Of a DNA stretch of 64,000 nucleotides, positions 1 through 64,000 are shown piece by piece (within the stretch, counting starts at the first letter, position 1; every line of letters starts with the position of its first letter). The stretch is from Prostheceraeus crozeri. Lineage: Eukaryota > Platyhelminthes > Polycladida > Euryleptidae. Under the pieces are notes generated by a model. That model was given only the letters and a program-made list of their open reading frames with translations. It was not told the DNA's origin and did no database searches. The position numbers and the translations under genes were made by a program. The stretch is from contig CAJQUW010016166.1 in assembly GCA_907163375.1 (NCBI GenBank), positions 62,001-126,000 of the forward strand. Direction: 5' to 3'.

Positions 1-1055
1 GCATGAAGATGGGTCAAGAATAGTCATAATTCGAACAAAGGGCAAGAATCTGAAAAATTGGCCGCCATTTTTGAAAAAATGGTCCCACAAAAAAGCTACC
101 GACCGATTTTTTTGAAATGCAGTTTTTACAACTTCTGGGACCCTAGGCTACCCATTCATGAAGGTATTTTGAATGCAGTCGATACATCGATTTTGACCCC
201 TCAAAACCCACCGTGTCTACTACATCGAAAGCAATGAAACTATACACACTATACCTAAGACTACACATGGAAAATACTATTTCTTCACTTGAATTTGTTA
301 TATTATCATTTGTAATTATTAAGAAATAATTAGAGAATAAAGAAGTCGTCATTAATCTGAAAGGTACATGAAAGTTTATTGAAAACTTGAAAACCATAGA
401 ATAATGATTCCTTAGGAGGTAATTATCAGAAGTCAACTAATCCACAATGTATGGTTCATAGTTTGTCATTAACCTGAATTCTACAAGTATGATATGGCTA
501 GAGTTGCAATACCTTTAATCTCACAGCTCAATTGTTGCTTATTGATTACGCTACTTTTGTCTGCTCGTAGATAATACCTTCGGCCAAAATTTACTGTAGT
601 TTCAAGCAACCTATACGATACACGAAGTCTATAAATTATCGCACCGAATAAAAGCGATTATTTTAACGGAATTGTGTACATGCACATGTATGATTCACCA
701 GAAAATGTTGATGTTTCATATACACGGAACAATGAGTAAAATTACACTAACTTAAAAAGAAGCAGAATAGGAGTGCAGTATTCTATCATGAAAAGATTGA
801 AATGTCATTAATTACATGTATCAGAGTATTCAGCAAAATGGAACACAAAGCATGGTATTTGTTGTACACTGTAGGGAAGGTTGTCATAGAAAGAATGATG
901 ATAGGGATTAATAACTTTTTTGATTTCTTGCAAGTCTTTGAATTTTCCTCGGGAGATGGGGATCAAACCAGAATATAGATCTTATAATTGAGAGGTGCTC
1001 TTTCGGTTTTTCTTTGTGGCAGAAGAGTGAAACCTGTTGAAGTATCATGGGAAAG
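1..1055. other. unassigned AT-rich sequence
   Basis: No convincing gene is seen. Open frames here are short, AT-driven and lack recognisable domains. The stretch lies downstream of the minus-strand DUF7869-like exons and may be their 3' flank or intron. Confidence 0.4.
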
Positions 1056-1322
1056 CTAATAAAATGTATCGCCGAAGGGATCACATATATACTCTTTCAA
1101 TTCTGATACGCATGAGTCACCTTTCGTATACCCTGGTCGGACGGATGCTCGTGTCTGTATTTCTTCATAAATTTTGAAGAAACTGTAGAATAAATAATTG
1201 CACTTGAAAGGAGAAGGATTCGTCTTTGCAGATGTAACCAAATTACAGTAGTCTGCAAGCACATGAAGGTCAATATTCTTTTGGAGTTTCTCTATTATTG
1301 AATGAGCAGAATCGACCTCCAT
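1056..1322 (-). CDS. DUF7869-like exon, downstream part (C-terminal)
   Basis: This minus-strand frame begins MEVDSAHSIIEK and contains ADYCNLVTSAK. That is the pattern (M-E-x-D-S-x-H-S-x-I-E, then a D-Y-x-x-L segment) of the domain annotated as DUF7869 in many invertebrate genomes, often in transposon-derived multi-copy genes. A plausible 3' splice site (ACACAG before ATGGAGG) lies at its upstream edge, so it is probably an exon joined to the frame at 1496-1739 rather than a gene with its own start. It ends at a normal stop. Family assignment is from pattern recognition only; function is unknown. It may be one exon of a decayed, multi-copy gene. Confidence 0.45.
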   Translation of the reverse strand: MEVDSAHSIIEKLQKNIDLHVLADYCNLVTSAKTNPSPFKCNYLFYSFFKIYEEIQTRASVRPGYTKGDSCVSELKEYICDPFGDTFY

Positions 1323-1495
1323 CTGTGTATGTCCCTTCTCCGGGTATTTAAAAAACTGATTTTAAAAAACTGACTTCCATTGTGAAACGGAAGAAATGAG
1401 AGTGCAATTACGATTTTGAGACCCGCACCATCAATCCAAATGAATTTTGTTTTCAAGTATTTCCCACATGTGAGCTAATTATCAAGATAATCAAT

Positions 1496-1739
1496 TCAGC
1501 AATTAGTGAAGTTGACTGCTGATAGACCGCCGTTTATTTCAGTCCAAACATAGCAATGGACATCTTGGCTAGAGTTGTTGTAGATAGTATAATCGCGTAA
1601 GTTCAAATATGTTCTAAAATACAAACAACTTGCATTCAACTTCGGGATTGTTTGGACTGCCTGAACATCAGCAGTTATAGCAATCAAGTTTCCATCGCGT
1701 GCTTTTCCATTTTCTTTGTATCTATTCGTCTCATATCTA
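1496..1739 (-). CDS. DUF7869-like exon, upstream part
   Basis: The minus-strand frame reads NLIAITADVQAVQTIPKL, then a LYFRTYLNLRDYTIYN segment and VWTEINGG. This is the core pattern of DUF7869-type proteins: a strand ending in D-x-Q, the L-P-K-L turn, then N-x-x-I/L-Y-N and a W-x-E. The apparent start codon in this frame lies inside the adjacent MITE terminal repeat and is not genuine; the MITE inserted at 1740 cuts the frame. Together with 1056-1322 it forms two pieces of one gene, split by about 170 bp that behaves like an intron. Probably a host or transposon-derived gene inactivated by the MITE. Confidence 0.45.
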
Positions 1740-2734
1740 CACTGTAAATCGCTCAATACGAATCACATACGAAGGATGCATACCAAAATATTTTTTTGGT
1801 ATATTTCTGTATGATCTTGGTATATATTTGTATGCTTTTCGCATGTTATTTCAAGTGTGGTATGCTTTACATACTAAAGCCATACCAGCACAATGTCAAA
1901 AGAAAGCATCAATCATGTCCAAAGTATGTTGATTTAAGGCTTTTTGTCAATAAAGATCACACTAATGCTACTACTGCTTTGTAAGTAGTGAGATAATGAC
2001 ATTTTATAGTCAAACTAACAATACTGAATTCGATTTTAATACATGTAAGTCCGAGGCATTTCATAAATAATCAATAAGTATTTGACCATCAACAATTATG
2101 CATTATGTAATTTTGGAACTAAGCTTATTATCAATCCAAAATAAAGACACATTATAATTCATGAACGCAAAAATAGTTATGTTTGAGATATATAAGTCAA
2201 CATGGTTGCTGAAAAGTTATCGTTTTATTGAAATGATGTTTATCAATTTAGTTCAAGGAAATGAGCTAATTATGAGTCTTGTGAATGTTATAAGACAAGT
2301 TGCAAAGATGACATGCGGCTTTAACTCCACAACAAATCTAATCTAGTTAAATACCACACTTTCAAAAAGAAATATTCACGGCTGGTATTACTGGAAAAAA
2401 GTTATTTGTAAGTAGTATGTAGTATGACATATTTTTTGCCATATAACATAAAGCTATTGATACGAAAGACATACGAAACACATACCAATTTGCATCGGGT
2501 CTCGTATATAAAACATACCAAGAATTCGTATTTCAACGTAAAACATCCAATCACCGTTAGCATAGTTCGTATCGTTTATATACCAATCACATACGAAAGT
2601 AAATGGCCATTCGTATGAAAAACATACCAGATTTCTTTATATATACCAGAATCTCGTATCAAATGTTGGTTTCAAATTGTATGTAAACTTGGTATGTGTT
2701 TGTATGTAATTTTCGTATCCAGCGATTTACAGTG
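1740..2734. mobile_element. Tc1/mariner-type MITE with subterminal repeats
   Basis: Perfect 14-bp inverted termini, CACTGTAAATCGCT at the left and its complement at the right, are flanked by TA on both sides (1738-1739, 2735-2736). This is the signature of a TA-targeting transposon. No transposase frame is present over the 995 bp, so it is non-autonomous. Both ends are packed with short copies of CATACGAA and CATACCAA in both orientations, probably subterminal transposase-binding repeats. The weak open frames inside are not supported as genes. Confidence 0.75.
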
Positions 2735-2785
2735 TAGCTACCACTGTCTTTCAATTTCAAGTGGAGTGAAAAAGCTTCATCATCA

Positions 2786-3084
2786 ATGCTGAGGGGGGTG
2801 GTCAGTGTTCTGAAAAATGTTTCTAAGTTCGAAAATCAGGTTTTTAGAATTTTCATTTTTGCACGGGAAAGAAACTTAGAAAAATTAACGAGGTGCGGGG
2901 GGCCATTGTCCTCAAAAATGTTTCCAAGTTCGAAAATCAGGTTTTTAAATTTTCATTTTCACACAGGAAAACAACTTTGAATAATTTTCGAGGTGAGGGG
3001 GAGGTCAGTGTTCTGAAAAATGTTTCCAAGTTCAAAAATCAGGTTTCTAAAATTTTGATTTTAGCATGGGAAAACAATTTGTAA
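2786..3084. repeat. three tandem copies of a ~102-bp repeat
   Basis: Three units start near 2790, 2889 and 2991. Each has a G-rich GAGG...GG block, then TTCTGAAAAATGTTTC, AAGTTCGAAAATCAGGTTT and an A-rich tail. The apparent frames across it are by-products of the repeat. A further copy lies at 55112-55200, at the opposite end of the satellite array. Confidence 0.8.
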
Positions 3085-4519
3085 TGACTTGTCTGATTAT
3101 CATACTTCATAACTAGTTTGATTATCATACTTCATGACTTGTCTGGTTATCATACTTCATGACTTGTCTGGTTATCATACTTCATTACTTGTTTGACTAT
3201 AATACTTCATAACTAGTTTGATTATCATACTTCATGACTTGTTTGATCATCATGCTTCACGGCTTGTTTGATTATCATACTTCATAACTAGTTTGATTAT
3301 CATACTTCATGACTTCTTTGATTATCATACTTCATAACTAGTTTGATTATCATACTTCATGACTTGTCTGGTTATCATACTTCATGACTTGTCTGGTTAT
3401 CATACTTCATGACTTGTTTGATGATCATACTTCATGACTTGTTTGATTATCAACACACTTCATGGCTTGTATAATTATCATACTTCATGACTTGTTTGAT
3501 TTTCATTCTTCATGACTCGTTTGATTATGATCCTTCATGACCTGTTTGATTATCAAACTTCAACGCTTGTTGGATTATCATACTTCATGACTTGTTTGAT
3601 TATCAAACTTCATGACTTTTCTGGTTATCATTCTTCATGTGTTTGATCATCATGCTTCATGGCTTGTCTGATTATGATACTTCATGGCTTGTCTGATTAT
3701 GATGCTTCATGGCTTGTTTCACTATGATGCTTCATGACTTGTTTGATTAGCATACTACATGACTTGTTTAATTATCATACTTAATGACTTAATTGATTAT
3801 CATGCTTCACGAATTGTTTTATTTTCATTCTTCATGTGTTTGATCATCATGTTTCATGGCTTGTCTGATTATGATGCTTCATGACTTGTCTGATTATGAT
3901 GCTTCATGACTCGTTTGATTATCATACTCATTGACTTGTTTGATTATCATACTCATTGACTTGTTTGATTATAATGCTTTATGATTTATGACTTGTTTGA
4001 TTAGCATTCTTCATGACATGTTTGATAATCATACGTCATGACTTGTTTGATTATCATGCTTTATGATTCATGACTTGTTTGATTATCATACTTCATGACT
4101 TGTTTGATAATCATACGTCATGACTTGTTTGATAATCATACGTCATGACTTGCTTGATTATCATACTTTAAGATTCATGAATAGCTTGATTATCATACTT
4201 CATGACTTGTTTGATCATCATACTTCTTGACTTGTTTGATTATCATACTCATTGACTTGTTTGATTATCATGCTTTATGATTTATGAAATGTTTGATTAG
4301 CATTCTTCATGACATGTTTGATAATCATACGTCATGACTTGTTTATTATCATACTTTATGATTCATGACTTGTTTGATTATCATACTCCTTGACTTGTTT
4401 TATTATCATACTTTATGACTTGCTTGATTATCATCTGTCATGGCTTGTTTGATAATTATATTTCATTGCTTGTTAGACTTCATAATTTCTTTGATGGTCA
4501 TACTTCACGACTTGTAAAG
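3085..4519. repeat. 25-bp satellite, forward array (module I, left half)
   Basis: More than 50 diverged tandem copies of a 25-bp unit containing TTTGATTATCATACTTCATG. Variants such as TCTGGTTATCAT and GATGATCATAC recur. The array ends in the centre motif CTTCACGACTTGTAAAG, where the IS630-type transposon is inserted. No coding potential. Confidence 0.9.
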
Positions 4520-4671
4520 TACAGTGCGTTCATAAAGTCACTGTGCACCTAATAAATCATTGCATGTGCAGTACTTTGCCGCTTAGAAATAGAATTCCAC
4601 GGCACTATAAAAAGTGAAGTTTCTTGTAGAGACTTCGACTTCTGTGTGATCGCAAAATATCTATTTACATA

Positions 4672-5243
4672 CTACAAAAACATTTGAAAATGTCCACCTT
4701 GTTCACGAATGCGAATATCAATTCGACGTCTCATATTCTCAAACATTCGGTGAATTTCCTCGTGCCTGATAGCGTGAATTTGCTGACGGCTGTTTTCTCT
4801 AGACTCCTGTAGATTTCGTGATCTGCTTCCGTAAACCTCCTGCTTCACCGATAACCAACAGTAAAAGTCCAAGACATTCAAATTCGGTATCTCGGATGCC
4901 AAATCCTTCAGAGATAACTCTTGTTTGAAATATTCCACCAAAATATCGAATTGAGGAATTGACGGTCTGCGCAGTTGCTCCATCTTGCTAGAAATAAGCA
5001 GTCAAACTTTCATCGTCACTTAATTCGTCAACGAGTGAAGCAATCATTTTGTCAAATAATTTTTGCAATAATAGTTGAATATCGGCCGAAGCATTCGTAT
5101 TCTTGAGATAAGAGAATGTAATGGCTTCTCAACAAATTCGTGTGGGTTTTCACTAGACCATGTTCGGGAACTCTGGCTACTGATATGCCTTGATAGATGA
5201 AACCAAGCAATATCAGAAAAGAAAGTCTTATCGAGCACATTAT
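4672..5243 (-). pseudogene. IS630/DUF4817-type transposase, catalytic and C-terminal part
   Basis: Read on the minus strand, this piece carries the catalytic half of a DDE transposase over several frames. First comes FSDIAWFHLSRHISSQSSRT with ENPHEFVEKPLHS, the first catalytic aspartate region (usual form TDEAWFHL). A frame with TAYF, a stop, then QDGATAQT holds the second aspartate; the stop replaces a glutamine. Next is NLNVLDFYCWLSVKQEVYG, third acidic region (usual form SPDLTPLDFFLWG). The C-terminal end is RRRIDIRIREQGGHFQMFL, the family's usual R-x-x-x-C-x-x-x-x-G-G-H-F tail. At least two frameshifts and one stop make it inactive. Its N-terminal half lies at 15116-15578. Confidence 0.8.
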
Positions 5244-5252
5244 TTTCATTTA

Positions 5253-5447
5253 TTCTCGGATGACTATTGACGGGAGGTATGCCATAATTTTTCGGAAAAC
5301 ACAACTGTGTAGTCTCTCCCCAAGCTTTATTGCCGATAAAAGTGATTTTATAAAAGAAAAGAAACACCGGACCAACGTTTCGCTCACCGTCCGAGCTTGC
5401 TCACGGTCACGCGCATAAATGGCGGGCAAGAAGTACAAATTACTTTA
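5253..5447 (-). repeat. Penelope terminal repeat (pLTR) plus truncated unit start, minus strand
   Basis: The same sequence occurs at 12018-12215 and, truncated, at 14949-15106. It begins TTTGTACTTCTTGCCCGCC and continues through a GAGCAAGCTC hairpin and GAGCGAAACGTTGGTCC to TTTTCCGAAAA. The long open frame across it is largely the leader of the Penelope protein. Confidence 0.8.
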
Positions 5448-5473
5448 AATAGCAAGCACCTCAAACACAGTTC

Positions 5474-5774
5474 TTAATAAGTTAACTCGTGTTTTCTATT
5501 GATTTCAGGTTCCAGCATTCTAATATATCGACTTTCAGCAGTTCTAGCAAGTACAGGCGTACTGACTTGGCAAAGAATATCTAAGTGAAAGTCACTGATG
5601 GTCATAGAGATATTGCGATGTTCGGCGATTATGTGTTCGGACAGAGCACTATGGCGGTCTTTATTGTCTGTACTCCTTTTGTGTTCATGAAAACGAGATT
5701 TAATAGGACGACTGGTCTGTCCGATATACGCTTTGTTGCAAATACTACACATGAACCTATGCACGACATGTCTG
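5474..5774 (-). pseudogene. Penelope GIY-YIG endonuclease domain (3' part of minus-strand copy)
   Basis: The minus-strand frame contains FMCSICNKAYIGQTSRP, a GIY-YIG nuclease signature (here A-Y-I-G with upstream C-x-x-C), then RFHEHKR and the glutamate region, ending PEINRKHELTY and a stop. It is almost identical to the plus-strand copy at 14625-14915. In Penelope-like elements this domain lies C-terminal to the reverse transcriptase and nicks the target. The gene is interrupted at 5775 by P2; its upstream part resumes at 11670-11978. The first residues of the long frame that reaches 5842 come from P2 terminal sequence, not from this gene. Confidence 0.85.
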
Positions 5775-6460
5775 AGTAATGGGAAGAAGACCGTTCCAGG
5801 ACAAGACAAATTCAGAAAAATTGGTATCTTTAAAAACGACATAAATTCATGAATTTGAACCCTTTTTCAGGTTTTTAAGACCTAAATTCATAAATTTAGG
5901 CGTTTATAAAAATACCCAAATTCTCAAATTTTTCAAAATCTCAAATTTGAGATTATGACATTTTACACCCCCTTAAAATCATGACCGTTCTAGGACACCG
6001 AAAAAATCATAAAAGTTAAGAATCTCAAAATTTGAGAATTACAATTTTCACCCTTAAAATCATGACCGTTGAAGGACACTGTAAAATCAGAAAAGTCAAG
6101 AATCTCAAATTTGTGATTAAGATCATTTTTTCTCTCTTTCTCAAATCATGACCGTTCCAAGACACAACATCAGAAAAATAGATATTTTTAAAAACGTCTA
6201 AATTCATGAATTTTATCCATTTTTCAGGTTTTTAAAATATGAGATAACTAAAATTATGTGACTAAAAATATTTCTTTAAAAATGGAAGAAACAAAAGTGG
6301 AAGAAACCGCAAGAATATATCCTTCGTTATCATATGAACGTAGTTCTACTTTAATGGACATTGAAAAAATGAACAAAGAAAAACACAAAGATAGAGTACG
6401 CTATATGAAAGATAAGGAATCTCAATTATTATTAAGATTAGAGCATTATAAAGAATTAAG
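5775..6460 (+). repeat. P2 left terminal inverted repeat
   Basis: It is matched, with internal deletions, by 11035-11669 in reverse. It contains subterminal repeats of about 80 bp, each with ATCATGACCGTT, AGGACAC and AGAATCTCAAA, near 5980, 6060 and 6147, plus AATTCATGAATTT palindromes. The inner end runs into the coding region of the membrane protein. P1 termini are homologous. Confidence 0.8.
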
Positions 6461-6905
6461 AAAGAGATGGTCTAATGTTAAGAATGTAACACAAGGTATT
6501 GGCATATTCTTAACAATTAGTTTAGGTGCTTTAACAATTGTTATATCTTCAGGTGTTTTAGTAATTCCAGTAGTTGCTACAGCTTTAACAGGCACGGGTG
6601 TTTTTGCAACTTCACTTGTTACAATGTTAGATCAATCTTTTATAACTAAGAAACGCAAATCATTAAAAACTAAGCATTTACATATTAAAGAAGTCTATGA
6701 CAAATTGCATTACTACTTTCAAAGAGTATGTGATGATAATGTTATTACGTTAGATGAGATTGAAAAATTTGATCAAATAGCTAATGAAGTAAATCAAATA
6801 TCATTTCAATTACAGTCAGAAAAAGTTGATGATAAGAATAAACAGGATGGTAAAATTTCTAGTGATGGTAAAATTTCTAATGAAGAAAATGATAAAGTTT
6901 TTTAG
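6282..6905 (+). CDS. P2 membrane protein with central hydrophobic hairpin
   Basis: A 207-residue protein; the ATG at 6282 is preferred over the in-frame GTG at 6258. Residues 1-70 are charged and probably coiled-coil (MNKEKHKDRVRYMKDKE). A long hydrophobic Gly/Val/Ile/Thr-rich block follows (GIFLTISLGALTIVISSG to VTMLDQ), long enough for two membrane passes. The C-terminal part is again helical and Lys/Glu-rich and ends in a lysine/serine/aspartate tail. The same hydrophobic block survives as a fragment in both P1 arms (38541-38732 and its mirror). Part of its 5' end also lies in the right terminal repeat of P2. No domain is recognised; a virion membrane or lysis-type role would be a guess. 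Confidence 0.65.
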   Translation: MEETKVEETARIYPSLSYERSSTLMDIEKMNKEKHKDRVRYMKDKESQLLLRLEHYKELRKRWSNVKNVTQGIGIFLTISLGALTIVISSGVLVIPVVATALTGTGVFATSLVTMLDQSFITKKRKSLKTKHLHIKEVYDKLHYYFQRVCDDNVITLDEIEKFDQIANEVNQISFQLQSEKVDDKNKQDGKISSDGKISNEENDKVF

Positions 6906-7147
6906 AAGAGCTAAAAACTTTAAGCGAAAATTTAAGCAAAACTTTATTAAACAAAACTTAAAACGAGAAAACTTTAAACGAAAAGATGTCAGACAACGAA
7001 GCAATAAAAAAATAATTTGTTAAGTAAAATGTTTTTGTTGCATTCCAATGTTACCACAAAATTCAAATATTATATTTTAAAAAATGGATAAAATTAAAGC
7101 TGATAATCAAAAAAATATATAAAAAAGTGTAAAAATATAATATAAAA

Positions 7148-7500
7148 ATGGATAAAATTAGAGCTGATAATTTTAACAGAATTCAACAATTAGACAAGTT
7201 AATAAAACAAAGAAATATTATGAAAGAAAATCATCTTCAACATAGAATGAAAAAAGCTGGTATAGAATCTGATATGTTTGATCAATTAAAATGAACTGAT
7301 GAAGTAAAAACTGATTATGAAAAACTGTCGAACCATTTAAAACTCTTGAAAAACAAATTAATATAGCGGATCCAGTACTTAAAACACTATTAGATGATTA
7401 TGGTTTGTTAGAAGCAAACATAGATAAAAAATTACCAAAATCTATGGTATTTGAACATTCTACTTTCTTTTTAGATAAAAAATGATTTGCAAGATTTATA
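7148..7500 (+). pseudogene. P2 decayed coiled-coil gene
   Basis: Starting at the ATG at 7148, a lysine/glutamine-rich helical frame runs about 48 codons to a TGA. It then continues in shifted frames through segments such as PVLKTLLDDYGLLEANIDKK and SMVFEHSTFFLDKK. Frame changes and stops indicate a broken gene. A near-copy of its first bases (ATGGATAAAATTA) lies just upstream at 7084, suggesting a small duplication. I do not recognise the family. It sits where the capsid gene should be preceded by accessory genes. Confidence 0.45.
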
Positions 7501-7519
7501 CAGACATTATTAGAAGATT

Positions 7520-7721
7520 TATTTAGACATTTATATCCTGTTTTCTGCTTCGATTTAAGTGCACAATCTGGTTGTGATTATTATCAAGACTGGTTGTGAT
7601 GTAACAATTAATATTGAAAAAAAAGATTCCACAACTTCATTGATGGCTTATGGATTATTGTTAGAAGATGTAAAATATTCTATTGAAATTCTTAATGGGA
7701 AGATGGCTAGGAAAAGTTAGT
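7520..7721 (+). pseudogene. P2 remnant of major-capsid-like protein (C-terminus only)
   Basis: The plus-strand frames contain HLYPVFCFDLSAQ and, after a small rearrangement, CDVTINIEKKDSTTSLMAYG and a VKYSIEILNGKMA ending. This matches the last ~60 residues of the P1 capsid-like proteins at 42791-43948 and 47060-48217. About 320 residues upstream are missing, so P2 cannot make this protein. The deletion junction lies near 7515. Confidence 0.75.
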
Positions 7722-7739
7722 AACCTTAGGACCTTTGGT

Positions 7740-7944
7740 CCGATCGGCTAAAGCCGAAAACTTCGTCGATTGGTTAATTAAAATTTTTGATAACTTAAAA
7801 TTTTTTCGTAACTAGAATAGATTAAAATTTTTTCATAACTTAAAATTTTTCATAACTAGAATAGATTAAAAATTCTTAACTTAAAAATTTTTCATAACTA
7901 GAATAGATTGAAATTTTTCGTGACTTAAATTTTTTTTATTAAAA
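7740..7944 (+). promoter_or_regulatory. AT-rich repeats and GGACC/GGTCC hairpin before the pX-like gene
   Basis: AGGACCTTTGGTCCGATCGG can form a GGACC-loop-GGTCC hairpin; related repeats occur at 45001-45200 in P1. It is followed by four short tandem repeats containing CATAACTAGAATAGATTAAA. This sits between the capsid remnant and the next gene and could separate transcription units; that role is inferred. Confidence 0.35.
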
Positions 7945-8426
7945 ATGTCGGAAGCGAAAAGTAATAATAATAAAACTGTTGAATTAAAATTACGTAACAT
8001 TGTTAACAAAAATACACCTAAAACTATTACGATTAACAAAAAAAATATTACATAAGTAAACCAATGATAGAGAATATTCAATTACAAGAAGAAAATAATG
8101 GCGGGATTCTCCCATTAATTCCTCTAATAATAGGTGGCATAGCAGCTGCGGGAAGTGTCGCAGGTGAGACAGCTGGTATTGTCCAAGCAGTAAATAAAAA
8201 TAAATCAGAGAATGCAGCATTAGAAGAACAAAAACGTCATAATAGAGAGCTAGAGAAAGTTGCTAGGGGTGAAGGAATAGTAGATAATTTTATTAGTAAA
8301 ATAAATTTAGTTGATGAAGGAAAACGAGTTCTTAAAAATATTCTCCACATTGTTGATGATTTAATTGAAATTAAAGAAACTAAAGATGGTTCTGGAATAT
8401 ATCTAAGTCCTAGCATGATTAGGTAA
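7945..8426 (+). pseudogene. P2 pX/minor-capsid-like small protein, frameshifted
   Basis: The homologue in P1 (42227-42709) is 160 residues and starts MSEAKSNNNETVEL. Here the ATG at 7945 is present, but single-base changes in an A-run near 8035 break the frame, so the readable part starts near 8064. The preserved part has a glycine-rich hydrophobic stretch (GGILPLIPLIIGGIAAAG, then AGIVQAVNKNK) and a basic/charged helix (EEQKRHNRELEKVARGEG). Small proteins with this G-rich hydrophobic plus basic layout sit beside capsid genes in Polintons and adintoviruses and are compared with adenovirus pX/pVI. That equivalence is inference. Confidence 0.65.
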
Positions 8427-8442
8427 GATTTAACCTTTAAAA

Positions 8443-9012
8443 ATGGATTCCGGAAATTCTACAAATTCCGAAAATTTAATTAAATTAAAAATTGCTAATT
8501 TAGATTTATTGAATTATCTCTTAAAAATACATAAAACCTCAAATTGTCAGCACACCGGTCGGCTGCACAGCGGTCGGCTGCACACTGGAGGTGATATACA
8601 AAAAACATTAGAAAACTTTCCTGGATTTATTTGGAGTAAATATTCGAAAGAAAAACATCTTTCTGGTCATTCATATACCGGTCCAGGAACTCGATTAGAT
8701 ATAAGACTAGATGAGAATAATAATCCAAAACCAGGTGAAGAACCAATAAACAGAGTAGATGAAGCAGCTTACAGACATGATTTAGCTTATCGAAATCATG
8801 ACCTAAGTTCTCGACATGTAGCTGATAAGAAGATGATTCAAGAATTCGATAGTATTCAAAATCCTACATTTAGAGAAAGAATTGAAAGAATGTTTGTTAA
8901 GAAAGCTTTACAAGCAAAAATATTATTCGGTCAGGGTATTGATCCGTCAGCAAATGAAACCTACGCGTCTGAAATTCACAAGGAATATAGAAGGCCTAAA
9001 TATTTATTGTAA
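8443..9012 (+). CDS. P2 phospholipase A2 domain (parvovirus VP1-type)
   Basis: A 189-residue frame with the calcium-loop motif YTGPGT, then PINRVDEAAYRHDLAYRN, the H-D-x-x-Y catalytic helix of the phospholipase A2 domain known from parvovirus VP1 unique regions. A second helix with conserved aspartate follows (DKKMIQEFDS). In parvoviruses this domain opens endosomal membranes during entry. The frame stops at a TAA (9010-9012), but the integrase continues in the same frame. In P1 that stop is a lysine codon, so the ancestral product was a phospholipase-integrase fusion. An in-frame GC-rich insertion (GGTCGGCTGCACA twice, near 8555-8585) is unique to P2. Confidence 0.85.
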   Translation: MDSGNSTNSENLIKLKIANLDLLNYLLKIHKTSNCQHTGRLHSGRLHTGGDIQKTLENFPGFIWSKYSKEKHLSGHSYTGPGTRLDIRLDENNNPKPGEEPINRVDEAAYRHDLAYRNHDLSSRHVADKKMIQEFDSIQNPTFRERIERMFVKKALQAKILFGQGIDPSANETYASEIHKEYRRPKYLL

Positions 9013-9774
9013 GTAAAAGTATTTAATAAAGATGATATTTGGAGTGCTTATCTTATTCATATGCCGAATGAAGGAGGGTTTAAGTACGCATTGACCGTTA
9101 TAGATTTATATACACGATACGCTTGGGTAAAGCCTTTAAAAAACAAAAGTGGTCTGTCAGTTAAATATGCGTTTGAAGAAATATTTAAAGAAACTAACAG
9201 AAAGCCAAAAAAATTGTTTGTTGATATAGGGTCGGAATTTTATAACAGAAATGTTCAGGAACTATGTGAAACAGACGAAAGTCATCGCCAAGGCTCAGTT
9301 TATTCAACTGAAAATGCAGGAAAAGCTGTAGTAATAGAGCGATTCAATATATCATTAAAAAATAAAATTTTCAAGAAATTTACTGAGCAGGGAAATCAGA
9401 AATGGTTGAAGATATTACCAGGAGTTGTAGAAGAGTACAATAATAAAGTTCATTCAGGTATTGAAGAAACTCCAAAGAATGCTTCTGACTATCCAGATTT
9501 GATAAGAAAAAAAATATTCGAAAATAATTATTCGAATGAGAGTAATCCGAATTTGCAGAAACTTAAGCCGAAATTTAAGATTGGAGATAGAGTTAGAATA
9601 TTTAAGTATAAAAATAAATTTGAAAAAGGCTTTGTTGGCTATTGGACTAAAGAAATATTTGAAGTTTGTAAAATCAATCAAACTTATCCGATTACTTACG
9701 AAATTAAAGATTTAGATAATCAGTATATCAGAGGCCGATTTTATCAAAGTGAATTGCAACGAAGTGAGCTTTAA
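9013..9774 (+). pseudogene. P2 Polinton integrase (rve fold), catalytic site damaged
   Basis: Same frame as the upstream phospholipase. It contains MPNEGGFKYALTVIDLYTRY and AWVKPLKNKSG, typical after the first catalytic aspartate of retroviral-type integrases. Next is KKLFVDIGSEFYN with the second aspartate, and ENAGKAVVIERFN with the catalytic glutamate region. The C-terminus has FKIGDRVRI and YWTKEIFEV, like the SH3/chromo-type tail of Polinton integrases. P1 has S-A-D at the first catalytic position; P2 has S-A-Y (GAT to TAT near 9048). With the stop at 9012 this suggests loss of activity. An extra segment (ETDESHRQGS) near residue 75 is absent from P1. Confidence 0.85.
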
Positions 9775-9814
9775 CCTTTAGGTGGCGCTTTAGCTAGCTA
9801 GCTTCGCTTGATTT

Positions 9815-10282
9815 TTAATTATCATTATCATTATTATTATTCAATTCTAACGTAATATCAAGAAATGGTACTCCTTTTTGTAATTTAAATAAAACATAAA
9901 GACACAATTGACCGCAATAAGTAGTTCCTGGTTTTTGAATTTGAAATGTATTATAAGTTCCATTTCCAAGTAATTCTTTGACTTCATTTGTTGGAGGCAA
10001 TCCATAAGAGTCGAAGCAATAGTTCTCAGCCTCCGGGCGGTCAAAATAATAATTATCTCCGCTTATTTTTCTTTGTCCCGCTGACCAATGTACTCCTTTT
10101 TGATCTGACGCATGAAGATGTGTTATGAAATTTATAGATGGCTTATTTTTAATCAATTGTAATTCGTCTCTCATCAATATGTGAAAATTCTTTATTCCCA
10201 ATTGATTTGCGATTTTCTTTAGATCAAAATTTGTAGTTGTTTGCTTTCCATATAATTTTAAGAACTCGGTAATGCTAGACAT
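9815..10282 (-). CDS. P2 adenain-like cysteine protease
   Basis: A 155-residue minus-strand protein, convergent with the integrase. GVHWSAG gives the catalytic histidine, CFDSYGLPP the acidic residue region, and TYCGQLCLYVLF the nucleophilic cysteine. This His-Asp-Cys order and spacing matches adenovirus endoprotease-type (C5) enzymes, which Polintons encode as the maturation protease. Relative to the 146-residue P1 version, P2 has an insertion RPEAENYCFD that duplicates the Y-x-F-D stretch just before the acidic residue. The start MSSITEFLKLYGKQTTTN is conserved with P1. The frame is intact; whether the insertion is tolerated is unknown. Confidence 0.85.
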   Translation of the reverse strand: MSSITEFLKLYGKQTTTNFDLKKIANQLGIKNFHILMRDELQLIKNKPSINFITHLHASDQKGVHWSAGQRKISGDNYYFDRPEAENYCFDSYGLPPTNEVKELLGNGTYNTFQIQKPGTTYCGQLCLYVLFKLQKGVPFLDITLELNNNNDNDN

Positions 10283-11034
10283 TTTATAATTAAAATAATT
10301 TCTTATAGGGACCCCTAGAAGTCAGAAGGGGGTATTGCGTTAAAAACCTGTCTCATAATGATGACTTTCCTTACTTCTTATTCGATTTTCAAATAATTAT
10401 ATTATAATTATTCTAACCTACATTGTTTTACATATTTCCATTTTCTTCATGAACTTCATTTGTTAATATGTTTCATCGTTAAAATGATTGTTTAAAATTG
10501 TTATAACAACTATCCCGCATATCGCCGTTTATGCGTTCTAAATTTAGAAGAAGAATTGGTTAATTGTCACTGCACTCTTATGTGCTTAAACTATTCATGA
10601 CTTCACAATGGGAAGTACTTTTAATCAATACAAGAGAGGAAACGTTAAATGAATTTTGCAAATGGATTTCTAAAACTGAATTTGAAAAACAGATTTTGAA
10701 AACAGATATTGAGAACTGATTCTGAAAATAATTTACGTTGGGGTAAATTGAAATGTCAAAAGTTTACGCACGCGTAAATTGAAATGTCAAAATTTTACGG
10801 ATGTGTAAATTGAAATGACAAGAGATTCCACGATAATTTTAGGGAAAGCTGTTAGATGTTTTCCGTTGCTAGAACAATAAATATCTCTCTCTCTTCAATC
10901 TCTCTCTCCCTTCAATTATCAGCCAGTGTACGGGTTCATTGAATAATTTTGAGTTTATGAGTTACAATGATCTTCTAGTTCACACAATTAGTACTTTAAA
11001 TAATGTTGAGAATACAATAACGAAGAATGTCTAA
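10283..11034. other. P2 non-coding region between protease and right terminal repeat
   Basis: No gene is seen. Three ~30-bp tandem repeats at 10735-10805 contain GTAAATTGAAATGTCAAAA and TTTACG. The first 100 bp upstream of the protease start resembles the corresponding P1 interval (AGTCAGAAGGGGG) and may be its promoter region. Confidence 0.5.
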
Positions 11035-11669
11035 GTAATAATTGCGTCTTCTTAATTTATCATAATGCTCTAATCTTAATAATAATTGAGATCCATTTCA
11101 CTTGTTTTTAATTGAAATAACGAAGGATATATTCTTGCGGTTTCTTCCACTTTTGTTTCTTCCATTTTTAAAGAAATATTTTTAGTCACATAATTTTAGT
11201 TATCTCATATTTCATGAATTTAGACGTTTTTAAAATTACCAATTTTTCTGATTTACAGTGTCCTTGAACGGTCATGATTTTAAGGGGTGTAAAATGTCAT
11301 GATCACAAATTTGAGATTCTTAACTTTTATGATTTTCGGTGTCCTTGAACGGTCATGATTTTCAAAGTAAAAAATGATCTTAAACACAAATTTGAGATTT
11401 TGAAAAATTTGAAAAATTGGGTATTTTTAAAAACGCCTAAATTTATGAATTTAGGTCTTCATAACCTGAAAAAATGACCAAAATTCATGAATTTAGTCGT
11501 TTTTAAAAATACCAATTTTTCAAAAAATGGTACTTTTAAATGGACTAAATTTATGAATTCAGGTCTTAAAAACCTGAAAAAGGGTTCAAATTCATGAATT
11601 TATGTCGTTTTTAAAAATACCAATTTTTCTGAATTTGTCTTGTCCTGGAACGGTCTTCTTCCCATTACT
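11035..11669 (-). repeat. P2 right terminal inverted repeat
   Basis: The reverse complement of 5775-6460 with internal deletions. It ends CCCATTACT at 11669 and includes a reversed piece of the 5' end of the membrane-protein gene (reverse of about 6282-6450). It also carries the ATCATGACCGTT repeats. Confidence 0.8.
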
Positions 11670-11978
11670 TGTCTGCTCAGACAAGTGTGGGGGGGAGTTA
11701 TTTTCACAAATGTCGCACGTACAATTATTTAGATTAGCATTATATCTTAATTTGTTGCTAATGCTCTTACCAGGTTTATTAATTACACTTACAGGTAAAT
11801 TGTACTTTTTTATTAGACTTTTTATTTTGCGGTTGCAACTATCACTGATGAAATCAATGTCTAAAGTAGCTTTGTTAATTTCTTTGATGTATTCATTAGT
11901 ACTGTTTTTATTTTTATTATTTTCTACAACATTAGAATGATTAGTTCTAAAGCCGTTATTAGTCAGACGAATTTTCAT
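11670..11978 (-). pseudogene. Penelope linker region upstream of GIY-YIG (minus-strand copy)
   Basis: The minus-strand frame starts MKIRLTNNGFRTNHSN and reads through DFISDSCNRKIKSLIKKY to NNCTCDICENN, the connector between reverse transcriptase and the GIY-YIG domain in Penelope elements. The C-x-C-x-x-C cysteines precede the nuclease. P2 interrupts the gene after TSE-type codons at 11669, and the nuclease resumes at 5774. The copy is 5'-truncated at about 12006, where it meets the plus-strand unit head-to-head. Confidence 0.75.
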
Positions 11979-12017
11979 TTTTTCTACAGATTTTATTTTA
12001 ATTATTTAATTATTTTA

Positions 12018-12200
12018 ATTTGTACTTCTTGCCCGCCATTTATGCGCGTGACCGTGAGCAAGCTCGGACGGTGAGCGAAACGTTGGTCCAGTGTTTCTTT
12101 TCTTTTATAAAATCACTTTTATCGGCAATAAAGCTTGGGGAGAGACTACACAGTTGTGTTTTCCGAAAAATTATGGCATACCTCCCGTCAATAGTCATCC
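12018..12200 (+). repeat. Penelope terminal repeat, plus strand
   Basis: Same repeat as at 5253-5447 (reverse) and 14949-15106. It contains an ACCGT/ACGGT-closed hairpin with an inner GAGC/GCTC stem, followed by GAGCGAAACG. It precedes, and partly overlaps, the first codons of the Penelope frame. Confidence 0.75.
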
Positions 12201-14915
12201 GAGAATTGAAATCCATGGGACTACCTTGTAGTTCCCTTGTGTATACCAAGGCGCTGCTTAATTTGATGGTCAAGAAGTCTAAAGTCTCAACCACTATTGT
12301 TTTCCTTATGACCTGCTTAGCGTACAGAGTCATTCCTATGTTTATCGAGAACAGTGTACGCATCCCGAATTTCAATGAAATATCAGCGCCGCTTCAGCGC
12401 AAGTCGATGTCACTGAAGATGGAGATCGTGCGTGAGTGCCTGCGGGATTATCGTCAGAAGCTGGTAGTTGTGAATCGAGATGTTTCCTACGAATATTTGA
12501 ACTTAACGCGGTCGAACATTCCACGCGATACTGTCAATCATATCTTGGAAAAGATCAGTGGTTCAGCCAAGCGAGAGGAAGAATTGGCATACTCTCGTCA
12601 TTCAAAGAAATGGAAATGGTGGACAGGCCGACCATATCCCATCTCACAAGACTCTTACTACAGTAAAGAAAAAATTGAATTTTTCTTCGAGTTCAAGGAC
12701 CTGTTTTGGTTCGGTAAGAGCAACACCTCAAACATAGGTATTAATCCTCAACTTAATTCAGTTTCCAACATCACTAATGAAACGAACATTGATATCCCTT
12801 TGGATATTCAAACGTTCTTGAGTAAAGGCCCAAGATTTCGCCTACCTCATTCTATGAATAAACGAGCGATAGAAAATAACGAATTAGTTATCGACTGTCT
12901 GTCTCAAAAACTTAGGTGGATAAATAAATTTGAGCATTCCACTAATGGTAGTACTGATCAACTGTACATTCCTTTTCCTAAAAATACTGTTAGTATGCCT
13001 CCTAAAATGTGCGAAAATAAAGAACTAGAACTTAAAATGTTTCAACGTGATGCCAAGAGAGTCATCAAGAAAGAAATTAAGTACCATAAGAATACAGATA
13101 GGTACAAAAATAATGAAAAAATGGTTAAGGCTACTAAGTCTTTCTTTGATCTGAATAACTTAGTCTCTATCCCCTCTGATAAGTCGAATCGTATAGTTAT
13201 TACCGACAAACTAAATATCATTGAAAGAACCGAGGAGTTACTGGCAGTTGAGACCAGTTACAAGTTACTAGATAAATCCAAAAACAACTCTATCGAGAAT
13301 CAAGCTAATTGAATGGTAAGATCCATTACTAAAAGTAACCACATAATCGATTCTCAAAAGTTATTAGTTTCAGGTAGTCAACCTGCTAAATTTCACGTTT
13401 TGATAAAAGATCATAAAGCCGTAACTGACAACGGATGCCATCTTTTGAGACCCATAGCATCTGTAAAAAATACACCAACGCAAAAATTGGACTGGCTGGC
13501 TGGCTAGCATCCTTTTAAATCAGCTGGTAAAATTTGTACCTGCACACCTAAAAAATACCGAAGATTTAATAGAAATTCTAAGATCTAATAGCTTGCACTG
13601 TCAGTCAAAAAATGAGACATTTATTTCCTTAGATGTTACTAACCTTTACGGCAATATTCCAATATCAGATGGAATTGAAATCGTGTACCAGTTTGCTGTG
13701 GAACATTGGGATAAAATTAACTGTTATGGCATCTGTGTTAACGATTTGAAAAAATCTCTTAATTTCATCTGTCATAATTACGAAGTAACTTACAATGGGA
13801 AAACCTATCTGCAAAGGATGGGATGCCCTATGGGCGCTAATTTTTCCCCACCGTTCGCTATAATAATGATGAATCACATAGAATCATTAGCACTTAAATC
13901 TCTAGCGGAAAACCATAACATTAGGCCCCAAATTTATAAAAGGTACATCGACGATATTATTATGGGACCATTCCCCAATAACAATGACCTATGCAGTCTT
14001 ATTTTGAATAATTTCAACAATATAAATAAACACATACAGTTTACATTAGAATTACCTCCGAATTACCCTTGATATAAGCATTTACATGAAAGATGAGATT
14101 AACTACAAATGGTATACCAAAAGTTGCCATTCTGGAATCACTCTTCGTAATGATTGTTGGCTTCCCAATCACGTTAAGAGTAGTTTCGTTAGAAATAGTA
14201 TTAATTATGTCAAAAGGCGTTGTTCCAACGTTGAGGATGAAAGTAAATCTGTAGAAAGAAAGAAAGAAGAAAGAAAGGATTTATTCACGGCATGATGCAT
14301 GCAATGAAAAAATGAAAATTCGTCTGACTAATAAGTAGCTTTAGAACTAATCATTCTAATGTTGTAGAAAATAATAAAACTAAAAACAGTACTAATGAAT
14401 ACATCAAAGAAATTAACAAAGCTACTTTAGACATTGATTTCATCAGTGATAGTTGCAACCGCAAAATAAAAAGTCTAATAAAAAAGTACAATTTACCTGT
14501 AAGTGTAATTAATAAACCTGGTAAGAGCATTAGCAACAAATTAAGATATAATGCTAATCTAAATAATTGTACGTGCGACATTTGTGAAAATAACTCCCCC
14601 ATCACTTGTCTGAGCAGGCATGTCGTGTATAGGTTCATGTGTAGTATTTGCAACAAAGCGTATATCGGACAGACCAGTCGTCCTATTAAATCTCGTTTTC
14701 ATGAACACAAAAGGAGTATAGACAATAAAGACCGCCATAGTGCTCTGTCCGAACACATAATCGCCGAACATCGCAATATCTCTATGACCATCAGTGACTT
14801 TCACTTAGATATTCTTTGCCAAGTCAGTACGCCTGTACTTGCTAGAACTGCTGAAAGTCGATATATTAGAATGTTGGAACCTGAAATCAATAGAAAACAC
14901 GAGTTAACTTATTAA
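12020..14915 (+). pseudogene. Penelope-like element protein (reverse transcriptase + GIY-YIG), decayed
   Basis: A near full-length unit read over several frames. 12170-13312 is the N-terminal region; the methionine of IMAYLPSIVIREL is a likely start, and SKGPRFRLPH is typical before the polymerase. 13100-13505 covers the first reverse-transcriptase motifs (RIVITDKLNIIE, PAKFHVLIKDHK, LRPIASVKN). 13593-14072 has TFISLDVTNLYGNIP (first catalytic aspartate), GCPMGANFSP and RYIDDIIMG (YxDD). 14351-14915 contains linker plus GIY-YIG (KAYIGQTSRP, RFHEHKR). Disruptions: TGA at 13310, a 4-bp GGCT duplication shifting frame near 13500, a stop at 14072 and others near 14290. Dead copy, but structure intact. 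Confidence 0.85.
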
Positions 14916-14948
14916 GAACTGTGTTTGAGGTGCTTGCTATTTAAAGTA

Positions 14949-15106
14949 ATTTGTACTTCTTGCCCGCCATTTATGCGCGTGACCGTGAGCAAGCTCGGAC
15001 GGCGAGCGAAACGTTGGTCCGGTGTTTCTTTTCTTTTATAAAATCACTTTTATCGGCAATAAAGCTTGGGGAGAGACTACACAGTTGTGTTTTCCGAAAA
15101 AAAAAA
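14949..15106 (+). repeat. Penelope terminal repeat, 3' partial copy
   Basis: Repeats the start of the unit (TTTGTACTTCTTGCCCGCC) downstream of the GIY-YIG stop and ends at TTTTCCG plus an A-run. The 9-bp target duplication TTTCATTTA follows directly. The unit is thus flanked by direct terminal repeats. Confidence 0.8.
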
Positions 15107-15115
15107 TTTCATTTA

Positions 15116-15578
15116 GATTTTCCTTGAACCAAACGCAGTACTGAAGACGCTTGTCATGATTGGCATCATTCAATTCATGTTGGCTAGAGATGCGGTGCGG
15201 ATATAGGCCTATGTTCTTTCTTACAGCAGGATGAGCCGCCCCGAGAGATAGACCCACTTCTTGGGATAAGCGACGGATCGACTTGTTTGGGCAATGAGTA
15301 ATGGCTTCAGAAATAACATTTTCAGGAATAACCTTTTTATCGCTTAAGATTAATGGTCGATCTGAGCGTGATGGATCGTGCACCGAGTCAGCTTTTCTGA
15401 ACTCACTGATTGGACTCCAATCAACATTTCGATGAGGCAAATCAAATGCAGGAAGTCTTTCTAAAAACCCCTTCTTCACTTCATTAGTATATTCCCCATT
15501 GGCGCGAAAAACATTTTTGACCAAGAAGTTCTTCTTTCGAATTGACATCACCATGCTTAGCTTCGAAATGCAACGCAC
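15116..15578 (-). pseudogene. IS630/DUF4817-type transposase, N-terminal DNA-binding part
   Basis: The minus-strand frame has RKKNFLVKNVFRANGEYTNE (first helix-turn-helix), SVHDPSRSDRPLILSDKK (linker) and NKSIRRLSQEVGLSLGAAHP (second helix-turn-helix). It ends ANHDKRLQYCVWFKENLNE, where the Penelope complex is inserted. This is the usual DUF4817-plus-HTH layout of the family. The catalytic part resumes at 5243 on the far side of the 9.9-kb insertion. The frame is open here, so disruption was mainly by insertion followed by decay of the other half. Confidence 0.8.
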
Positions 15579-15783
15579 AGATCTTCACCGAGTCAGTAGC
15601 TGACAGATGTGAAGTTAAATTTAAAATACAATCATGTTGAATGACGCAAGCTACTCAATTGCGCTTCCCAAACCAGCCAGTGACTCTGTGCATGTGATAG
15701 ATATCTACAATTGTAAGACTACGACTGTTTTCTTTGGCAAAACAAAGTTAGAAGAGGTGCACAGTGACTTTATGAACGCACTG

Positions 15784-15893
15784 CACAATAATCAAACAAG
15801 CCATGAAGTATGATAATCAAACAAGTTATGAAGTATGATAATCAAGTATGATATGTTTGGCTATGTTATTTTATCGCTTGTTTGACTATCATA
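15784..15893. repeat. 25-bp satellite, reverse array and module spacer
   Basis: Reverse-orientation units (ATAATCAAACAAGCCATGAA) end in the spacer ATGTTTGGCTATGTTATTTT near 15852, after which forward orientation resumes (CTTGTTTGACTATCATA). It is the right half of module I and the first bases of module II. Confidence 0.8.
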
Positions 15894-17304
15894 CGAGGGG
15901 TGTTCAAATATAAACGGGAATTTGTTATTATCTCATTACCTGAATTAGAAAGCACAATTTTGACATTAGAAATTCACTAAGCGATGTTTCAACATCCGTG
16001 ATTGATTTCTGAACGCTGTTCAGCAACTATCACGTCGTCACAGCTGCGAATGCAATGAAAGAGAGCGATGAAGCATTGCTCACTTTTGTTTGTGACGATA
16101 ATAATCACTTGTCAGTCAGTCACTCTCTCATTGCAGTCATGTCTGAACAAGAAGTTCCTGCCAGCATTTGTCAGCGCATCATCATTAAGTTCTTAACAGC
16201 TGAATGTGTATCGCCATCGGAGATATTCACCAGACTCCAGACACAGTTTGGAGAAGATTGTCTGTCGAAGACAAGAGTCTACAGTTGGGCCAAAGAATTC
16301 CGGGAAGGTCGTGATCGAGTTGAGAATCAGCCACATCCACGACGACCAAGGACATCAGTAACACCAGAAACCACAGAGCAGGTGGAGCAATTGATCTTGA
16401 ACAATCGTCGCATCGCAGTCCGTGAAATCTCCGAAGAAGTTGGTATCAGTATTGGAAGTGCTGAACACATCATTCACCAAGAACTTGGATTCAGTAAAGT
16501 GTCTGCACGCTGGGTGCCCCGACTTCTTACGGATGAGCAAAAAGAAAAGCGTGTTGATGTCTGCCAACAGCTTCTCCGGCGCTATGAAGATGAAGGATCG
16601 CAGTTTCTCGAAGCAATCGTAACCTGTGATGAAACCTGGGTTCATCATTCAACTCCCGAGTCGAAGAGGGCGTCCATGCAGTGGAGACATCCCGACTCAC
16701 CTCCTCCTCGAAAGGCGAAAACCACTGCTTCTGCAGGAAAGGTAATGGCTACAATATTCTGGGATTTCAAAGGTGTTCTGCACATTGACTTTCTTCATGG
16801 TCGCAAGACTATCAACGCGCAGTACTACTCGAGTCTCTTAACAGAAGATGTGAAACCTGCCATCAGAGGAAAGAGAAGAAAGTCGCAGTCATCCGTCATC
16901 TTCCTTCAAGACAATGCCCGGCCTCACACAGCTGCCCTTACCCGCGAGACACTGGAACAATTGAAATGGACCGTGTTGCCCCATCCTCCATACAGTCCAG
17001 ACTTAGCTCCGTCTGATTATCATCTTTTTGGTCCGTTGAAAGAATTTCTCGGAGGCAAGAAATTCCAAAGTGATGCCGAAGTCCAAAGTGTTGTGCAAAA
17101 CTGGATGAACCAACAACCGAAGTCCTTCTTCGAGAATGGCATCAAGTCACTCCCAGATCGATGGAGAAAATGTGTAGACATTGCTGGTGATTACATTGAG
17201 AAGTGAACTGCTGTCTTGTGAAATTTGATGCAAATAGAATGTCATCTTTTCATGCTTAATTAAATTGTTTTCAAAAATTCCCGTTCATATTTGAACACCC
17301 CTCG
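15894..17304 (+). mobile_element. mariner transposon, complete
   Basis: 1,411 bp with ~31-bp inverted termini (CGAGGGGTGTTCAAATAT...) differing at one position near their inner part. TA lies on both sides (15892-15893, 17305-17306). The flanking satellite reads GACTATCA-TA...TA-CTTTACTGC, and the uninterrupted sequence occurs at about 17888 and 18700, confirming the empty site. It encodes one intact transposase. Probably the youngest cut-and-paste insertion in the window. Confidence 0.92.
16139..17206 (+). CDS. mariner transposase, intact
   Basis: 355 residues from the methionine at 16139 (MSEQEVPASICQ); an in-frame ATG at 16055 would add 28 residues that do not look like mariner. The paired N-terminal helix-turn-helix regions include ISEEVGISIGSAEHIIHQEL. 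The catalytic core has VTCDETWVHHSTPESK (first D), LQDNARPHTAA (second D) and HPPYSPDLAPSDYHLFGPLK (third D), the D,D34D arrangement with the family's WVHH and YSPDLAPSDYHLF signatures. Length and domain order are normal and there are no stops or frameshifts. It would cut and paste the surrounding 1.4-kb element at TA sites. Activity is plausible but untested. Confidence 0.93.
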   Translation: MSEQEVPASICQRIIIKFLTAECVSPSEIFTRLQTQFGEDCLSKTRVYSWAKEFREGRDRVENQPHPRRPRTSVTPETTEQVEQLILNNRRIAVREISEEVGISIGSAEHIIHQELGFSKVSARWVPRLLTDEQKEKRVDVCQQLLRRYEDEGSQFLEAIVTCDETWVHHSTPESKRASMQWRHPDSPPPRKAKTTASAGKVMATIFWDFKGVLHIDFLHGRKTINAQYYSSLLTEDVKPAIRGKRRKSQSSVIFLQDNARPHTAALTRETLEQLKWTVLPHPPYSPDLAPSDYHLFGPLKEFLGGKKFQSDAEVQSVVQNWMNQQPKSFFENGIKSLPDRWRKCVDIAGDYIEK

Positions 17305-19116
17305 TACTTTACTGCTTGTTTGATTACGATGCTTGATGGCTTGTTTGATTATCATGCTTCATGACCTGCTTGATTATCACACTTCATGACTTGTCTGGTT
17401 ATCATGCTTCATGACTTGTTTGATTATCATACTTCATGACTTGTCTGGTTATCATGCTTCATGACTTGTTTGATTATCATACTTCATGACTTGTTTGATT
17501 ATAATACTTCATGACTTGCTTGATTATCATAATTTATGATTTCTTTGATTATTATACTTTATGATTTCTTTGATTATTATACTTTACAAGTCGTCAAGTA
17601 TAACAATCAAATAAATTATGAAGTGTAATTATCAAACGAGCAATGAAATATAATAATCAAACAAGCCATGAAGGATAATAATCAAACACATGAAGTATGA
17701 TAATCAAACAAGTCAAGAAGTATGATAATCAATCAAGTCATGATTCATTAAGTATGAGAATCAAACAAGCCATAAAGTATGATATTCAAACTAGTCATGA
17801 AGTATGATAATCAAAGAAGTCATAAAGTATGAAAATCAAACAAGTCATGGAGTATGATATGTTGGCTATGTTATTTTATGGCGTTTGACTATCATACTTT
17901 ACTGCTTCTTTGATTACCATACTTCATGGCTGGTTGGATTATCATACTTCATGCCTTGTAGGATTATCATTCTTCATGGCTTAATATATTATTCTACTTT
18001 ACAAGTCGTGAAGTATGACAACCAAAGAAATTATGAAGTGTAATAATCAAACAAGCAATGAAATATAATTATCAAACAAGCCATGATGGATGATAATAAA
18101 GCAAGTCATAAGTCATAAAGCATGATAATCAAACAAGTTATGAAGTATGATAATCAAACAAGTCATGAAGTATGATAATCAAACAAGGCATAAAGTATGA
18201 TAATCAAGCAGTTCATGAATCATAAAGTATAATAATCAAACACGCCATGACGGATGATAATAAAGCAAGTCATAAGTCATAAAGCATGATAATCAAACAA
18301 GTCATGAAGTATGACAATCAAACAAGTCATGAAGTATGATAATCAAACAAGTTATGAAGTATGATAATCAAACAAGTTATGAAGTATGATAATAAAGCAA
18401 GTCAAAAAGTATGATAATCAAACAAGTCAAGGAGTATGATAATCAAACAAGTCATGGCGCATGATAGTCAAACAAGTCATGAAGTATGATAATCAAGCCG
18501 GTCATGAATCATAATGCATGATAATCAAACAAGTTTTGAAGTATAATAATCAAACTAGTCATAAAGTATGATAATCAAAAAGACATGATATGATAATAAA
18601 ACTAGTTATGAAGCTTGATTATCAAAAAAGGTCATGAAGTATGATAATCAAACAAGTCATAGCGTTTGATATGTTTGGCTATGTTATTTTATGGCTTGTT
18701 TGACTATCATACTTTACTGCTTCTTTGATTACCATACTTCATGCTTTGTTTGATTATCATACTTCATGACGTGTTTGATTATAATGCTTCATGACTTGTT
18801 TGATTATCATACTTCATGACGTGTTTGATTATAATGCTTCATGACTTGTTTGATTATCATACTTCATGCTTTGTTTGATTATCATACTTCATGACGTGTT
18901 TGATTATAATGCTTCATGACTTGTTTGATTATCATACTTCATGACGTGTTTGATTATAATGCTTCATGACTTGTTTGATTATCATACTTCATGCTTTGTT
19001 TGATTATCATACTTCATGACGTGTTTGATTATAATGCTTCATGACTTGTTTGATTATCATACTTCATGACGTGTTTGATTATAATGCTTCATGACTTGTT
19101 TGATTATCATACTTCA
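17305..19116. repeat. 25-bp satellite: fold-back modules II, III and start of IV
   Basis: Orientation switches several times. Forward units run to about 17585, reverse to about 17865, forward to about 17995, reverse to about 18670, then forward. Forward-to-reverse switches share the centre TTTACAAGTCGT(G/C)AAGTA (17580, 18000). Reverse-to-forward switches share the spacer GGCTATGTTATTTTATGG (17865, 18675). From 18741 a 125-bp higher-order repeat (five 25-bp units) occurs three times, starting at 18741, 18866 and 18991. Confidence 0.88.
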
Positions 19117-20660
19117 AAGGGGCGTCGGAAGTGGGGTAGCAAGGGTAGCAGCTGCTACCCCTAAATTTGAGTAGAGGTAGCAGAGTATGTCATTTGCTAC
19201 CCCTGAAATACCGATGCACAAGACATCGGAAAAGTTCCTGTAAGCAGGTAGATGAGGATTCAGGAATGCATCCTTGTCATCTATCTCGAAAATTGTCAAT
19301 TCATCAGTCAAATGCAACGTTGGCAGGACTTCCAGCCTCTGATGTGAAGAGCATTGTTGAGATATTGATTACAGAGCTTGAAGGGATGAGGAGTGACTAC
19401 AAGTTCAATGAAATTGAAGAAAGTGCTATGATGACGATGAAGACCACAAAGATTCAAACATCAACGCAGCTACATCAGAGACTACACGATCATCAAAACT
19501 ACCTTCGAGATACACATACACTGTCGAAGCTTACGGACATCGAAGAACTGACTCATCGGATAAGAATCTGAAAGTATCTTATTTCGAAGCCATAGATCTG
19601 GTAACAGCAGAACTGAAAAGACGATTCCATCAGCCAGATTTTGAAACATTAACTAATTTCGCAAGTGCTCTTCATAGAAGAGACAAAAGTGTCAATGAGT
19701 TGAAATCAATTTTGCCTGTTCACCACACTGATTTCAATCTAGAGTCTTTAGCTGCACAGCTACGAATGCTGTCGTCTTTCTTGAAGGCGGAAAATGTGGA
19801 TGATCCAACACACGCTTCAGCGTTGTGTTCATCAGAATCAAAAATTACATGTCGGGCCGAAGTGTATCGATGTGTCGACCTGGTTTTGCATTGACCAGCA
19901 GAAAGTGAAGTAGCAGTTGCCATAAATTGTACCTACATGTCACGTCAAAACCGAACCATCGGATATTTGTAAGTAGTCAAGCAGCTTTGTGACGTCTCTC
20001 AAAAATAGGTTTACAATTTTTATGATTGGGAAAATTTTGAGACACATTTGTATTTAATAGGCTGACATTGTTTATATCGTATAGGTTGACATTACTAAAT
20101 GCTATGCAGTATAGTGGCGGTTGGGTACTTAGTAGTTCTTTGAATGCTCAGAATTATTTTCATCAAATGTTGCCTTAGTAAACCTACCTTTACAAAATGA
20201 AGTTAAGATAGAAATGTCAGTATAGCTGGATTAATCATTTAATTTCAGCGCATCTAACACTTTTGGAAACAGTTTTCATCGTAATATTGTCGTTCAGACG
20301 ATTCATTGCCATACTCACCATACATACTCATGTTTATAAATTTGTTACATTGATTGCAGTACATGCAGCCTACACACGTGCATGTGTGTAGTTTTTATGA
20401 GTTCGAGTGAAATATACTCTTTGATTTCTTACTTTTGAGTTACATCATCCCACAAATGATACGTTTAGTGCATATGCATGCATGAGAATTATGTCACAAG
20501 TCTACTGTGCGCCCATGTGAATAAAATTAGTCTTGTTAGCCTCACTAAATCTGAAATATTCGGGCGACGGTGCTTGAATATAGGCCTACTAAAAATCGAA
20601 GGGTTGTCCATGAAAAAAAAATTTGCTACCCCTAGTAAAAAAATCGTTCCGACGCACCTC
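19117..20660 (+). mobile_element. hAT-type transposon remnant
   Basis: Imperfect inverted ends (AAGGGGCGTCGGAA and the reverse of TTCCGACGCACCTC) resemble hAT termini. The putative 8-bp duplications are ATACTTCA (19109-19116) and ATCCTTCA (20661-20668), 7 of 8 matching, fitting hAT. A GGGTAGCA/TGCTACCC motif repeats near both ends. The interior has only pieces of a transposase; the rest, 19900-20600, has no gene. Confidence 0.65.
19167..19900 (+). pseudogene. hAT (ZMYM1-like) transposase fragment
   Basis: Two plus-strand frames carry the remains. 19167-19571 contains LPASDVKSIVEILITELEGM. The second, around 19575-19894, contains SYFEAIDLVTAELKRRFHQP and FETLTNFASALHRRD. The phrase Y-F-E-A-I-D-x-V-x-x-E-L-x-x-R-F is typical of the hAT transposases annotated as zinc finger MYM-type protein 1-like, just before the dimerisation region. 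The N-terminal zinc finger, the catalytic aspartates and the hATC end are absent. Non-functional. Confidence 0.6.
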
Positions 20661-20668
20661 ATCCTTCA

Positions 20669-22311
20669 TGACTTGCTCGATTATCATACTTTACAGATTG
20701 TTTGATTATCATACTTTATGACTTCCTTCATTATCATAGTTTATGACTTGTTTGATTATCATACTTCATGCTTTGTTTGATTATCATACTTCATGACGTG
20801 TTTGATTATAATGCTTCATGACTTGTTTGATGATCATACTTCTTGACTTGTTTGATTATCATACTTCATGACTTGTTTGATTATCATACTTCACGCCTTG
20901 TTTGATTATCATGCTTCACGCCTTGTTTGATTATCATGCTTCATGACTTGTTTGATTATCATACTTCATGATCTGCTTGATTATCATACTTCTTGACTTG
21001 TTTGATTATCATACTTCACGCCTTGTTTGATTATCATGCTTCATGACTTGTTTGACTATCATTTTTCATGACCTGCTTGATTATCATACGTCACAGCTTG
21101 TTTGATTACGATGCTTGATGGCTTGTTTGATTATCGCACTTCGCCCTGCCCTAGTCTCTGCTGATGACCTCAGGAGTTGATGGTTAATATTTAAGTTCCA
21201 ATCTTGACAATAGTTCTTTGCTTTTATTTCCTGAATAAGAATCTGTTATTTTGACACTATTCCATTCACCTGTAGGGAACGTTTGATCAGTCCTCTTAAA
21301 GATTAAATTTCTCACTTATCTTTTCATCAAAAAAAAATTTCACAACTTCATTTCATTCGGGATTAATTTGATGGGTTACGTCTGGCATCACTAATGATTT
21401 TGACATGTTGATACAGTATGAGTATGATGGATAGCAGACCTGATCGCCTTTATCTATTGGTAAGGAGAACCAGGTGCACGAGCGTTAGGATAGTTAATAC
21501 CGCTAATTACTATGATAAATTGAAGCGACAATTCTGATAACCTCAGTTGGACAGAATTCACTCGCTGAGTAAGCTTGCTAAATTCTCTTTTTGTACTTCT
21601 CGATGCATGAATTATTAATTGGTATTCCGTAGCGTATTTTCAGTAGCAGTAGTTTCCCCCTGTTTAAACAATAATATGAATTGCTTAGAGGGTAGAGTAC
21701 TTGATAGAGTTTAAACTAATCAACCCTATGTATTTGACCTATTGGTTAGCGTATAACGTTTTAATTCATGACCTGCTTGTTTATCATACTTCATGACCTG
21801 CTTGTTTATCATACTTCATTACTTGTTTGATTATCATATTTCTTGACTCGTTTGACTATCATTTTTCATGGTTTGTTCGATTACATACTTCACAGCCTAT
21901 TTGATTGCGATGCTTGATGGCTTGTTATATTATCATACTTCATGGCTTTCTTGATTATCATACTTCATGACTTGTTTGACTATCATTTTTCATGGTTTGT
22001 TCGATTACATACTTCACAGCCTATTTGATTGCGATGCTTGATGGCTTGTTATATTATCATACTTCATGACTTATTTGATCATCATGCTTCATGGCTTGTT
22101 TGATTATCATTCTTCATGGCTTGTTTGATTGTCATACTTCATAGCCTGTTTGATTACTATGCTTCAAAGCTTGTTTGATGATTATGCTTCATGACTTGTT
22201 TGATTGTCATACTTCATAGCCTGTTTGATTACTATGCTTCAAAGCTTGTTTGATTATTATGCCTCATGGCTTGTTTGATTATCATGCTTCATGAACTGCC
22301 TAATGATCATA
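20669..22311. repeat. 25-bp satellite, forward array (module IV, left part), with a ~620-bp unrelated block
   Basis: Forward units at 20669-21145 and 21770-22311 flank a non-satellite block (about 21146-21765) starting CGCACTTCGCCCTGCCCTAG. The block and its satellite flanks recur almost unchanged at 54085-54915. No coding frame is seen in the block. The last bases, ATCATA at 22306-22311, form the left target duplication of element A. Confidence 0.85.
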
Positions 22312-22620
22312 AGTAGTAAGTAAAACTCCACCACTGGACCGCGCAAGATGGCCGCCGTCGCTGACGTCCCCCCCTGTCAGACGAGTCGGCCGTGGTCCGC
22401 CGCCGTGTTGCTTCGAGTCTGACTTCCCCCCTCCTGTCAGACGATTTGGTCGTGGTCGGCCACCGTGTTGCTTCGAGTCTGACGTCCCCCCCCCCTCTGG
22501 CCCGACGACGTAGCGAGAGGTGGTGTGTGATGCGCTCTCCAGGTTGGCGTGGTGTGCCGGCCAGGTTGGCATGGTGTTCCGGCCAGGTTGGGAGGGTGGA
22601 ATGTCTGTGTCGGAACTCAC
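22312..22620 (+). repeat. GC-rich terminal region of element A with ~60-bp tandem repeats
   Basis: Unlike the AT-rich surroundings, this part is CpG-rich. About two and a half ~62-bp units contain CCGTGTTGCTTCGAGTCTGA and CCTGTCAGACGA, then three ~22-bp units contain AGGTTGGCGTGGTGTGCCGG. The mirror copy is at about 53225-53531. These are probably origin- or transposition-related subterminal repeats. Confidence 0.75.
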
Positions 22621-23033
22621 CTGAAAAAATCCTAAGTGTCAGAGTGTTTTTGTATGGACAAAATTTTGAAAATTTTCCAAAGTGCCGCATTTCGACCTGG
22701 GACCAAAGTTTGTTTCATCAAATTTCTCCGAACGGTAGGGGGGGAGGGGGGCTCAGTGAAAAGTGATGAAATTTTTTTGGTAAGGGTCCCAGATTGAAAT
22801 TCGAAAGTTTTAAATTTTTCAAAATTTTCATCACACTGGAGCTCCCACACTTAGGAATTTTTTCACTTGTGGCATGTTACATGACCATGTGCTCACCCAC
22901 CAACTTGCCGTGGTCACATGAGAATGGAGAGTCATATGATAGAGAATGATGAGACGAATCGTTTGCAACAAACCGCATGTCGCTACGATGAATACCTTTG
23001 GAGATAGAGCCATTTTAAGTTTTCTTCCGAGCA

Positions 23034-23041
23034 TATATAAA
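23034..23041 (+). promoter_or_regulatory. TATA box of A gene 1 (left arm)
   Basis: TATATAAA about 50 bp upstream of a splice donor (GACGAG then GTAAGC at 23083). In the right arm the same TATATA (38186-38191) is exactly where P1 inserted. Confidence 0.7.
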
Positions 23042-23082
23042 CCCCCGGCAACGTAAGTCTGATCACTTCATCGAAAGACGAG

Positions 23083-23638
23083 GTAAGCGATGGTCGTCGA
23101 TCTGAGCTCCCGATATCGGGTGTTTCAAAGGACTCTATCTTTTGAAGTAGGCAAGCTATCTTCTTACTTCAAAGTTTGTATGATAGAGTTTGATAGTGTT
23201 TTACTACTGATAAAATTTTTAAAAAGTAGTATGAGTAGTAAAATGCGGAATTTTTTTAAAATTCTTAATTTTCAGTTTTTTCAAAGTTTTAACATGTAGT
23301 CTAAGGTTTTCAAGTATGCTGAGTTCAAATCTGCCATCAGATTTGAAATTTAACTAAGTCTAAGGCAGCTTTGAGGGGTTAGATCCCAGCTACTGATCAC
23401 TACCTTTGACTCGGCGTTGCTGTTACCACTTCGGGGCAGTGACAATGATGTCTTCAGCTGTAAATAGCGGGTATCGGGGAAGATCTCTCACTTCCTAGTG
23501 ATCACTACAAGGTCTTCGGGCTGTCGACGGGATCAAGTGCCACTCACTACACTCAAATCTATCATTCCTCACTAAGTGTTATGCTTTAGGCTGTATACTA
23601 CATGATTCCAAACTTATAGAAATTTCATTATCTTACAG
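23083..23638 (+). other. 5'-UTR intron of A gene 1
   Basis: Donor GAG|GTAAGC, acceptor TTATCTTACAG|CTAACC, then ATG at 23645. The 556-bp interval has no supported coding frame. The arrangement is mirrored at 37586-38141. Confidence 0.65.
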
Positions 23639-23644
23639 CTAACC

Positions 23645-24031
23645 ATGGTCAATAACGATAGAAACAAGAAATTCCATATTAAAATGTGTGCGTGCGACCG
23701 AATTAACCGCCGAGACGGTCTCAAGGACCACATCAAGAAGGCAGGGGCCGACCACATGGTTATCCTGAATAGGGTTGCCTGTGTGAAGTGCAGGGTGCTG
23801 TTGGTTGTTGGGCAGGAGGCCGAGTTTTATCTGAGGCATGGTGAGTGTACAGGAGGGTTGGTGACCGATTTGAGATTTGTGGAGTTGATGAATGCTGAGA
23901 AGGAGCGAATGTTAGGGAAAGAGAAAGAGGCCAAGAATGTTGTTGAGAATGCTAGTGGGAATGCTGTGGAGAATGAGGTAGAGAATGCTGTGGCCGGTTT
24001 GAAGGCTGACAAGTGGCGGAGGAGTGTTTGA
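23645..24031 (+). CDS. A gene 1: zinc-finger protein with helical tail (left arm)
   Basis: 128 residues, starting MVNNDRNKKFHIKMCACDR just after the splice acceptor. Cysteine/histidine pairs (CAC near residue 14; CVKC; RHGEC) suggest a zinc-binding fold: C-x-x-C followed by H-x-x-C. After residue 75 the protein is charged and probably helical, with short repeats (NVVENASGNAVENEVENAV). The frame ends at TGA 24029-24031, but the +1 frame opens at the same place and encodes an acidic stretch (ESDDEDDVDLDRERV) to about 24163, so an ancestral frameshift is likely. The mirror copy (37193-37579) differs by one residue. DNA- or protein-binding is inferred; no family recognised. Confidence 0.6.
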   Translation: MVNNDRNKKFHIKMCACDRINRRDGLKDHIKKAGADHMVILNRVACVKCRVLLVVGQEAEFYLRHGECTGGLVTDLRFVELMNAEKERMLGKEKEAKNVVENASGNAVENEVENAVAGLKADKWRRSV

Positions 24032-24163
24032 GAGTGATGATGAGGATGATGTGGATTTGGATAGGGAGCGAGTGAGGAAGCTTGTGAGGAAGTTGAGCTC
24101 TTCGTCGTCGGAGGTGTCAAATATTGTCATTACCGATCCCCGCAGAGCTCATCTTCCCCAATA
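24032..24163 (+). pseudogene. A gene 1 acidic continuation in the +1 frame
   Basis: The frame reads GGVFESDDEDDVDLDRERVR, then a serine run and VSNIVITDPRRAHLPQ and a stop. The acidic-then-basic composition looks like a genuine protein segment cut off from gene 1 by a one-base shift near 24020. It could also be a separate exon. It is preserved in the right arm (about 37060-37190). Confidence 0.4.
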
Positions 24164-24250
24164 GTGAAGGGTGGTGGGTTACGGAAGCAGTCGGCGCGGT
24201 GGGATGAGGACATGGAGAAGAAGCATGTGTCGCAGCAAGTGGCACATGCT

Positions 24251-24826
24251 TTGTTGGTTGATCGGTAAGAAAGTTTGAAGAAGGTGAATGAGAGAACGTT
24301 GATTGAGTTGAGTGAGCTGAAAATGAAGGAGGTGAAATGTAAGGAGGTGGCAGATGAGAATATCCGTATGAGGCGTGTTGTGAAAGAGTTGAAGGAGAAT
24401 GTGCGAGTGTTGGAAGACGAGAATGATGAGCGAGAGAAGAGGACGAGTGCTGCAGAGAGGAGAATGGGAGAGGCAGAGTCGAAGTATGAGGAGTTGATGA
24501 AGGAGATGAGTGTATTGAGAGCAAGGAATGCTGAGTTGCAGAGGAGTGTGAGTAGGCAGGGTGATGAGAGAGAGTCGTTTGCGAAGTTGGAGCGCATGAG
24601 GAATGAATGGAATCGCTTGAATGAGGACAGAATGTTTGAGTTCCACATCCCTATTCGGGATAATCATTTGGACGGTCAAGTTCTTGTGAACCAAAATTTA
24701 GATGAGTACATCATCTGTTACAATGGCCATCCCACTAAGAAATGCTTACATGCCACACTCAGAATGCGCGGGCATTTACATAAATTTTCAGTGAGGAAGC
24801 CCGCGAGACTGCCTAAGGATGGCTAA
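24251..24826 (+). CDS. A coiled-coil protein segment (left arm only)
   Basis: An open frame of about 190 residues after an in-frame TAA; the GTG/ATG start is uncertain (ATG-led frame from about 24284). Residues 1-120 show strong heptads with many E/K/R (ELKENVRVLEDENDEREKR, AAERRMGEAESKYEELMKEM). The last 60 residues are globular: FEFHIPIRDNHLDGQVLVNQ, then YIICYNGHPTKKC. In the right arm all but the first ~20 codons are deleted and replaced by another gene (36581-36844). It may be the 3' part of gene 1. No family recognised. Confidence 0.5.
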
Positions 24827-24827
24827 C

Positions 24828-25110
24828 ATGGTAAGTGAAAAGCAAATAGGATAGTATATCCTATTCTAATACATATCATTTTAATTGCAGATCTTTTCCC
24901 TGCCTTCACCACCCCATCACGTCACTCCCGAGAACGAACCAACGGCTCTCTTAAGGGCCACCTAGGGGCAAGACATGATAGAACCTCCACGCGGTTTGCC
25001 CTGGGCAGTCTTCAAACTGGCGAATACTCTCATTAAGTTGAATCTGCTATCAGTCAACTTGAGCGTTGCAAATGAAGTTCGGTGTAATACTTCCTTTCGA
25101 CGGGCGTTCC
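24828..25110 (+). pseudogene. A small spliced ORF, left-arm version interrupted by a stop
   Basis: An ATG at 24828-24830 is followed at once by GTAAGT, and a 3' site TTTTAATTGCAG ends near 24890, an intron directly after the start codon as in gene 3. The exon reads IFSLPSPPHHVTPENEP, then ALLRAT, a TAG, then MIEPPRGLPWAVFRLANTLI to RRAFL and a stop. In the right arm the stop is ATG and the frame is open (36369-36584). The opposite strand (24962-25261) is also open and preserved in both arms, so the coding strand is not settled; arm differences are mostly amino-acid-changing in either frame. Confidence 0.35.
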
Positions 25111-25261
25111 TGTAAAGGGCGGCGGTGAAACCCGCAGCTATGTAGACCGCGAGGGACATTCGGCAATGGTCAATCTTGTCAAACCTCTCTGTGTCATGTT
25201 TGCAAGTGATTGCCTCTGTCTCAACGTAGTATGCATTCGCGCCAGGACGACATTTAGCCAA

Positions 25262-26330
25262 CTGTCGAAGGTTGCCTTATAAACTTTCCATTGCATACGT
25301 TATGAGAACCATGAGTTCTACCTGTCTCTATCAATTAGACGAATTGATGAATGGAATGAAATGGGAGGACACCCACGCGCCACACGCAACATAACACATG
25401 TCTCTCTTTCGTAGTCTAACAAGCTCTTTACACATGGATCGCAGTCGATTGCTATCCCAGAATCATGTAAGCTATCTTAATTTTATTTAACACTATTTCA
25501 TCTACCATTATCACCCATATGAAATGTTATAAGATTTACAAGTTAGACTAAGCGTTCTACTATTTGTAAATGAAAGATATAGTTTCAACAGTTTACAGAT
25601 TAAAAATAAAGTTTCAACAGTCTGTACGCTAGAAATAAAGTTTTATCTGTTTGTATGTTTAAAGAAAGTTTCATCAGTTAACAAGTTAAAAATAAAGTTT
25701 CACCAGTGGACAAGTTAGAAACAAAGTTTCAATAGTGTGTATGTTAGAAATAAAGCTTTATCTGTTTGTATGTTAGAAACAAAATAAAGTTTCAACAGTT
25801 TACAAGATAAAAAATAAAGTTTCACCAGTTTACAAGTTAAAAAAAAATTTCAATAGCGTGTACGTTAGAAATGAAGTTTCAAGAGTTTACAAGTTAGAAA
25901 TAGAGTTTTAATAGTGTATACGTTAGAAATAAAGTTTTAGCTGTTTGTATATCAAAATAAAGTTTCAAGAGTTTACAAGTTAGAAATAAAGTTTTAGCTG
26001 TTTGTATATCAAAATAAAGTTTCAAGAGTTTACAAGTTAGAAAAAAGTTTCAATAGTGTGTATGTTAGAAATAAAGGTGTAACTGTTTGTAAAAATAAGA
26101 TCGCAAGATTTACTAGTTTACAAGTTAGACTAAGTGTAAATTAAAAATAAACTTATAACTGTTCACGAGTTAAAGCGTTGATGAGTTAAAGCAACGATGA
26201 GCAATAATAAGCTGAAAAGTTTTAGATTCACTTTAACATTACCATATGTTTACAGATAGAAATGTATCACAGCAAAGGTACTTCATGAGTTAGTTTGACA
26301 GGAGTGTATCATCTCAAACTTTTACTCCGT
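25262..26330. repeat. A left-arm repeat array 1 (GTTAGAAATAAAGTTT family)
   Basis: 25262-25550 is unassigned. From about 25560 to 26110 short units alternate: GTTAGAAATAAAGTTT, TAGCTGTTTGTATG, and AGTTTCAA(C/G)AGTTTACAAG. The end piece 26230-26330 (ACAGATAGAAATGTATCACA, then AGTGTATCATCTCAAAC) recurs next to the central spacer and, reversed, in the right arm. No genes. Confidence 0.8.
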
Positions 26331-26397
26331 CGTTGAAATTTCATGACGACTTTTTTGCTAAACGAAAGTTAACACCAGAGGAGCGTAGGGGTGGGGG

Positions 26398-26405
26398 TAT
26401 AAATA
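26398..26405 (+). promoter_or_regulatory. TATA box of A gene 2
   Basis: GGGGGTATAAATACGCC, about 37 bp before the proposed ATG at 26435. The mirror copy lies at about 35021-35028 on the minus strand. The open frame that spans the box from 26333 is therefore not a gene start. Confidence 0.6.
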
Positions 26406-26434
26406 CGCCTACAGCACTGAGAGAGTTGGAGTGC

Positions 26435-26876
26435 ATGAGCTATGTACATTCTTTTGACGACGAGAGGAGCGATTCAGCCGATGGCACAGGTAGTTTCTCA
26501 GAGCATGGAGGACATTGTTTAGGTGACTCTAAGGACGTATGTCCAGCTGCCCTCATTGATAGGCTTCCAACTCATGATGAATGATGATATGCTTACGACC
26601 TACATTCAACCATTGGTGTATGCCCACACCCTCCCCCACAACGAGCTTGTCTGCTACATTGTATTCATGAGTGTGGCTCAAAGTAGGAAATTGAATGATG
26701 AGACTTTGCTGAAATATCCAAGGCGCGTATTCAAGCATGGTCGCCTACTGTTGGAGTATTATTATCAATGGCGCGACGACACACAACATTTGCCCACCTG
26801 TGTTTTACCACACCTATCAACGGAAGAATACGATCGAGCTTTAGTCGAGACGGTGAAAGGAGACGATGAGCGCTAG
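26435..26876 (+). CDS. A gene 2 (left arm), two exons, unknown function
   Basis: Exon 1 is 26435-26489 (MSYVHSFDDERSDSADGT). A 73-bp GT-AG intron (GTAGTT...TTGATAG, 26490-26562) restores frame to exon 2, 26563-26876; total 122 residues. Exon 2 is mostly helical: MLTTYIQPLVYAH, ELVCYIVFMSVAQSRKLND, YPRRVFKHGRLLLEYYYQW, ending TVKGDDER. The splice model is inferred from frame, intron length similar to gene 3, and conservation of both sites in the right arm. Without splicing, the upstream frame stops soon after the intron. No family recognised. It lies between gene 3's promoter and the left repeat array, all in the same direction. Confidence 0.55.
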
Positions 26877-26965
26877 CGGGCGAATGAAGCATCGGTGAGA
26901 GTGGGAATCAACTTGATGCTATTCTCCAATGAGGATTGTTGTCTAATGAGAATCAAGCATTCCTT

Positions 26966-26973
26966 TATAAATA
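26966..26973 (+). promoter_or_regulatory. TATA box of A gene 3
   Basis: TCCTTTATAAATAGAGAGCC, about 30 bp upstream of a likely start site; a (CT)n tract follows at about 27034-27052 just before the ATG. Mirrored in the right arm at about 34454-34461. Confidence 0.7.
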
Positions 26974-27079
26974 GAGAGCCTTCCACAGTGAGAATCATTC
27001 CATCGTTGAATCGTACAAGTGACGGACGCACATTCTCTCTCTCTCTCTCTCTACATCCCTGTTATATTATCCAACTAAA

Positions 27080-27854
27080 ATGGTAAGTCGCTACTTTCCT
27101 CCCTCTCCTCCCTTGAACGTAAACTTGATAGAATCTTTTTTATTTTCAGGCATCTTCTACATCTACTACACTGACAGGACAAAATGGTGGCCAGACGTTA
27201 CAAGGTTCGCTACAATCAGATCATCTACAGCTGAGACCAGTGGAAGAAACAACAAAGGTACGTAATCCTACACCGCTACAGCGTAAATTTAAACAAGTCT
27301 TGCGTCATGAGGATCACAGCGTAGTACTGCAAACGGGAATGCTCCCTTCCACTGATGAGAAGATATTGAGCAATCAGTATGGGGACTACATGCTCATCCC
27401 CGTGAGTCCGTACATTCGCCACCAACTTGACATTATTGAAGAGTACGTGACATTAAATATGGACATTCCTACTCCTCTTGTTCAAGAGTGGAAGGCGAGA
27501 GATGAAAAGGATACTCCCTATAGAAAGATGTGGGATGGCAATCAAATTTGCCTACCATTATCACATTGGAGTAGTTATTATAAAAAGGATGGAGATCAAT
27601 CAATACCCATCAGATGTGATGAGCTCGGAGAAGGTACTTGGGATATCATTTTCAAAGTGAATGGGCTATATTGTGGTCAGCACAAGGATAACAAAATAGC
27701 CTCTCTCTCGATACACACTGAATCCATCCTATATATTCCAAAGCCACCCAGCGTAGGTGACATTATTGACGAAATCCTTAACGGGGGTGGTACGAAGCGC
27801 AAGTCGGACAAGAATGCTACCTCCAAACGCAAGTCAAGGAAAGAGAATTGCTAA
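27080..27854 (+). CDS. A gene 3 (left arm): basic-tailed protein, intron right after ATG
   Basis: Exon 1 contributes only the ATG (27080-27082). A 67-bp intron (GTAAGT...TTTTTTATTTTCAG) ends at 27149 and the second exon runs in frame to 27854; 235 residues. N-terminal ~45 residues are low-complexity (ASSTSTTLTGQNGGQTLQ). The middle is a folded domain: GDYMLIPVSPYIRHQLDIIE, PLSHWSSYYKKDGDQ, GTWDIIFKVNGLYCGQ, ASLSIHTESILYIPKP; the beta-rich pattern could be an OB-like DNA-binding fold, but this is a guess. The C-terminus is a bipartite nuclear-localisation-like basic tail (GTKRKSDKNATSKRKSRKE). The right-arm copy is intact with few substitutions. The unspliced frame from 27240 lacks the N-terminus. 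Confidence 0.7.
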
Positions 27855-27874
27855 TCCTTTCCTAACTCTACCCT

Positions 27875-28036
27875 ATGACAAGTCGCTTATGTGATTTGAG
27901 TGTCGTGGACGTGGTCTTATTAGATAAATTTTACTTCTTCGTTGCCATCATATCATTTGTGTATTTTGTCGTGAAAAGCATCGATGTATTTCTTCATTTT
28001 GTTATATGTTATAGAACGTTTCCCTTAGATGTGTAA
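27875..28036 (+). CDS. A candidate small membrane protein (left arm)
   Basis: A 53-residue ORF, MTSRLCDLSVVDVVLLDK, then a hydrophobic segment FYFFVAIISFVYFVV and CYRTFPLDV. It lies 20 bp after the stop of gene 3 and 30 bp before gene 4. The right arm keeps the frame for 50 residues with substitutions; a one-base loss brings an earlier stop (33401-33553). One transmembrane helix predicted by eye. It could instead be intergenic sequence. Confidence 0.35.
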   Translation: MTSRLCDLSVVDVVLLDKFYFFVAIISFVYFVVKSIDVFLHFVICYRTFPLDV

Positions 28037-28066
28037 TTTCCGTTTTAGGTTTCTATCATCATTTTT

Positions 28067-28597
28067 ATGGATTGTGAGGGTGAACCTGTACAGGAGCTCA
28101 GTGCTATTGCTATGAACAATTGGACATATCAGATTGTTAGTGTCTATCATCAACATGCCAACTGTGATCCCAATGTTGATCAATGGGCGAGAAAACACAT
28201 TCATGGACTTAATCTGAAATATTTGCAAGACTATGGCTTTTCTTGTGAGACTGCGCTTCTTATTGACTTTAAACGATGGTTAGCTGCTTTCAATGTTATA
28301 CGCATCTTTTGTAATAATCCTGGTAAGGAGAGGAAAGTATTTCCCAATCTAATCATTGATGATATTTTGCTCCCGCCTTGGGATAGTAGAGTGAATCAAC
28401 ATTATCATGAAGTCACGAAACGTTTGAAGGATTTGTGTGTTCCTATTTTGTCTGTTCGTTGTAGTAGCTACGTTCATAACCAATGCTTCTTTCCTCCTTA
28501 CCTCAGCACTGCGAAAGTCCTGTATGGTTATCATTGCTCGCTGTATGACAGTCACCAGCTGTATCTATTTTATCTGTTTCAAACCATTGATTTGTAA
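28067..28597 (+). CDS. A gene 4 (left arm): DEDDh-type 3'-5' exonuclease-like protein
   Basis: 176 residues from the ATG, but the frame is open upstream through VSIIIF to an acceptor-like TTTTAG at 28047-28048. The first beta-strand of the fold (VSIIIFMDCEGEP) would be more complete with those residues, so an upstream exon is possible. Motif I is D-C-E-G (DxE) followed by PVQELSAIA. HIHGLNLKYLQDYG resembles the substrate-side segment of DnaQ-like enzymes. The end YHCSLYDSHQLYLFYL supplies H-x4-D, the motif III of the DEDDh class; the motif II aspartate is not obvious. Function is inferred as nucleic-acid trimming. A poly(A) signal follows at 28620. The right-arm copy has about four substitutions. 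Confidence 0.65.
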   Translation: MDCEGEPVQELSAIAMNNWTYQIVSVYHQHANCDPNVDQWARKHIHGLNLKYLQDYGFSCETALLIDFKRWLAAFNVIRIFCNNPGKERKVFPNLIIDDILLPPWDSRVNQHYHEVTKRLKDLCVPILSVRCSSYVHNQCFFPPYLSTAKVLYGYHCSLYDSHQLYLFYLFQTIDL

Positions 28598-28619
28598 TGC
28601 ATGCTTGTTACAGTTATTC

Positions 28620-28625
28620 AATAAA
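28620..28625 (+). terminator. poly(A) signal after A gene 4
   Basis: AATAAA 23 bp downstream of the stop codon of gene 4; conserved in the right arm at about 32805-32810 (reverse). It likely ends the gene 3/gene 4 transcription region. Confidence 0.6.
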
Positions 28626-28739
28626 TGTTATTATGCGAAGAGTTGTTGTTTTCATGCAACGGATGGGTTAGATGAAGGGTAATCATACCTTTTTCAAATG
28701 ACTGTGGAACATTGATTTCCATGATGAAGATTTAAACAG

Positions 28740-30830
28740 TTAGATTCGATGACGAACAAGATTTACTAGTTTGCAAGTTAGACTAAGCCTTCTATTATTT
28801 GTAAATGAAGGATATGGTTTCAACAGTTTACAGATTAAAAATAAAGTTTCAATAGTGTATGTGTTAGAAATAAAGTTCAAGCCGTTTGTATGTTAGAAAT
28901 AAAATAAAGTTTCAACCGTTTACAAGTGAAAAATAAAGTTTCAACAGTGTGTATCTTAGAAATAGAGTTTTATCGGTTTGTAAATTAAGGTCATGAGATT
29001 TAATAGTTTGTAAGTTAGACTAAGCGTTCTACTATTTGTAAATGAAAGATATAGTTTACAGATTAAAAAATAAAGTTTCAATAGTGTGTATGTTAGAAAT
29101 AAAGTTTAAGCTGTTTGTGTGTTAGAAATAGAATAAAGTTTCAACTGTTCGTTGATTAAAAATAAAGTTTCAACAGTGTGTACGTTAGAAATAACGTTTT
29201 ATCTGTTTGTAAAATGAGATTGTAGGATTTACTAGCTTGCAAGTTAGACTAAGCGTTCTACTTTTTGTAAACGAAGATATAGTTTCAACAGTTTACAGAT
29301 TAAAAATAAAGTTTCAATAGTGTATGTGTTAGAAATAAAGTTCAAGCCGTTTGTATGTTAGAAATAAAATAAAGTTTCAACCGTTTACAAGTGAAAAATA
29401 AAGTTTCAACAGTGTGTATCTTAGAAATAGAGTTTTATCGGTTTGTAAATTAAGGTCATGAGATTTAATAGTTTGTAAGTTAGACTAAGCGTTCTACTAT
29501 TTGTAAATGAAAGATATAGTTTACAGATTAAAAAATAAAGTTTCAATAGTGTGTATGTTAGAAATAAAGTTTAAGCTGTTTGTGTGTTAGAAATAGAATA
29601 AAGTTTCAACTGTTCGTTGATTAAAAATAAAGTTTCAACAGTGTGTACGTTAGAAATAACGTTTTATCTGTTTGTAAAATGAGATTGTAGGATTTACTAG
29701 CTTGCAAGTTAGACTAAGCGTTCTACTTTTTGTAAACGAAGATATAGTTTCAACAGTTAACAGATTAAAAATAAAGTTTCAACAGTGCATGTGTTGGAAA
29801 TAAAGTTTAAGCTGTTTGTATGTTAGAAATAAAATAAAGTTTCAAGAGTTTACAAGTTAAAAATAAAGTTTCAACAGTGTGTACGTTAGAAATAAAGTTA
29901 TATCTGTTTGTAAAAATAATATTGCGGGATTTAATAGTTCGTAAGTTAGACTAAGCGTTCTACTATTTGTAAATGAAAGATATAGTTTACAGATTAAAAA
30001 ATACAGTTTCAATAGTGTGTATGTTAGAAATAAAGTTTATGCTGTTTGTGTGTTAGAAATAGAATAAAGTTTCAACAGTTTGTAGATTAAAAATAAAGTT
30101 TCAACAGTGTGTACGTTAGAAATAAAGTTTTAGCTGTTTGTATGTTAAAAATTAAGTTTCAACAGTGTGTACTTTAGAAATAACGTTTTATCTGTTTGTA
30201 AAATGAGATTGTAGGATTTACTAGCTTGCAAGTTGGACTAAGCGTTCTACTATTTGTAAACGAAAGATATAGTTTCAACAGTTTACAGATTAAAAATAAA
30301 GTTTCAATAGTGTGTACGTTAGAAATAAAGTTTTAGTCGTTTGCGCGTTAGAAATAAAATAAAGTTTTAACCGTTTACAAGTTCAAAATAAAGTTTCAAC
30401 AGTGTGTATCTTAGAAGTAGAGTTTTATCGGTTTGTAAATCAAGGTCATGAGATTTACTAGTTTGCAAGTTAGACTAAGCGTTCTACTATTTGTAAATGA
30501 AAGATATAGTTTCAACAGTTTACAGATTAAAAATAAAGCTTCAATAGTGTGTACGTTAGAAATAAAGTTTTGTCTGTTTATATGTTAGAAACAAAATGAA
30601 GTTTCAACAGTGTGTACGTTAGAAATTAAGTTTTATCTGTTTGTATGTTAGAAATAAAGTTTTAGCTGCTTGTATGCTAGAAAGAAATGTGTAACTGTTT
30701 GGAAAATAAGATCATAAGATTTACTAGTTTGCAAGTTAGACTAAGCGTTCTAGTATTTGTAAATTAAAAATAAAATTATAACTGTTTACAAGTTAAAGCG
30801 TTGATGCGATGATGAACAATTAATAAGCTG
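28740..30830. repeat. A left-arm repeat array 2, higher-order 30/235/470-bp
   Basis: Short units built on AAAAATAAAGTTTCAACAGT and GTACGTTAGAAATAAAGTTT are organised in ~235-bp blocks, each headed by GCAAGTTAGACTAAGCGTTC (near 28765, 29005, 29235, 29475, 29705, 29945, 30230, 30465, 30735). Blocks pair into ~470-bp super-units; 28795-29270 and 29276-29745 are nearly identical. No coding frames. Confidence 0.85.
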
Positions 30831-30943
30831 AGAAGCTTTAGATATACTTTAACATTACCACATGTTTACAGATAGAAATGTATCACAGCAAAGCTACTTC
30901 ATGAGTTAGTTTGCCAGGAGTGTATCATCTCAAACTTTTACTC
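30831..30943 (+). repeat. inner end of A left arm
   Basis: A 113-bp sequence (CATGTTTACAGATAGAAATG, then GTTAGTTTGCCAGGAGTG) also present at about 26230-26330 and reversed at 31300-31420 and 35095-35200. It marks the edge of every repeat array toward the spacer or gene cluster. Confidence 0.7.
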
Positions 30944-31299
30944 CGTTTTTGAAATTTCAGTTTTGTACATATTTGAAGTATCATCATTGCGGTTTGTTCT
31001 TAATGTGTTTACGATGAACGCACACATGAGTCTTATGACACTATGGTTGTATCTTATAAGTGTCGACAAAGACTGATCGAAGTAAATAAAAATCTGTTAG
31101 ATTGTATTATCAAATATCTTAGTATTATACAAAGTTGAGAATGTAAGTTGAACATTTTATCGGAATGTTGTTTTAAAATGAAAGTAAGAACTTCATCGTA
31201 TGAGTATTCAAAGCATGTTTTGTAAATCAAATGTGTATAGTACTGACTTGATAGAATCAAATGAACTTGACAAACGCGTTTGAGAAGTTTGAGAGTTTG
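30944..31299. other. unique central spacer of palindromic element A
   Basis: 356 bp not repeated elsewhere in the window, at the axis between the two arms. A weak 68-codon minus-strand frame exists but has no recognisable features. I see no hairpin, gene or promoter here. Confidence 0.7.
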
Positions 31300-32690
31300 A
31301 GTAGAAGTTTGAGATGATACACTCCTAGCAAACTAACTCATGAAGTAGCTTTGCTGTGATACATTTCTATCTGTAAACATGAGGTAATGTTAAAGTGAAT
31401 ATAAAGCTTCTCAGCTTATTAACTGTTCATCATCGCATCAACGCTTTAACTTGTAAACAGTTATAATTTTAATTTTTATTTACAAATACTAGAACGCTTA
31501 GTCTAACTTACAAACTAGTAAATCTTATGATCTTATTTTCCAAGCAGTTATACCTTTCTTTCTAGCATACAAGCAGCTAAAACTTTATTTCTAACATACA
31601 AACAGATAAAACTTAATTTCTAACGTACACACTGTTGAAACTTCATTTTGTTTCTAACATATAAACAGATAAAACTTTATTTCTAACGTACACATTATTG
31701 AAACTTTATTTTTAATCTGTAAACTGTTGAAACTATATCTTTCATTTACAAATAGTAGAACGCTTAGTCTAACTTGCAAACTAGTAAATCCCTTGACCTT
31801 AATTTACAAACCGATGAAACTCTATTTCTAAGATACACACTGTTGAAACTTTATTTTGAACTTGTAAACGGTTGAAACTTTATTTTATTTCTAACGCGCA
31901 AACGACTAAAACTTTATTTGTAACGTACACACTGTTGAAACTTTATTTCTAACTTGTAAACTCTTGAAACTTTATTTTGATATACAAACAGCTAAAACTT
32001 TATTTCTAACGCCTACACTATTGAAACTTTTTTTCTAACTTGTAAACTGTGAAACTTTATTTTTTTTCTAACATACAAACAATTTAAACTTTATTTCTAA
32101 CACATACACTATTGAAACTTTATTTTTAATCTGTAAACGGTTGAAAGTTTATTTTGTTTCTAACGCGCAAACGACTAAAACTTTATTTCTAACGTACACA
32201 CTGTTGAAACTTTATTTTTAATCTGTAAACTGTTGAAACTATATCTTTCGTTTACAAATAGTAGAACGCTTAGTCCAACTTGCAAGCTAGTAAATCCTAC
32301 AATCTCATTTTACAAACAGCTTAAACTTTATTTCTAACATACACACTATTGAAACTTAATTTTTTGATCTGTAAACTATATCTTTCATTTACAAATAGTA
32401 GAACGCTTGGTCTAACTTACAAACTATTAAATCTCATGACCTTAATTTACAAACCGATAAAACTCTATTTCTAAGATACACACTGTTGAAACTTTTTTTT
32501 CACTTTTAAACGGTTGAAACTTTATTTTATTTCTAACATACAAACGGCTTGAACTTTATTTCTAACACATACACTTTTGAAACTTTATTTTTAATCTGTA
32601 AACTGTTGAAACTATATCTTTCATTTACAAATAATAGAACGCTTAGTCTAACTTGCAAACTAGTAAATCTTGTTCGTCATCGAATCTAAC
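31300..32690. repeat. A right-arm repeat array 2 (mirror, shorter)
   Basis: The reverse complement of the 28740-30943 array with fewer blocks (about 1.3 kb of repeats rather than 2.1 kb). Blocks are headed by GAACGCTTAGTCTAACTTGC near 31490, 31768, 32265, 32400 and 32638. Confidence 0.85.
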
Positions 32691-32831
32691 TGTTTAAATC
32701 TTCATCATGGAAATCAATGTTCCACAGTCATTTGAAAAAGGTATGATCACCCTTCATCTAACCCATCCGTTGCATGAAAACAACAACTCTTCGCATAATA
32801 ACATTTATTGAATAACTGTAACAAGCATGCA

Positions 32832-33362
32832 TTACAAATCAATGGTTTGAAACAGATAAAATAGATACAGCTGGTAACTGTCATACAGCGAGCAATGATA
32901 ACCATACAGGACTTTGGCAGTGCTGAGGTAAGGAGGAAAGAAGCATTGGTTATGAACGTAGCTACTACAACGAACAGACAAAATAGGAACACACAAATCC
33001 TTCAAACGTTTCGTGACTTCATGATAATGATGATTCACTCTACTATCCCAAGGCGGGAGCAAAATATCATCAATGATTAGATTGGGAAATACTTTCCTCT
33101 CCTTACCAGGATTATTACAAAAGATGCGTATAACATTGAAAGCAGCTAACCATCGTTTAAAGTCAATAAGAAGAGCACTCTCACAAGAAAAGCCATAGTC
33201 TTGCAAATATTTCAGATTAAGTCCATGAATGTGTTTCCTCGCCCATTGATCAACATTGGGATCACAGTTGGCATGTTGATGATAGACACTAACAATCTGA
33301 TATGTCCAATTGTTCATAGCAATAACACTGAGCTCCTGTACAGGTTCACCCTCACAATCCAT
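32832..33362 (-). CDS. A gene 4 (right arm): DEDDh-type exonuclease-like protein
   Basis: Mirror copy of the left-arm gene (28067-28597), 176 residues, frame intact. The motifs D-C-E-G and H-C-S-L-Y-D are preserved. Visible differences from the left copy are A to V in the ELSVIA segment, T to S after SCE, Q to H before the HYHEV segment and H to Y in the DSYQLY end. The residues proposed as catalytic are unchanged. The same upstream acceptor-like TTTTAG and downstream AATAAA are present. Two intact copies in opposite orientation are what the one-end-dimer structure predicts. Confidence 0.65.
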   Translation of the reverse strand: MDCEGEPVQELSVIAMNNWTYQIVSVYHQHANCDPNVDQWARKHIHGLNLKYLQDYGFSCESALLIDFKRWLAAFNVIRIFCNNPGKERKVFPNLIIDDILLPPWDSRVNHHYHEVTKRLKDLCVPILSVRCSSYVHNQCFFPPYLSTAKVLYGYHCSLYDSYQLYLFYLFQTIDL

Positions 33363-33400
33363 AAAAATGATGATAGAAACCTAAAACGGAAATTACACAT

Positions 33401-33553
33401 CTAAGGAAACGTTCTATAACATATCACAAAATGAAAAATTACATCGATGCTTTTCACGACAAAATACACAAATGATATGATGGCAACGAAGAAGTAAAAT
33501 GTATCTAATAAGACCACGTCCACGACACTCAAATCACATAAGCGACTTGTCAT
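33401..33553 (-). CDS. A candidate small membrane protein (right arm)
   Basis: Mirror of 27875-28036: 50 residues, same start (MTSRLCDL) and hydrophobic core. It ends at an earlier TAG because of a one-base deletion in a C-run. Weakly supported as coding. Confidence 0.3.
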   Translation of the reverse strand: MTSRLCDLSVVDVVLLDTFYFFVAIISFVYFVVKSIDVIFHFVICYRTFP

Positions 33554-33573
33554 AGGGTAGAGTTAGGAAAGGA

Positions 33574-34348
33574 TTAGCAATTCTCTTTCCTTGACTTGCG
33601 TTTGGAGGTAGCATTCTTGTCCGACTTGCGCTTCGTACCACCCCCGTTAAGGATTTCGTCAATAATGTCACCTACGCTGGGTGGCTTTGGAATATATAGG
33701 ATGGATTCAGTGTGTATCGAGAGAGAGGCTATTTTGTTATCCTTGTGCTGACCATAATATAGCCCATTCACTTTGAAAATGATATCCCAAGTACCTTCTC
33801 CGAGCTCATCACATCTGATGGGTATTGATTGATCTCCATCCTTTTTATAATAACTACACCAATGTGATAATGGTAGGCAAATTTGATTGCCATCCCACAT
33901 CTTTCTATAGGGAGTATCCTTTTCATCTCTCGCCTTCCACTCTTGAACAAGAGGAGTAGGAATGTCCATATTTAATGTCACGTACTCTTCAATAATGTCA
34001 AGTTGGTGGCGAATGTACGGACTCACGGGGATGAGCATGTAGTCCCCATACTGATTGCTCAATATCTTCACATCAGTGGAAGGGAGCATTCCCGTTTGCA
34101 GTACTACGCTGTGATCCTCATGACGCAAGACTTGTTTAAATTTACGCTGTAGCGGTGTAGGATTATGTACCTTTGTTGTTTTTTCTACTGGTCTCAGCTG
34201 TAGATGATCTGATTGTAGCGAACCTTGTAACGTCTGGCCACCATTTTGTCCTGTCAGTGTAGTAGATGTAGAAGATGCCTGAAAATAAAAAAGATTCTAT
34301 CAAGTTTACGTTCAAGGGAGGAGAGGGAGGAAAGTAGCGACTTACCAT
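33574..34348 (-). CDS. A gene 3 (right arm): basic-tailed protein
   Basis: Mirror of 27080-27854. The ATG is at 34346-34348, the intron follows immediately (GTAAGT...CAG), and exon 2 runs 34278 to 33574; 235 residues when spliced. Differences from the left arm include E to V in STDVKIL, S to C in SHWCSYY and C to Y in NGLYYGQ, plus two in the N-terminal low-complexity part. The folded middle and the basic KRKS tail are intact. The promoter (TTTATAAATAG near 34454-34461) and the (AG)n/(CT)n tract are conserved. Confidence 0.7.
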
Positions 34349-34549
34349 TTTAGTTGGATAATATAACAGGGATGTAGAGAGAGAGAGAGAGAATGTGCGT
34401 CCGTCACTTGTACGATTCAACGATGGAATGATTCTCACTGTGGAAGGCTCTCTATTTATAAAGGAATGCTTGATTCTCATTAGACAACAATCCTCATTGG
34501 AGAATAGCATCAAGTTGATTCCCACTCTCACCGATGCTTCATTCGCCCG

Positions 34550-34991
34550 CTAGCGCTCATCGTCTCCTTTCACCGTCTCGACTAAAGCTCTATTGTATTC
34601 TTCCGTTGATAGGTGTGGTAAAACACAGGTGGGCAAATGTTGTGTGTCGTCGCGCCATTGATAATAATACTCCAACATTAGGCGACCATGCTTGAATACG
34701 CGCCTTGGATATTTCAGCAAAGTCTCATCATTCAATTTCCTACTTTGAGCCACACTCATGAATACAATGTAGCAGACAAGCTCGTTGTGTGGAAGGGTGT
34801 GGGCATACACCAATGGTTGAATGTAGGTCGTAAGCATATCATCATTCATCATGAGTTGGAAGCCTATCACTGAGGGCAGCTCGACATACGTCCTTAGAGT
34901 CACCTAAACAATGTCCTCCATGCTCTGAGAAACTACCTGCGCCATCGGCTGAATCGCTCCTCTCGTCGTCAAAAGAATGTACATAGCTCAT
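34550..34991 (-). CDS. A gene 2 (right arm), two exons, unknown function
   Basis: Mirror of 26435-26876. Exon 1 is 34991 to 34937, exon 2 is 34863 to 34550. Donor GTAGTT and acceptor GTGATAG are preserved. The protein differs at a few positions (for example L to M in HGRLMLEYY and D to N near STEEYNRA). The TATAAATA box is conserved about 30 bp upstream. Function unknown. Confidence 0.5.
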
Positions 34992-35094
34992 GCACTCCAA
35001 CTCTCTCAGTGCTGTAGGCGTATTTATACCCCCACCCCTACGCTCCTCTGGTGTTAACTTTCGTTTAGCAAAAAAGTCGTCATGAAATTTCAAC

Positions 35095-36200
35095 GACGGA
35101 GTAAAAGTTTGAGATGATACACTCCTGTCAAACTAACTCATGAAGTAGCTTTGCTGTGATACATTTCTATCTGTAGACATATGGTGATGTTAAAGTGAAT
35201 CTAAAACTTTTCAGCTTATTAATTGTTCATCGTTGCTTTAACTCATCAACGCTTTAACTCGTGAACAGTTATAATTTTATTTTCAATTTACACTTAGTCT
35301 AACTTGTAAACTAGTAAATCTTGCGATCTTATTTTTACAAACAGTTACACCTTTATTTCTAACATACACACTATTGAAACTTTTTTCTAACTTGTAAACT
35401 CTTGAAACTTTATTTTGATATACAAACAGCTAAAACTTTATTTCTAACTTGTAAACTCTTGAAACTTTATTTTGATATACAAACAGCTAAAACTTTATTT
35501 GTAACGCATACACTAATGAAACTTTATTTCTAACTTGTAAACTCTTGAAACTTTATTTTGATATACAAACAGCTAAAACTTTATTTCTAACGTATACACT
35601 ATTGAAACTTTATTTCTAACGTACACACTATTGAAGCTTTATTTTTAACTTGTAAACTGTGAAACTTTATTTTTTATCTTGTAAACTGTAGAAACTTTAT
35701 TTCGTTTCTAACATACAAACAGATAAAGCTTTATTTCTAACATACACACTATTGAAACTTTGTTTCTAACTTGTCCACTGGTGAAGCTTTATTTTTAACT
35801 TGTTAACTGATGAAACTTTCTTTTAACATTCAAATAGATAAAACTTTATTTCTAACGTACACACTGTTGAAACTTTATTTTTAATCTGTAAACTGTTGAA
35901 ACTATATCTTTCATTTGGAAATAGTAGAACGCTTAGTCTAACTTGTAAATCTTATAACATTTCATATGGGTGATAATGGTAGATGAAATAGTGTTAAATA
36001 AAATTAAGATAGCTTACATGATTCTGGGATAGCAATCGACTGCCATCCATGTGTAAAGAGCTTGTTAGACTACGAAAGAGAGACGTGTGTTATGTTCCGT
36101 GTGGCGCGTGAGTGTCCTCCCATTTCATTCCATTCATCAATTCGTCTAATTGATAGAGACAGGTAGAACTCATGGTTCCCATAACATATGCAATGGAAAG
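35095..36200. repeat. A right-arm repeat array 1 (mirror)
   Basis: Reverse complement of the 25460-26330 array: AACTTTATTTCTAAC and TTGATATACAAACAGCTAAA units to about 35900, then a non-repetitive stretch matching 25262-25500 in reverse. No genes. Confidence 0.8.
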
Positions 36201-36222
36201 TTTATAAGGCAACCTTCGACAG

Positions 36223-36594
36223 TTGGCTAAATGTCGCCGTGGCGCGATTGCATGCTACGTTGAGACAGAGGCAATCACTTGCAAACATGACACAGAGAGG
36301 TTTAACAAGATTGACCATTGCCGAATGTCCCTCGCGGTCTACATAGCTGCGGGTTTCACCGCCGCCCTTTACAGGAACGGCCGTCGAAAGGAAGTATTAC
36401 ACCGAACTTCATTTGCAACGCTCAAGTTGACTGATAGCAGATTCAACTTAATAATAGTATTCGCCAGTCTGAAGACTGCCCAGGGCAAACCGCGTGGAGG
36501 TTCTATCAAATCTCGCCCCATGGTGGCCCTTATGAGGGCCGATGGTTCTTTCTCGGCGACAATTAAGTTGACTATTGGCTTCAATAGTCAATAG
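36223..36594 (+). other. A preserved antiparallel ORF pair (coding strand unresolved)
   Basis: The plus-strand frame is 123 residues (MAKCRRGAIACYVETEAI, then YIAAGFTAALYRNG, ending LTIGFNSQ). It matches the 99-residue frame at 24962-25261 on the opposite strand of the left arm. The minus strand is also open: 36584 to 36369 reads MKPIVNLIVAEKEPSALIRA, then IEPPRGLPWAVFRLANTI. Minus-strand coding would agree with the direction of the other right-arm genes. Arm-to-arm substitutions are mostly non-synonymous in both readings, so selection gives no answer. No family recognised. Confidence 0.35.
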
Positions 36595-36844
36595 GCATGA
36601 CATTTAAGTTGTCATAAACACTGTACCACCTAAGCCGTGCTGGTGCATCAGGCACCTTTCGGATGCGGGTGGTATTAGGAGTCCACACCCCATCCCTCCA
36701 CACGATCTTCTTGATCTTCTCCTTCTTCTAATCCTCTTCATCCCACTCGTCGAGGATGATGAAGTGGTGAATGGTGTTGTCTTCATCCCACTCGTCGAGG
36801 ATGATGAAGTCGGGAATGGTGTTGGTAGGAGACGTTGCTTCCAT
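36581..36844 (-). pseudogene. A right-arm-only small gene with duplicated FIILDEWDE motif and in-frame TAG
   Basis: A TATA box (TATATA, 36887-36892, minus strand) precedes an ATG at 36844. The first 38 codons, starting MEATSPTNTIPD, contain FIILDEWDE twice in a 15-codon tandem duplication. A TAG at codon 39 is followed in the same frame by 48 residues that look like real protein (KIVWRDGVWTPNTTRIRK, then LRWYSVYDNLNVMPIDY) and a TGA. So the gene was once at least 87 residues, or the duplication/stop is recent. It occupies the place where the left arm has the coiled-coil segment, meaning the arms carry different genes there. Not recognised. Confidence 0.4.
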
Positions 36845-37192
36845 CGTGACTTAAAATTGAATGAGAAGCGCTACAATCTTCTGGCTTATATAGGGTTTTC
36901 AACAATAAATTTCACCTCCTTTATTTTCAGCTCACTCAACTCAATCAACGTTCTCTCATTCACCTTCTTCAAACTTTCGTGCCACTTGCTGCGACACATG
37001 CTTCTTCTCCATGTCCTCATCCCACCGCGCCGACTGCTTCCGTAACCCACCACCCTTCACTATTGGGGAAGATGAGCTCTGCGGGGATCGGTAATGACAA
37101 TATTCGACACCTCCGACGACGAAGAGCTCAACTTCCTCACACGCTTCCTCACTCGCTCCCTATCCAAATCCACATCATCCTCATCATCACTC

Positions 37193-37579
37193 TCAAACAC
37201 TCTTCCGCCACTTGTCAGCCTTCAAACCGGCCACAGCATTCTCTACCTCATTCTCCACAGCATTCCCACTAGCATTCTCAACAACATTCTTGGCCTCTTT
37301 CTCTTTCCCTAACATTCGCTCCTTCTCAGCATTCATCAACTCCACAAATCTCAAATCGGTCACCAACCCTCCTGTACACTCACCATGCCTCAGATAAAAC
37401 TCGGCCTCCTGCCCAACAACCAACAGCACCCTGCACTTCACACAGGCAACCCTATTCAGGATAACCATGTGGTCGGCCCCTGCCTTCTTGATGTGGTCCT
37501 TGAGACCGTCTCGGCGGTTAATTCGGTCGCACGCACACATTTTAATATGGAATTTCTTGTTTCTATCGTTATTGACCAT
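37193..37579 (-). CDS. A gene 1 (right arm): zinc-finger protein
   Basis: Mirror of 23645-24031; 128 residues, one difference (R to K near the C-terminus). The upstream 5'-UTR intron and both splice sites are conserved (37586-38141). The promoter is split: P1 inserted at its TATA box (38186-38191), so this copy has probably lost its normal promoter. The downstream coiled-coil portion found in the left arm is deleted after about 20 codons. Confidence 0.55.
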   Translation of the reverse strand: MVNNDRNKKFHIKMCACDRINRRDGLKDHIKKAGADHMVILNRVACVKCRVLLVVGQEAEFYLRHGECTGGLVTDLRFVELMNAEKERMLGKEKEAKNVVENASGNAVENEVENAVAGLKADKWRKSV

Positions 37580-38191
37580 GGTTAGCTGTAAGATAATGAA
37601 ATTTCTATAAGTTTGGAATCATGTAGTATACAGCCTAAAGCATAACACTTAGTGAGGAATGATAGATTTGAGTGTAGTGAGTGGCACTTGATCCCGTCGA
37701 CAGCCCGAAGGCCTTGTAGTGATCACTAGGGAAGTGAGAGATCTTCCCCGATACCCGCTATTTACAGCTGAAGACATCATTGTCACTGCCCCGAAGTGGT
37801 AACAGCAACGCCGAGTCAAAGGTAGTGATCAGTAGCTGGGATCTAACCCCTCAAAGCTGCCTTAGACTTAGTTAAATTTCAAATCTGATGGCAGATTTGA
37901 ACTCAGCATACTTGAAAACCTTAGACTACATGTTAAAACTTTGAAAAAACTGAAAATTAAGAATTTTAAAAAAAATCCGCATTTTACTACTTATACTACT
38001 TTTAAAAACTTTATCAGTAGTAAAAACACTATCAAACTCTATCATACAAACTTTGAAGTAAGAAGATAGCTTGCCTACTTCAAAAGACAGAGTCCCTTGA
38101 AACACCCGATATCGGGAGCTCAGATCGACGACCGTCACTTACCTCGTCTTTCGATGAAGTAATCAGACTTACGTTGCCGAGGGTTTATATA

Positions 38192-38530
38192 AGTAATGGG
38201 TAAAAGACCGTTTGAGGACAAGACAAATTCAAAAAAATGGTATTTTTAAAAACGGCATAAATTCATGAATTTGAACCTTTTTTCAGGTTATGAAGACCTA
38301 AACTCATAAATTTGGGCGTTTTTAAAAATACCCAATTTTTTAATTTTTCAAAATCTCAAATTTGTGATTATGACATTTTACTCCCAAAATCATGACCGTT
38401 CAAGGACACCGAAAATCTTAAAAGTTAAGAATCTCAAAATTTGAGAATTACAATTTTCAGCCCCCTAAAATCATGACTGTTCCAAGCCACAACATCAAAA
38501 AAATTGGTATTTTTAAAATCGTCTTCTAAA
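38192..38530 (+). repeat. P1 left terminus
   Basis: Homologous to the P2 terminus: AATTCATGAATTT, CATGACCGTTCAAGGACACC and AGAATCTCAAA repeats. Mirrored at 52475-52811. Confidence 0.8.
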
Positions 38531-38540
38531 TCCATTTTTC

Positions 38541-38740
38541 ATGTTTTTAAAATATGAGATAACTAAAATTATGTGTCTAATAATATTTGAAGGAATTGGC
38601 ATATTCCTAACAATAAGTTTAGGTACTTTTACAATTGTTATATCTTCAGGAGTTTTAGTAATTCCAGCAGTTCCTACTGCTTTGCACTCAGATGATCCAA
38701 TTGTAGAGAACATCTGCTTCTCGCATTTATGAAGAAAAGC
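38541..38740 (+). pseudogene. P1 fragment of the membrane-protein gene (left arm)
   Basis: Only the hydrophobic block survives (GIGIFLTISLGTFTIVISSG, then VLVIPAVPTAL), homologous to residues ~75-110 of the P2 protein at 6282-6905. Mirror at about 52263-52462. Both arms share the deletion, so it predates dimer formation. Confidence 0.65.
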
Positions 38741-38840
38741 ATTTCAGTGTAAAGAGCTGAGACCCCCACTCAACCATTTGAAAGGAAACATTGTATTAAA
38801 GAACAAACAGCTGCTACACCCACTTAGACATTTGTAAGAC

Positions 38841-39640
38841 GTGGAGTATATATCCAGCAAATCCTACTCCGGCTGCAATGCCGTGAAACAATACACAACA
38901 ACAATAATCGATATGGCTATTTCAAACAAATGTGCTGAAGACTTATTTAATTTAACAGTGTTTCTTGTTAGTGAAGGTTGTGTCAAAACGCTCTCGTCAT
39001 ATATTTCTCAAAATGAGACAAGATTAATTTGAAGATAGAAGAAAACAATCGTTGCCAGGGAGGATGAGAAAATTACGAGAAGAATTGAAGAGGAATATAT
39101 TTTGAGAGACATGAATTTACAGATTCCTTGAGTGATTTCATAGAGCCAAATGGAGAGGATAATACAATTGTAAACTTACGAAAATTCTTGTTGCATGAAA
39201 AAAGAAGCAATTCACTCAGTGTTATGTGTAAAATTTTTATCGGTAAGCACATCCACTATCTTCTATCTCTTTGTGATAATGACAAGACATATTTTTATAG
39301 TCTCTTGAAGCAAAATGAGATCAATTACCGAAGTTTCATTTCAATTAGGTACATTAGCAGACAAATTTCCTATGCTTTGTAGGGTGTCTGTTTCTATTGT
39401 ACTTTTAAAATCGCGACCTAACGTTATCGGAAGATTGACTACAAAAGGATGGATAATTTTCATTGTGTAAAGCAATTATGTGACATTCCAAATGATTCCA
39501 TTCTTCTCCCAAACAATGGTGCGTCTTTTAACGACAATACTGCGCTGACATATTCAATGGAAATTGGATATGAATCCCCCCCGCTTTGTTACTGCGATAC
39601 GGCCGCACGACACTTTATTTTCAATGGTTAGACCTATGCC
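38841..39640 (+). other. P1 left-arm region with small ORFs of unknown status
   Basis: Open frames of 60-85 codons occur at 38841-39032 (NAVKQYTTTIIDMAISNKCA), 39128-39382 (LRKFLLHEKRSNSLSVMCKI) and 39449-39631. All are mirrored in the right arm (about 51360-52160). The second could be part of one decayed helical gene with the first, through the frame around 39030-39130. No family recognised. Confidence 0.35.
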
Positions 39641-39649
39641 ATTTCATTA

Positions 39650-40090
39650 TATTTTCTTGAACAATGGTGCGCCATTGACCTAAAATACAGCGCTTCAGCT
39701 AATCAAATCACGTTCACGCGTTAACATTAGACGCGTTGTGAAGAAAACTTATCATTCTTGAAACCCCTCTGTTTTATATGCAATGTTATTTCCTGTTGCA
39801 CATGTACATGCAATTACTATGCCATTCAGCTAAAATACAGTGCTTCACCCAATTAGAACGCGTCCACACCGTGGACACAAATCCCATTGTTTAGAAAACT
39901 TGTATCTCTCTGTTTTATATGCAATGCTATTTCGTGTTTTATATGCAATGTTATTTCCTGTTGCACATGTAAATACAATACAGTGTTTCAACCAATTAGA
40001 ACGCGTCCACGCGTGGACAAATTTACATGTATTTTAATGTATCCAAATTGAATGTATGCAAAGTGGATGTAATCAAAGAGAAATATCCAT
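39650..40090 (+). repeat. P1 ~150-bp imperfect tandem repeats with ACGCGT palindromes (left arm)
   Basis: Three diverged units contain CAGTGCTTCA, ATTAGAACGCGTCCAC, TTATATGCAATGTTATTTCC and TTGCACATGTA. Mirrored at 50920-51360. They lie just upstream of the protease genes and could be promoter or replication elements. Confidence 0.65.
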
Positions 40091-40150
40091 GTGTTGTTTT
40101 TAATTTCACATTTACGGGAATATAATAGAAACATTTTGTCTTCTATAAAA

Positions 40151-40348
40151 ATGAGTAACATTAGAGACTTCCTAAAAATATACGGCAAACAAACAACTAC
40201 GAATTTCGATTTAAATGAGATCGCTAATCAATTGGGAATAAAGAATTTTCACCTATTGATGAGAAATGAATTGCAGTTGATTAAAGATGTACGAAACACT
40301 AACTCTACTAATAAACTGATTCCTTACAAATGTACCTTTTTAATTTAG
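40151..40348 (+). pseudogene. P1 truncated duplicate of the protease (left arm)
   Basis: The frame starts MSNIRDFLKIYGKQTTTNF and follows the protease for about 43 residues (IANQLGIKNFHLLMRNELQL). It then runs out into unrelated residues before a stop; the catalytic His, Asp and Cys are missing. It lies 130 bp upstream of the complete gene and is mirrored at 50657-50854. Confidence 0.75.
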
Positions 40349-40477
40349 ATGAAATTAAATCATACAGCTTCAATCGAATAAGTAATAAGGAAAGTCATCA
40401 TTATGCGACAATTTTAAACTCAATCTCTCCCCCCTTCTGACTTCTAGGGATCCCTTAAGAATTTTTTTTATTATAAA

Positions 40478-40918
40478 ATGAGCAACATAAATGAGTTTTT
40501 AAAATTATATGGAACGCAAACAACTACAAATTTTGATCTGAAGAAAATCGCAAATCAATTGGGAATAAAGAATTTTCACATATTGATGAGAGACGAATTA
40601 CAATTGATTAAAAATAAGCCAACTGTAAATTTCATAACAAATCTTCACACGTCAGACCAAAAAGGAGTACATTGGTCAGCGGGGCATAGAAATAAAAATG
40701 GAGATAATTACTATTTTGACTCTTATGGATTGCCTGCAACAAATGAAGTCAAAGAATTACTTGGAAATGGAATTTATAATACATTTCAAATTCAAAAACC
40801 AGGAACTACTTATTGTGGTCAATTATGTCTTTATGTTTTATTTAAATTACAAAAAGGAGTATCATTTCTTGATTTTATGTTAGAATTGAATAATAATAAT
40901 AATGATAATGATAATTAA
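40478..40918 (+). CDS. P1 adenain-like cysteine protease (left arm)
   Basis: 146 residues, intact. The catalytic region has KGVHWSAGHRN (His), YYFDSYGLPA (acidic residue) and TTYCGQLCLYVLFKLQ (Cys nucleophile), the C5/adenain arrangement used for virion maturation. The C-terminus ends in an Asn/Asp low-complexity tail (NNNNNDNDN). It converges on the integrase gene. The right-arm copy (50087-50527) differs at one residue (F to I near the end). The P2 homologue has a 10-residue insertion before the acidic residue. Confidence 0.88.
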   Translation: MSNINEFLKLYGTQTTTNFDLKKIANQLGIKNFHILMRDELQLIKNKPTVNFITNLHTSDQKGVHWSAGHRNKNGDNYYFDSYGLPATNEVKELLGNGIYNTFQIQKPGTTYCGQLCLYVLFKLQKGVSFLDFMLELNNNNNDNDN

Positions 40919-41025
40919 AAATCGCATCGTTGTAATTCATTTTGATAAAATCGGCCTCTGATATCTTCATCATCTAAATCTTTGATTTCGTAAGTGATCG
41001 GATAAGTTTGATTTATTTTACAAAC

Positions 41026-41484
41026 TTAAAATATTTCTTTAGTCCAGTAGCTAACAAAGCCTTTTTCAAATTTGTTCTTATATTTAAATATTCTAACTCT
41101 ATCTCCAATTTTAAATTTCGGCTTAAGTTTCTGCAAATTCGGATTACTCTCATTCGAATAATTATTCTCGAATATTTTCTTTCGTGTTAAATCAGGGTCG
41201 TCAGAAGCATTCTTTGGGGTTTCTCTAATACCTGAATGAATCTTATTGTTATACTCTTCTACAACTCCTGGTAATATCTTCAACCATTTCTGATTTCTTT
41301 GCTCAGTAAATTTTTTGAAAATTTTATTTTTTAATGATCTATTGAATCGCTCAATTACTACAGCCTTTCCTGCATTTTCAGTTGAATAAACAGTTTCAAA
41401 TAGTGGCCTAACATTTCGATTGTAAAATTCCGATCCTTTATCAACAAACAATTTTCTTGGCTTTCTATTACTTTCTTTAAAGAT
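41026..41484 (-). pseudogene. P1 integrase, distal catalytic and C-terminal part (left arm)
   Basis: Continues the phospholipase-integrase frame beyond a TAA at 41482-41484. It carries LFVDKGSEFYNRN (second aspartate), ENAGKAVVIERFN with the glutamate region, KKFTEQRNQKWLKILPGVVE, and the C-terminal FKIGDRVRIFKYKNKF plus YWTKEIF. A second stop follows KEIF, removing the last ~40 residues present in P2. Both arms share these two stops, so the P1 integrase was already dead before the dimer formed, and integration must have used an enzyme supplied in trans. Confidence 0.85.
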
Positions 41485-42204
41485 TTATTCAAACGCATAT
41501 TTAACTGATAGACCACTTTTATTTTTTAAAGGCTTTACCCAAGCGTATCGTGTATATAAATCTATAACGGTCAATGCGTACTTAAACCCTCCTTCATTCG
41601 GCATATGAATAAGATCAGCACTCCAAATATCATCTTTATTAAATACTTTTACTTTCAATAAATATTTAGGCCTTCTATATTCCTTGTGAATTTCAGACGC
41701 GTAGGTTCGAGCGTTGCTCTCAGACAGCTTTACTGTCGTTTCATTTAAACCCTGACCGAATAATATTTTAGCTTGTAAAGCTTTCTTAACAAACATTCTT
41801 TCAATTCTTTCTCTAAAGGAAGGATTCAGAATACTATCTAATTCTTGTATCATTTTCTTATCAGCTACATGTCGAGAACTTAGATCATGATTTCGATAAG
41901 CTAAATCATGCCTGTAAGCTGCGGCATCTACTCTATTTATTGGTTCTTCACCTGGTTTTGGATTATTATTCTCATCTAGTCTTATATCTAATCGAGTTCC
42001 TGGACCGGTATATGAATGACCAGGAAGATGTTTTTCTTTCGAATATTTACTCCAAATAAATCCAGGAAAGTTTTCTAATGTTTTTTGTATGTCTCCTCCA
42101 ATATGCTGACAATTTGAGGTTTTATGTACTTTTAAGAGATAATTCAATAAATCTAAATTAGCAATTTTTAATTTAATCAAATTTTCTGAGTTTGTAGAAT
42201 TCAT
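41485..42204 (-). CDS. P1 phospholipase A2-integrase fusion, proximal part (left arm)
   Basis: 239 residues in one frame. Residues 40-150 are the parvovirus-type phospholipase A2: HSYTGPGTRLDIRLDENN (calcium loop) and VDAAAYRHDLAYRNHDLSSR (catalytic H-D). Residues ~175-239 begin the integrase: FNKDDIWSADLIHMPNEG (first catalytic D), KYALTVIDLYTRYAWVK, then a TAA after KYAFE. P2 has GAA there, so the stop is a point mutation. The link between the two domains has no stop in P1, unlike P2, implying that the ancestor made a single fused protein or relied on later processing. Start MNSTNSENLIK is conserved. Confidence 0.85.
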   Translation of the reverse strand: MNSTNSENLIKLKIANLDLLNYLLKVHKTSNCQHIGGDIQKTLENFPGFIWSKYSKEKHLPGHSYTGPGTRLDIRLDENNNPKPGEEPINRVDAAAYRHDLAYRNHDLSSRHVADKKMIQELDSILNPSFRERIERMFVKKALQAKILFGQGLNETTVKLSESNARTYASEIHKEYRRPKYLLKVKVFNKDDIWSADLIHMPNEGGFKYALTVIDLYTRYAWVKPLKNKSGLSVKYAFE

Positions 42205-42226
42205 TTTAAAAGATAAAATAAAAGAT

Positions 42227-42709
42227 TTACCTAATCATGCTAGGACTTAGATATATTCCAGAACCATCTTTCGTTTCTTTAATTTCAATTAAATCATCAA
42301 CATTGTGGAGAATATTTTTAAGAACTCGTTTTCCTTCATCAACTAATTTTAATTTACTAATAAAATTATCTACTACTCCTTCTCCCTTAGCAACTTTCTC
42401 TAGCTCTCTATTATGACGTTTTTGTTCTTCTAATGCTGCCTTTTCTGATTTATTTTTATTTACTGCTTGGACAATACCAGCTGTCCCACCTGCAACACTT
42501 CCCGCAGCTGCTATGCCTCCTATTATTAGTGGAATTAATGGGAGAATCCCGCCGTTCTTTTCTTCTTGTAATTGAATATTCTCTATCATTGGTTTACTTA
42601 TGTAATACTTTCTTTTGTTAATCGTAATAGTTTTAGGGGTATTTTTCTCAACAATATTACGTAATGTTAATTCAACAGTTTCATTATTATTACTTTTCGC
42701 TTCCGACAT
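42227..42709 (-). CDS. P1 pX/minor-capsid-like protein (left arm), intact
   Basis: 160 residues. An N-terminal polar/basic region (TPKTITINKRKYYISKP), then a G-rich hydrophobic stretch (GGILPLIPLIIGGIAAAG, AGGTAGIVQAVNKNK), a charged helix (EEQKRHNRELEKVAKGEG) and the end DGSGIYLSPSMIR. In Polintons and adintoviruses a small G-rich hydrophobic, basic protein lies next to the capsid genes and is likened to adenovirus pX/pVI; similarity here is in composition and position. Ends 22 bp before the phospholipase start. The right-arm copy (48299-48781) has a TGA at codon 131. Confidence 0.65.
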   Translation of the reverse strand: MSEAKSNNNETVELTLRNIVEKNTPKTITINKRKYYISKPMIENIQLQEEKNGGILPLIPLIIGGIAAAGSVAGGTAGIVQAVNKNKSEKAALEEQKRHNRELEKVAKGEGVVDNFISKLKLVDEGKRVLKNILHNVDDLIEIKETKDGSGIYLSPSMIR

Positions 42710-42790
42710 TTTTAATAAAAAAATTTTAAGTTACGAAAATTTTTAATCTATTCTAGTTATGAAAAAATTTTAAGTTATCAAAAATTTTAA

Positions 42791-43948
42791 TTAACTTATC
42801 CTTACCATCTTCCCATTAAGAACTTCAATAGAATATTTTACATATTCTAACAATAAACCATAGGCCATCAATGAAGTTGTGGAATCTTTCTTTTCAATAT
42901 TAATTGTTACATCACAACCATTTTTAATAATATCTTCAGATTGTGCACTTAAATCGAAACAGAAAACAGGATATAAATGTCTCCAATCTCCAGGAGTTAA
43001 TTGTGGTTCAACTCCTAATTCTATACAAAGATTTCTATAAGCATCATATCCTTCCATAAATTGATGATTGGTATCATCGAATCTTAATGGATCAATTGGA
43101 TATCGGGTTTGATTTAATGAAACTTGTAAACTTCGAATTGTATTAATATGAAAAAGATTGTTGTTCTTATCAAAACTTGGAGAATTATTTCTTTGAAATG
43201 TTGGTAATAAATATCTTGGAGTATTCGAAGTTCTAGTAAAATGCCAGTTAAATCTTTGCTCAGTAAAAGTTACTGAACTAGCAGTACGCTTTAGAAAATT
43301 TACTGGAATTGGTTTGTTAGTATTTAATCCTTTTGCAATAGCTGTTTCAACCTCTAAACTAGGAGTAATATGCTTAATCCACCATTCAAGTCTATCAATT
43401 TTTAAATATGCTTTTTTTCCAGTCTTACCAAAAAATATTAATTCATTATTTGCTGTCCGATGAATTATTAACTTAAATTTTAATTGATATGATATTTTGT
43501 CATAATCTAAATATCCGAATAATGGATACAATGACCAATTTACTGTCTGTTTACTTTTCTTGTTAAATTCACGTCCTTCTTTATATGCACTATTGTTTGT
43601 TTTATTTAAATGATTTGCAATATTTTCTACATCTTTCGCAATTCCTGCTGCATCTGTTCCAGCGTGAGATAAATCATCAACAATTATACCATCATTAGTA
43701 TCAGGAAACCAACCTTCGATTTCATGCTTTTTATTATTTTCACCAATTGTTACAAATCTAAGCATTGTATCAATTACACCTGGAGAATCACTTATTGTTT
43801 CTGTATTTTGAGTTGCAACATCTAAACGCATTTGTGTAAATAATCTTGGAAAAATAATATTCTCTAATGCAATATTATCGGTATCTGGTAATGGTGTTGT
43901 AAAATTGGCATCACTATATAAAGAATATTCACAGTGTAAAAAGGAATA
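42791..43948 (-). CDS. P1 major-capsid-like protein (left arm), N-terminally truncated
   Basis: 385 residues from MYSFLHCEYSLYSD. It matches the F54H12.2-like family, the double-jelly-roll major capsid type of Polintons: DSPGVIDTMLRFVTIGENN, a central RTSNTPRYLLPTF, the late GYDAYRNLCIELGVEP, YPVFCFDLSAQ, and an end rich in hydrophobic beta-strands (YGLLLEYVKYSIEVLNG). The first ~60 codons are missing: the frame runs into an (AAT)n tract at 43955-43975 where it abuts the next gene. The extra N-terminus survives in the centre of P1 (45814-46363). Coding is otherwise intact. Confidence 0.82.
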   Translation of the reverse strand, partial: YSFLHCEYSLYSDANFTTPLPDTDNIALENIIFPRLFTQMRLDVATQNTETISDSPGVIDTMLRFVTIGENNKKHEIEGWFPDTNDGIIVDDLSHAGTDAAGIAKDVENIANHLNKTNNSAYKEGREFNKKSKQTVNWSLYPLFGYLDYDKISYQLKFKLIIHRTANNELIFFGKTGKKAYLKIDRLEWWIKHITPSLEVETAIAKGLNTNKPIPVNFLKRTASSVTFTEQRFNWHFTRTSNTPRYLLPTFQRNNSPSFDKNNNLFHINTIRSLQVSLNQTRYPIDPLRFDDTNHQFMEGYDAYRNLCIELGVEPQLTPGDWRHLYPVFCFDLSAQSEDIIKNGCDVTINIEKKDSTTSLMAYGLLLEYVKYSIEVLNGKMVRIS

Positions 43949-44100
43949 CATGTTTTGATAATAATAATAATAATAATGCATGTATAGATGTAAATCTTTT
44001 ATTCGAATTACCAGCAGAAATATTTAGAGAACAGACTAAGGGTTTACCTTCTATTGAAACTAATTATTGCATTTTTCCAGGTGATCCATTTATAAAATTT

Positions 44101-44652
44101 ATGGAGATTGTAAGTAAAAATAATGATGTTGCGTATGTAGAATTGAATAAAGAAAACATGGTTATAATTGGTCATAATAATGTTTATGGATTTATTCGCG
44201 CAGTTTTACCAATTAGTAATACTGATTGGATAGAAACTAAAATTATCAATTATATCAATATTAGAGAATTAGCAAAAAAATTAAGATCTTTTTCGAAAGA
44301 AAAAATCCGATTATTTGTTGATGAACAAAATCAATATAACATTCACGTAGAAAGTAAAAAACATAATGAAGAGTTATTATGCCAAGTTTATTATAGAGAT
44401 ACAATTTATAAAAAAGAAACATTAGAAATGCCACAAAGATATGATGATGATACTTATATAGGATTATATTCAAATTTAAATATTAATTTATTAAAATCTT
44501 ACATAAATGGGTTAGCTCAACAAGAGAAAATTTATATGTGGACAACACCTTATACTATTAACAATGACCATAATCATAATCATAATAATTTTAAAGAATC
44601 TTATAATAATAATTTTAAAGAATCTTATAATAATAATGATGACGATGATTAG
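44101..44652 (+). CDS. P1 unknown structural-type protein (left arm), 5'-truncated
   Basis: 183 residues from the ATG, but the frame is open upstream to the (AAT)n junction at about 43975 (CIDVNLLFELPAEIFREQ, then NYCIFPGDPFIKF). The gene therefore lost its start when the junction with the capsid gene formed. The body is mixed alpha/beta (VIIGHNNVYGFIRAVLPI, IRLFVDEQNQYNIHVES). The tail is low-complexity N/H/D with NNFKESYN repeated twice (once in the right arm, 46380-46907). Position beside the capsid gene suggests a virion protein such as a penton or minor capsid protein; not recognised. Confidence 0.55.
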   Translation: MEIVSKNNDVAYVELNKENMVIIGHNNVYGFIRAVLPISNTDWIETKIINYINIRELAKKLRSFSKEKIRLFVDEQNQYNIHVESKKHNEELLCQVYYRDTIYKKETLEMPQRYDDDTYIGLYSNLNINLLKSYINGLAQQEKIYMWTTPYTINNDHNHNHNNFKESYNNNFKESYNNNDDDD

Positions 44653-44656
44653 ATAG

Positions 44657-45001
44657 ATGAAAAATATGAATAGAATAATAAATGAAGTAAACTCACTTAA
44701 TGAAAAAGTTGATAAAATGAAAACTCTTAAAATCAATTTAGAAAATGAATTAAAGAAAAATTTACAAGAAAACTCTAAAGAAAATAAAGAACAGTTAGAT
44801 TCTGTTAAAAGACAATTAGATGTTCTTAAAATTAAGTTAAATGCTCTTAAAACGGCGTTCAAGATTAATCAGCAGAAAATGCAAGTTAATAGAAAAGAAA
44901 TTAAAGTACATCACACGCTACTTGACGCAATAGATAAAGTGCAACAGACAATTAATAAAGTTATCTCGAAGTTGTTGTCCATTCACAAACGTAAATCTTG
45001 A
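44657..45001 (+). CDS. P1 central coiled-coil protein
   Basis: 114 residues, starting almost directly after the stop of the previous frame (MKNMNRIINEVNSLNEKVDK). Nearly the whole protein is heptad-like and Lys/Glu/Asn-rich (LKINLENELKKNLQENSK, DSVKRQLDVLKIKLNALK), ending LLSIHKRKS. It lies in the single-copy centre, except its first few codons which are in the arm. Possibly a structural or fibre-like protein; no family recognised. Confidence 0.55.
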   Translation: MKNMNRIINEVNSLNEKVDKMKTLKINLENELKKNLQENSKENKEQLDSVKRQLDVLKIKLNALKTAFKINQQKMQVNRKEIKVHHTLLDAIDKVQQTINKVISKLLSIHKRKS

Positions 45002-45200
45002 TCGGACCTTGTCCAGAGGCTTCAGCCGATGACGCACGTATATCTTAATCGGACCAAAGGTCCTCAGGTTTCTAACCTATAGAACTTTGTTCAGAGGCTT
45101 TAGCCGATCGGACCAAAAGTCCTCAGGTTTCTAACCTATAGAACTTTGTTCAGAGGCTTTTGCCGATCGGACCAAAAGTCCTCAGGTTACTAACCAATCG
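45001..45200 (+). repeat. ~64-bp repeats with GGACC hairpins in P1 centre
   Basis: Three units contain CGGACCAAA(A/G)GTCCTCAGG, TTTCTAACCTATAGAACTTT and CAGAGGCTT(T/C)(A/T)GCCGATC. Each GGACCAAAAGTCC can form a hairpin. A single related copy lies at 7735-7770 in P2. Intergenic position suggests transcription-end or spacer function. Confidence 0.65.
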
Positions 45201-45239
45201 TAAATATTTTTTCCCAAAAGTCAAATTTAATCCTAAAAA

Positions 45240-45596
45240 ATGCCTATAATTTATAAACACAATCTTAAACATTTTGCTTCAAATCAAAAAATTGCTCATG
45301 AACCATCTATGAAATCTGTTTACCATTATGACAGTGTAGAAACAATTCAAAAAGAAGGGGCTGGTATCTTTTCTGGTATTGGAAGTATCGGTAACTCAAT
45401 TAAAAATAATAAAGATTTGAATACATCTGCTGCAAAAGGAGCAGCTGCTATAGGTAGTACAGCTAGTGCAATATCAAATGCTGTTAAGTCTCAAAACGAA
45501 TTAAAACAACTAGAAACTATTCGTAAACTTAAGAATGACTCTAAAACTAAAAAAATTAAAAAAACTTTCAGAGGAAGCAAAAAACAAAATTGCTAA
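45240..45596 (+). CDS. P1 small Gly/Ala-rich virion-type protein, possibly frameshifted
   Basis: 118 residues, MPIIYKHNLKHFASNQK, a glycine/alanine-rich hydrophobic centre (GAGIFSGIGSIGNSIKN, AAKGAAAIGSTASAISNAV) and a lysine-rich end. At an A-rich run near 45560 another frame (to 45723) continues with LSEEAKNKIANIAVGGETLR and EEIRGNGLAKF, which looks like a natural C-terminus. The true product may thus extend to 45723 after a +1 shift or indel. Similar in style to small membrane-active capsid proteins of Polintons; not identified. Confidence 0.5.
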   Translation: MPIIYKHNLKHFASNQKIAHEPSMKSVYHYDSVETIQKEGAGIFSGIGSIGNSIKNNKDLNTSAAKGAAAIGSTASAISNAVKSQNELKQLETIRKLKNDSKTKKIKKTFRGSKKQNC

Positions 45597-45813
45597 CATA
45601 GCTGTAGGGGGTGAAACCTTGAGGAGCGGAGCTCCGTCTGATAGTAAAAAGGGGAGGAAAACAGGCGTAGCCATAGAACGTTCAATTGAAGAAATAAGAG
45701 GCAATGGTCTAGCAAAATTCTAAAATTATATTTTAGTAAAATTTTTTAGTAATTTTTTAGTAAAATTTTTCGGTGTATGAGAAAAACAAAAAGTCAAATT
45801 ATTTTTTATAAAA

Positions 45814-46363
45814 ATGTCTTCGCTTATCGAAAATAAATTTAGATGAGACGATCCTCCGTTCGTCAGTTATAATCAAAAAAAGAATGACTATATAAGAATT
45901 GTTATGAATCCCGGATCTTCTAGTTAAGTGAATACTGGAGGAGATTTAATCTTTGAAGTTGATAATCAGCAGAGTTATTTATATTTACTTGATTCCTTTT
46001 TACACTGTGAATATTCTTTATATAGTGATGCCAATTTTGCAACACCATTACCAGATACCGATAATATTGCATTAGAGAATAATTTTTTCCAAGATTATTT
46101 ACACAAATGCGTTTAGATGTTGCAACTCAAAATACAGAAACAATAAGTGATTCTCCAGGTGTAATTGATACAATGCTTAGATTTGTAACAATTGGTGAAA
46201 ATAATAAAAAGCATGAAATCGAAGGTTGGTTTCCTGATACTAATGATGGTATAATTGTTGATGATTTATCTCACGCTGGAACAGATGTAGCAGGAATTGC
46301 GAAAGATGTAGAAAATATTGCAAATCATTTAAATAAAACAAACAATAGTGCATATAAAGAAAT
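45814..46363 (+). pseudogene. P1 third capsid fragment with the missing N-terminus
   Basis: From the ATG at 45814 the frame reads MSSLIENKFR, a TGA, DDPPFVSYNQKKNDYIRIVM, a TAA, then VNTGGDLIFEVDNQQSYLYL and joins the sequence shared with the arm copies (FLHCEYSLYSDANF). It shifts frame near 46085 and continues to NNSAYKE, where at about 46365 it jumps to reversed arm sequence. It supplies the ~60 N-terminal residues absent from both arm copies (I/L-x-F-E-V, a strand typical of the family). Confidence 0.75.
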
Positions 46364-46379
46364 CATCTTTTTCATCTAT

Positions 46380-46907
46380 CTAATCATCATCATCATTATT
46401 ATTATAAGATTCTTTAAAATTATTATGATTATGATTATGGTCATTGTTAATAGTATAAGGTGTTGTCCACATATAAATTTTCTCTTGTTGAGCTAACCCA
46501 TTTATGTAAGATTTTAATAAATTAATATTTAAATTTGAATATAATCCTATATAAGTATCATCATCATATCTTTGTGGCATTTCTAATGTTTCTTTTTTAT
46601 AAATTGTATCTCTATAATAAACTTGGCATAATAACTCTTCATTATGTTTTTTACTTTCTACGTGAATGTTATATTGATTTTGTTCATCAACAAATAATCG
46701 GATTTTTTCTTTCGAAAAAGATTTTAATTTTTTTGCTAATTCTCTAATATTGATATAATTGATAATTTTAGTTTCTATCCAATCAGTATTACTAATTGGT
46801 AAAACTGCGCGAATAAATCCATAAACATTATTATGACCAATTATAACCATGTTTTCTTTATTCAATTCTACATACGCAACATCATTATTTTTACTTACAA
46901 TCTCCAT
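46380..46907 (-). CDS. P1 unknown structural-type protein (right arm)
   Basis: Mirror of 44101-44652, 175 residues. It lacks one NNFKESYN repeat of the low-complexity tail and has R to K at LAKKLKSF. The upstream frame is open to the (AAT)n junction, as in the left arm. Confidence 0.5.
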   Translation of the reverse strand: MEIVSKNNDVAYVELNKENMVIIGHNNVYGFIRAVLPISNTDWIETKIINYINIRELAKKLKSFSKEKIRLFVDEQNQYNIHVESKKHNEELLCQVYYRDTIYKKETLEMPQRYDDDTYIGLYSNLNINLLKSYINGLAQQEKIYMWTTPYTINNDHNHNHNNFKESYNNNDDDD

Positions 46908-47059
46908 AAATTTTATAAATGGATCACCTGGAAAAATACAATAATTAGTTTCAATAGAAGGTAAACCTTTAGTCTGTTCTCTAAATATTTCTGCTGGTAA
47001 TTCGAATAAAAGATTTACATCTATACATGCATTATTATTATTATTATTATCAAAACATG

Positions 47060-48217
47060 TATTCCTTTTTACACTGTGAATATTCTTTATATAGTGATGC
47101 CAATTTTACAACACCATTACCAGATACCGATAATATTGCATTAGAGAATATTATTTTTCCAAGATTATTTACACAAATGCGTTTAGATGTTGCAACTCAA
47201 AATACAGAAACAATAAGTGATTCTCCAGGTGTAATTGATACAATGCTTAGATTTGTAACAATTGGTGAAAATAATAAAAAGCATGAAATCGAAGGTTGGT
47301 TTCCTCATACTAATGATGGTATAATTGTTGATGATTTATCTCACGCTGGAACAGATGCAGCAGGAATTGCGAAAGATGTAGAAAATATTGCAAATCATTT
47401 AAATAAAACAAACAATAGTGCATATAAAGAAAGACGTGAATTTAACAAGAAAAGTAAACAGACAGTAAATTGGTCATTGTATCCATTATTCGGATATTTA
47501 GATTATGACAAAATATCATATCAATTAAAATTTAAGTTAATAATTCATCGGACAGCAAATAATGAATTAATCTTTAATGGTAAGACTGGAAAAAAAGCAT
47601 ATTTAAAAATTGATAGACTTGAATGGTGGATTAAGCATATTACTCCTTGTTTAGAGGTTGAAACAGCTATTGCAAAAAGATTAAATACTAACAAACCAAT
47701 TCCAGTAAATTTTCTAAAGCGTACTGCTAGTTCAGTAACTTTTACTGAGCAAAGATTTAACTGTCATTTTACTAGAACTTCGAATACTCCAAGATATTTA
47801 TTACCAACATTTCAAAAAAATAATTCTCCAAGTTTTGATAAGAACAACAATCTTTTTCATATTAATACAATTCGAAGTTTACAAGTTTCATTAAATCAAA
47901 CCCGATATCCAATTGATCCATTAAGATTCGATGATACCAATCATCAATTTATGGAAGGATATGATGCTTATAGAAATCTTTATATAGAATTTGGAGTTGA
48001 ACCACAATTAACTCCTGGAGATTGGAGACATTTATATCCTGTTTTCTGTTTCGATTTAAGTGCACAATCTGAAGATATTATTAAAAATGGTTGTGATGTA
48101 ACAATTAAAATTGAAAAGAAAGATTCCACAACTTCATTGATGGCTTATGGTTTATTGTTAGAAGATGTAAAATATTCTATTGAAGTTCTTAATGGGAAGA
48201 TGGTAAGGATAAGTTAA
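47060..48217 (+). CDS. P1 major-capsid-like protein (right arm), N-terminally truncated
   Basis: Mirror of 42791-43948; 385 residues from MYSFLHCEYSLY, no stops. About 11 residues differ from the left arm, mostly non-conservative (for example W to C in RFNCHF, G to R in YKERREF, S to C in TPCLEV, Y to D in LLEDVKY), as expected for unselected drift after insertion. The P2 remnant agrees with this copy at LLEDVKY. The same N-terminal truncation and (TTA)n junction are present. Confidence 0.8.
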   Translation, partial: YSFLHCEYSLYSDANFTTPLPDTDNIALENIIFPRLFTQMRLDVATQNTETISDSPGVIDTMLRFVTIGENNKKHEIEGWFPHTNDGIIVDDLSHAGTDAAGIAKDVENIANHLNKTNNSAYKERREFNKKSKQTVNWSLYPLFGYLDYDKISYQLKFKLIIHRTANNELIFNGKTGKKAYLKIDRLEWWIKHITPCLEVETAIAKRLNTNKPIPVNFLKRTASSVTFTEQRFNCHFTRTSNTPRYLLPTFQKNNSPSFDKNNNLFHINTIRSLQVSLNQTRYPIDPLRFDDTNHQFMEGYDAYRNLYIEFGVEPQLTPGDWRHLYPVFCFDLSAQSEDIIKNGCDVTIKIEKKDSTTSLMAYGLLLEDVKYSIEVLNGKMVRIS

Positions 48218-48298
48218 TTAAAATTTTTGATAACTTAAAATTTTTTCATAACTAGAATAGATTAAAAATTTTCGTAACTTAAAATTTTTTTATTAAAA

Positions 48299-48781
48299 AT
48301 GTCGGAAGCGAAAAGTAATAATAATGAAACTGTTGAATTAAAATTACGTAATATTGTTGAGAAAAATACCCCTAAAACTATTACGATTAACAAAAGAAAG
48401 TATTACATAAGTAAACCAATGATAGAGAATATTCAATTACAAGAAGAAAAGAACGGCGGGATTCTCCCATTAATTCCACTAATAATAGGAGGCATAGCAG
48501 CTGCGGGAAGTGTTGCAGGTGGGACAGCTGGTATTGTCCAAGCAGTAAATAAAAATAAATCAGAAAAGGCAGCATTAGAAGAACAAAAACGTCATAATAG
48601 AGAGCTAGAGAAAGTTGCTAAGGGAGAAAGAGTAGTAGATAATTTTATTAGTAAATTAAAATTAGTTGATGAAGGAAAACGAGTTCTTTGAAATATTCTC
48701 CACAATGTTGATGATTTAATTGAAATTAAAGAAACAAAAGATGGTTCTGGAATATATCTAAGTCCTAGCATGATTAGGTAA
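48299..48781 (+). pseudogene. P1 pX/minor-capsid-like protein (right arm), stop at codon 131
   Basis: Mirror of 42227-42709. The frame is intact to GKRVL, then TGA replaces a lysine codon (48689-48691); beyond it the original frame continues to DGSGIYLSPSMIR. The G-rich hydrophobic segment is unchanged. Confidence 0.65.
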
Positions 48782-48803
48782 ATCTTTTATTTTATCTTTT
48801 AAA

Positions 48804-49523
48804 ATGAATTCTACAAATTCAGAAAATTTGATTAAATTAAAAATTGCTAATTTAGATTTATTGAATTATCTCTTAAAAGTACATAAAACCTCAATTTGTC
48901 AGCATATTGGAGGTGACATACAAAAAACATTAGAAAACTTTCCTGGATTTATTTGGAGTAAATATTCGAAAGAAAAACATCTTCCTGGTCATTCATATAC
49001 CGGTCCAAGAACTCGATTAGATATAAGACTAGATGAGAATAATAATCCAAAACCAGGTGAAGAACCAATAAATAGAGTAGATGCCGCAGCTTACAGGCAT
49101 GATTTAGCTTATCGAAATCATGATCTAAGTTCTCGACATGTAGCTGATAAGAAAATGATACAAGAATTAGATAGTATTCAGAATCCTTCCTTTAGAGAAA
49201 GAATTGAAAGAATGTTTGTTAAGAAAGCTTTACAAGCTAAAATATTATTCGGTCAGGGTTTAAATGAAACGACATTAAAGCTGTCTGAGAGCAACGCTCG
49301 AACCTACGCGTCTGAAATTCACAAGGAATATAGAAGGCCTAAATATTTATTGAAAGTAAAAGTATTTAATAAAGATGATATTTGGAGTGCTGATCTTATT
49401 CATATGCCGAATGAAGGAGGGTTTAAGTACGCATTGACCGTTATAGATTTATATACACGATACGCTTGGGTAAAGCCTTTAAAAAATAAAAGTGGTCTAT
49501 CAGTTAAATATGCGCTTGAATAA
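48804..49523 (+). CDS. P1 phospholipase A2-integrase fusion, proximal part (right arm)
   Basis: Mirror of 41485-42204, 239 residues. The calcium loop reads YTGPRT instead of YTGPGT: the last glycine is changed, which should weaken calcium binding. The HDLAY helix is intact, as is the first integrase aspartate (WSADLIHM). It ends at the TAA shared with the left arm, after KYALE. Confidence 0.8.
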   Translation: MNSTNSENLIKLKIANLDLLNYLLKVHKTSICQHIGGDIQKTLENFPGFIWSKYSKEKHLPGHSYTGPRTRLDIRLDENNNPKPGEEPINRVDAAAYRHDLAYRNHDLSSRHVADKKMIQELDSIQNPSFRERIERMFVKKALQAKILFGQGLNETTLKLSESNARTYASEIHKEYRRPKYLLKVKVFNKDDIWSADLIHMPNEGGFKYALTVIDLYTRYAWVKPLKNKSGLSVKYALE

Positions 49524-49980
49524 ATCTTTAAAGAAAGTAATAGAAAGCCAAGGAAATTGTTTGCTGATAAGGGATCGGAATTTAATCGAAATGTTAGGCC
49601 ACTATTTGAAACTGTTTATTCAACTGAAAATGCAGGAAAGGCTGTAGTAATTGAGCGATTCAATAGATCATTAAAAAATAAAATTTTCAAAAAATTTACT
49701 GAGCAAAGAAATTAGAAATGGTTGAAGATATTACCAGGAGTTGTAGAAGAGTATAACAATAAGATTCATTCAGGTATTGAAGAAACCCCAAAGAATGCTT
49801 CTGACGACCCTGATTTAACACGAAAGAAAATATTCGAAAATAATTATTCGAATGAGAGTAATCCGAATTTGCAGAAACTTAAGCCGAAATTTAAAATTGG
49901 AGATAGAGTTAGAATATTTAAGTGTAAAAATAAATTTGAAAAAGGCTTTGTTAGCTACTGGACTAAAGAAATATTTTAAG
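49524..49980 (+). pseudogene. P1 integrase, distal part (right arm)
   Basis: Mirror of 41026-41484. It contains DKGSEFNRN (a three-base deletion removes the tyrosine) and ENAGKAVVIERFN. A private stop (CAG to TAG near 49712, EQRN-stop-KW) joins the shared stops, then KILPGVVEEYNNKIHSG and FKIGDRVRIFKCKNK follow. Non-functional. Confidence 0.8.
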
Positions 49981-50086
49981 TTTGTAAAATAAATCAAACT
50001 TATCCGATCACTTACGAAATCAAAGATTTAGATGATGAAGATATCAGAGGCCGATTTTATCAAAATGAATTACAACGATGCGATTT

Positions 50087-50527
50087 TTAATTATCATTAT
50101 CATTATTATTATTATTCAATTCTAACATAATATCAAGAAATGATACTCCTTTTTGTAATTTAAATAAAACATAAAGACATAATTGACCACAATAAGTAGT
50201 TCCTGGTTTTTGAATTTGAAATGTATTATAAATTCCATTTCCAAGTAATTCTTTGACTTCATTTGTTGCAGGCAATCCATAAGAGTCAAAATAGTAATTA
50301 TCTCCATTTTTATTTCTATGCCCCGCTGACCAATGTACTCCTTTTTGGTCTGACGTGTGAAGATTTGTTATGAAATTTACAGTTGGCTTATTTTTAATCA
50401 ATTGTAATTCGTCTCTCATCAATATGTGAAAATTCTTTATTCCCAATTGATTTGCGATTTTCTTCAGATCAAAATTTGTAGTTGTTTGCGTTCCATATAA
50501 TTTTAAAAACTCATTTATGTTGCTCAT
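50087..50527 (-). CDS. P1 adenain-like cysteine protease (right arm)
   Basis: Mirror of 40478-40918, 146 residues, one difference (I for F in the LDIMLELN end). The catalytic His, acidic and Cys motifs are all intact. It is the better candidate for the ancestral residue at that site, since P2 also has LDI. The upstream interval (50528-50656) matches the left arm. Confidence 0.88.
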   Translation of the reverse strand: MSNINEFLKLYGTQTTTNFDLKKIANQLGIKNFHILMRDELQLIKNKPTVNFITNLHTSDQKGVHWSAGHRNKNGDNYYFDSYGLPATNEVKELLGNGIYNTFQIQKPGTTYCGQLCLYVLFKLQKGVSFLDIMLELNNNNNDNDN

Positions 50528-50656
50528 TTTATAATAAAAAAAATTCTTAAGGGATCCCTAGAAGTCAGAAGGGGGGAGGGATTGAGTTTAAAATTGTCGC
50601 ATAATGATGACTTTCCTTATTACTTATTCGATTGAAGCTGTATGATTTAATTTCAT

Positions 50657-50854
50657 CTAAATTAAAAAGGTACATTTGTAAGGAATCAGTTTATTAGTAG
50701 AGTTAGTGTTTCGTACATCTTTAATCAACTGCAATTCATTTCTCATCAATAGGTGAAAATTCTTTATTCCCAATTGATTAGCGATCTCATTTAAATCGAA
50801 ATTCGTAGTTGTTTGTTTGCCGTATATTTTTAGGAAGTCTCTAATGTTACTCAT
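50657..50854 (-). pseudogene. P1 truncated duplicate of the protease (right arm)
   Basis: Mirror of 40151-40348: the first ~43 protease residues, then unrelated sequence and a stop. Its presence in both arms shows that the partial duplication happened before the dimer formed. Confidence 0.7.
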
Positions 50855-50919
50855 TTTTATAGAAGACAAAATGTTTCTATTATATTCCCGTAAATGTGAA
50901 ATTAAAAACAACACATGGA

Positions 50920-52470
50920 TATTTCTCTTTGATTACATCCACTTTGCATACATTCAATTTGGATACATTAAAATACATGTAAATTTGTCCACGCGTGGAC
51001 GCGTTCTAATTGGTTGAAGCACTGTATTGTATTTACATGTGCAACAGGAAATAACATTGCATATAAAACACGAAATAAGCATTTTCATATAAAACAGAGA
51101 GATACAAGTTTTTTGATGGGATTTGTGTCCACCACGTGTGACGCGTTCTAATTGGTTTGGAAGCACTGTATTTTTGCTGAATGCATAGTAATTGCATGTA
51201 CATGTGCAACAGGAAATAACATTGCATATAAAACAGAGGGGTTTCAAGAATGATAAGTTTTCTTCACAACGCGTCTAATGTTAACGCGTGAACGTGATTT
51301 GATTAGCTGAAGCGCTGTATTTTAGGTCAATGGCGCACCATTGTTCAAGAAAATATAATAAAATAGCATAGGTCTAACCATTGAAAATAAAGTGTCGTGC
51401 GGCCGTATCGCAGTAACAAAGCGGGGATTCATATCCAATTTCCATTGAATATGTCAGCGCAGTATTGTCGTTAAAAGACGCACCATTGTTTGGGAGAAGA
51501 ATGGAATCATTTGGAATGTCACATAATTGCTTTACACAATGAAAATTATCCATCCTTTTGTAGTCAATCTTCCGATAACGTTTGGTCGCGATTTTAAAAG
51601 TACAATAGAAACAGACACCCTACAAAGCATAGGAAATTTGTCTGCTAATGTACCTAATTGAAATGAAACTTCGGTAATTGATCTCATTTTGCTTCAAGAG
51701 ACTATAAAAATATGTCTTGTCATTATCACAAAGAGATAAAAGATAGTTGATGTGCTTACCGATAAAAATTTTACACATAACACTGAGTGAATTGCTTCTT
51801 TTTTCATGCAACAAGAATTTGCGTAAGTTTACAATTGTATTATCCTCTCCATTTGGCTCTATGAAATCACTCAAAGAATCTGTAAATTCATGTCTCTCAA
51901 AATATATTCCTCTTCAATTCCTCTCGTAATTTTCTCATCCTCCCTGGCAACGATTGTTTTCTTCTATCTTCAAATTAATCTTGTCTCATTTTGAGAAATA
52001 TATGACGAGAGCGTTTTGACACAACCTTCACTGACAAGAAACACTGTTAAATTAAATAAGTCTTCAGCACATTTGTTTGAAATAGCCATATCGATTATTG
52101 TTGTTGTGTATTGTTTCACGGCATTGCAGCCGGAGTAGGATTTGCTGGATATTTATTCCACGTCTTACAAATGTCTAAGTGGGTGTAGCAGCTGTTTGTT
52201 CTTTAACACATTGTTTTCTTTCAAATGTTTGAGTGGGGATCACAGCTCTTTACTCTGAAATGCTTTTCTTCATAAATGCGAGAAGCAGATGTTCTCTACA
52301 ATTGGATCATCTGAGTGCAAAGCAGTAGGAACTGCTGGAATTACTAAAACTCCTGAAGATATAACAATTGTAAAAGTACCTAAACTTATTGTTAGGAATA
52401 TGCCAATTCCTTCAAATATTATTAGACACATAATTTTAGTTATCTCATATTTTAAAAACATGAAAAATGG
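50920..52470 (-). repeat. P1 right-arm outer region (mirror of 38530-40090)
   Basis: Contains the ~150-bp ACGCGT-bearing repeats (50930-51360), the small-ORF region (51360-52160) and the membrane-protein fragment (about 52263-52462). Small indels distinguish it from the left arm; for example one repeat unit here reads CACCACGTGTGACGCG. Confidence 0.7.
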
Positions 52471-52817
52471 ATTTAGAAGACGATTTTAAAAATACCAATT
52501 TTTTTGATGTTGTGGCTTGGAACGGTTATGATTTTAAGGGGCTGAAAATTGTAATTCTCAAATTTTGAGATTCTTAACTTTTATGATTTTCAGTGTCTTT
52601 GAACGGTCATGACTTTGGGAGTAAAATGTCATAATCACAAATTTGAGATTTTGAAAAATTTGAAAAATTGGGTATTTTTAAAAACGTCCAAATTGATGAA
52701 TTTAGGTCTTCATAACCTGAAAAAAGGTTTAAATTCATGAATTTATGTCGTTTTTAAAAATACCATTTTTCTGAATTTGTCTTGTCCTCAAACGGTCTTT
52801 TACCCATTACTTATATA

Positions 52818-53531
52818 TGCTCGGAAGATAACTTAAAATAGCTGTATCTCCGAAAGTATTCATCGTAGCGACATGCGGTTTGTTGCAAACGATTTGTCTC
52901 ATCATTCTCTATCATATGACACCTGAACCATTCTCATGTGACCACGGCAAGTTGGTGGGTGAGCACATGGTCATGTAACATGCCACAAGTGAAAAAATTC
53001 CTAAGTGTGGGAGCTCCAGTGTGGTGAAAATTTTGAAAAATTTAAAACTTCCGAATTTCAATCTGGGACCCTTAACAAAACTTTTTTCATCACTTTTCAC
53101 TGAGCCCCCCCCCTCCCCCCTACCGTTCGGAGAAATTTGATGAAACAAACTTTGGTCAGGGTCCCAGGTCGAAATGCGACATATTGGAAAATTTTCAAAA
53201 TTTTGTCCATACAAAGTCACTCTGACACTTAGGATTTTTTCAGGTGAGCTCCGACACAGACATTCCACCCTCCCAACCTGGCCGGGACACCACGCCAACC
53301 TGGAGAGCGCATCACACACCACCTCTCGCTACGTCGTCGGGCCAGAGGGGGGGACGTCAGACTCGAAGAAACACGGTGGCCGACCACGACCAAATCGTCT
53401 GACAGGAGGGCGGGGGGACGTCAGACTCGAAGCAACACGGCGGCGGACCACGGCCGACCCGTCTGACAGGGGGGGACATCAGCGACGGCGGCCATCTTGC
53501 GCGGTCCAGTGGTGGAGTTTTACTTACTACT
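52818..53531 (-). repeat. outer end of A right arm
   Basis: The reverse complement of 22312-23033 with small indels. It includes the GC-rich tandem repeats (53300-53531) and ends GTTTTACTTACTACT at 53531, followed by ATCATA. A 136-codon minus-strand frame through the GC-rich part is a composition artefact. Confidence 0.8.
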
Positions 53532-55110
53532 ATCATACTTCATGGCTTGTTCGATTATCACTCTTTATGACTTGTTTGACTATCATTTTTCATGGCTTGT
53601 TCGATTACATACTTCACAGCCTATTTGATTGCGATGCTTGATGGCTGGTTTGATTATCGTGCTTCATGACCTGTTTGAATATCAAATTTCATGGCTTGTT
53701 TGATTATCATACTTCATGACTTTTCTGGTTATCATGCTTCATCACTTGTTTGATTATCGCACTTTTTGACTTCTTTGATCATTATACTTCATGACTTGTT
53801 TTATTATTACACTTCTTGACTTGTTATATTATTATACTTCATGACTTATTTGATCATCATGCTTCATCACTTGTCTGATTATCATACTTCATGCCTTGTT
53901 TGATGATCATTCTTCATGGCTTGTTTGATTGTCATACTTCATAGCCTGTTTAATTATTATGCATCATGACTTGTCTGATTATCATACTTCATGACTTGTT
54001 TGATTATCATTCTTCACAGGCTTTTTGATTTTGATGCTTGATAGCCTGTTTGATTGTTATGCCTCATGGCTTGTTTGATTATCATACTTCATGATCTGCT
54101 TGATTATCATACTTCTTGACTTGTTTGATTATCATACTTCACGCCTTGTTTGATTATCATGCTTCATGACTTGTTTGACTATCATTTTTCATGACCTGCT
54201 TGATTATCATACGTCACAGCTTGTTTGATTACGATGCTTGATGGCTTGTTTGATTATCGCACTTCGCCCTGCCCTAGTCTCTGCTGATGACCTCAGGAGT
54301 TGATGGTTAATATTTAAGTTCCAATCTTGACAATAGTTCTTTGCTTTTATTTCCTGAATAAGAATCTGTTATTTTGACACTATTCCATTCACCTGTAGGG
54401 AACGTTTGATCAGTCCTCTTAAAGATTAAATTTCTCACTTATCTTTTCATCAAAAAAAAATTTCACAACTTCATTTCATTCGGGATTAATTTGATGGGTT
54501 ACGTCTGGCATCACTAATGATTTTGACATGTTGATACAGTATGAGTATGATGGATAGCAGACCTGACCGCCTTTATCTATTTGTAAGGAGAACCAGGTGC
54601 ACGAGCGTTAGGATAGTTAATACCGCTAATTACTATGATAAATTGAAGCGACAATTCTGATAACCTCAGTTGGACAGAATTCACTCGCTGAGTAAGCTTG
54701 CTAAATTCTCTTTTTGTACTTCTCGATGCATGAATTATTAATTGGTATTCCGTAGCGTATTTTCAGTAGCAGTAGTTTCCCCCAGTTTAAACAATAATAT
54801 GAATTGCTTAGAGGGTAGAGTACTTGATAGAGTTTAAACTAATCAACCCTATGTATTTGACCTATTGGTTAGCGTATAACGTTTTAATTCATGACCTGCT
54901 TGTTTATCATACTTCATGACCTACTTGATTATCAGACTTCATGGATTGCTTGATTATTATACCTTACAAGTCGTGAAGTACGATAATCAAACAAGTCATG
55001 AAGTATGATTATCAAACAAGTCATGAAGTATGATAATCGAGCAAGCCATGAAGTATGATATTCAAATCAGCTATAAAGTAGGATAGTCAAACATATCATA
55101 CTTTTTGGCT
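53532..55110. repeat. 25-bp satellite, end of module IV, with duplicated 620-bp block
   Basis: Forward units at 53532-54265 and 54895-54960 flank the block 54266-54890, a near-copy of 21146-21765. The centre motif TTACAAGTCGTGAAGTA (54962-54978) precedes reverse units to about 55100. The array then ends at sequence containing ACATATCATACTTTTTGGCT. Confidence 0.85.
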
Positions 55111-56245
55111 TTGGGGGTCAGTGTTCTGAAAAATGTTTCTACGTTCGAAAATCAAGTTTTAGAAATTTTCATTTTTACACTGGAAAATAACTTGGAAAAT
55201 TTTCTATGTTGGGCCACTAGACTCAGTTGGCTTATAACATGACACAAGCTATTTGAGCGTTGTTTGATTGGAGGGGGGTCATAACGACACTTTTTACACT
55301 ACTTTTGGTTTTCACTTTTTCACCTCTGTCGTTTTGGAGGGGGAGTCACTACATTAAAGTTTGAAGGATCAACCTGATCGGTCGTCCAACCGAAACTCCA
55401 TCCGAATCGCTCCATCCGAAACACTCTGTCGTTTTTGAGGGGGGCGGTTGCGACAGTACGCCTGCGCTACACGCAGAGCAAGGCCCGCGCTGTGTTTTCT
55501 GTGGTAGTATTTTATACTACTTACAGAATGTAATGACGGGAGAGCCTTTGAACGTTTTTGGAAATTGTCGGTGACTAGGAGTGATGATATATGTAAGGGA
55601 AGGTTTTGAATTTGGACGAGGTCGACGGCTGATGATCTACCGAGGGCTGACGTGGCTAGCAGCAGGTTTACATCTACGAGTGGAGTGATACCAACGAAGA
55701 GTCGGTAACGAGGTAAGATCAGGGCTAGTTAGAGCAAAGTGTGTAGTCACTGATAGTAAAGTAAGTTTCAGGAACGGTAAGATCTGCGTCTAGTGGCTTG
55801 GGGTGTAAAGTTTGGAAAAGTAAGTTCTGCATAGTCAACTCACATTTGCAAGCGCTTATTAATATACAAAAACCTGAAAGACCAAAAGAGGAAGAATAAC
55901 ATCAAGTTTGAAAGTAAAGGAATAAAGTTTTATTCGAAGAGATCACGACTTTTGTAATTTGGCCTTCTAGCAGGGATAGAGTGTCAAAAAGCTGTAGCAT
56001 CTGTTGAGGAATTGATGAACATTGCACACATCAAGAAGCACCAAAATTCATTCGAGCTCAAAGCAAAGTGATGCATGTACATGTATTATATGGGAGGTAA
56101 ATACTATGCACGTGGAGTTCTGATCCCTACTATTCATCTTAGTTTAAGAAGTAGGCCCACAAAAGACATGAGGCCTACTTTTCCATGACTGACACCAGAA
56201 ATCGTCATAAATTTCGATAATTTTGCTATTGGTGCGATCTTGTAA
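55111..56245. other. unassigned, with one 102-bp repeat copy
   Basis: 55112-55200 is a copy of the 102-bp repeat at 2786-3084 (GGGGGTCAGTGTTCTGAAAA). After it come G-rich stretches and no supported coding frame. A donor-like GAG|GTAAGA near 55710 could mark a non-coding exon, but nothing else supports it. Confidence 0.4.
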
Positions 56246-57816
56246 ATAAATCTCAGAAATAAGAAGTCAATTTTCTCTCCATGGCTTCGCTTGTTCTCTT
56301 TGGTGGCAGTACATCAAGGAATGACAAAATGATGAGAGGTTTGCATGATATCAACTAAAATCAAAAGTTACACATTGAATACCATTAACAGCTTAATTGA
56401 TTCGCTTTCTATGTAAAATAGAATAGCTATAGCACAAATTTTGGTTGAAACATATACTATCCAAATAATCACATAAGTAGCAAGAGCTGCATCGTGAAAA
56501 CCATTTCAGAATAAAATTACATTGCAAATGATACTTCATTCAATGCCAGTCAAAAAAGAACGTATTGCAACTTCCAATCTTGGAGCTCTACAAAAATGCT
56601 GACACCCCTGCAAAACTTCACGATCGAGTACTTAGTGAGGATAATTGCAGACTACTTCTCTCGACACTGGTAACTGACGTGAGATTTTCCTTCAATAGCA
56701 ATACATACCTGCAACAAGATAGTCTCGCCATGGGCTCACCCCTGAGTGGATAATTCAGCGACATATTTACATGTATGAGTACTGTTGAGAAAAATCTTCA
56801 AAATATATTCAGACAATTGAAATACTACTGCCGCTATGTTGACGACACACTATTGATCGTGAAAAGTCAAGACGAGTGTGAAGTTCTTTTTAAGAAATTC
56901 AACAAGCAACATCCATCAATCAACTTTACTCGGGTGAATGCCCATCATTTCTTAGACATTGAGATGCATCGAGAGGATAATGGTGCAATCACAACTTCCA
57001 ATCTTTGTCACCCAGAATTTACAAGAGAAATCTTGTCAGGACTCTGTTCTACCTTGCAAGGGAATTTTACTCACCAAAACATCTAAATAAAGAATTAGCC
57101 TTTGTTCGGAATGTACTCTTCCGTAATGGTTATCCCTCATGGTAGCCTATATCGAAAAATACTCGCATCCTCCTCCTGAAAAAGTCACCACTGTAAGAAA
57201 GAAGAAATTCTTTGTCGAAATTCAATATTATGGCAAGATAAGTGAAGATCTAGCAAGGAAGATGCGCTCAGATATTGAAATCTCATACTTCCAACTCCAG
57301 GCGATTATGACATACCGTACAAGAACTCTGGCTCCTAACTCGGTCAAAGACGTCATTCCGCCTAGCCAAATACCAATGATCATATACAAATTCGATTGTA
57401 CTTGCAGAGCGAGCTACATTGGCAAAAGCGAACGATGTTTGACCTCCAGGCAGAAGGAGCACATCCCTCCCACCTCAATCCGACATCACACGCCATTTTG
57501 CTGAGTGCTATGAAAAGTCATGTGTCAAAAGTCAATTTTATTCTGAAATGGTTTTCACGATGCAGTTCTTGCTACTAATGTGATTATTTGGATAGTATAT
57601 GCTTAAACCAAAATTTGTGCTATAGATATTCCATTTTACATAGAAAGCGAATCAATTAAACTGCTAATGGTATTCAATGTGAAACTTTTGATTTTAGTTG
57701 ATATCATGCAAACCTCTCATCATTTTTGTCATTCCTTGATGCATTGCCACCAAGAGAACAAGCGAGGCCATGGAGAGAAAATTGACCTCTAATTTCTGAG
57801 ATATGTTCCATAGTAT
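56246..57816 (+). mobile_element. second Penelope-like element between ~280-bp inverted repeats
   Basis: 56246-56525 and 57528-57816 are inverted copies (TTCAGAATAAAATTAC... and ...CAATTTTATTCTGAAATGG) with scattered mismatches. Between them is about 1 kb of Penelope coding sequence in plus orientation. It is unrelated in sequence to the 5253-15106 family. The 5' half of the protein is missing, so it is a truncated copy whose terminal repeats lie in inverted order. Confidence 0.7.
56546..57504 (+). pseudogene. Penelope reverse transcriptase C-half and GIY-YIG remnant
   Basis: 56565-56753 has DNCRLLLSTLVTDVRFSFNS and QQDSLAMGSPLSG (reverse-transcriptase motif with M-G-S-P-L-S). 56775-57086 has FRQLKYYCRYVDDTLLIVKS, the YVDD catalytic motif, then NFTRVNAHHFLDIEMH, the thumb-side F-L-D motif. 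57139-57504 has the connector (IPPSQIPMIIYKFDCTC) and RASYIGKSERCLTSRQKEH, a GIY-YIG start. Stops after LSG and near 57087, and a frame change before 57139, make it dead. The fingers and first catalytic aspartate are absent. Confidence 0.8.
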
Positions 57817-58202
57817 ATTCAGCAGATGTTAAATTGTGTATTTTGGTAGTACAAATACTTGTCTGCTCATATACAGATAAGCTGATGAAACTCCAATTGA
57901 TATATACACGCAAATTATATAAAATATCTACCAGAATTTCCGTTTATATTTCACCATGAGACAAAGACTGAATTCTTCAGAAATGGAAGCAGCAACTTCG
58001 GCCCAATCATCGAGACCATGTCCACGGAAGAGAATGCGATTTCGAAATAATCGATGATGTAATTGAGGACGTCATGACCGGTTAAGGGGATGATGATGAA
58101 TTCAAAACAGAAATGGTGCCCTTACGGAAATGTATCATCAAAAATATCATGATGCCATGACATAAATATGGGTTAATGATATTATTAATGATACAAATAA
58201 AA
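57817..58202. other. unassigned
   Basis: No supported gene. AATGATATT-type repeats begin near 58140 and continue beyond the inverted repeat to about 58930. Confidence 0.4.
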
Positions 58203-58646
58203 CTTGAAAATGAAAACTCTCATCGTTTCATGGCCACGCTCGTTCTCTTAGTGAAATACAACGAGAAAGTGATCTAGGTTACAGCATCTCCTTGAAAGTG
58301 TGATCATTCGCCACTTGAAACCGACTCTGTGCTTGCAGAAAGAACGTTTATTTATTCTTAAACTTCTTTGATTTTGTGAAGCTCTACAGTTCATTTTATT
58401 TATTGATCTTTTATGATTTAGGAATTTCACTGTTATTACTGTTTATCCTCGTTAGTACTATCTATGAATCAGTTTTACCCTAATATCTACATATCAAAGC
58501 TTGTAGCTGCATTGGTTGTGAACGAGTTTTATTCATTATCATAGCTTCATGTTTGGAGATGCTGTAACCTAGATCACTTTCTCGTTGTATTTCACTAAGA
58601 GAACGAGCGTGGCCATGAAACGATGAGAGTTTTCATTTTCAATTTT
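58203..58646. repeat. ~90-bp inverted repeat (fold-back) of 444 bp
   Basis: 58203-58292 (AAAACTCTCATCGTTTCATG...) and 58556-58646 are near-perfect inverted copies around a 263-bp centre. The tips (AGAGAACGAGCGTGGCCATG) resemble the inner terminal-repeat sequence at 56276 and 57750 (AGAGAACAAGCGAGGCCATG), so it may be a solo or non-autonomous derivative of the neighbouring Penelope family. Confidence 0.7.
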
Positions 58647-61519
58647 TTTTGGAAGATCGCTCCAACAAACAAGTTAATGATACAAATATCATTTGGTGAA
58701 TGTTAATGATATTTTAATGATATTGTTCATGATATTTCTTGTTCATGATATTTCTAATGATATTTCTGCTGCTGCAAATATCATGAGCATAGTAATGATA
58801 TTTCTTTAATGATTTTATCGTTTCGGAAATGTCATTGAGTGAAATTGACTATATTTTCATGAATGTGAAGCATTTATTGAATATTATATTAAAAGTGCAA
58901 GTGAAATTAAATGATATTTATGTCATCGTCCTTCATTAACTGTGTCTCGATGCAATAGGCTAGTCGGAGGGCCACGCAGCTTAAATGAGTGCGCAAATTT
59001 TCCAAACCAGAATTCAGAGAAATTGCGCAGATTACGTCATCTCATAATTTATTTGGTAATGTAAATTTCGATTTGGTGGAATTACATTTTTAACTCTCTG
59101 CATTGTCGCTCTCAAGTTGATCATTCAACGCTGAATGCATAGAGTAGGTATAGTGTATATTAGGTAGAGTGGTAACTCCGCATTTATTAAATCCCCAATG
59201 TGTATACACTTTCGATTTTATTAAATGAACTCAAGGGAGATCAGGTGGTAATTGACACCAAATGTGAGATATGCAAATTTTTTCAATTTTGCAGAAATTA
59301 CAACGGAATTGAGTGATGATGTGCAACAATGATTTCAATCAAATTTGAAAGATATAAATGAGTCCACATCACTACTCAGATTCAAGAAATGAAAATAAAT
59401 GAAACATGAATTTAGTGAATCATAAAATCATGCCGGTGAAAATTGAATTAAAAACTTGAAATTTCAGCCAAGAACGCACGAATAATATCGCGACTTTTTC
59501 ATGAAGACTTTCATTATAATACAATTCATGAAATTCCCATGATCATCAGCTTAATTTCCGCTTAGCTAGGATGCTTATTATGAAATATACATTCCTTTTG
59601 ATGTCCAACTTGCTTCATACTACTTATGTGGGAGAGTCATCTCGGTAGTAAATAAATTGGCAAATTTTGACTTTTTTCAAAAGTGCTCAAATTTTTTTTT
59701 TGGACTACGGGAACGCAATCTCCGCAAAAAACTGAATCATTTGATATAAAAATTTTCACTGTATACTTTTTTGAATCGACACTCTACCTATATATAACTA
59801 CTCTATGATCCCTACTCTATGGCTGAATGAATTAAAATTCCATATTACAGTCCTTATTTCATTTATCACAAGAGTTTTCAATTGAAATTGCATGATATAC
59901 TATATTTTGTTTAACTGCAGCTACACGTACTTTTTGATAATGCAGTAGAGGAGCAATGGGATGGTGGCAGATTTCTTGTTCAGTTTTTATCATTCCGATA
60001 ACTGTCGGAGGCATATTCATTATTGTGAGAGATAAATGTCCAGCAATACAATGCATGTGTAGCAATTGACAAGAGTTCTACTATCCACAATGTGCTGGGA
60101 CTGAATTATTGATGACATAGTTTTATTCATTCAACTTGAGAAGCATCTGACACAAACTCTTCCGATGAACCAATTCGTGTGTTTCTATTGTCATCTGGTG
60201 TATATGCCAACATTCACTTTACTTCAGACCACAATTCACGATGGCATTTATTTCACTTGACTTCAAGCAGGTTGATAACTTTATCGATGACTACTCTGTG
60301 GACTGGGTTAGGAACACATCAGCTGATATATGTTTAACTAATTCACCCCAACCACAAAATTTCACCATAACAACTGAGTGCGCATTTTCGAATTTGTTGA
60401 CCCGGGCCAAATTTAGGATCAGCTGACAAAATGAGAGACTGTTCTACGCATGTAAGCAAGCTTGCTGACACAATTTCCTTGATTGGCAGCTGTACTAACT
60501 TAATCCTTTGACTAAAGTGTCTGTATTTCTACTGAGAAACGTATGACAAAGAAGAAATCATTGAGCAGTAATATCAGCTCCTGAATCTACCGGAGCACGT
60601 TTTGGACTATGTGTTCTGAAAACGATTTTCGACCAACGTCAGAAGAACACTGCAATTGACAACAAATGGTGAGTAGCAATTTATTGTTTTCAGCTATTTT
60701 TTAAGCGAACTAATTAATTAGATTAATTAATTCAGGTTAAAACAATGGGTATTCCGTGAAACAGTATACACTTCCATTTATTATTTAAGCAGCTATCATA
60801 CTTATTCAAGCAGCTATATTTTCGTATATATTCACACCTCAACCATTGTAGTGGAAGCACAATTGATGATTTTATATTGCCACCGTTAAACGGACATTAC
60901 TATCATATTGTATAAGCTTCATTAACACTGAGTATTCACAATTTTCCTATATTATAGAGCACGCTACGAACACTACATCTTAGACAATTTTTCTACGCAT
61001 ATTCAGTGCATAGGTTCCTGTATCTTCGTGTTTAGTAGGCCAGTCTAACACAAGAGGAAGCTACATAACGTGACTATCAATGAACTTCCGCTTTATTTGC
61101 AAAAGAAGATTTATAGGCATATTACAAATTAACAAATTAATTTCAATCACTATACTAGATATTATTTAGCAGCATCTTTGGGAGGTTGTTGAAGTACATT
61201 TATTGCACTCATCCAATTAAGCAGACAATACATCTGCTACTCGCAACTGCTAATTTCTGAACTATATATCAGAACGTCACTCATTAGTACAGTTTGATCT
61301 AGGTAGTAAGCAAATTAAGAGCATCTTTTTTGAAAGAAAGCATTAATTTTCTGCTAAATTTTGATTCTCTTGAGTGCTTTGATTAAAATTATTCACTGAA
61401 ATATATAGCAACATATATTATTGCCACTGATATCATCAAATCTGAGCTAGAGTTAGGTTTATAAGCTTGTAATATAAAAAAGCGCATCAATACCTAGAAA
61501 AGGGGATTATTTAAGGTGG
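58647..61519. other. unassigned AT-rich sequence
   Basis: 58670-58930 is rich in repeated ATGATATTT. The remainder shows no gene I can support; open frames (such as 60241-60426) are short and without domains. It may be host intron or intergenic sequence. Confidence 0.4.
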
Positions 61520-61831
61520 TTGAAACCTGCTAGTAATGTTTCCATTCCAAAGTCAACTTTATGGCGAATGTCAAAAAGTTTGAAAGAAAGTACATGTAAC
61601 TCCATCAATGATGTATCAAACCCAGTCGACGATCAGGAACCAATGGAAGATATCATTTATACCGATGATTTAGAATTTGACTTCAGCGTTCCTGAATTAT
61701 CTGATGAAGCCGAACAAATTTTTGATGAAAATGTTTATACGGATCACGTGAATGAAATAGAGGATCATGATGAAACACCGCTGTATGAATCAACAATTTT
61801 TTTGAAAAATATCAAGATGGCTTCAACTTGA
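61520..61831 (+). CDS. acidic ORF, possible host exon
   Basis: A frame of 103 codons; there is no ATG at its start (TTG), the first ATG being the M of WRMSKSLKES. It has NVSIPKSTLWRMSKSLK, then a strongly acidic stretch (EPMEDIIYTDDLEFDF, ELSDEAEQIFDENVYTD, EIEDHDETPLYE). Composition is far from random for this AT-rich region, so a coding exon is plausible. No domain recognised. A 31-bp tandem duplication (TTCAACTTGATGATGCATCT...) begins at its stop, 61817-61878. Confidence 0.4.
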   Translation: MKPASNVSIPKSTLWRMSKSLKESTCNSINDVSNPVDDQEPMEDIIYTDDLEFDFSVPELSDEAEQIFDENVYTDHVNEIEDHDETPLYESTIFLKNIKMAST

Positions 61832-62540
61832 TGATGCATCTCATATAACCTTCAACTTGATGATGCATCTCATATAACTCCCCACTGCGCGACTAACTTT
61901 AAAGATAGTTCCCACCGTCAAGGTGTCTCATTCGGTCATTCCCGACACGTGGTCTTATTTGTAATGGAAGTTTATCTTCAATGCTAGGTAATATAGCATA
62001 TATTGCATGCATATTTTACTGCGCACACACACTTACAAATACAACCATAAATATAAATATAGATCAATATCTTCAACCAGACTTAGAAGCCTAAAAGTTT
62101 CAAAACTGTTCGAGATTTATGCACAATCATATTATTTGTAACAAGATTCTCTTAATTAATTTCAATCATTTTTACGTTACGACCACCAAGCTGGAAAATG
62201 AAATGCAAATGGACATAGTTTACGTTACCAGAATATACTGCACTTGCAGTTCAATGTTCAATAAGTTTAAAATGCGGCATTTTTATTGTCTTAAGGACGT
62301 CCATTATTCATGCTCCTTTAGCCCATGTTTTTCCTTATGAACGACATTATTGGAACATATTAATAGATGAAAATACCCTCTTAACAGACCTCCTGTAAAT
62401 GTGACGAACGCTTAGATATTGCTTGGCACGAACATTTCCAGATAACGGAAAAGCCTTAAGGATAAAGGCCTTAGGTAAGTTTATTAGCCATAGTTATGGT
62501 TCAATATAAGTATCCAATCATCATTGATTATTTTTACAGA
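61832..62540. other. unassigned; 31-bp tandem duplication at 61817-61878
   Basis: After the tandem duplication no supported gene is seen. The right end leads into a 3' splice site (TTATTTTTACAG) at 62541. Confidence 0.45.
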
Positions 62541-62618
62541 TACATTCGCTAAGGCCGAGGAGAGCTTATGTCGTCTTCTCAGGTCTCAGAAGGAGAAGAC
62601 GGTCGAAGTTGTTGCCGG
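62541..62618 (+). CDS. host gene exon (helical segment)
   Basis: Bounded by TTATTTTTACAG on the left and GTAAGT on the right. One frame is open and reads TFAKAEESLCRLLRSQKEKT, then VEVVAG, a charged helix. It fits as the exon before 62803-63126 on the basis of splice sites, strand and style. Weak evidence alone. Confidence 0.45.
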
Positions 62619-62802
62619 TGTAAGTGCAAATATGATTTTCTTTTTAGTGCTTGATATTTTTCTCAACTGCCTTCAGTACTTCATACAAAGCTAGTAGAAT
62701 TAATAACTTCATTTCCAACTTTTATTTCGAAAGAAAATTAATCTTGTCGACGCATTTCGTGAAATTGTTAATTGTCATAATTGTTAACATTTTTTTAAAT
62801 TT

Positions 62803-63126
62803 ATGATTGAAAATATTAACTTAGATATCATCAGCACCAATGAAACTAGATCCTTCGTTTTTTTCCTTTATAAAGTCAACCACGATCATCATGTCAGTGT
62901 TTCTGATCACGAAATTGTAGCAAATATTGATGCAGCTAGTTTTGGAACTTTCATGAAAATCAATGTTGTTCAACTTCTCATTCAGGACGAGCTTTGCAAA
63001 TTGTCGAAGGTGGAACTGGTACAACGCATTAGGAAGCTGGTGTTTCAGGTCACCAATCTGCAACGCTTGAATTCCATTTTGATTGAAGATGTCCCGATGA
63101 CCATCTCACGGACTCTGCGATCAATC
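62803..63126 (+). CDS. host gene exon (leucine-rich helical segment)
   Basis: An open frame ending at a donor (TCAATC|GTAAGT). The last ~60 residues look coding: FGTFMKINVVQLLIQDELCK, KVELVQRIRKLVFQVTNLQR, EDVPMTISRTLRSI; the heptad spacing suggests a coiled coil. The true exon start is probably an internal acceptor such as CATGTCAG near 62893, not the ATG at 62803. It joins in phase 0 to the exon at 63260. Confidence 0.5.
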
Positions 63127-63259
63127 GTAAGTGAATATTCTCATAATGAAGTAAATAAGCAAAATTCTTAAAAAATTATAATAAAATTAATTTATGCATG
63201 TACACTGAAATGCTAAATATTCAAATAAAAGTACTTATTTTTAAGTTCACGTGCGTCAG

Positions 63260-63839
63260 GAGGCGAAGAGCTTCACTGATGCTCTCAGTATCGCGGCGAT
63301 GGATACAGGAGAACCCGAGATGGGGATGCTGGAATTCATGGAGGACTATGCTGCCTTAGCTGCCCACAGACCTGCCACTCCAACAATGCCGGCGCATCCA
63401 CAAACCTCAGCCCTTCACGATCCCGTCCAGTCTTCCGCATTTGTTCCAGCACCTGAGCATCCATCACCACCGCCCGTCCACCTTCCTACAACGCCCGTCC
63501 ACCTGCCTACAACGCCCGTCCACCTGCCTACAACGCCCGTCTACTTTCCTGCAACGCCCGTTCACCTACCTCCTACACCTACAGCTTCATCTGTTCTCCG
63601 TGACGTTAAGAATTGTCGTCCACGAACGCCGAGAACCCCGCAGCCGGTTGCTGTTGGCGAAGTTCCTGTCCTAACTGATATCCAAGCACTTGCCATCAAA
63701 GCTTGTCGCCAGTGGAAGAAGCTGGTTAGTGTCATGTTAGGGACAGCGTATGCCAGGAAGCAGTTGGTGCAGCTGAGTGCTGTTCGGTCAAGAGGTGGTG
63801 GACCAGTAGTCAGCTCTAATGTCCGGAACTGGATCTTCA
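63260..63839 (+). CDS. host gene exon: proline-rich repeats and possible BEN-like domain
   Basis: Acceptor GTGCGTCAG|GAG and donor TTCA|GTAAGT. The frame reads EAKSFTDALSIAAMDTGEP, MLEFMEDYAALAAHRP, then a proline-rich linker with seven-residue repeats (VHLPTTP three times and two variants), then a basic stretch (RPRTPRTPQPV). The C-terminal part is TDIQALAIKACRQWKKLVSV, RKQLVQLSAVRSRGGG and SSNVRNWIFS. Its helix pattern and small G-rich turn loosely resemble BEN domains, low confidence. GC content is higher than in the surroundings, supporting coding. The gene continues beyond the window. Confidence 0.55.
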
Positions 63840-64000
63840 GTAAGTAGAAATATATCTGTTCACATGTATTCTTGGCAGAAACACTCAGATGTCAACCAAG
63901 CAAGTACAAGTTGTTGCAGAGGATTTTTTAAGCTAAACCCACTGGGGGGGGGGCATTCTTCAGAAAAACATTTTTATGCCGATTTTGCAAATAAGCTGAC
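63840..64000 (+). other. intron start of host gene
   Basis: Begins GTAAGTAGAAAT. Ends in a G-run followed by CATTCTTCAGAAAAACATTT, resembling the 102-bp repeat. No coding. Confidence 0.5.

Follow-up and report, generated by a model that had tools for sequence, protein, structure and literature searches.

Element A, a palindrome lying in the 64,000-nucleotide stretch of DNA analysed here (the window), is probably a non-autonomous, self-complementary derivative of an amplified Polinton which encodes a TATA-binding protein (TBP), DI/SYREC-like in form and mobilised in trans. No description of palindromic Polintons was recognised in the literature, judged by titles and the beginnings of abstracts among the matches listed. 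The limits of A, and of element B nested in it, are as follows.

22312-53531: element A, with AGTAGTAAG...CT ends, nested element B included
22306-22311 (left) and 53532-53537 (right): ATCATA, the perfect 6-bp target-site duplication of A
22312-23033, + strand: left terminal inverted repeat of A, GC-rich, with subrepeats of about 60 bp and the AGTAGTAAG end
52818-53531, - strand: right terminal inverted repeat of A, cut off from its arm by B
38192-52811: element B, palindromic, Polinton/adintovirus-like, 14.6 kb, with AGTAATGGGTAA ends
38186-38191 and 52812-52817: TATATA, the perfect target duplication of B

The Polinton-type ends and the ATCATA duplication of the original prediction were both confirmed, AGTAGTAAGTAAAACTCC being present at both termini and the duplication on both flanks. 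Its reading of 22312-53531 as one element was right about the ends, but 14.6 kb of this span is the separate element B, and without B and one copy of the B duplication A has a net length of 16,594 bp (about 16.6 kb). Polinton/Maverick elements are defined by AG...CT ends, terminal inverted repeats (TIRs) and a 6-bp target duplication; all three were found in 7/7 elements tested, every duplication being perfect and two of the seven being the A-family palindromes (2/2). The arms of B run to 44613 and from 46395 with 98.4% identity, and its frames include a DJR capsid, a PLA2-like and an integrase-like protein (the last below the Pfam cut-off). The B frames scanned gave no recognisable PolB, and a PDB search with its 156-aa protease-like frame gave no meaningful match. 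Apart from those of B, the frames scanned include a mariner transposase, a Penelope-like RT and GIY-YIG, which suggest an animal host.

The A-type terminus was present at all 40 scored places of the 2.05-Gb genome, the window's two included (the 1,159 first-look candidates of this search are not element counts), so that the terminal sequence does recur at other element ends. The elements so bounded carry extra genes. Besides the window, five convergent terminus pairs lie 21-27 kb apart, and the five copies which they bound share the ends of A and all have perfect 6-bp duplications. Polintons are described in the part of the source cited here as elements of 15-20 kb with PolB, an rve integrase, a packaging ATPase and a jelly-roll capsid (PMC4028283). 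Four of the five fuller copies have PolB, integrase, ATPase-like, capsid-like and TBP genes, PolB and integrase relatives thus standing together as expected of Polintons; in C11999 both PF03175 (PolB) and PF00665 (rve integrase) scored above the cut-off. The fifth, C82, is interrupted: its PolB is split into two pieces and the ATPase-like gene is present, but the integrase-capsid-TBP stretch is missing. The 416-aa capsid-like protein aligns to the DJR protein of B (22%, pairwise E 2e-8) and had no Pfam match and no meaningful PDB match, while the ATPase-like protein has a P-loop by eye and no above-cut-off Pfam match. An adenovirus-like protease was not recognised among the parent frames scanned. 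The family yields many thousands of first-look matches, and the matched N-terminal part of PolB is stop-free at 73/73 best-scored places, a sample biased to the best.

On sequence grounds, the parent Polinton encodes a predicted TATA-binding protein. Its 262-aa frame matches PF00352 in one stretch (E 6.4e-14) and the relative P0033 does so in two stretches (E 7.2e-23), whereas in the relative P0032 residues 7-163 of 184 align to a PDB TBP; the frame and these relatives together show the two repeats of the TBP family. In the P0032 alignment three of the four Phe positions, which we take to be the intercalating residues of TBP, are kept by eye. No paper on a Polinton-encoded TBP was recognised among the literature matches listed. 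With this TBP-bearing family one could ask whether recognition of the core promoter has passed to a Polinton.

The genes and repeats of A are arranged from the left end as follows.

23034-23040, + strand: TATATAA, the TATA box of gene 1; B inserted at the counterpart of this box in the right arm
23606-24823, + strand: zinc-finger/coiled-coil gene, open at 23606-24028 and 24269-24823, as at the Polinton right end
25577-26091: outer array of 29-bp repeats
26523-26873, + strand: 117-aa ORF, TATA box at 26398
27080-27851, + strand: 240-aa ORF gene, TATA box at 26966; a Polinton left-end gene
28061-28594, + strand: DEDDh-type exonuclease-like gene; a Polinton left-end gene
28759-30795: inner repeat arrays with periods of 29/63/229/465 bp
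30796-31283: axis segment, of which 30959-31283 is unpaired in the window copy
31267-31282: turning core TTGACAAACGCGTTTG, one half of a palindromic core that other copies show whole
31284-38191, - strand: right arm of A, mirror of the left, running up to the B insertion, with a zinc-finger remnant inside
32835-33380, 33577-34296 and 34553-34903: right-arm frames of A

A had been taken for an undescribed type of element with an unfamiliar gene set. The first claim was rejected because the terminus led to resident Polintons which it also bounds and which carry extra genes, and the second fell since the zinc-finger/coiled-coil, 240-aa and DEDDh genes are outer blocks of the resident Polinton. 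These three are the only parent genes found in the arms, in agreement with the predicted lack of a recognisable polymerase, integrase or capsid gene, and A itself has no PolB and integrase of its own. The marks of a non-autonomous Polinton derivative, namely shared ends and duplication, lost core genes and fuller copies in the genome, were all found. Both suggestions made at the outset, a non-autonomous passenger using Polinton integrase and an end fragment of a larger unknown virus-like element, come close to our best reading.

The three predicted TATA boxes are real as motifs, TATAWAW standing upstream of genes at 23034, 26398 and 26966 and recurring at the matching places of the right arm; further matches lie inside the 240-aa ORF (27579, 27730) and on the opposite strand (23039). 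The description "TATA-driven" fits the genes of A but does not extend to the fuller copy C11999, in which TATAWAW lies in the upstream 300 bp of only 3/17 genes. As for the predicted short GT-AG introns, one is clear, at 27083-27149 (67 nt) directly after the ATG of the 240-aa gene. The zinc-finger gene is present and of the Polinton right-end type, but in the unspliced reading its ORF runs into an in-frame stop in each arm, at a place where the C11999 copy is open; splicing may bypass this stop. Both arms keep the 117-aa, 240-aa and DEDDh-like frames open. Pfam gave nothing for the 117-aa ORF, the sole A gene for which no counterpart was found in the five fuller copies. The 240-aa gene of A has dN/dS values of 0.23-0.37 against 12 other copies, which indicates constraint during at least some of that time. 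In the DEDDh family, RNase_T was matched weakly by 4/28 members (best E 0.0075). DEDDh exonucleases are marked by DxE, D and HxxxxD motifs and an RNase-H-like fold; DxE and HxxxxD are conserved in the 28-row alignment wherever a row covers them. A PDB search with this alignment gave no meaningful match, and among viral contigs 12 stretches fitted a pattern and none was confirmed as a relative; the protein is plausibly a DEDDh exonuclease. For the genes of unassigned kind, PHROGs and NCBIfam yielded no useful match.

BLAST and the repeat search measured inverted arms of about 8.6 kb, close to the predicted 8 kb, whereas the predicted unique axis of 356 bp proved to be an unpaired centre of 325 bp (30959-31283). 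The arms pair as follows.

22312-23040 with 52811-53531: 91% identity
23034-24338 with 36909-38191: 97% identity
24928-26076 with 35408-36556: 93% identity
25781-29118 with 32312-35645: 97.7% identity
30264-30958 with 31284-31978: 95% identity

Missed adapters yield false inverted duplications in long-read data, and unsplit hairpin reads could in principle have produced such a palindrome in the assembly. This is very improbable, since the arms differ by about 1-9% plus indels, one arm alone holds the 14.6-kb insertion, the duplications are perfect and the same centre occurs on independent contigs. The axis was found at 40/40 scored loci with 90-100% identity, the window included (the 990 candidates are first-look counts, not element counts), and an inverted axis partner appeared in 17/40 by the hit table alone, some partners being just 37-55 bp. 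Same-contig DEDDh pairs less than 7 kb apart were convergent in 6/6 cases. Of 13 centres read, 11 contain the axis, and ten of these reach 31280-31283 and turn at one short palindromic core, in which AAACGCG is kept (AAACGCA in L054) and beyond which the sequence resumes at differing points. The core is changed in L067, where the turn was located only approximately; the centre of C146 differs from the A-family axis, and the centre of C1878 was not readable. Two further palindromes, C11461 and C1069, have the A-type axis but carry PolB in their arms.

A single target duplication bounds each of A, one PolB-type palindrome and B, and one flanking duplication per palindrome indicates integration as finished palindromic molecules. 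Both A-family palindromes tested (2/2) have one terminus at both ends and were palindromic before integration, as in SYREC/DI-like genomes. An origin within the chromosome, once a copy had integrated, whether through inverted duplication, through fold-back amplification or through another copy inserting in the opposite direction, would find a precedent in the nested insertions which do occur here (B in the window, and an integrase-relative stretch inside PolB in C82 and C1069). The lone duplication that encloses the entire palindrome, seen in B and in the two A-family palindromes tested, and the same turning core on many contigs, make it unlikely. We likewise doubt that the TIRs of an ordinary Polinton, in the manner of Foldback or Galileo, grew towards each other and finally joined without any particular form of replication. 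The internally repetitive arms of A do recall those elements, as far as the consulted part of the source describes them (PMC3573991); gradual growth, however, predicts variable inner boundaries, and one common turning core is found although the arms carry different genes.

Snap-back of one Polinton end was rejected as the full account, since each arm of A combines outer gene blocks of the left and the right Polinton end, set about the repeat-rich axis, and at least one internal rearrangement is needed besides. Neither the axis nor the 29-bp repeats were found in the five fuller copies searched, which thus did not point to a parental molecule with this inner end; the axis could be captured host DNA.

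To our knowledge, direct observation of Polinton replication and particles is almost lacking, and we infer the following mechanism for the palindromes. A linear, protein-primed replication intermediate with one terminus and an inner end would fold back or join head-to-head at TTGACAAACGCGTTTGTCAA, a short inverted repeat, and so yield a self-complementary molecule with an identical terminus at either end. Its displaced single strand could pair with itself, and one end type would suffice for copying it. Integrase and capsid would be supplied in trans by complete Polintons, as would PolB for A-type copies, whereas PolB-type palindromes would use the PolB in their own arms. The lineage-specific unpaired centres may have arisen when sequence to one side of the core was lost at a later stage. 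Pairing between the arms would tend to keep them alike: in a 257-bp segment by the axis, each arm was closer to its partner in the locus than to any other locus in 7/9 loci (97.6-100% within these loci, against a between-locus mean of 94.6% and maximum of 98.1%), the window (95.9%) and L067 (86.9%) being off this pattern. Gene conversion after integration predicts the same likeness equally well. These recurrent pre-integration palindromes, in a family with its own TBP, would form a natural record of protein-primed genome fold-back.

A bolder extension, which we regard as speculative and rather doubtful, is that the TBP-bearing lineage has split into a helper, namely the complete element, and self-complementary palindromes of DEDDh and PolB type, which replicate by hairpins at a dedicated 20-bp core and are kept as parasites or multipartite segments. 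A multipartite Polinton-related virus, of which the palindromes would be regular self-complementary segments, each with a share of the genes, and not defective parasites, seems improbable. Palindromes of the two types with common ends and axis and different arm genes, together with the constraint on the 240-aa gene, would suit such a virus; against it, no capsid or integrase palindrome was seen among the few palindromes read, the genome also contains complete single-molecule Polintons and the zinc-finger ORF of A is interrupted.

Among known systems, Polinton/Maverick is the parent family of A by its ends and its PolB and rve integrase, with candidate genes for the packaging ATPase and the jelly-roll capsid; A differs in being palindromic and without these four genes. 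Mirusviruses and other large DNA viruses carry TBP like the parent of A, but here the carrier is a Polinton of about 21 kb. Adintoviruses share with B the DJR capsid, PLA2-like domains and an integrase-like frame, and those of insects measure about 13-14.5 kb in the part of the source cited (PMC8363768), whereas B is a 14.6-kb palindrome with no PolB recognised in the frames scanned. Foldback and Galileo also have long, internally repetitive inverted repeats, and the Galileo transposase is P-element-like according to the consulted part of the source (PMC3573991); A has Polinton ends and a fixed axis instead. Teratorn is a virus-transposon with long inverted repeats (PMC6431247). It differs from A as a combination of herpesvirus and piggyBac of up to 182 kb which is not protein-primed. 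SYREC and snap-back defective adenovirus genomes and self-complementary AAV are palindromes derived from a linear genome with the same viral terminus at both ends, as in A, but the A-family palindromes are integrated, recurrent and built on one common centre.

The AG...CT ends, the ATCATA duplication and the inverted arms of the palindromic element A were all confirmed by sequence and repeat comparison. The original prediction had described 22312-53531 as one element; its limits stand, but the single unit does not, since the span holds two nested elements, A and a second palindrome, B, in its right arm. A measures 16,594 bp once B and one copy of the duplication are subtracted, and from the end inward its arm carries a GC-rich terminal inverted repeat, a zinc-finger/coiled-coil gene (with a broken open frame in either arm), a 29-bp repeat array, 117-aa, 240-aa and DEDDh exonuclease-like ORFs, repeats and the axis. 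Of the proposed short GT-AG introns one is clear, 67 nt long and immediately behind the ATG with which the 240-aa gene starts. TATA boxes do lie upstream of A's genes (23034, 26398 and 26966), but the family as a whole does not share this habit: in a fuller copy, C11999, just 3 of 17 genes have TATAWAW within 300 bp upstream. Arrays of a 25-bp satellite (ATGACTTGTTTGATTATCATACTTC and variants) border A to the left and to the right, and the target ATCATA seems to belong to this satellite.

Other features of the window
38192-52811: element B, 14,620 bp, Polinton/adintovirus-like, independent of A
7777-10321: B-like fragment; integrase-like, PLA2-like and protease-like frames by likeness to B
5288-5774 and 14615-15101: inverted segments (99%), within 5288-15101
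13467-14069: Penelope-like RT frame, between these inverted segments
14328-14912: GIY-YIG frame, likewise within 5288-15101
16013-17203: mariner-type transposase, open 397-aa frame (PF01359)
3084-4507, 17315-19116, 20659-21142, 21765-22293 and 53531-54265: 25-bp satellite arrays

Element B is bounded by TATATA duplications, its ends are AGTAATGGGTAA, and its arms are 98.4% identical across 6.4 kb around an unpaired centre of 1.8 kb holding a displaced inverted copy of 43577-43947. Its frames show a DJR capsid domain (PF21738, E 6.1e-16) and a PLA2-like domain, and one more is integrase-like, scoring below the Pfam cut-off. B went into TATATA at 38186-38191, which corresponds in the right arm to the TATA box in front of A's first gene. 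The fragment at 7777-10321 shows about 90-95% identity to B in the listed blocks.

The terminus of A was matched at all 40 scored places, the window's two included (from 1,159 first-look candidates across the 2.05 Gb of the genome), and convergent pairs 21.3-26.8 kb apart were found on five further contigs. All five, C11999, C82 and C4636 among them, were read as fuller copies of a parent Polinton, each with perfect 6-bp duplications. In C11999 the gene order, read from one end, is 240-aa, DEDDh, 139-aa, 124-aa, mu-like, ATPase-like, 205-aa, integrase (PF00665, E 1.5e-10), 152-aa, capsid-like, TATA-binding protein (TBP) with a partial paralogue of its upstream region (other strand), 421-aa, 271-aa, 122-aa, 350-aa (in this copy only), PolB (PF03175, E 4.7e-7; other strand), 164-aa and zinc-finger (other strand), the integrase and PolB matches being above cut-off. 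PolB, integrase, ATPase-like, capsid-like and TBP genes are present in four of the five, the frame being broken in some; C82 lacks the integrase-capsid-TBP stretch, and its PolB is split into two pieces about 11.6 kb apart, with a distant integrase (35%) between them. The zinc-finger gene is likewise present in four, and was not found in C4636. The arm of A thus brings together outer blocks from both ends of the Polinton, and the blocks common to A and these copies share 85-98% nucleotide identity (mostly 91-95%). Inserts with a distant integrase (35-36%) lie inside PolB in C82 (L046) and C1069 (L065); with B in the window as a further insertion, nesting may be frequent in this family.

A belongs to a family of palindromes. 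Of 990 candidates for the axis probe 40 were scored; all matched, the window among them, and at 17 the inverted partner is visible from the hit table alone. Centres were examined in the window and 12 other places (L054-L061 from axis hits, L066 and L067 at DEDDh pairs, and contigs C146 and C1878), and the axis was recognised in 11, all but the last two, which fall outside the pattern. In ten of the 11 the sequence extends to 31280-31283 and has the AAACGCG core (AAACGCA for L054); in L067 the core is altered. The palindromes of L057 and L058 run nearly perfectly through the core, in L059 and L060 a stem of about 30-40 bp is followed by a jump, and other axis centres resume at 31094, 31199, 31213 or about 30959, the last being common to L061 and the window. 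DEDDh pairs less than 7 kb apart were convergent in 6/6 cases (contigs appearing more than once among the scored DEDDh matches). On C11461, flanked by a perfect GTTATG duplication, and C1069, the arms of palindromes with the same axis contain PolB and the 164-aa gene in place of DEDDh, a nested insert cutting PolB in the right arm of C1069. One centre outside the pattern is the following.

L068, C146:54261-55110: near-perfect palindrome centre of a second, unrelated kind, in a copy that carries DEDDh

It encodes a divergent DEDDh-like fragment (27% identity), and the repeats after the DEDDh gene of C146 are those of the axis-bearing copies.

Palindromes existed before integration, as their flanking duplications show. 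Protein-primed replication displaces single strands, and a displaced strand with one terminus, if folded at the 20-bp core, would yield a self-complementary molecule that has one and the same terminus at either end; alternatively, two half-molecules joined at this core would give the same product. Replication steps of this kind probably produced the palindromes. Along 257 bp next to the axis, the two arms of a locus are 97.6-100% identical in 7/9 loci (exceptions: the window, 95.9%, and L067, 86.9%), against a between-locus mean of 94.6% and maximum of 98.1% (181 comparisons, restricted to pairs with at least 150 aligned bases; two loci contributed one arm only). The higher identity within loci is consistent with arms that pair repeatedly or with gene conversion.

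Between the 240-aa gene of A and 12 other copies dS is 0.22-0.29, and the dN/dS of 0.23-0.37 indicates constraint during at least part of the gene's history. For DEDDh, dS is 0.03-0.08 and dN/dS, on few differences, 0.10 to 1.08 (11 copies, one other having a stop; one partial copy dropped). A is therefore a mosaic with recent exchange. The N-terminal part of PolB (602 aa) gave 29,200 first-look candidates and DEDDh 11,098, numbers which are not element counts; stops within the match were seen at 0/73 scored PolB places (the best-scored, hence biased to intact ones), 47 of them in a frame of exactly 1273 aa, and the 150 DEDDh candidates scored were all 97-100% identical. Together these results point to a large and recent family expansion.

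The parent Polinton also carries a further gene, at the following places.

L052:618-1403 (C11999), with homologous places in L040, L043 and L049: TBP gene, adjoining a partial paralogue of its upstream region

No Polinton TBP report was recognised among the papers found on Polintons or Mavericks and TBP, as far as titles and the beginnings of abstracts tell. Both TBP repeats lie in a single open frame in three of the four copies having the gene; in the fourth, C11999, the C-terminal end lies outside that frame. Six relatives were found for the TBP frame, compared with 31 for the DEDDh protein and 718 for the capsid-like one, and four of the six lack a TBP domain and match the upstream region only, so the TBP looks confined to a sublineage in a search that requires shared words and similar length. 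The 262-aa frame of C11999 matches PF00352 (E 6.4e-14), and NCBIfam TBP models below their cut-offs; PF00352 was found twice in a relative, P0033 (E 7.2e-23). Compared with TBPs of known structure in the PDB, the 262-aa frame reaches a best E of 2.8e-6, and residues 7-163 of another relative, P0032 (184 aa; 82% identical across half the query), align with a PDB TBP at E 3.1e-11.
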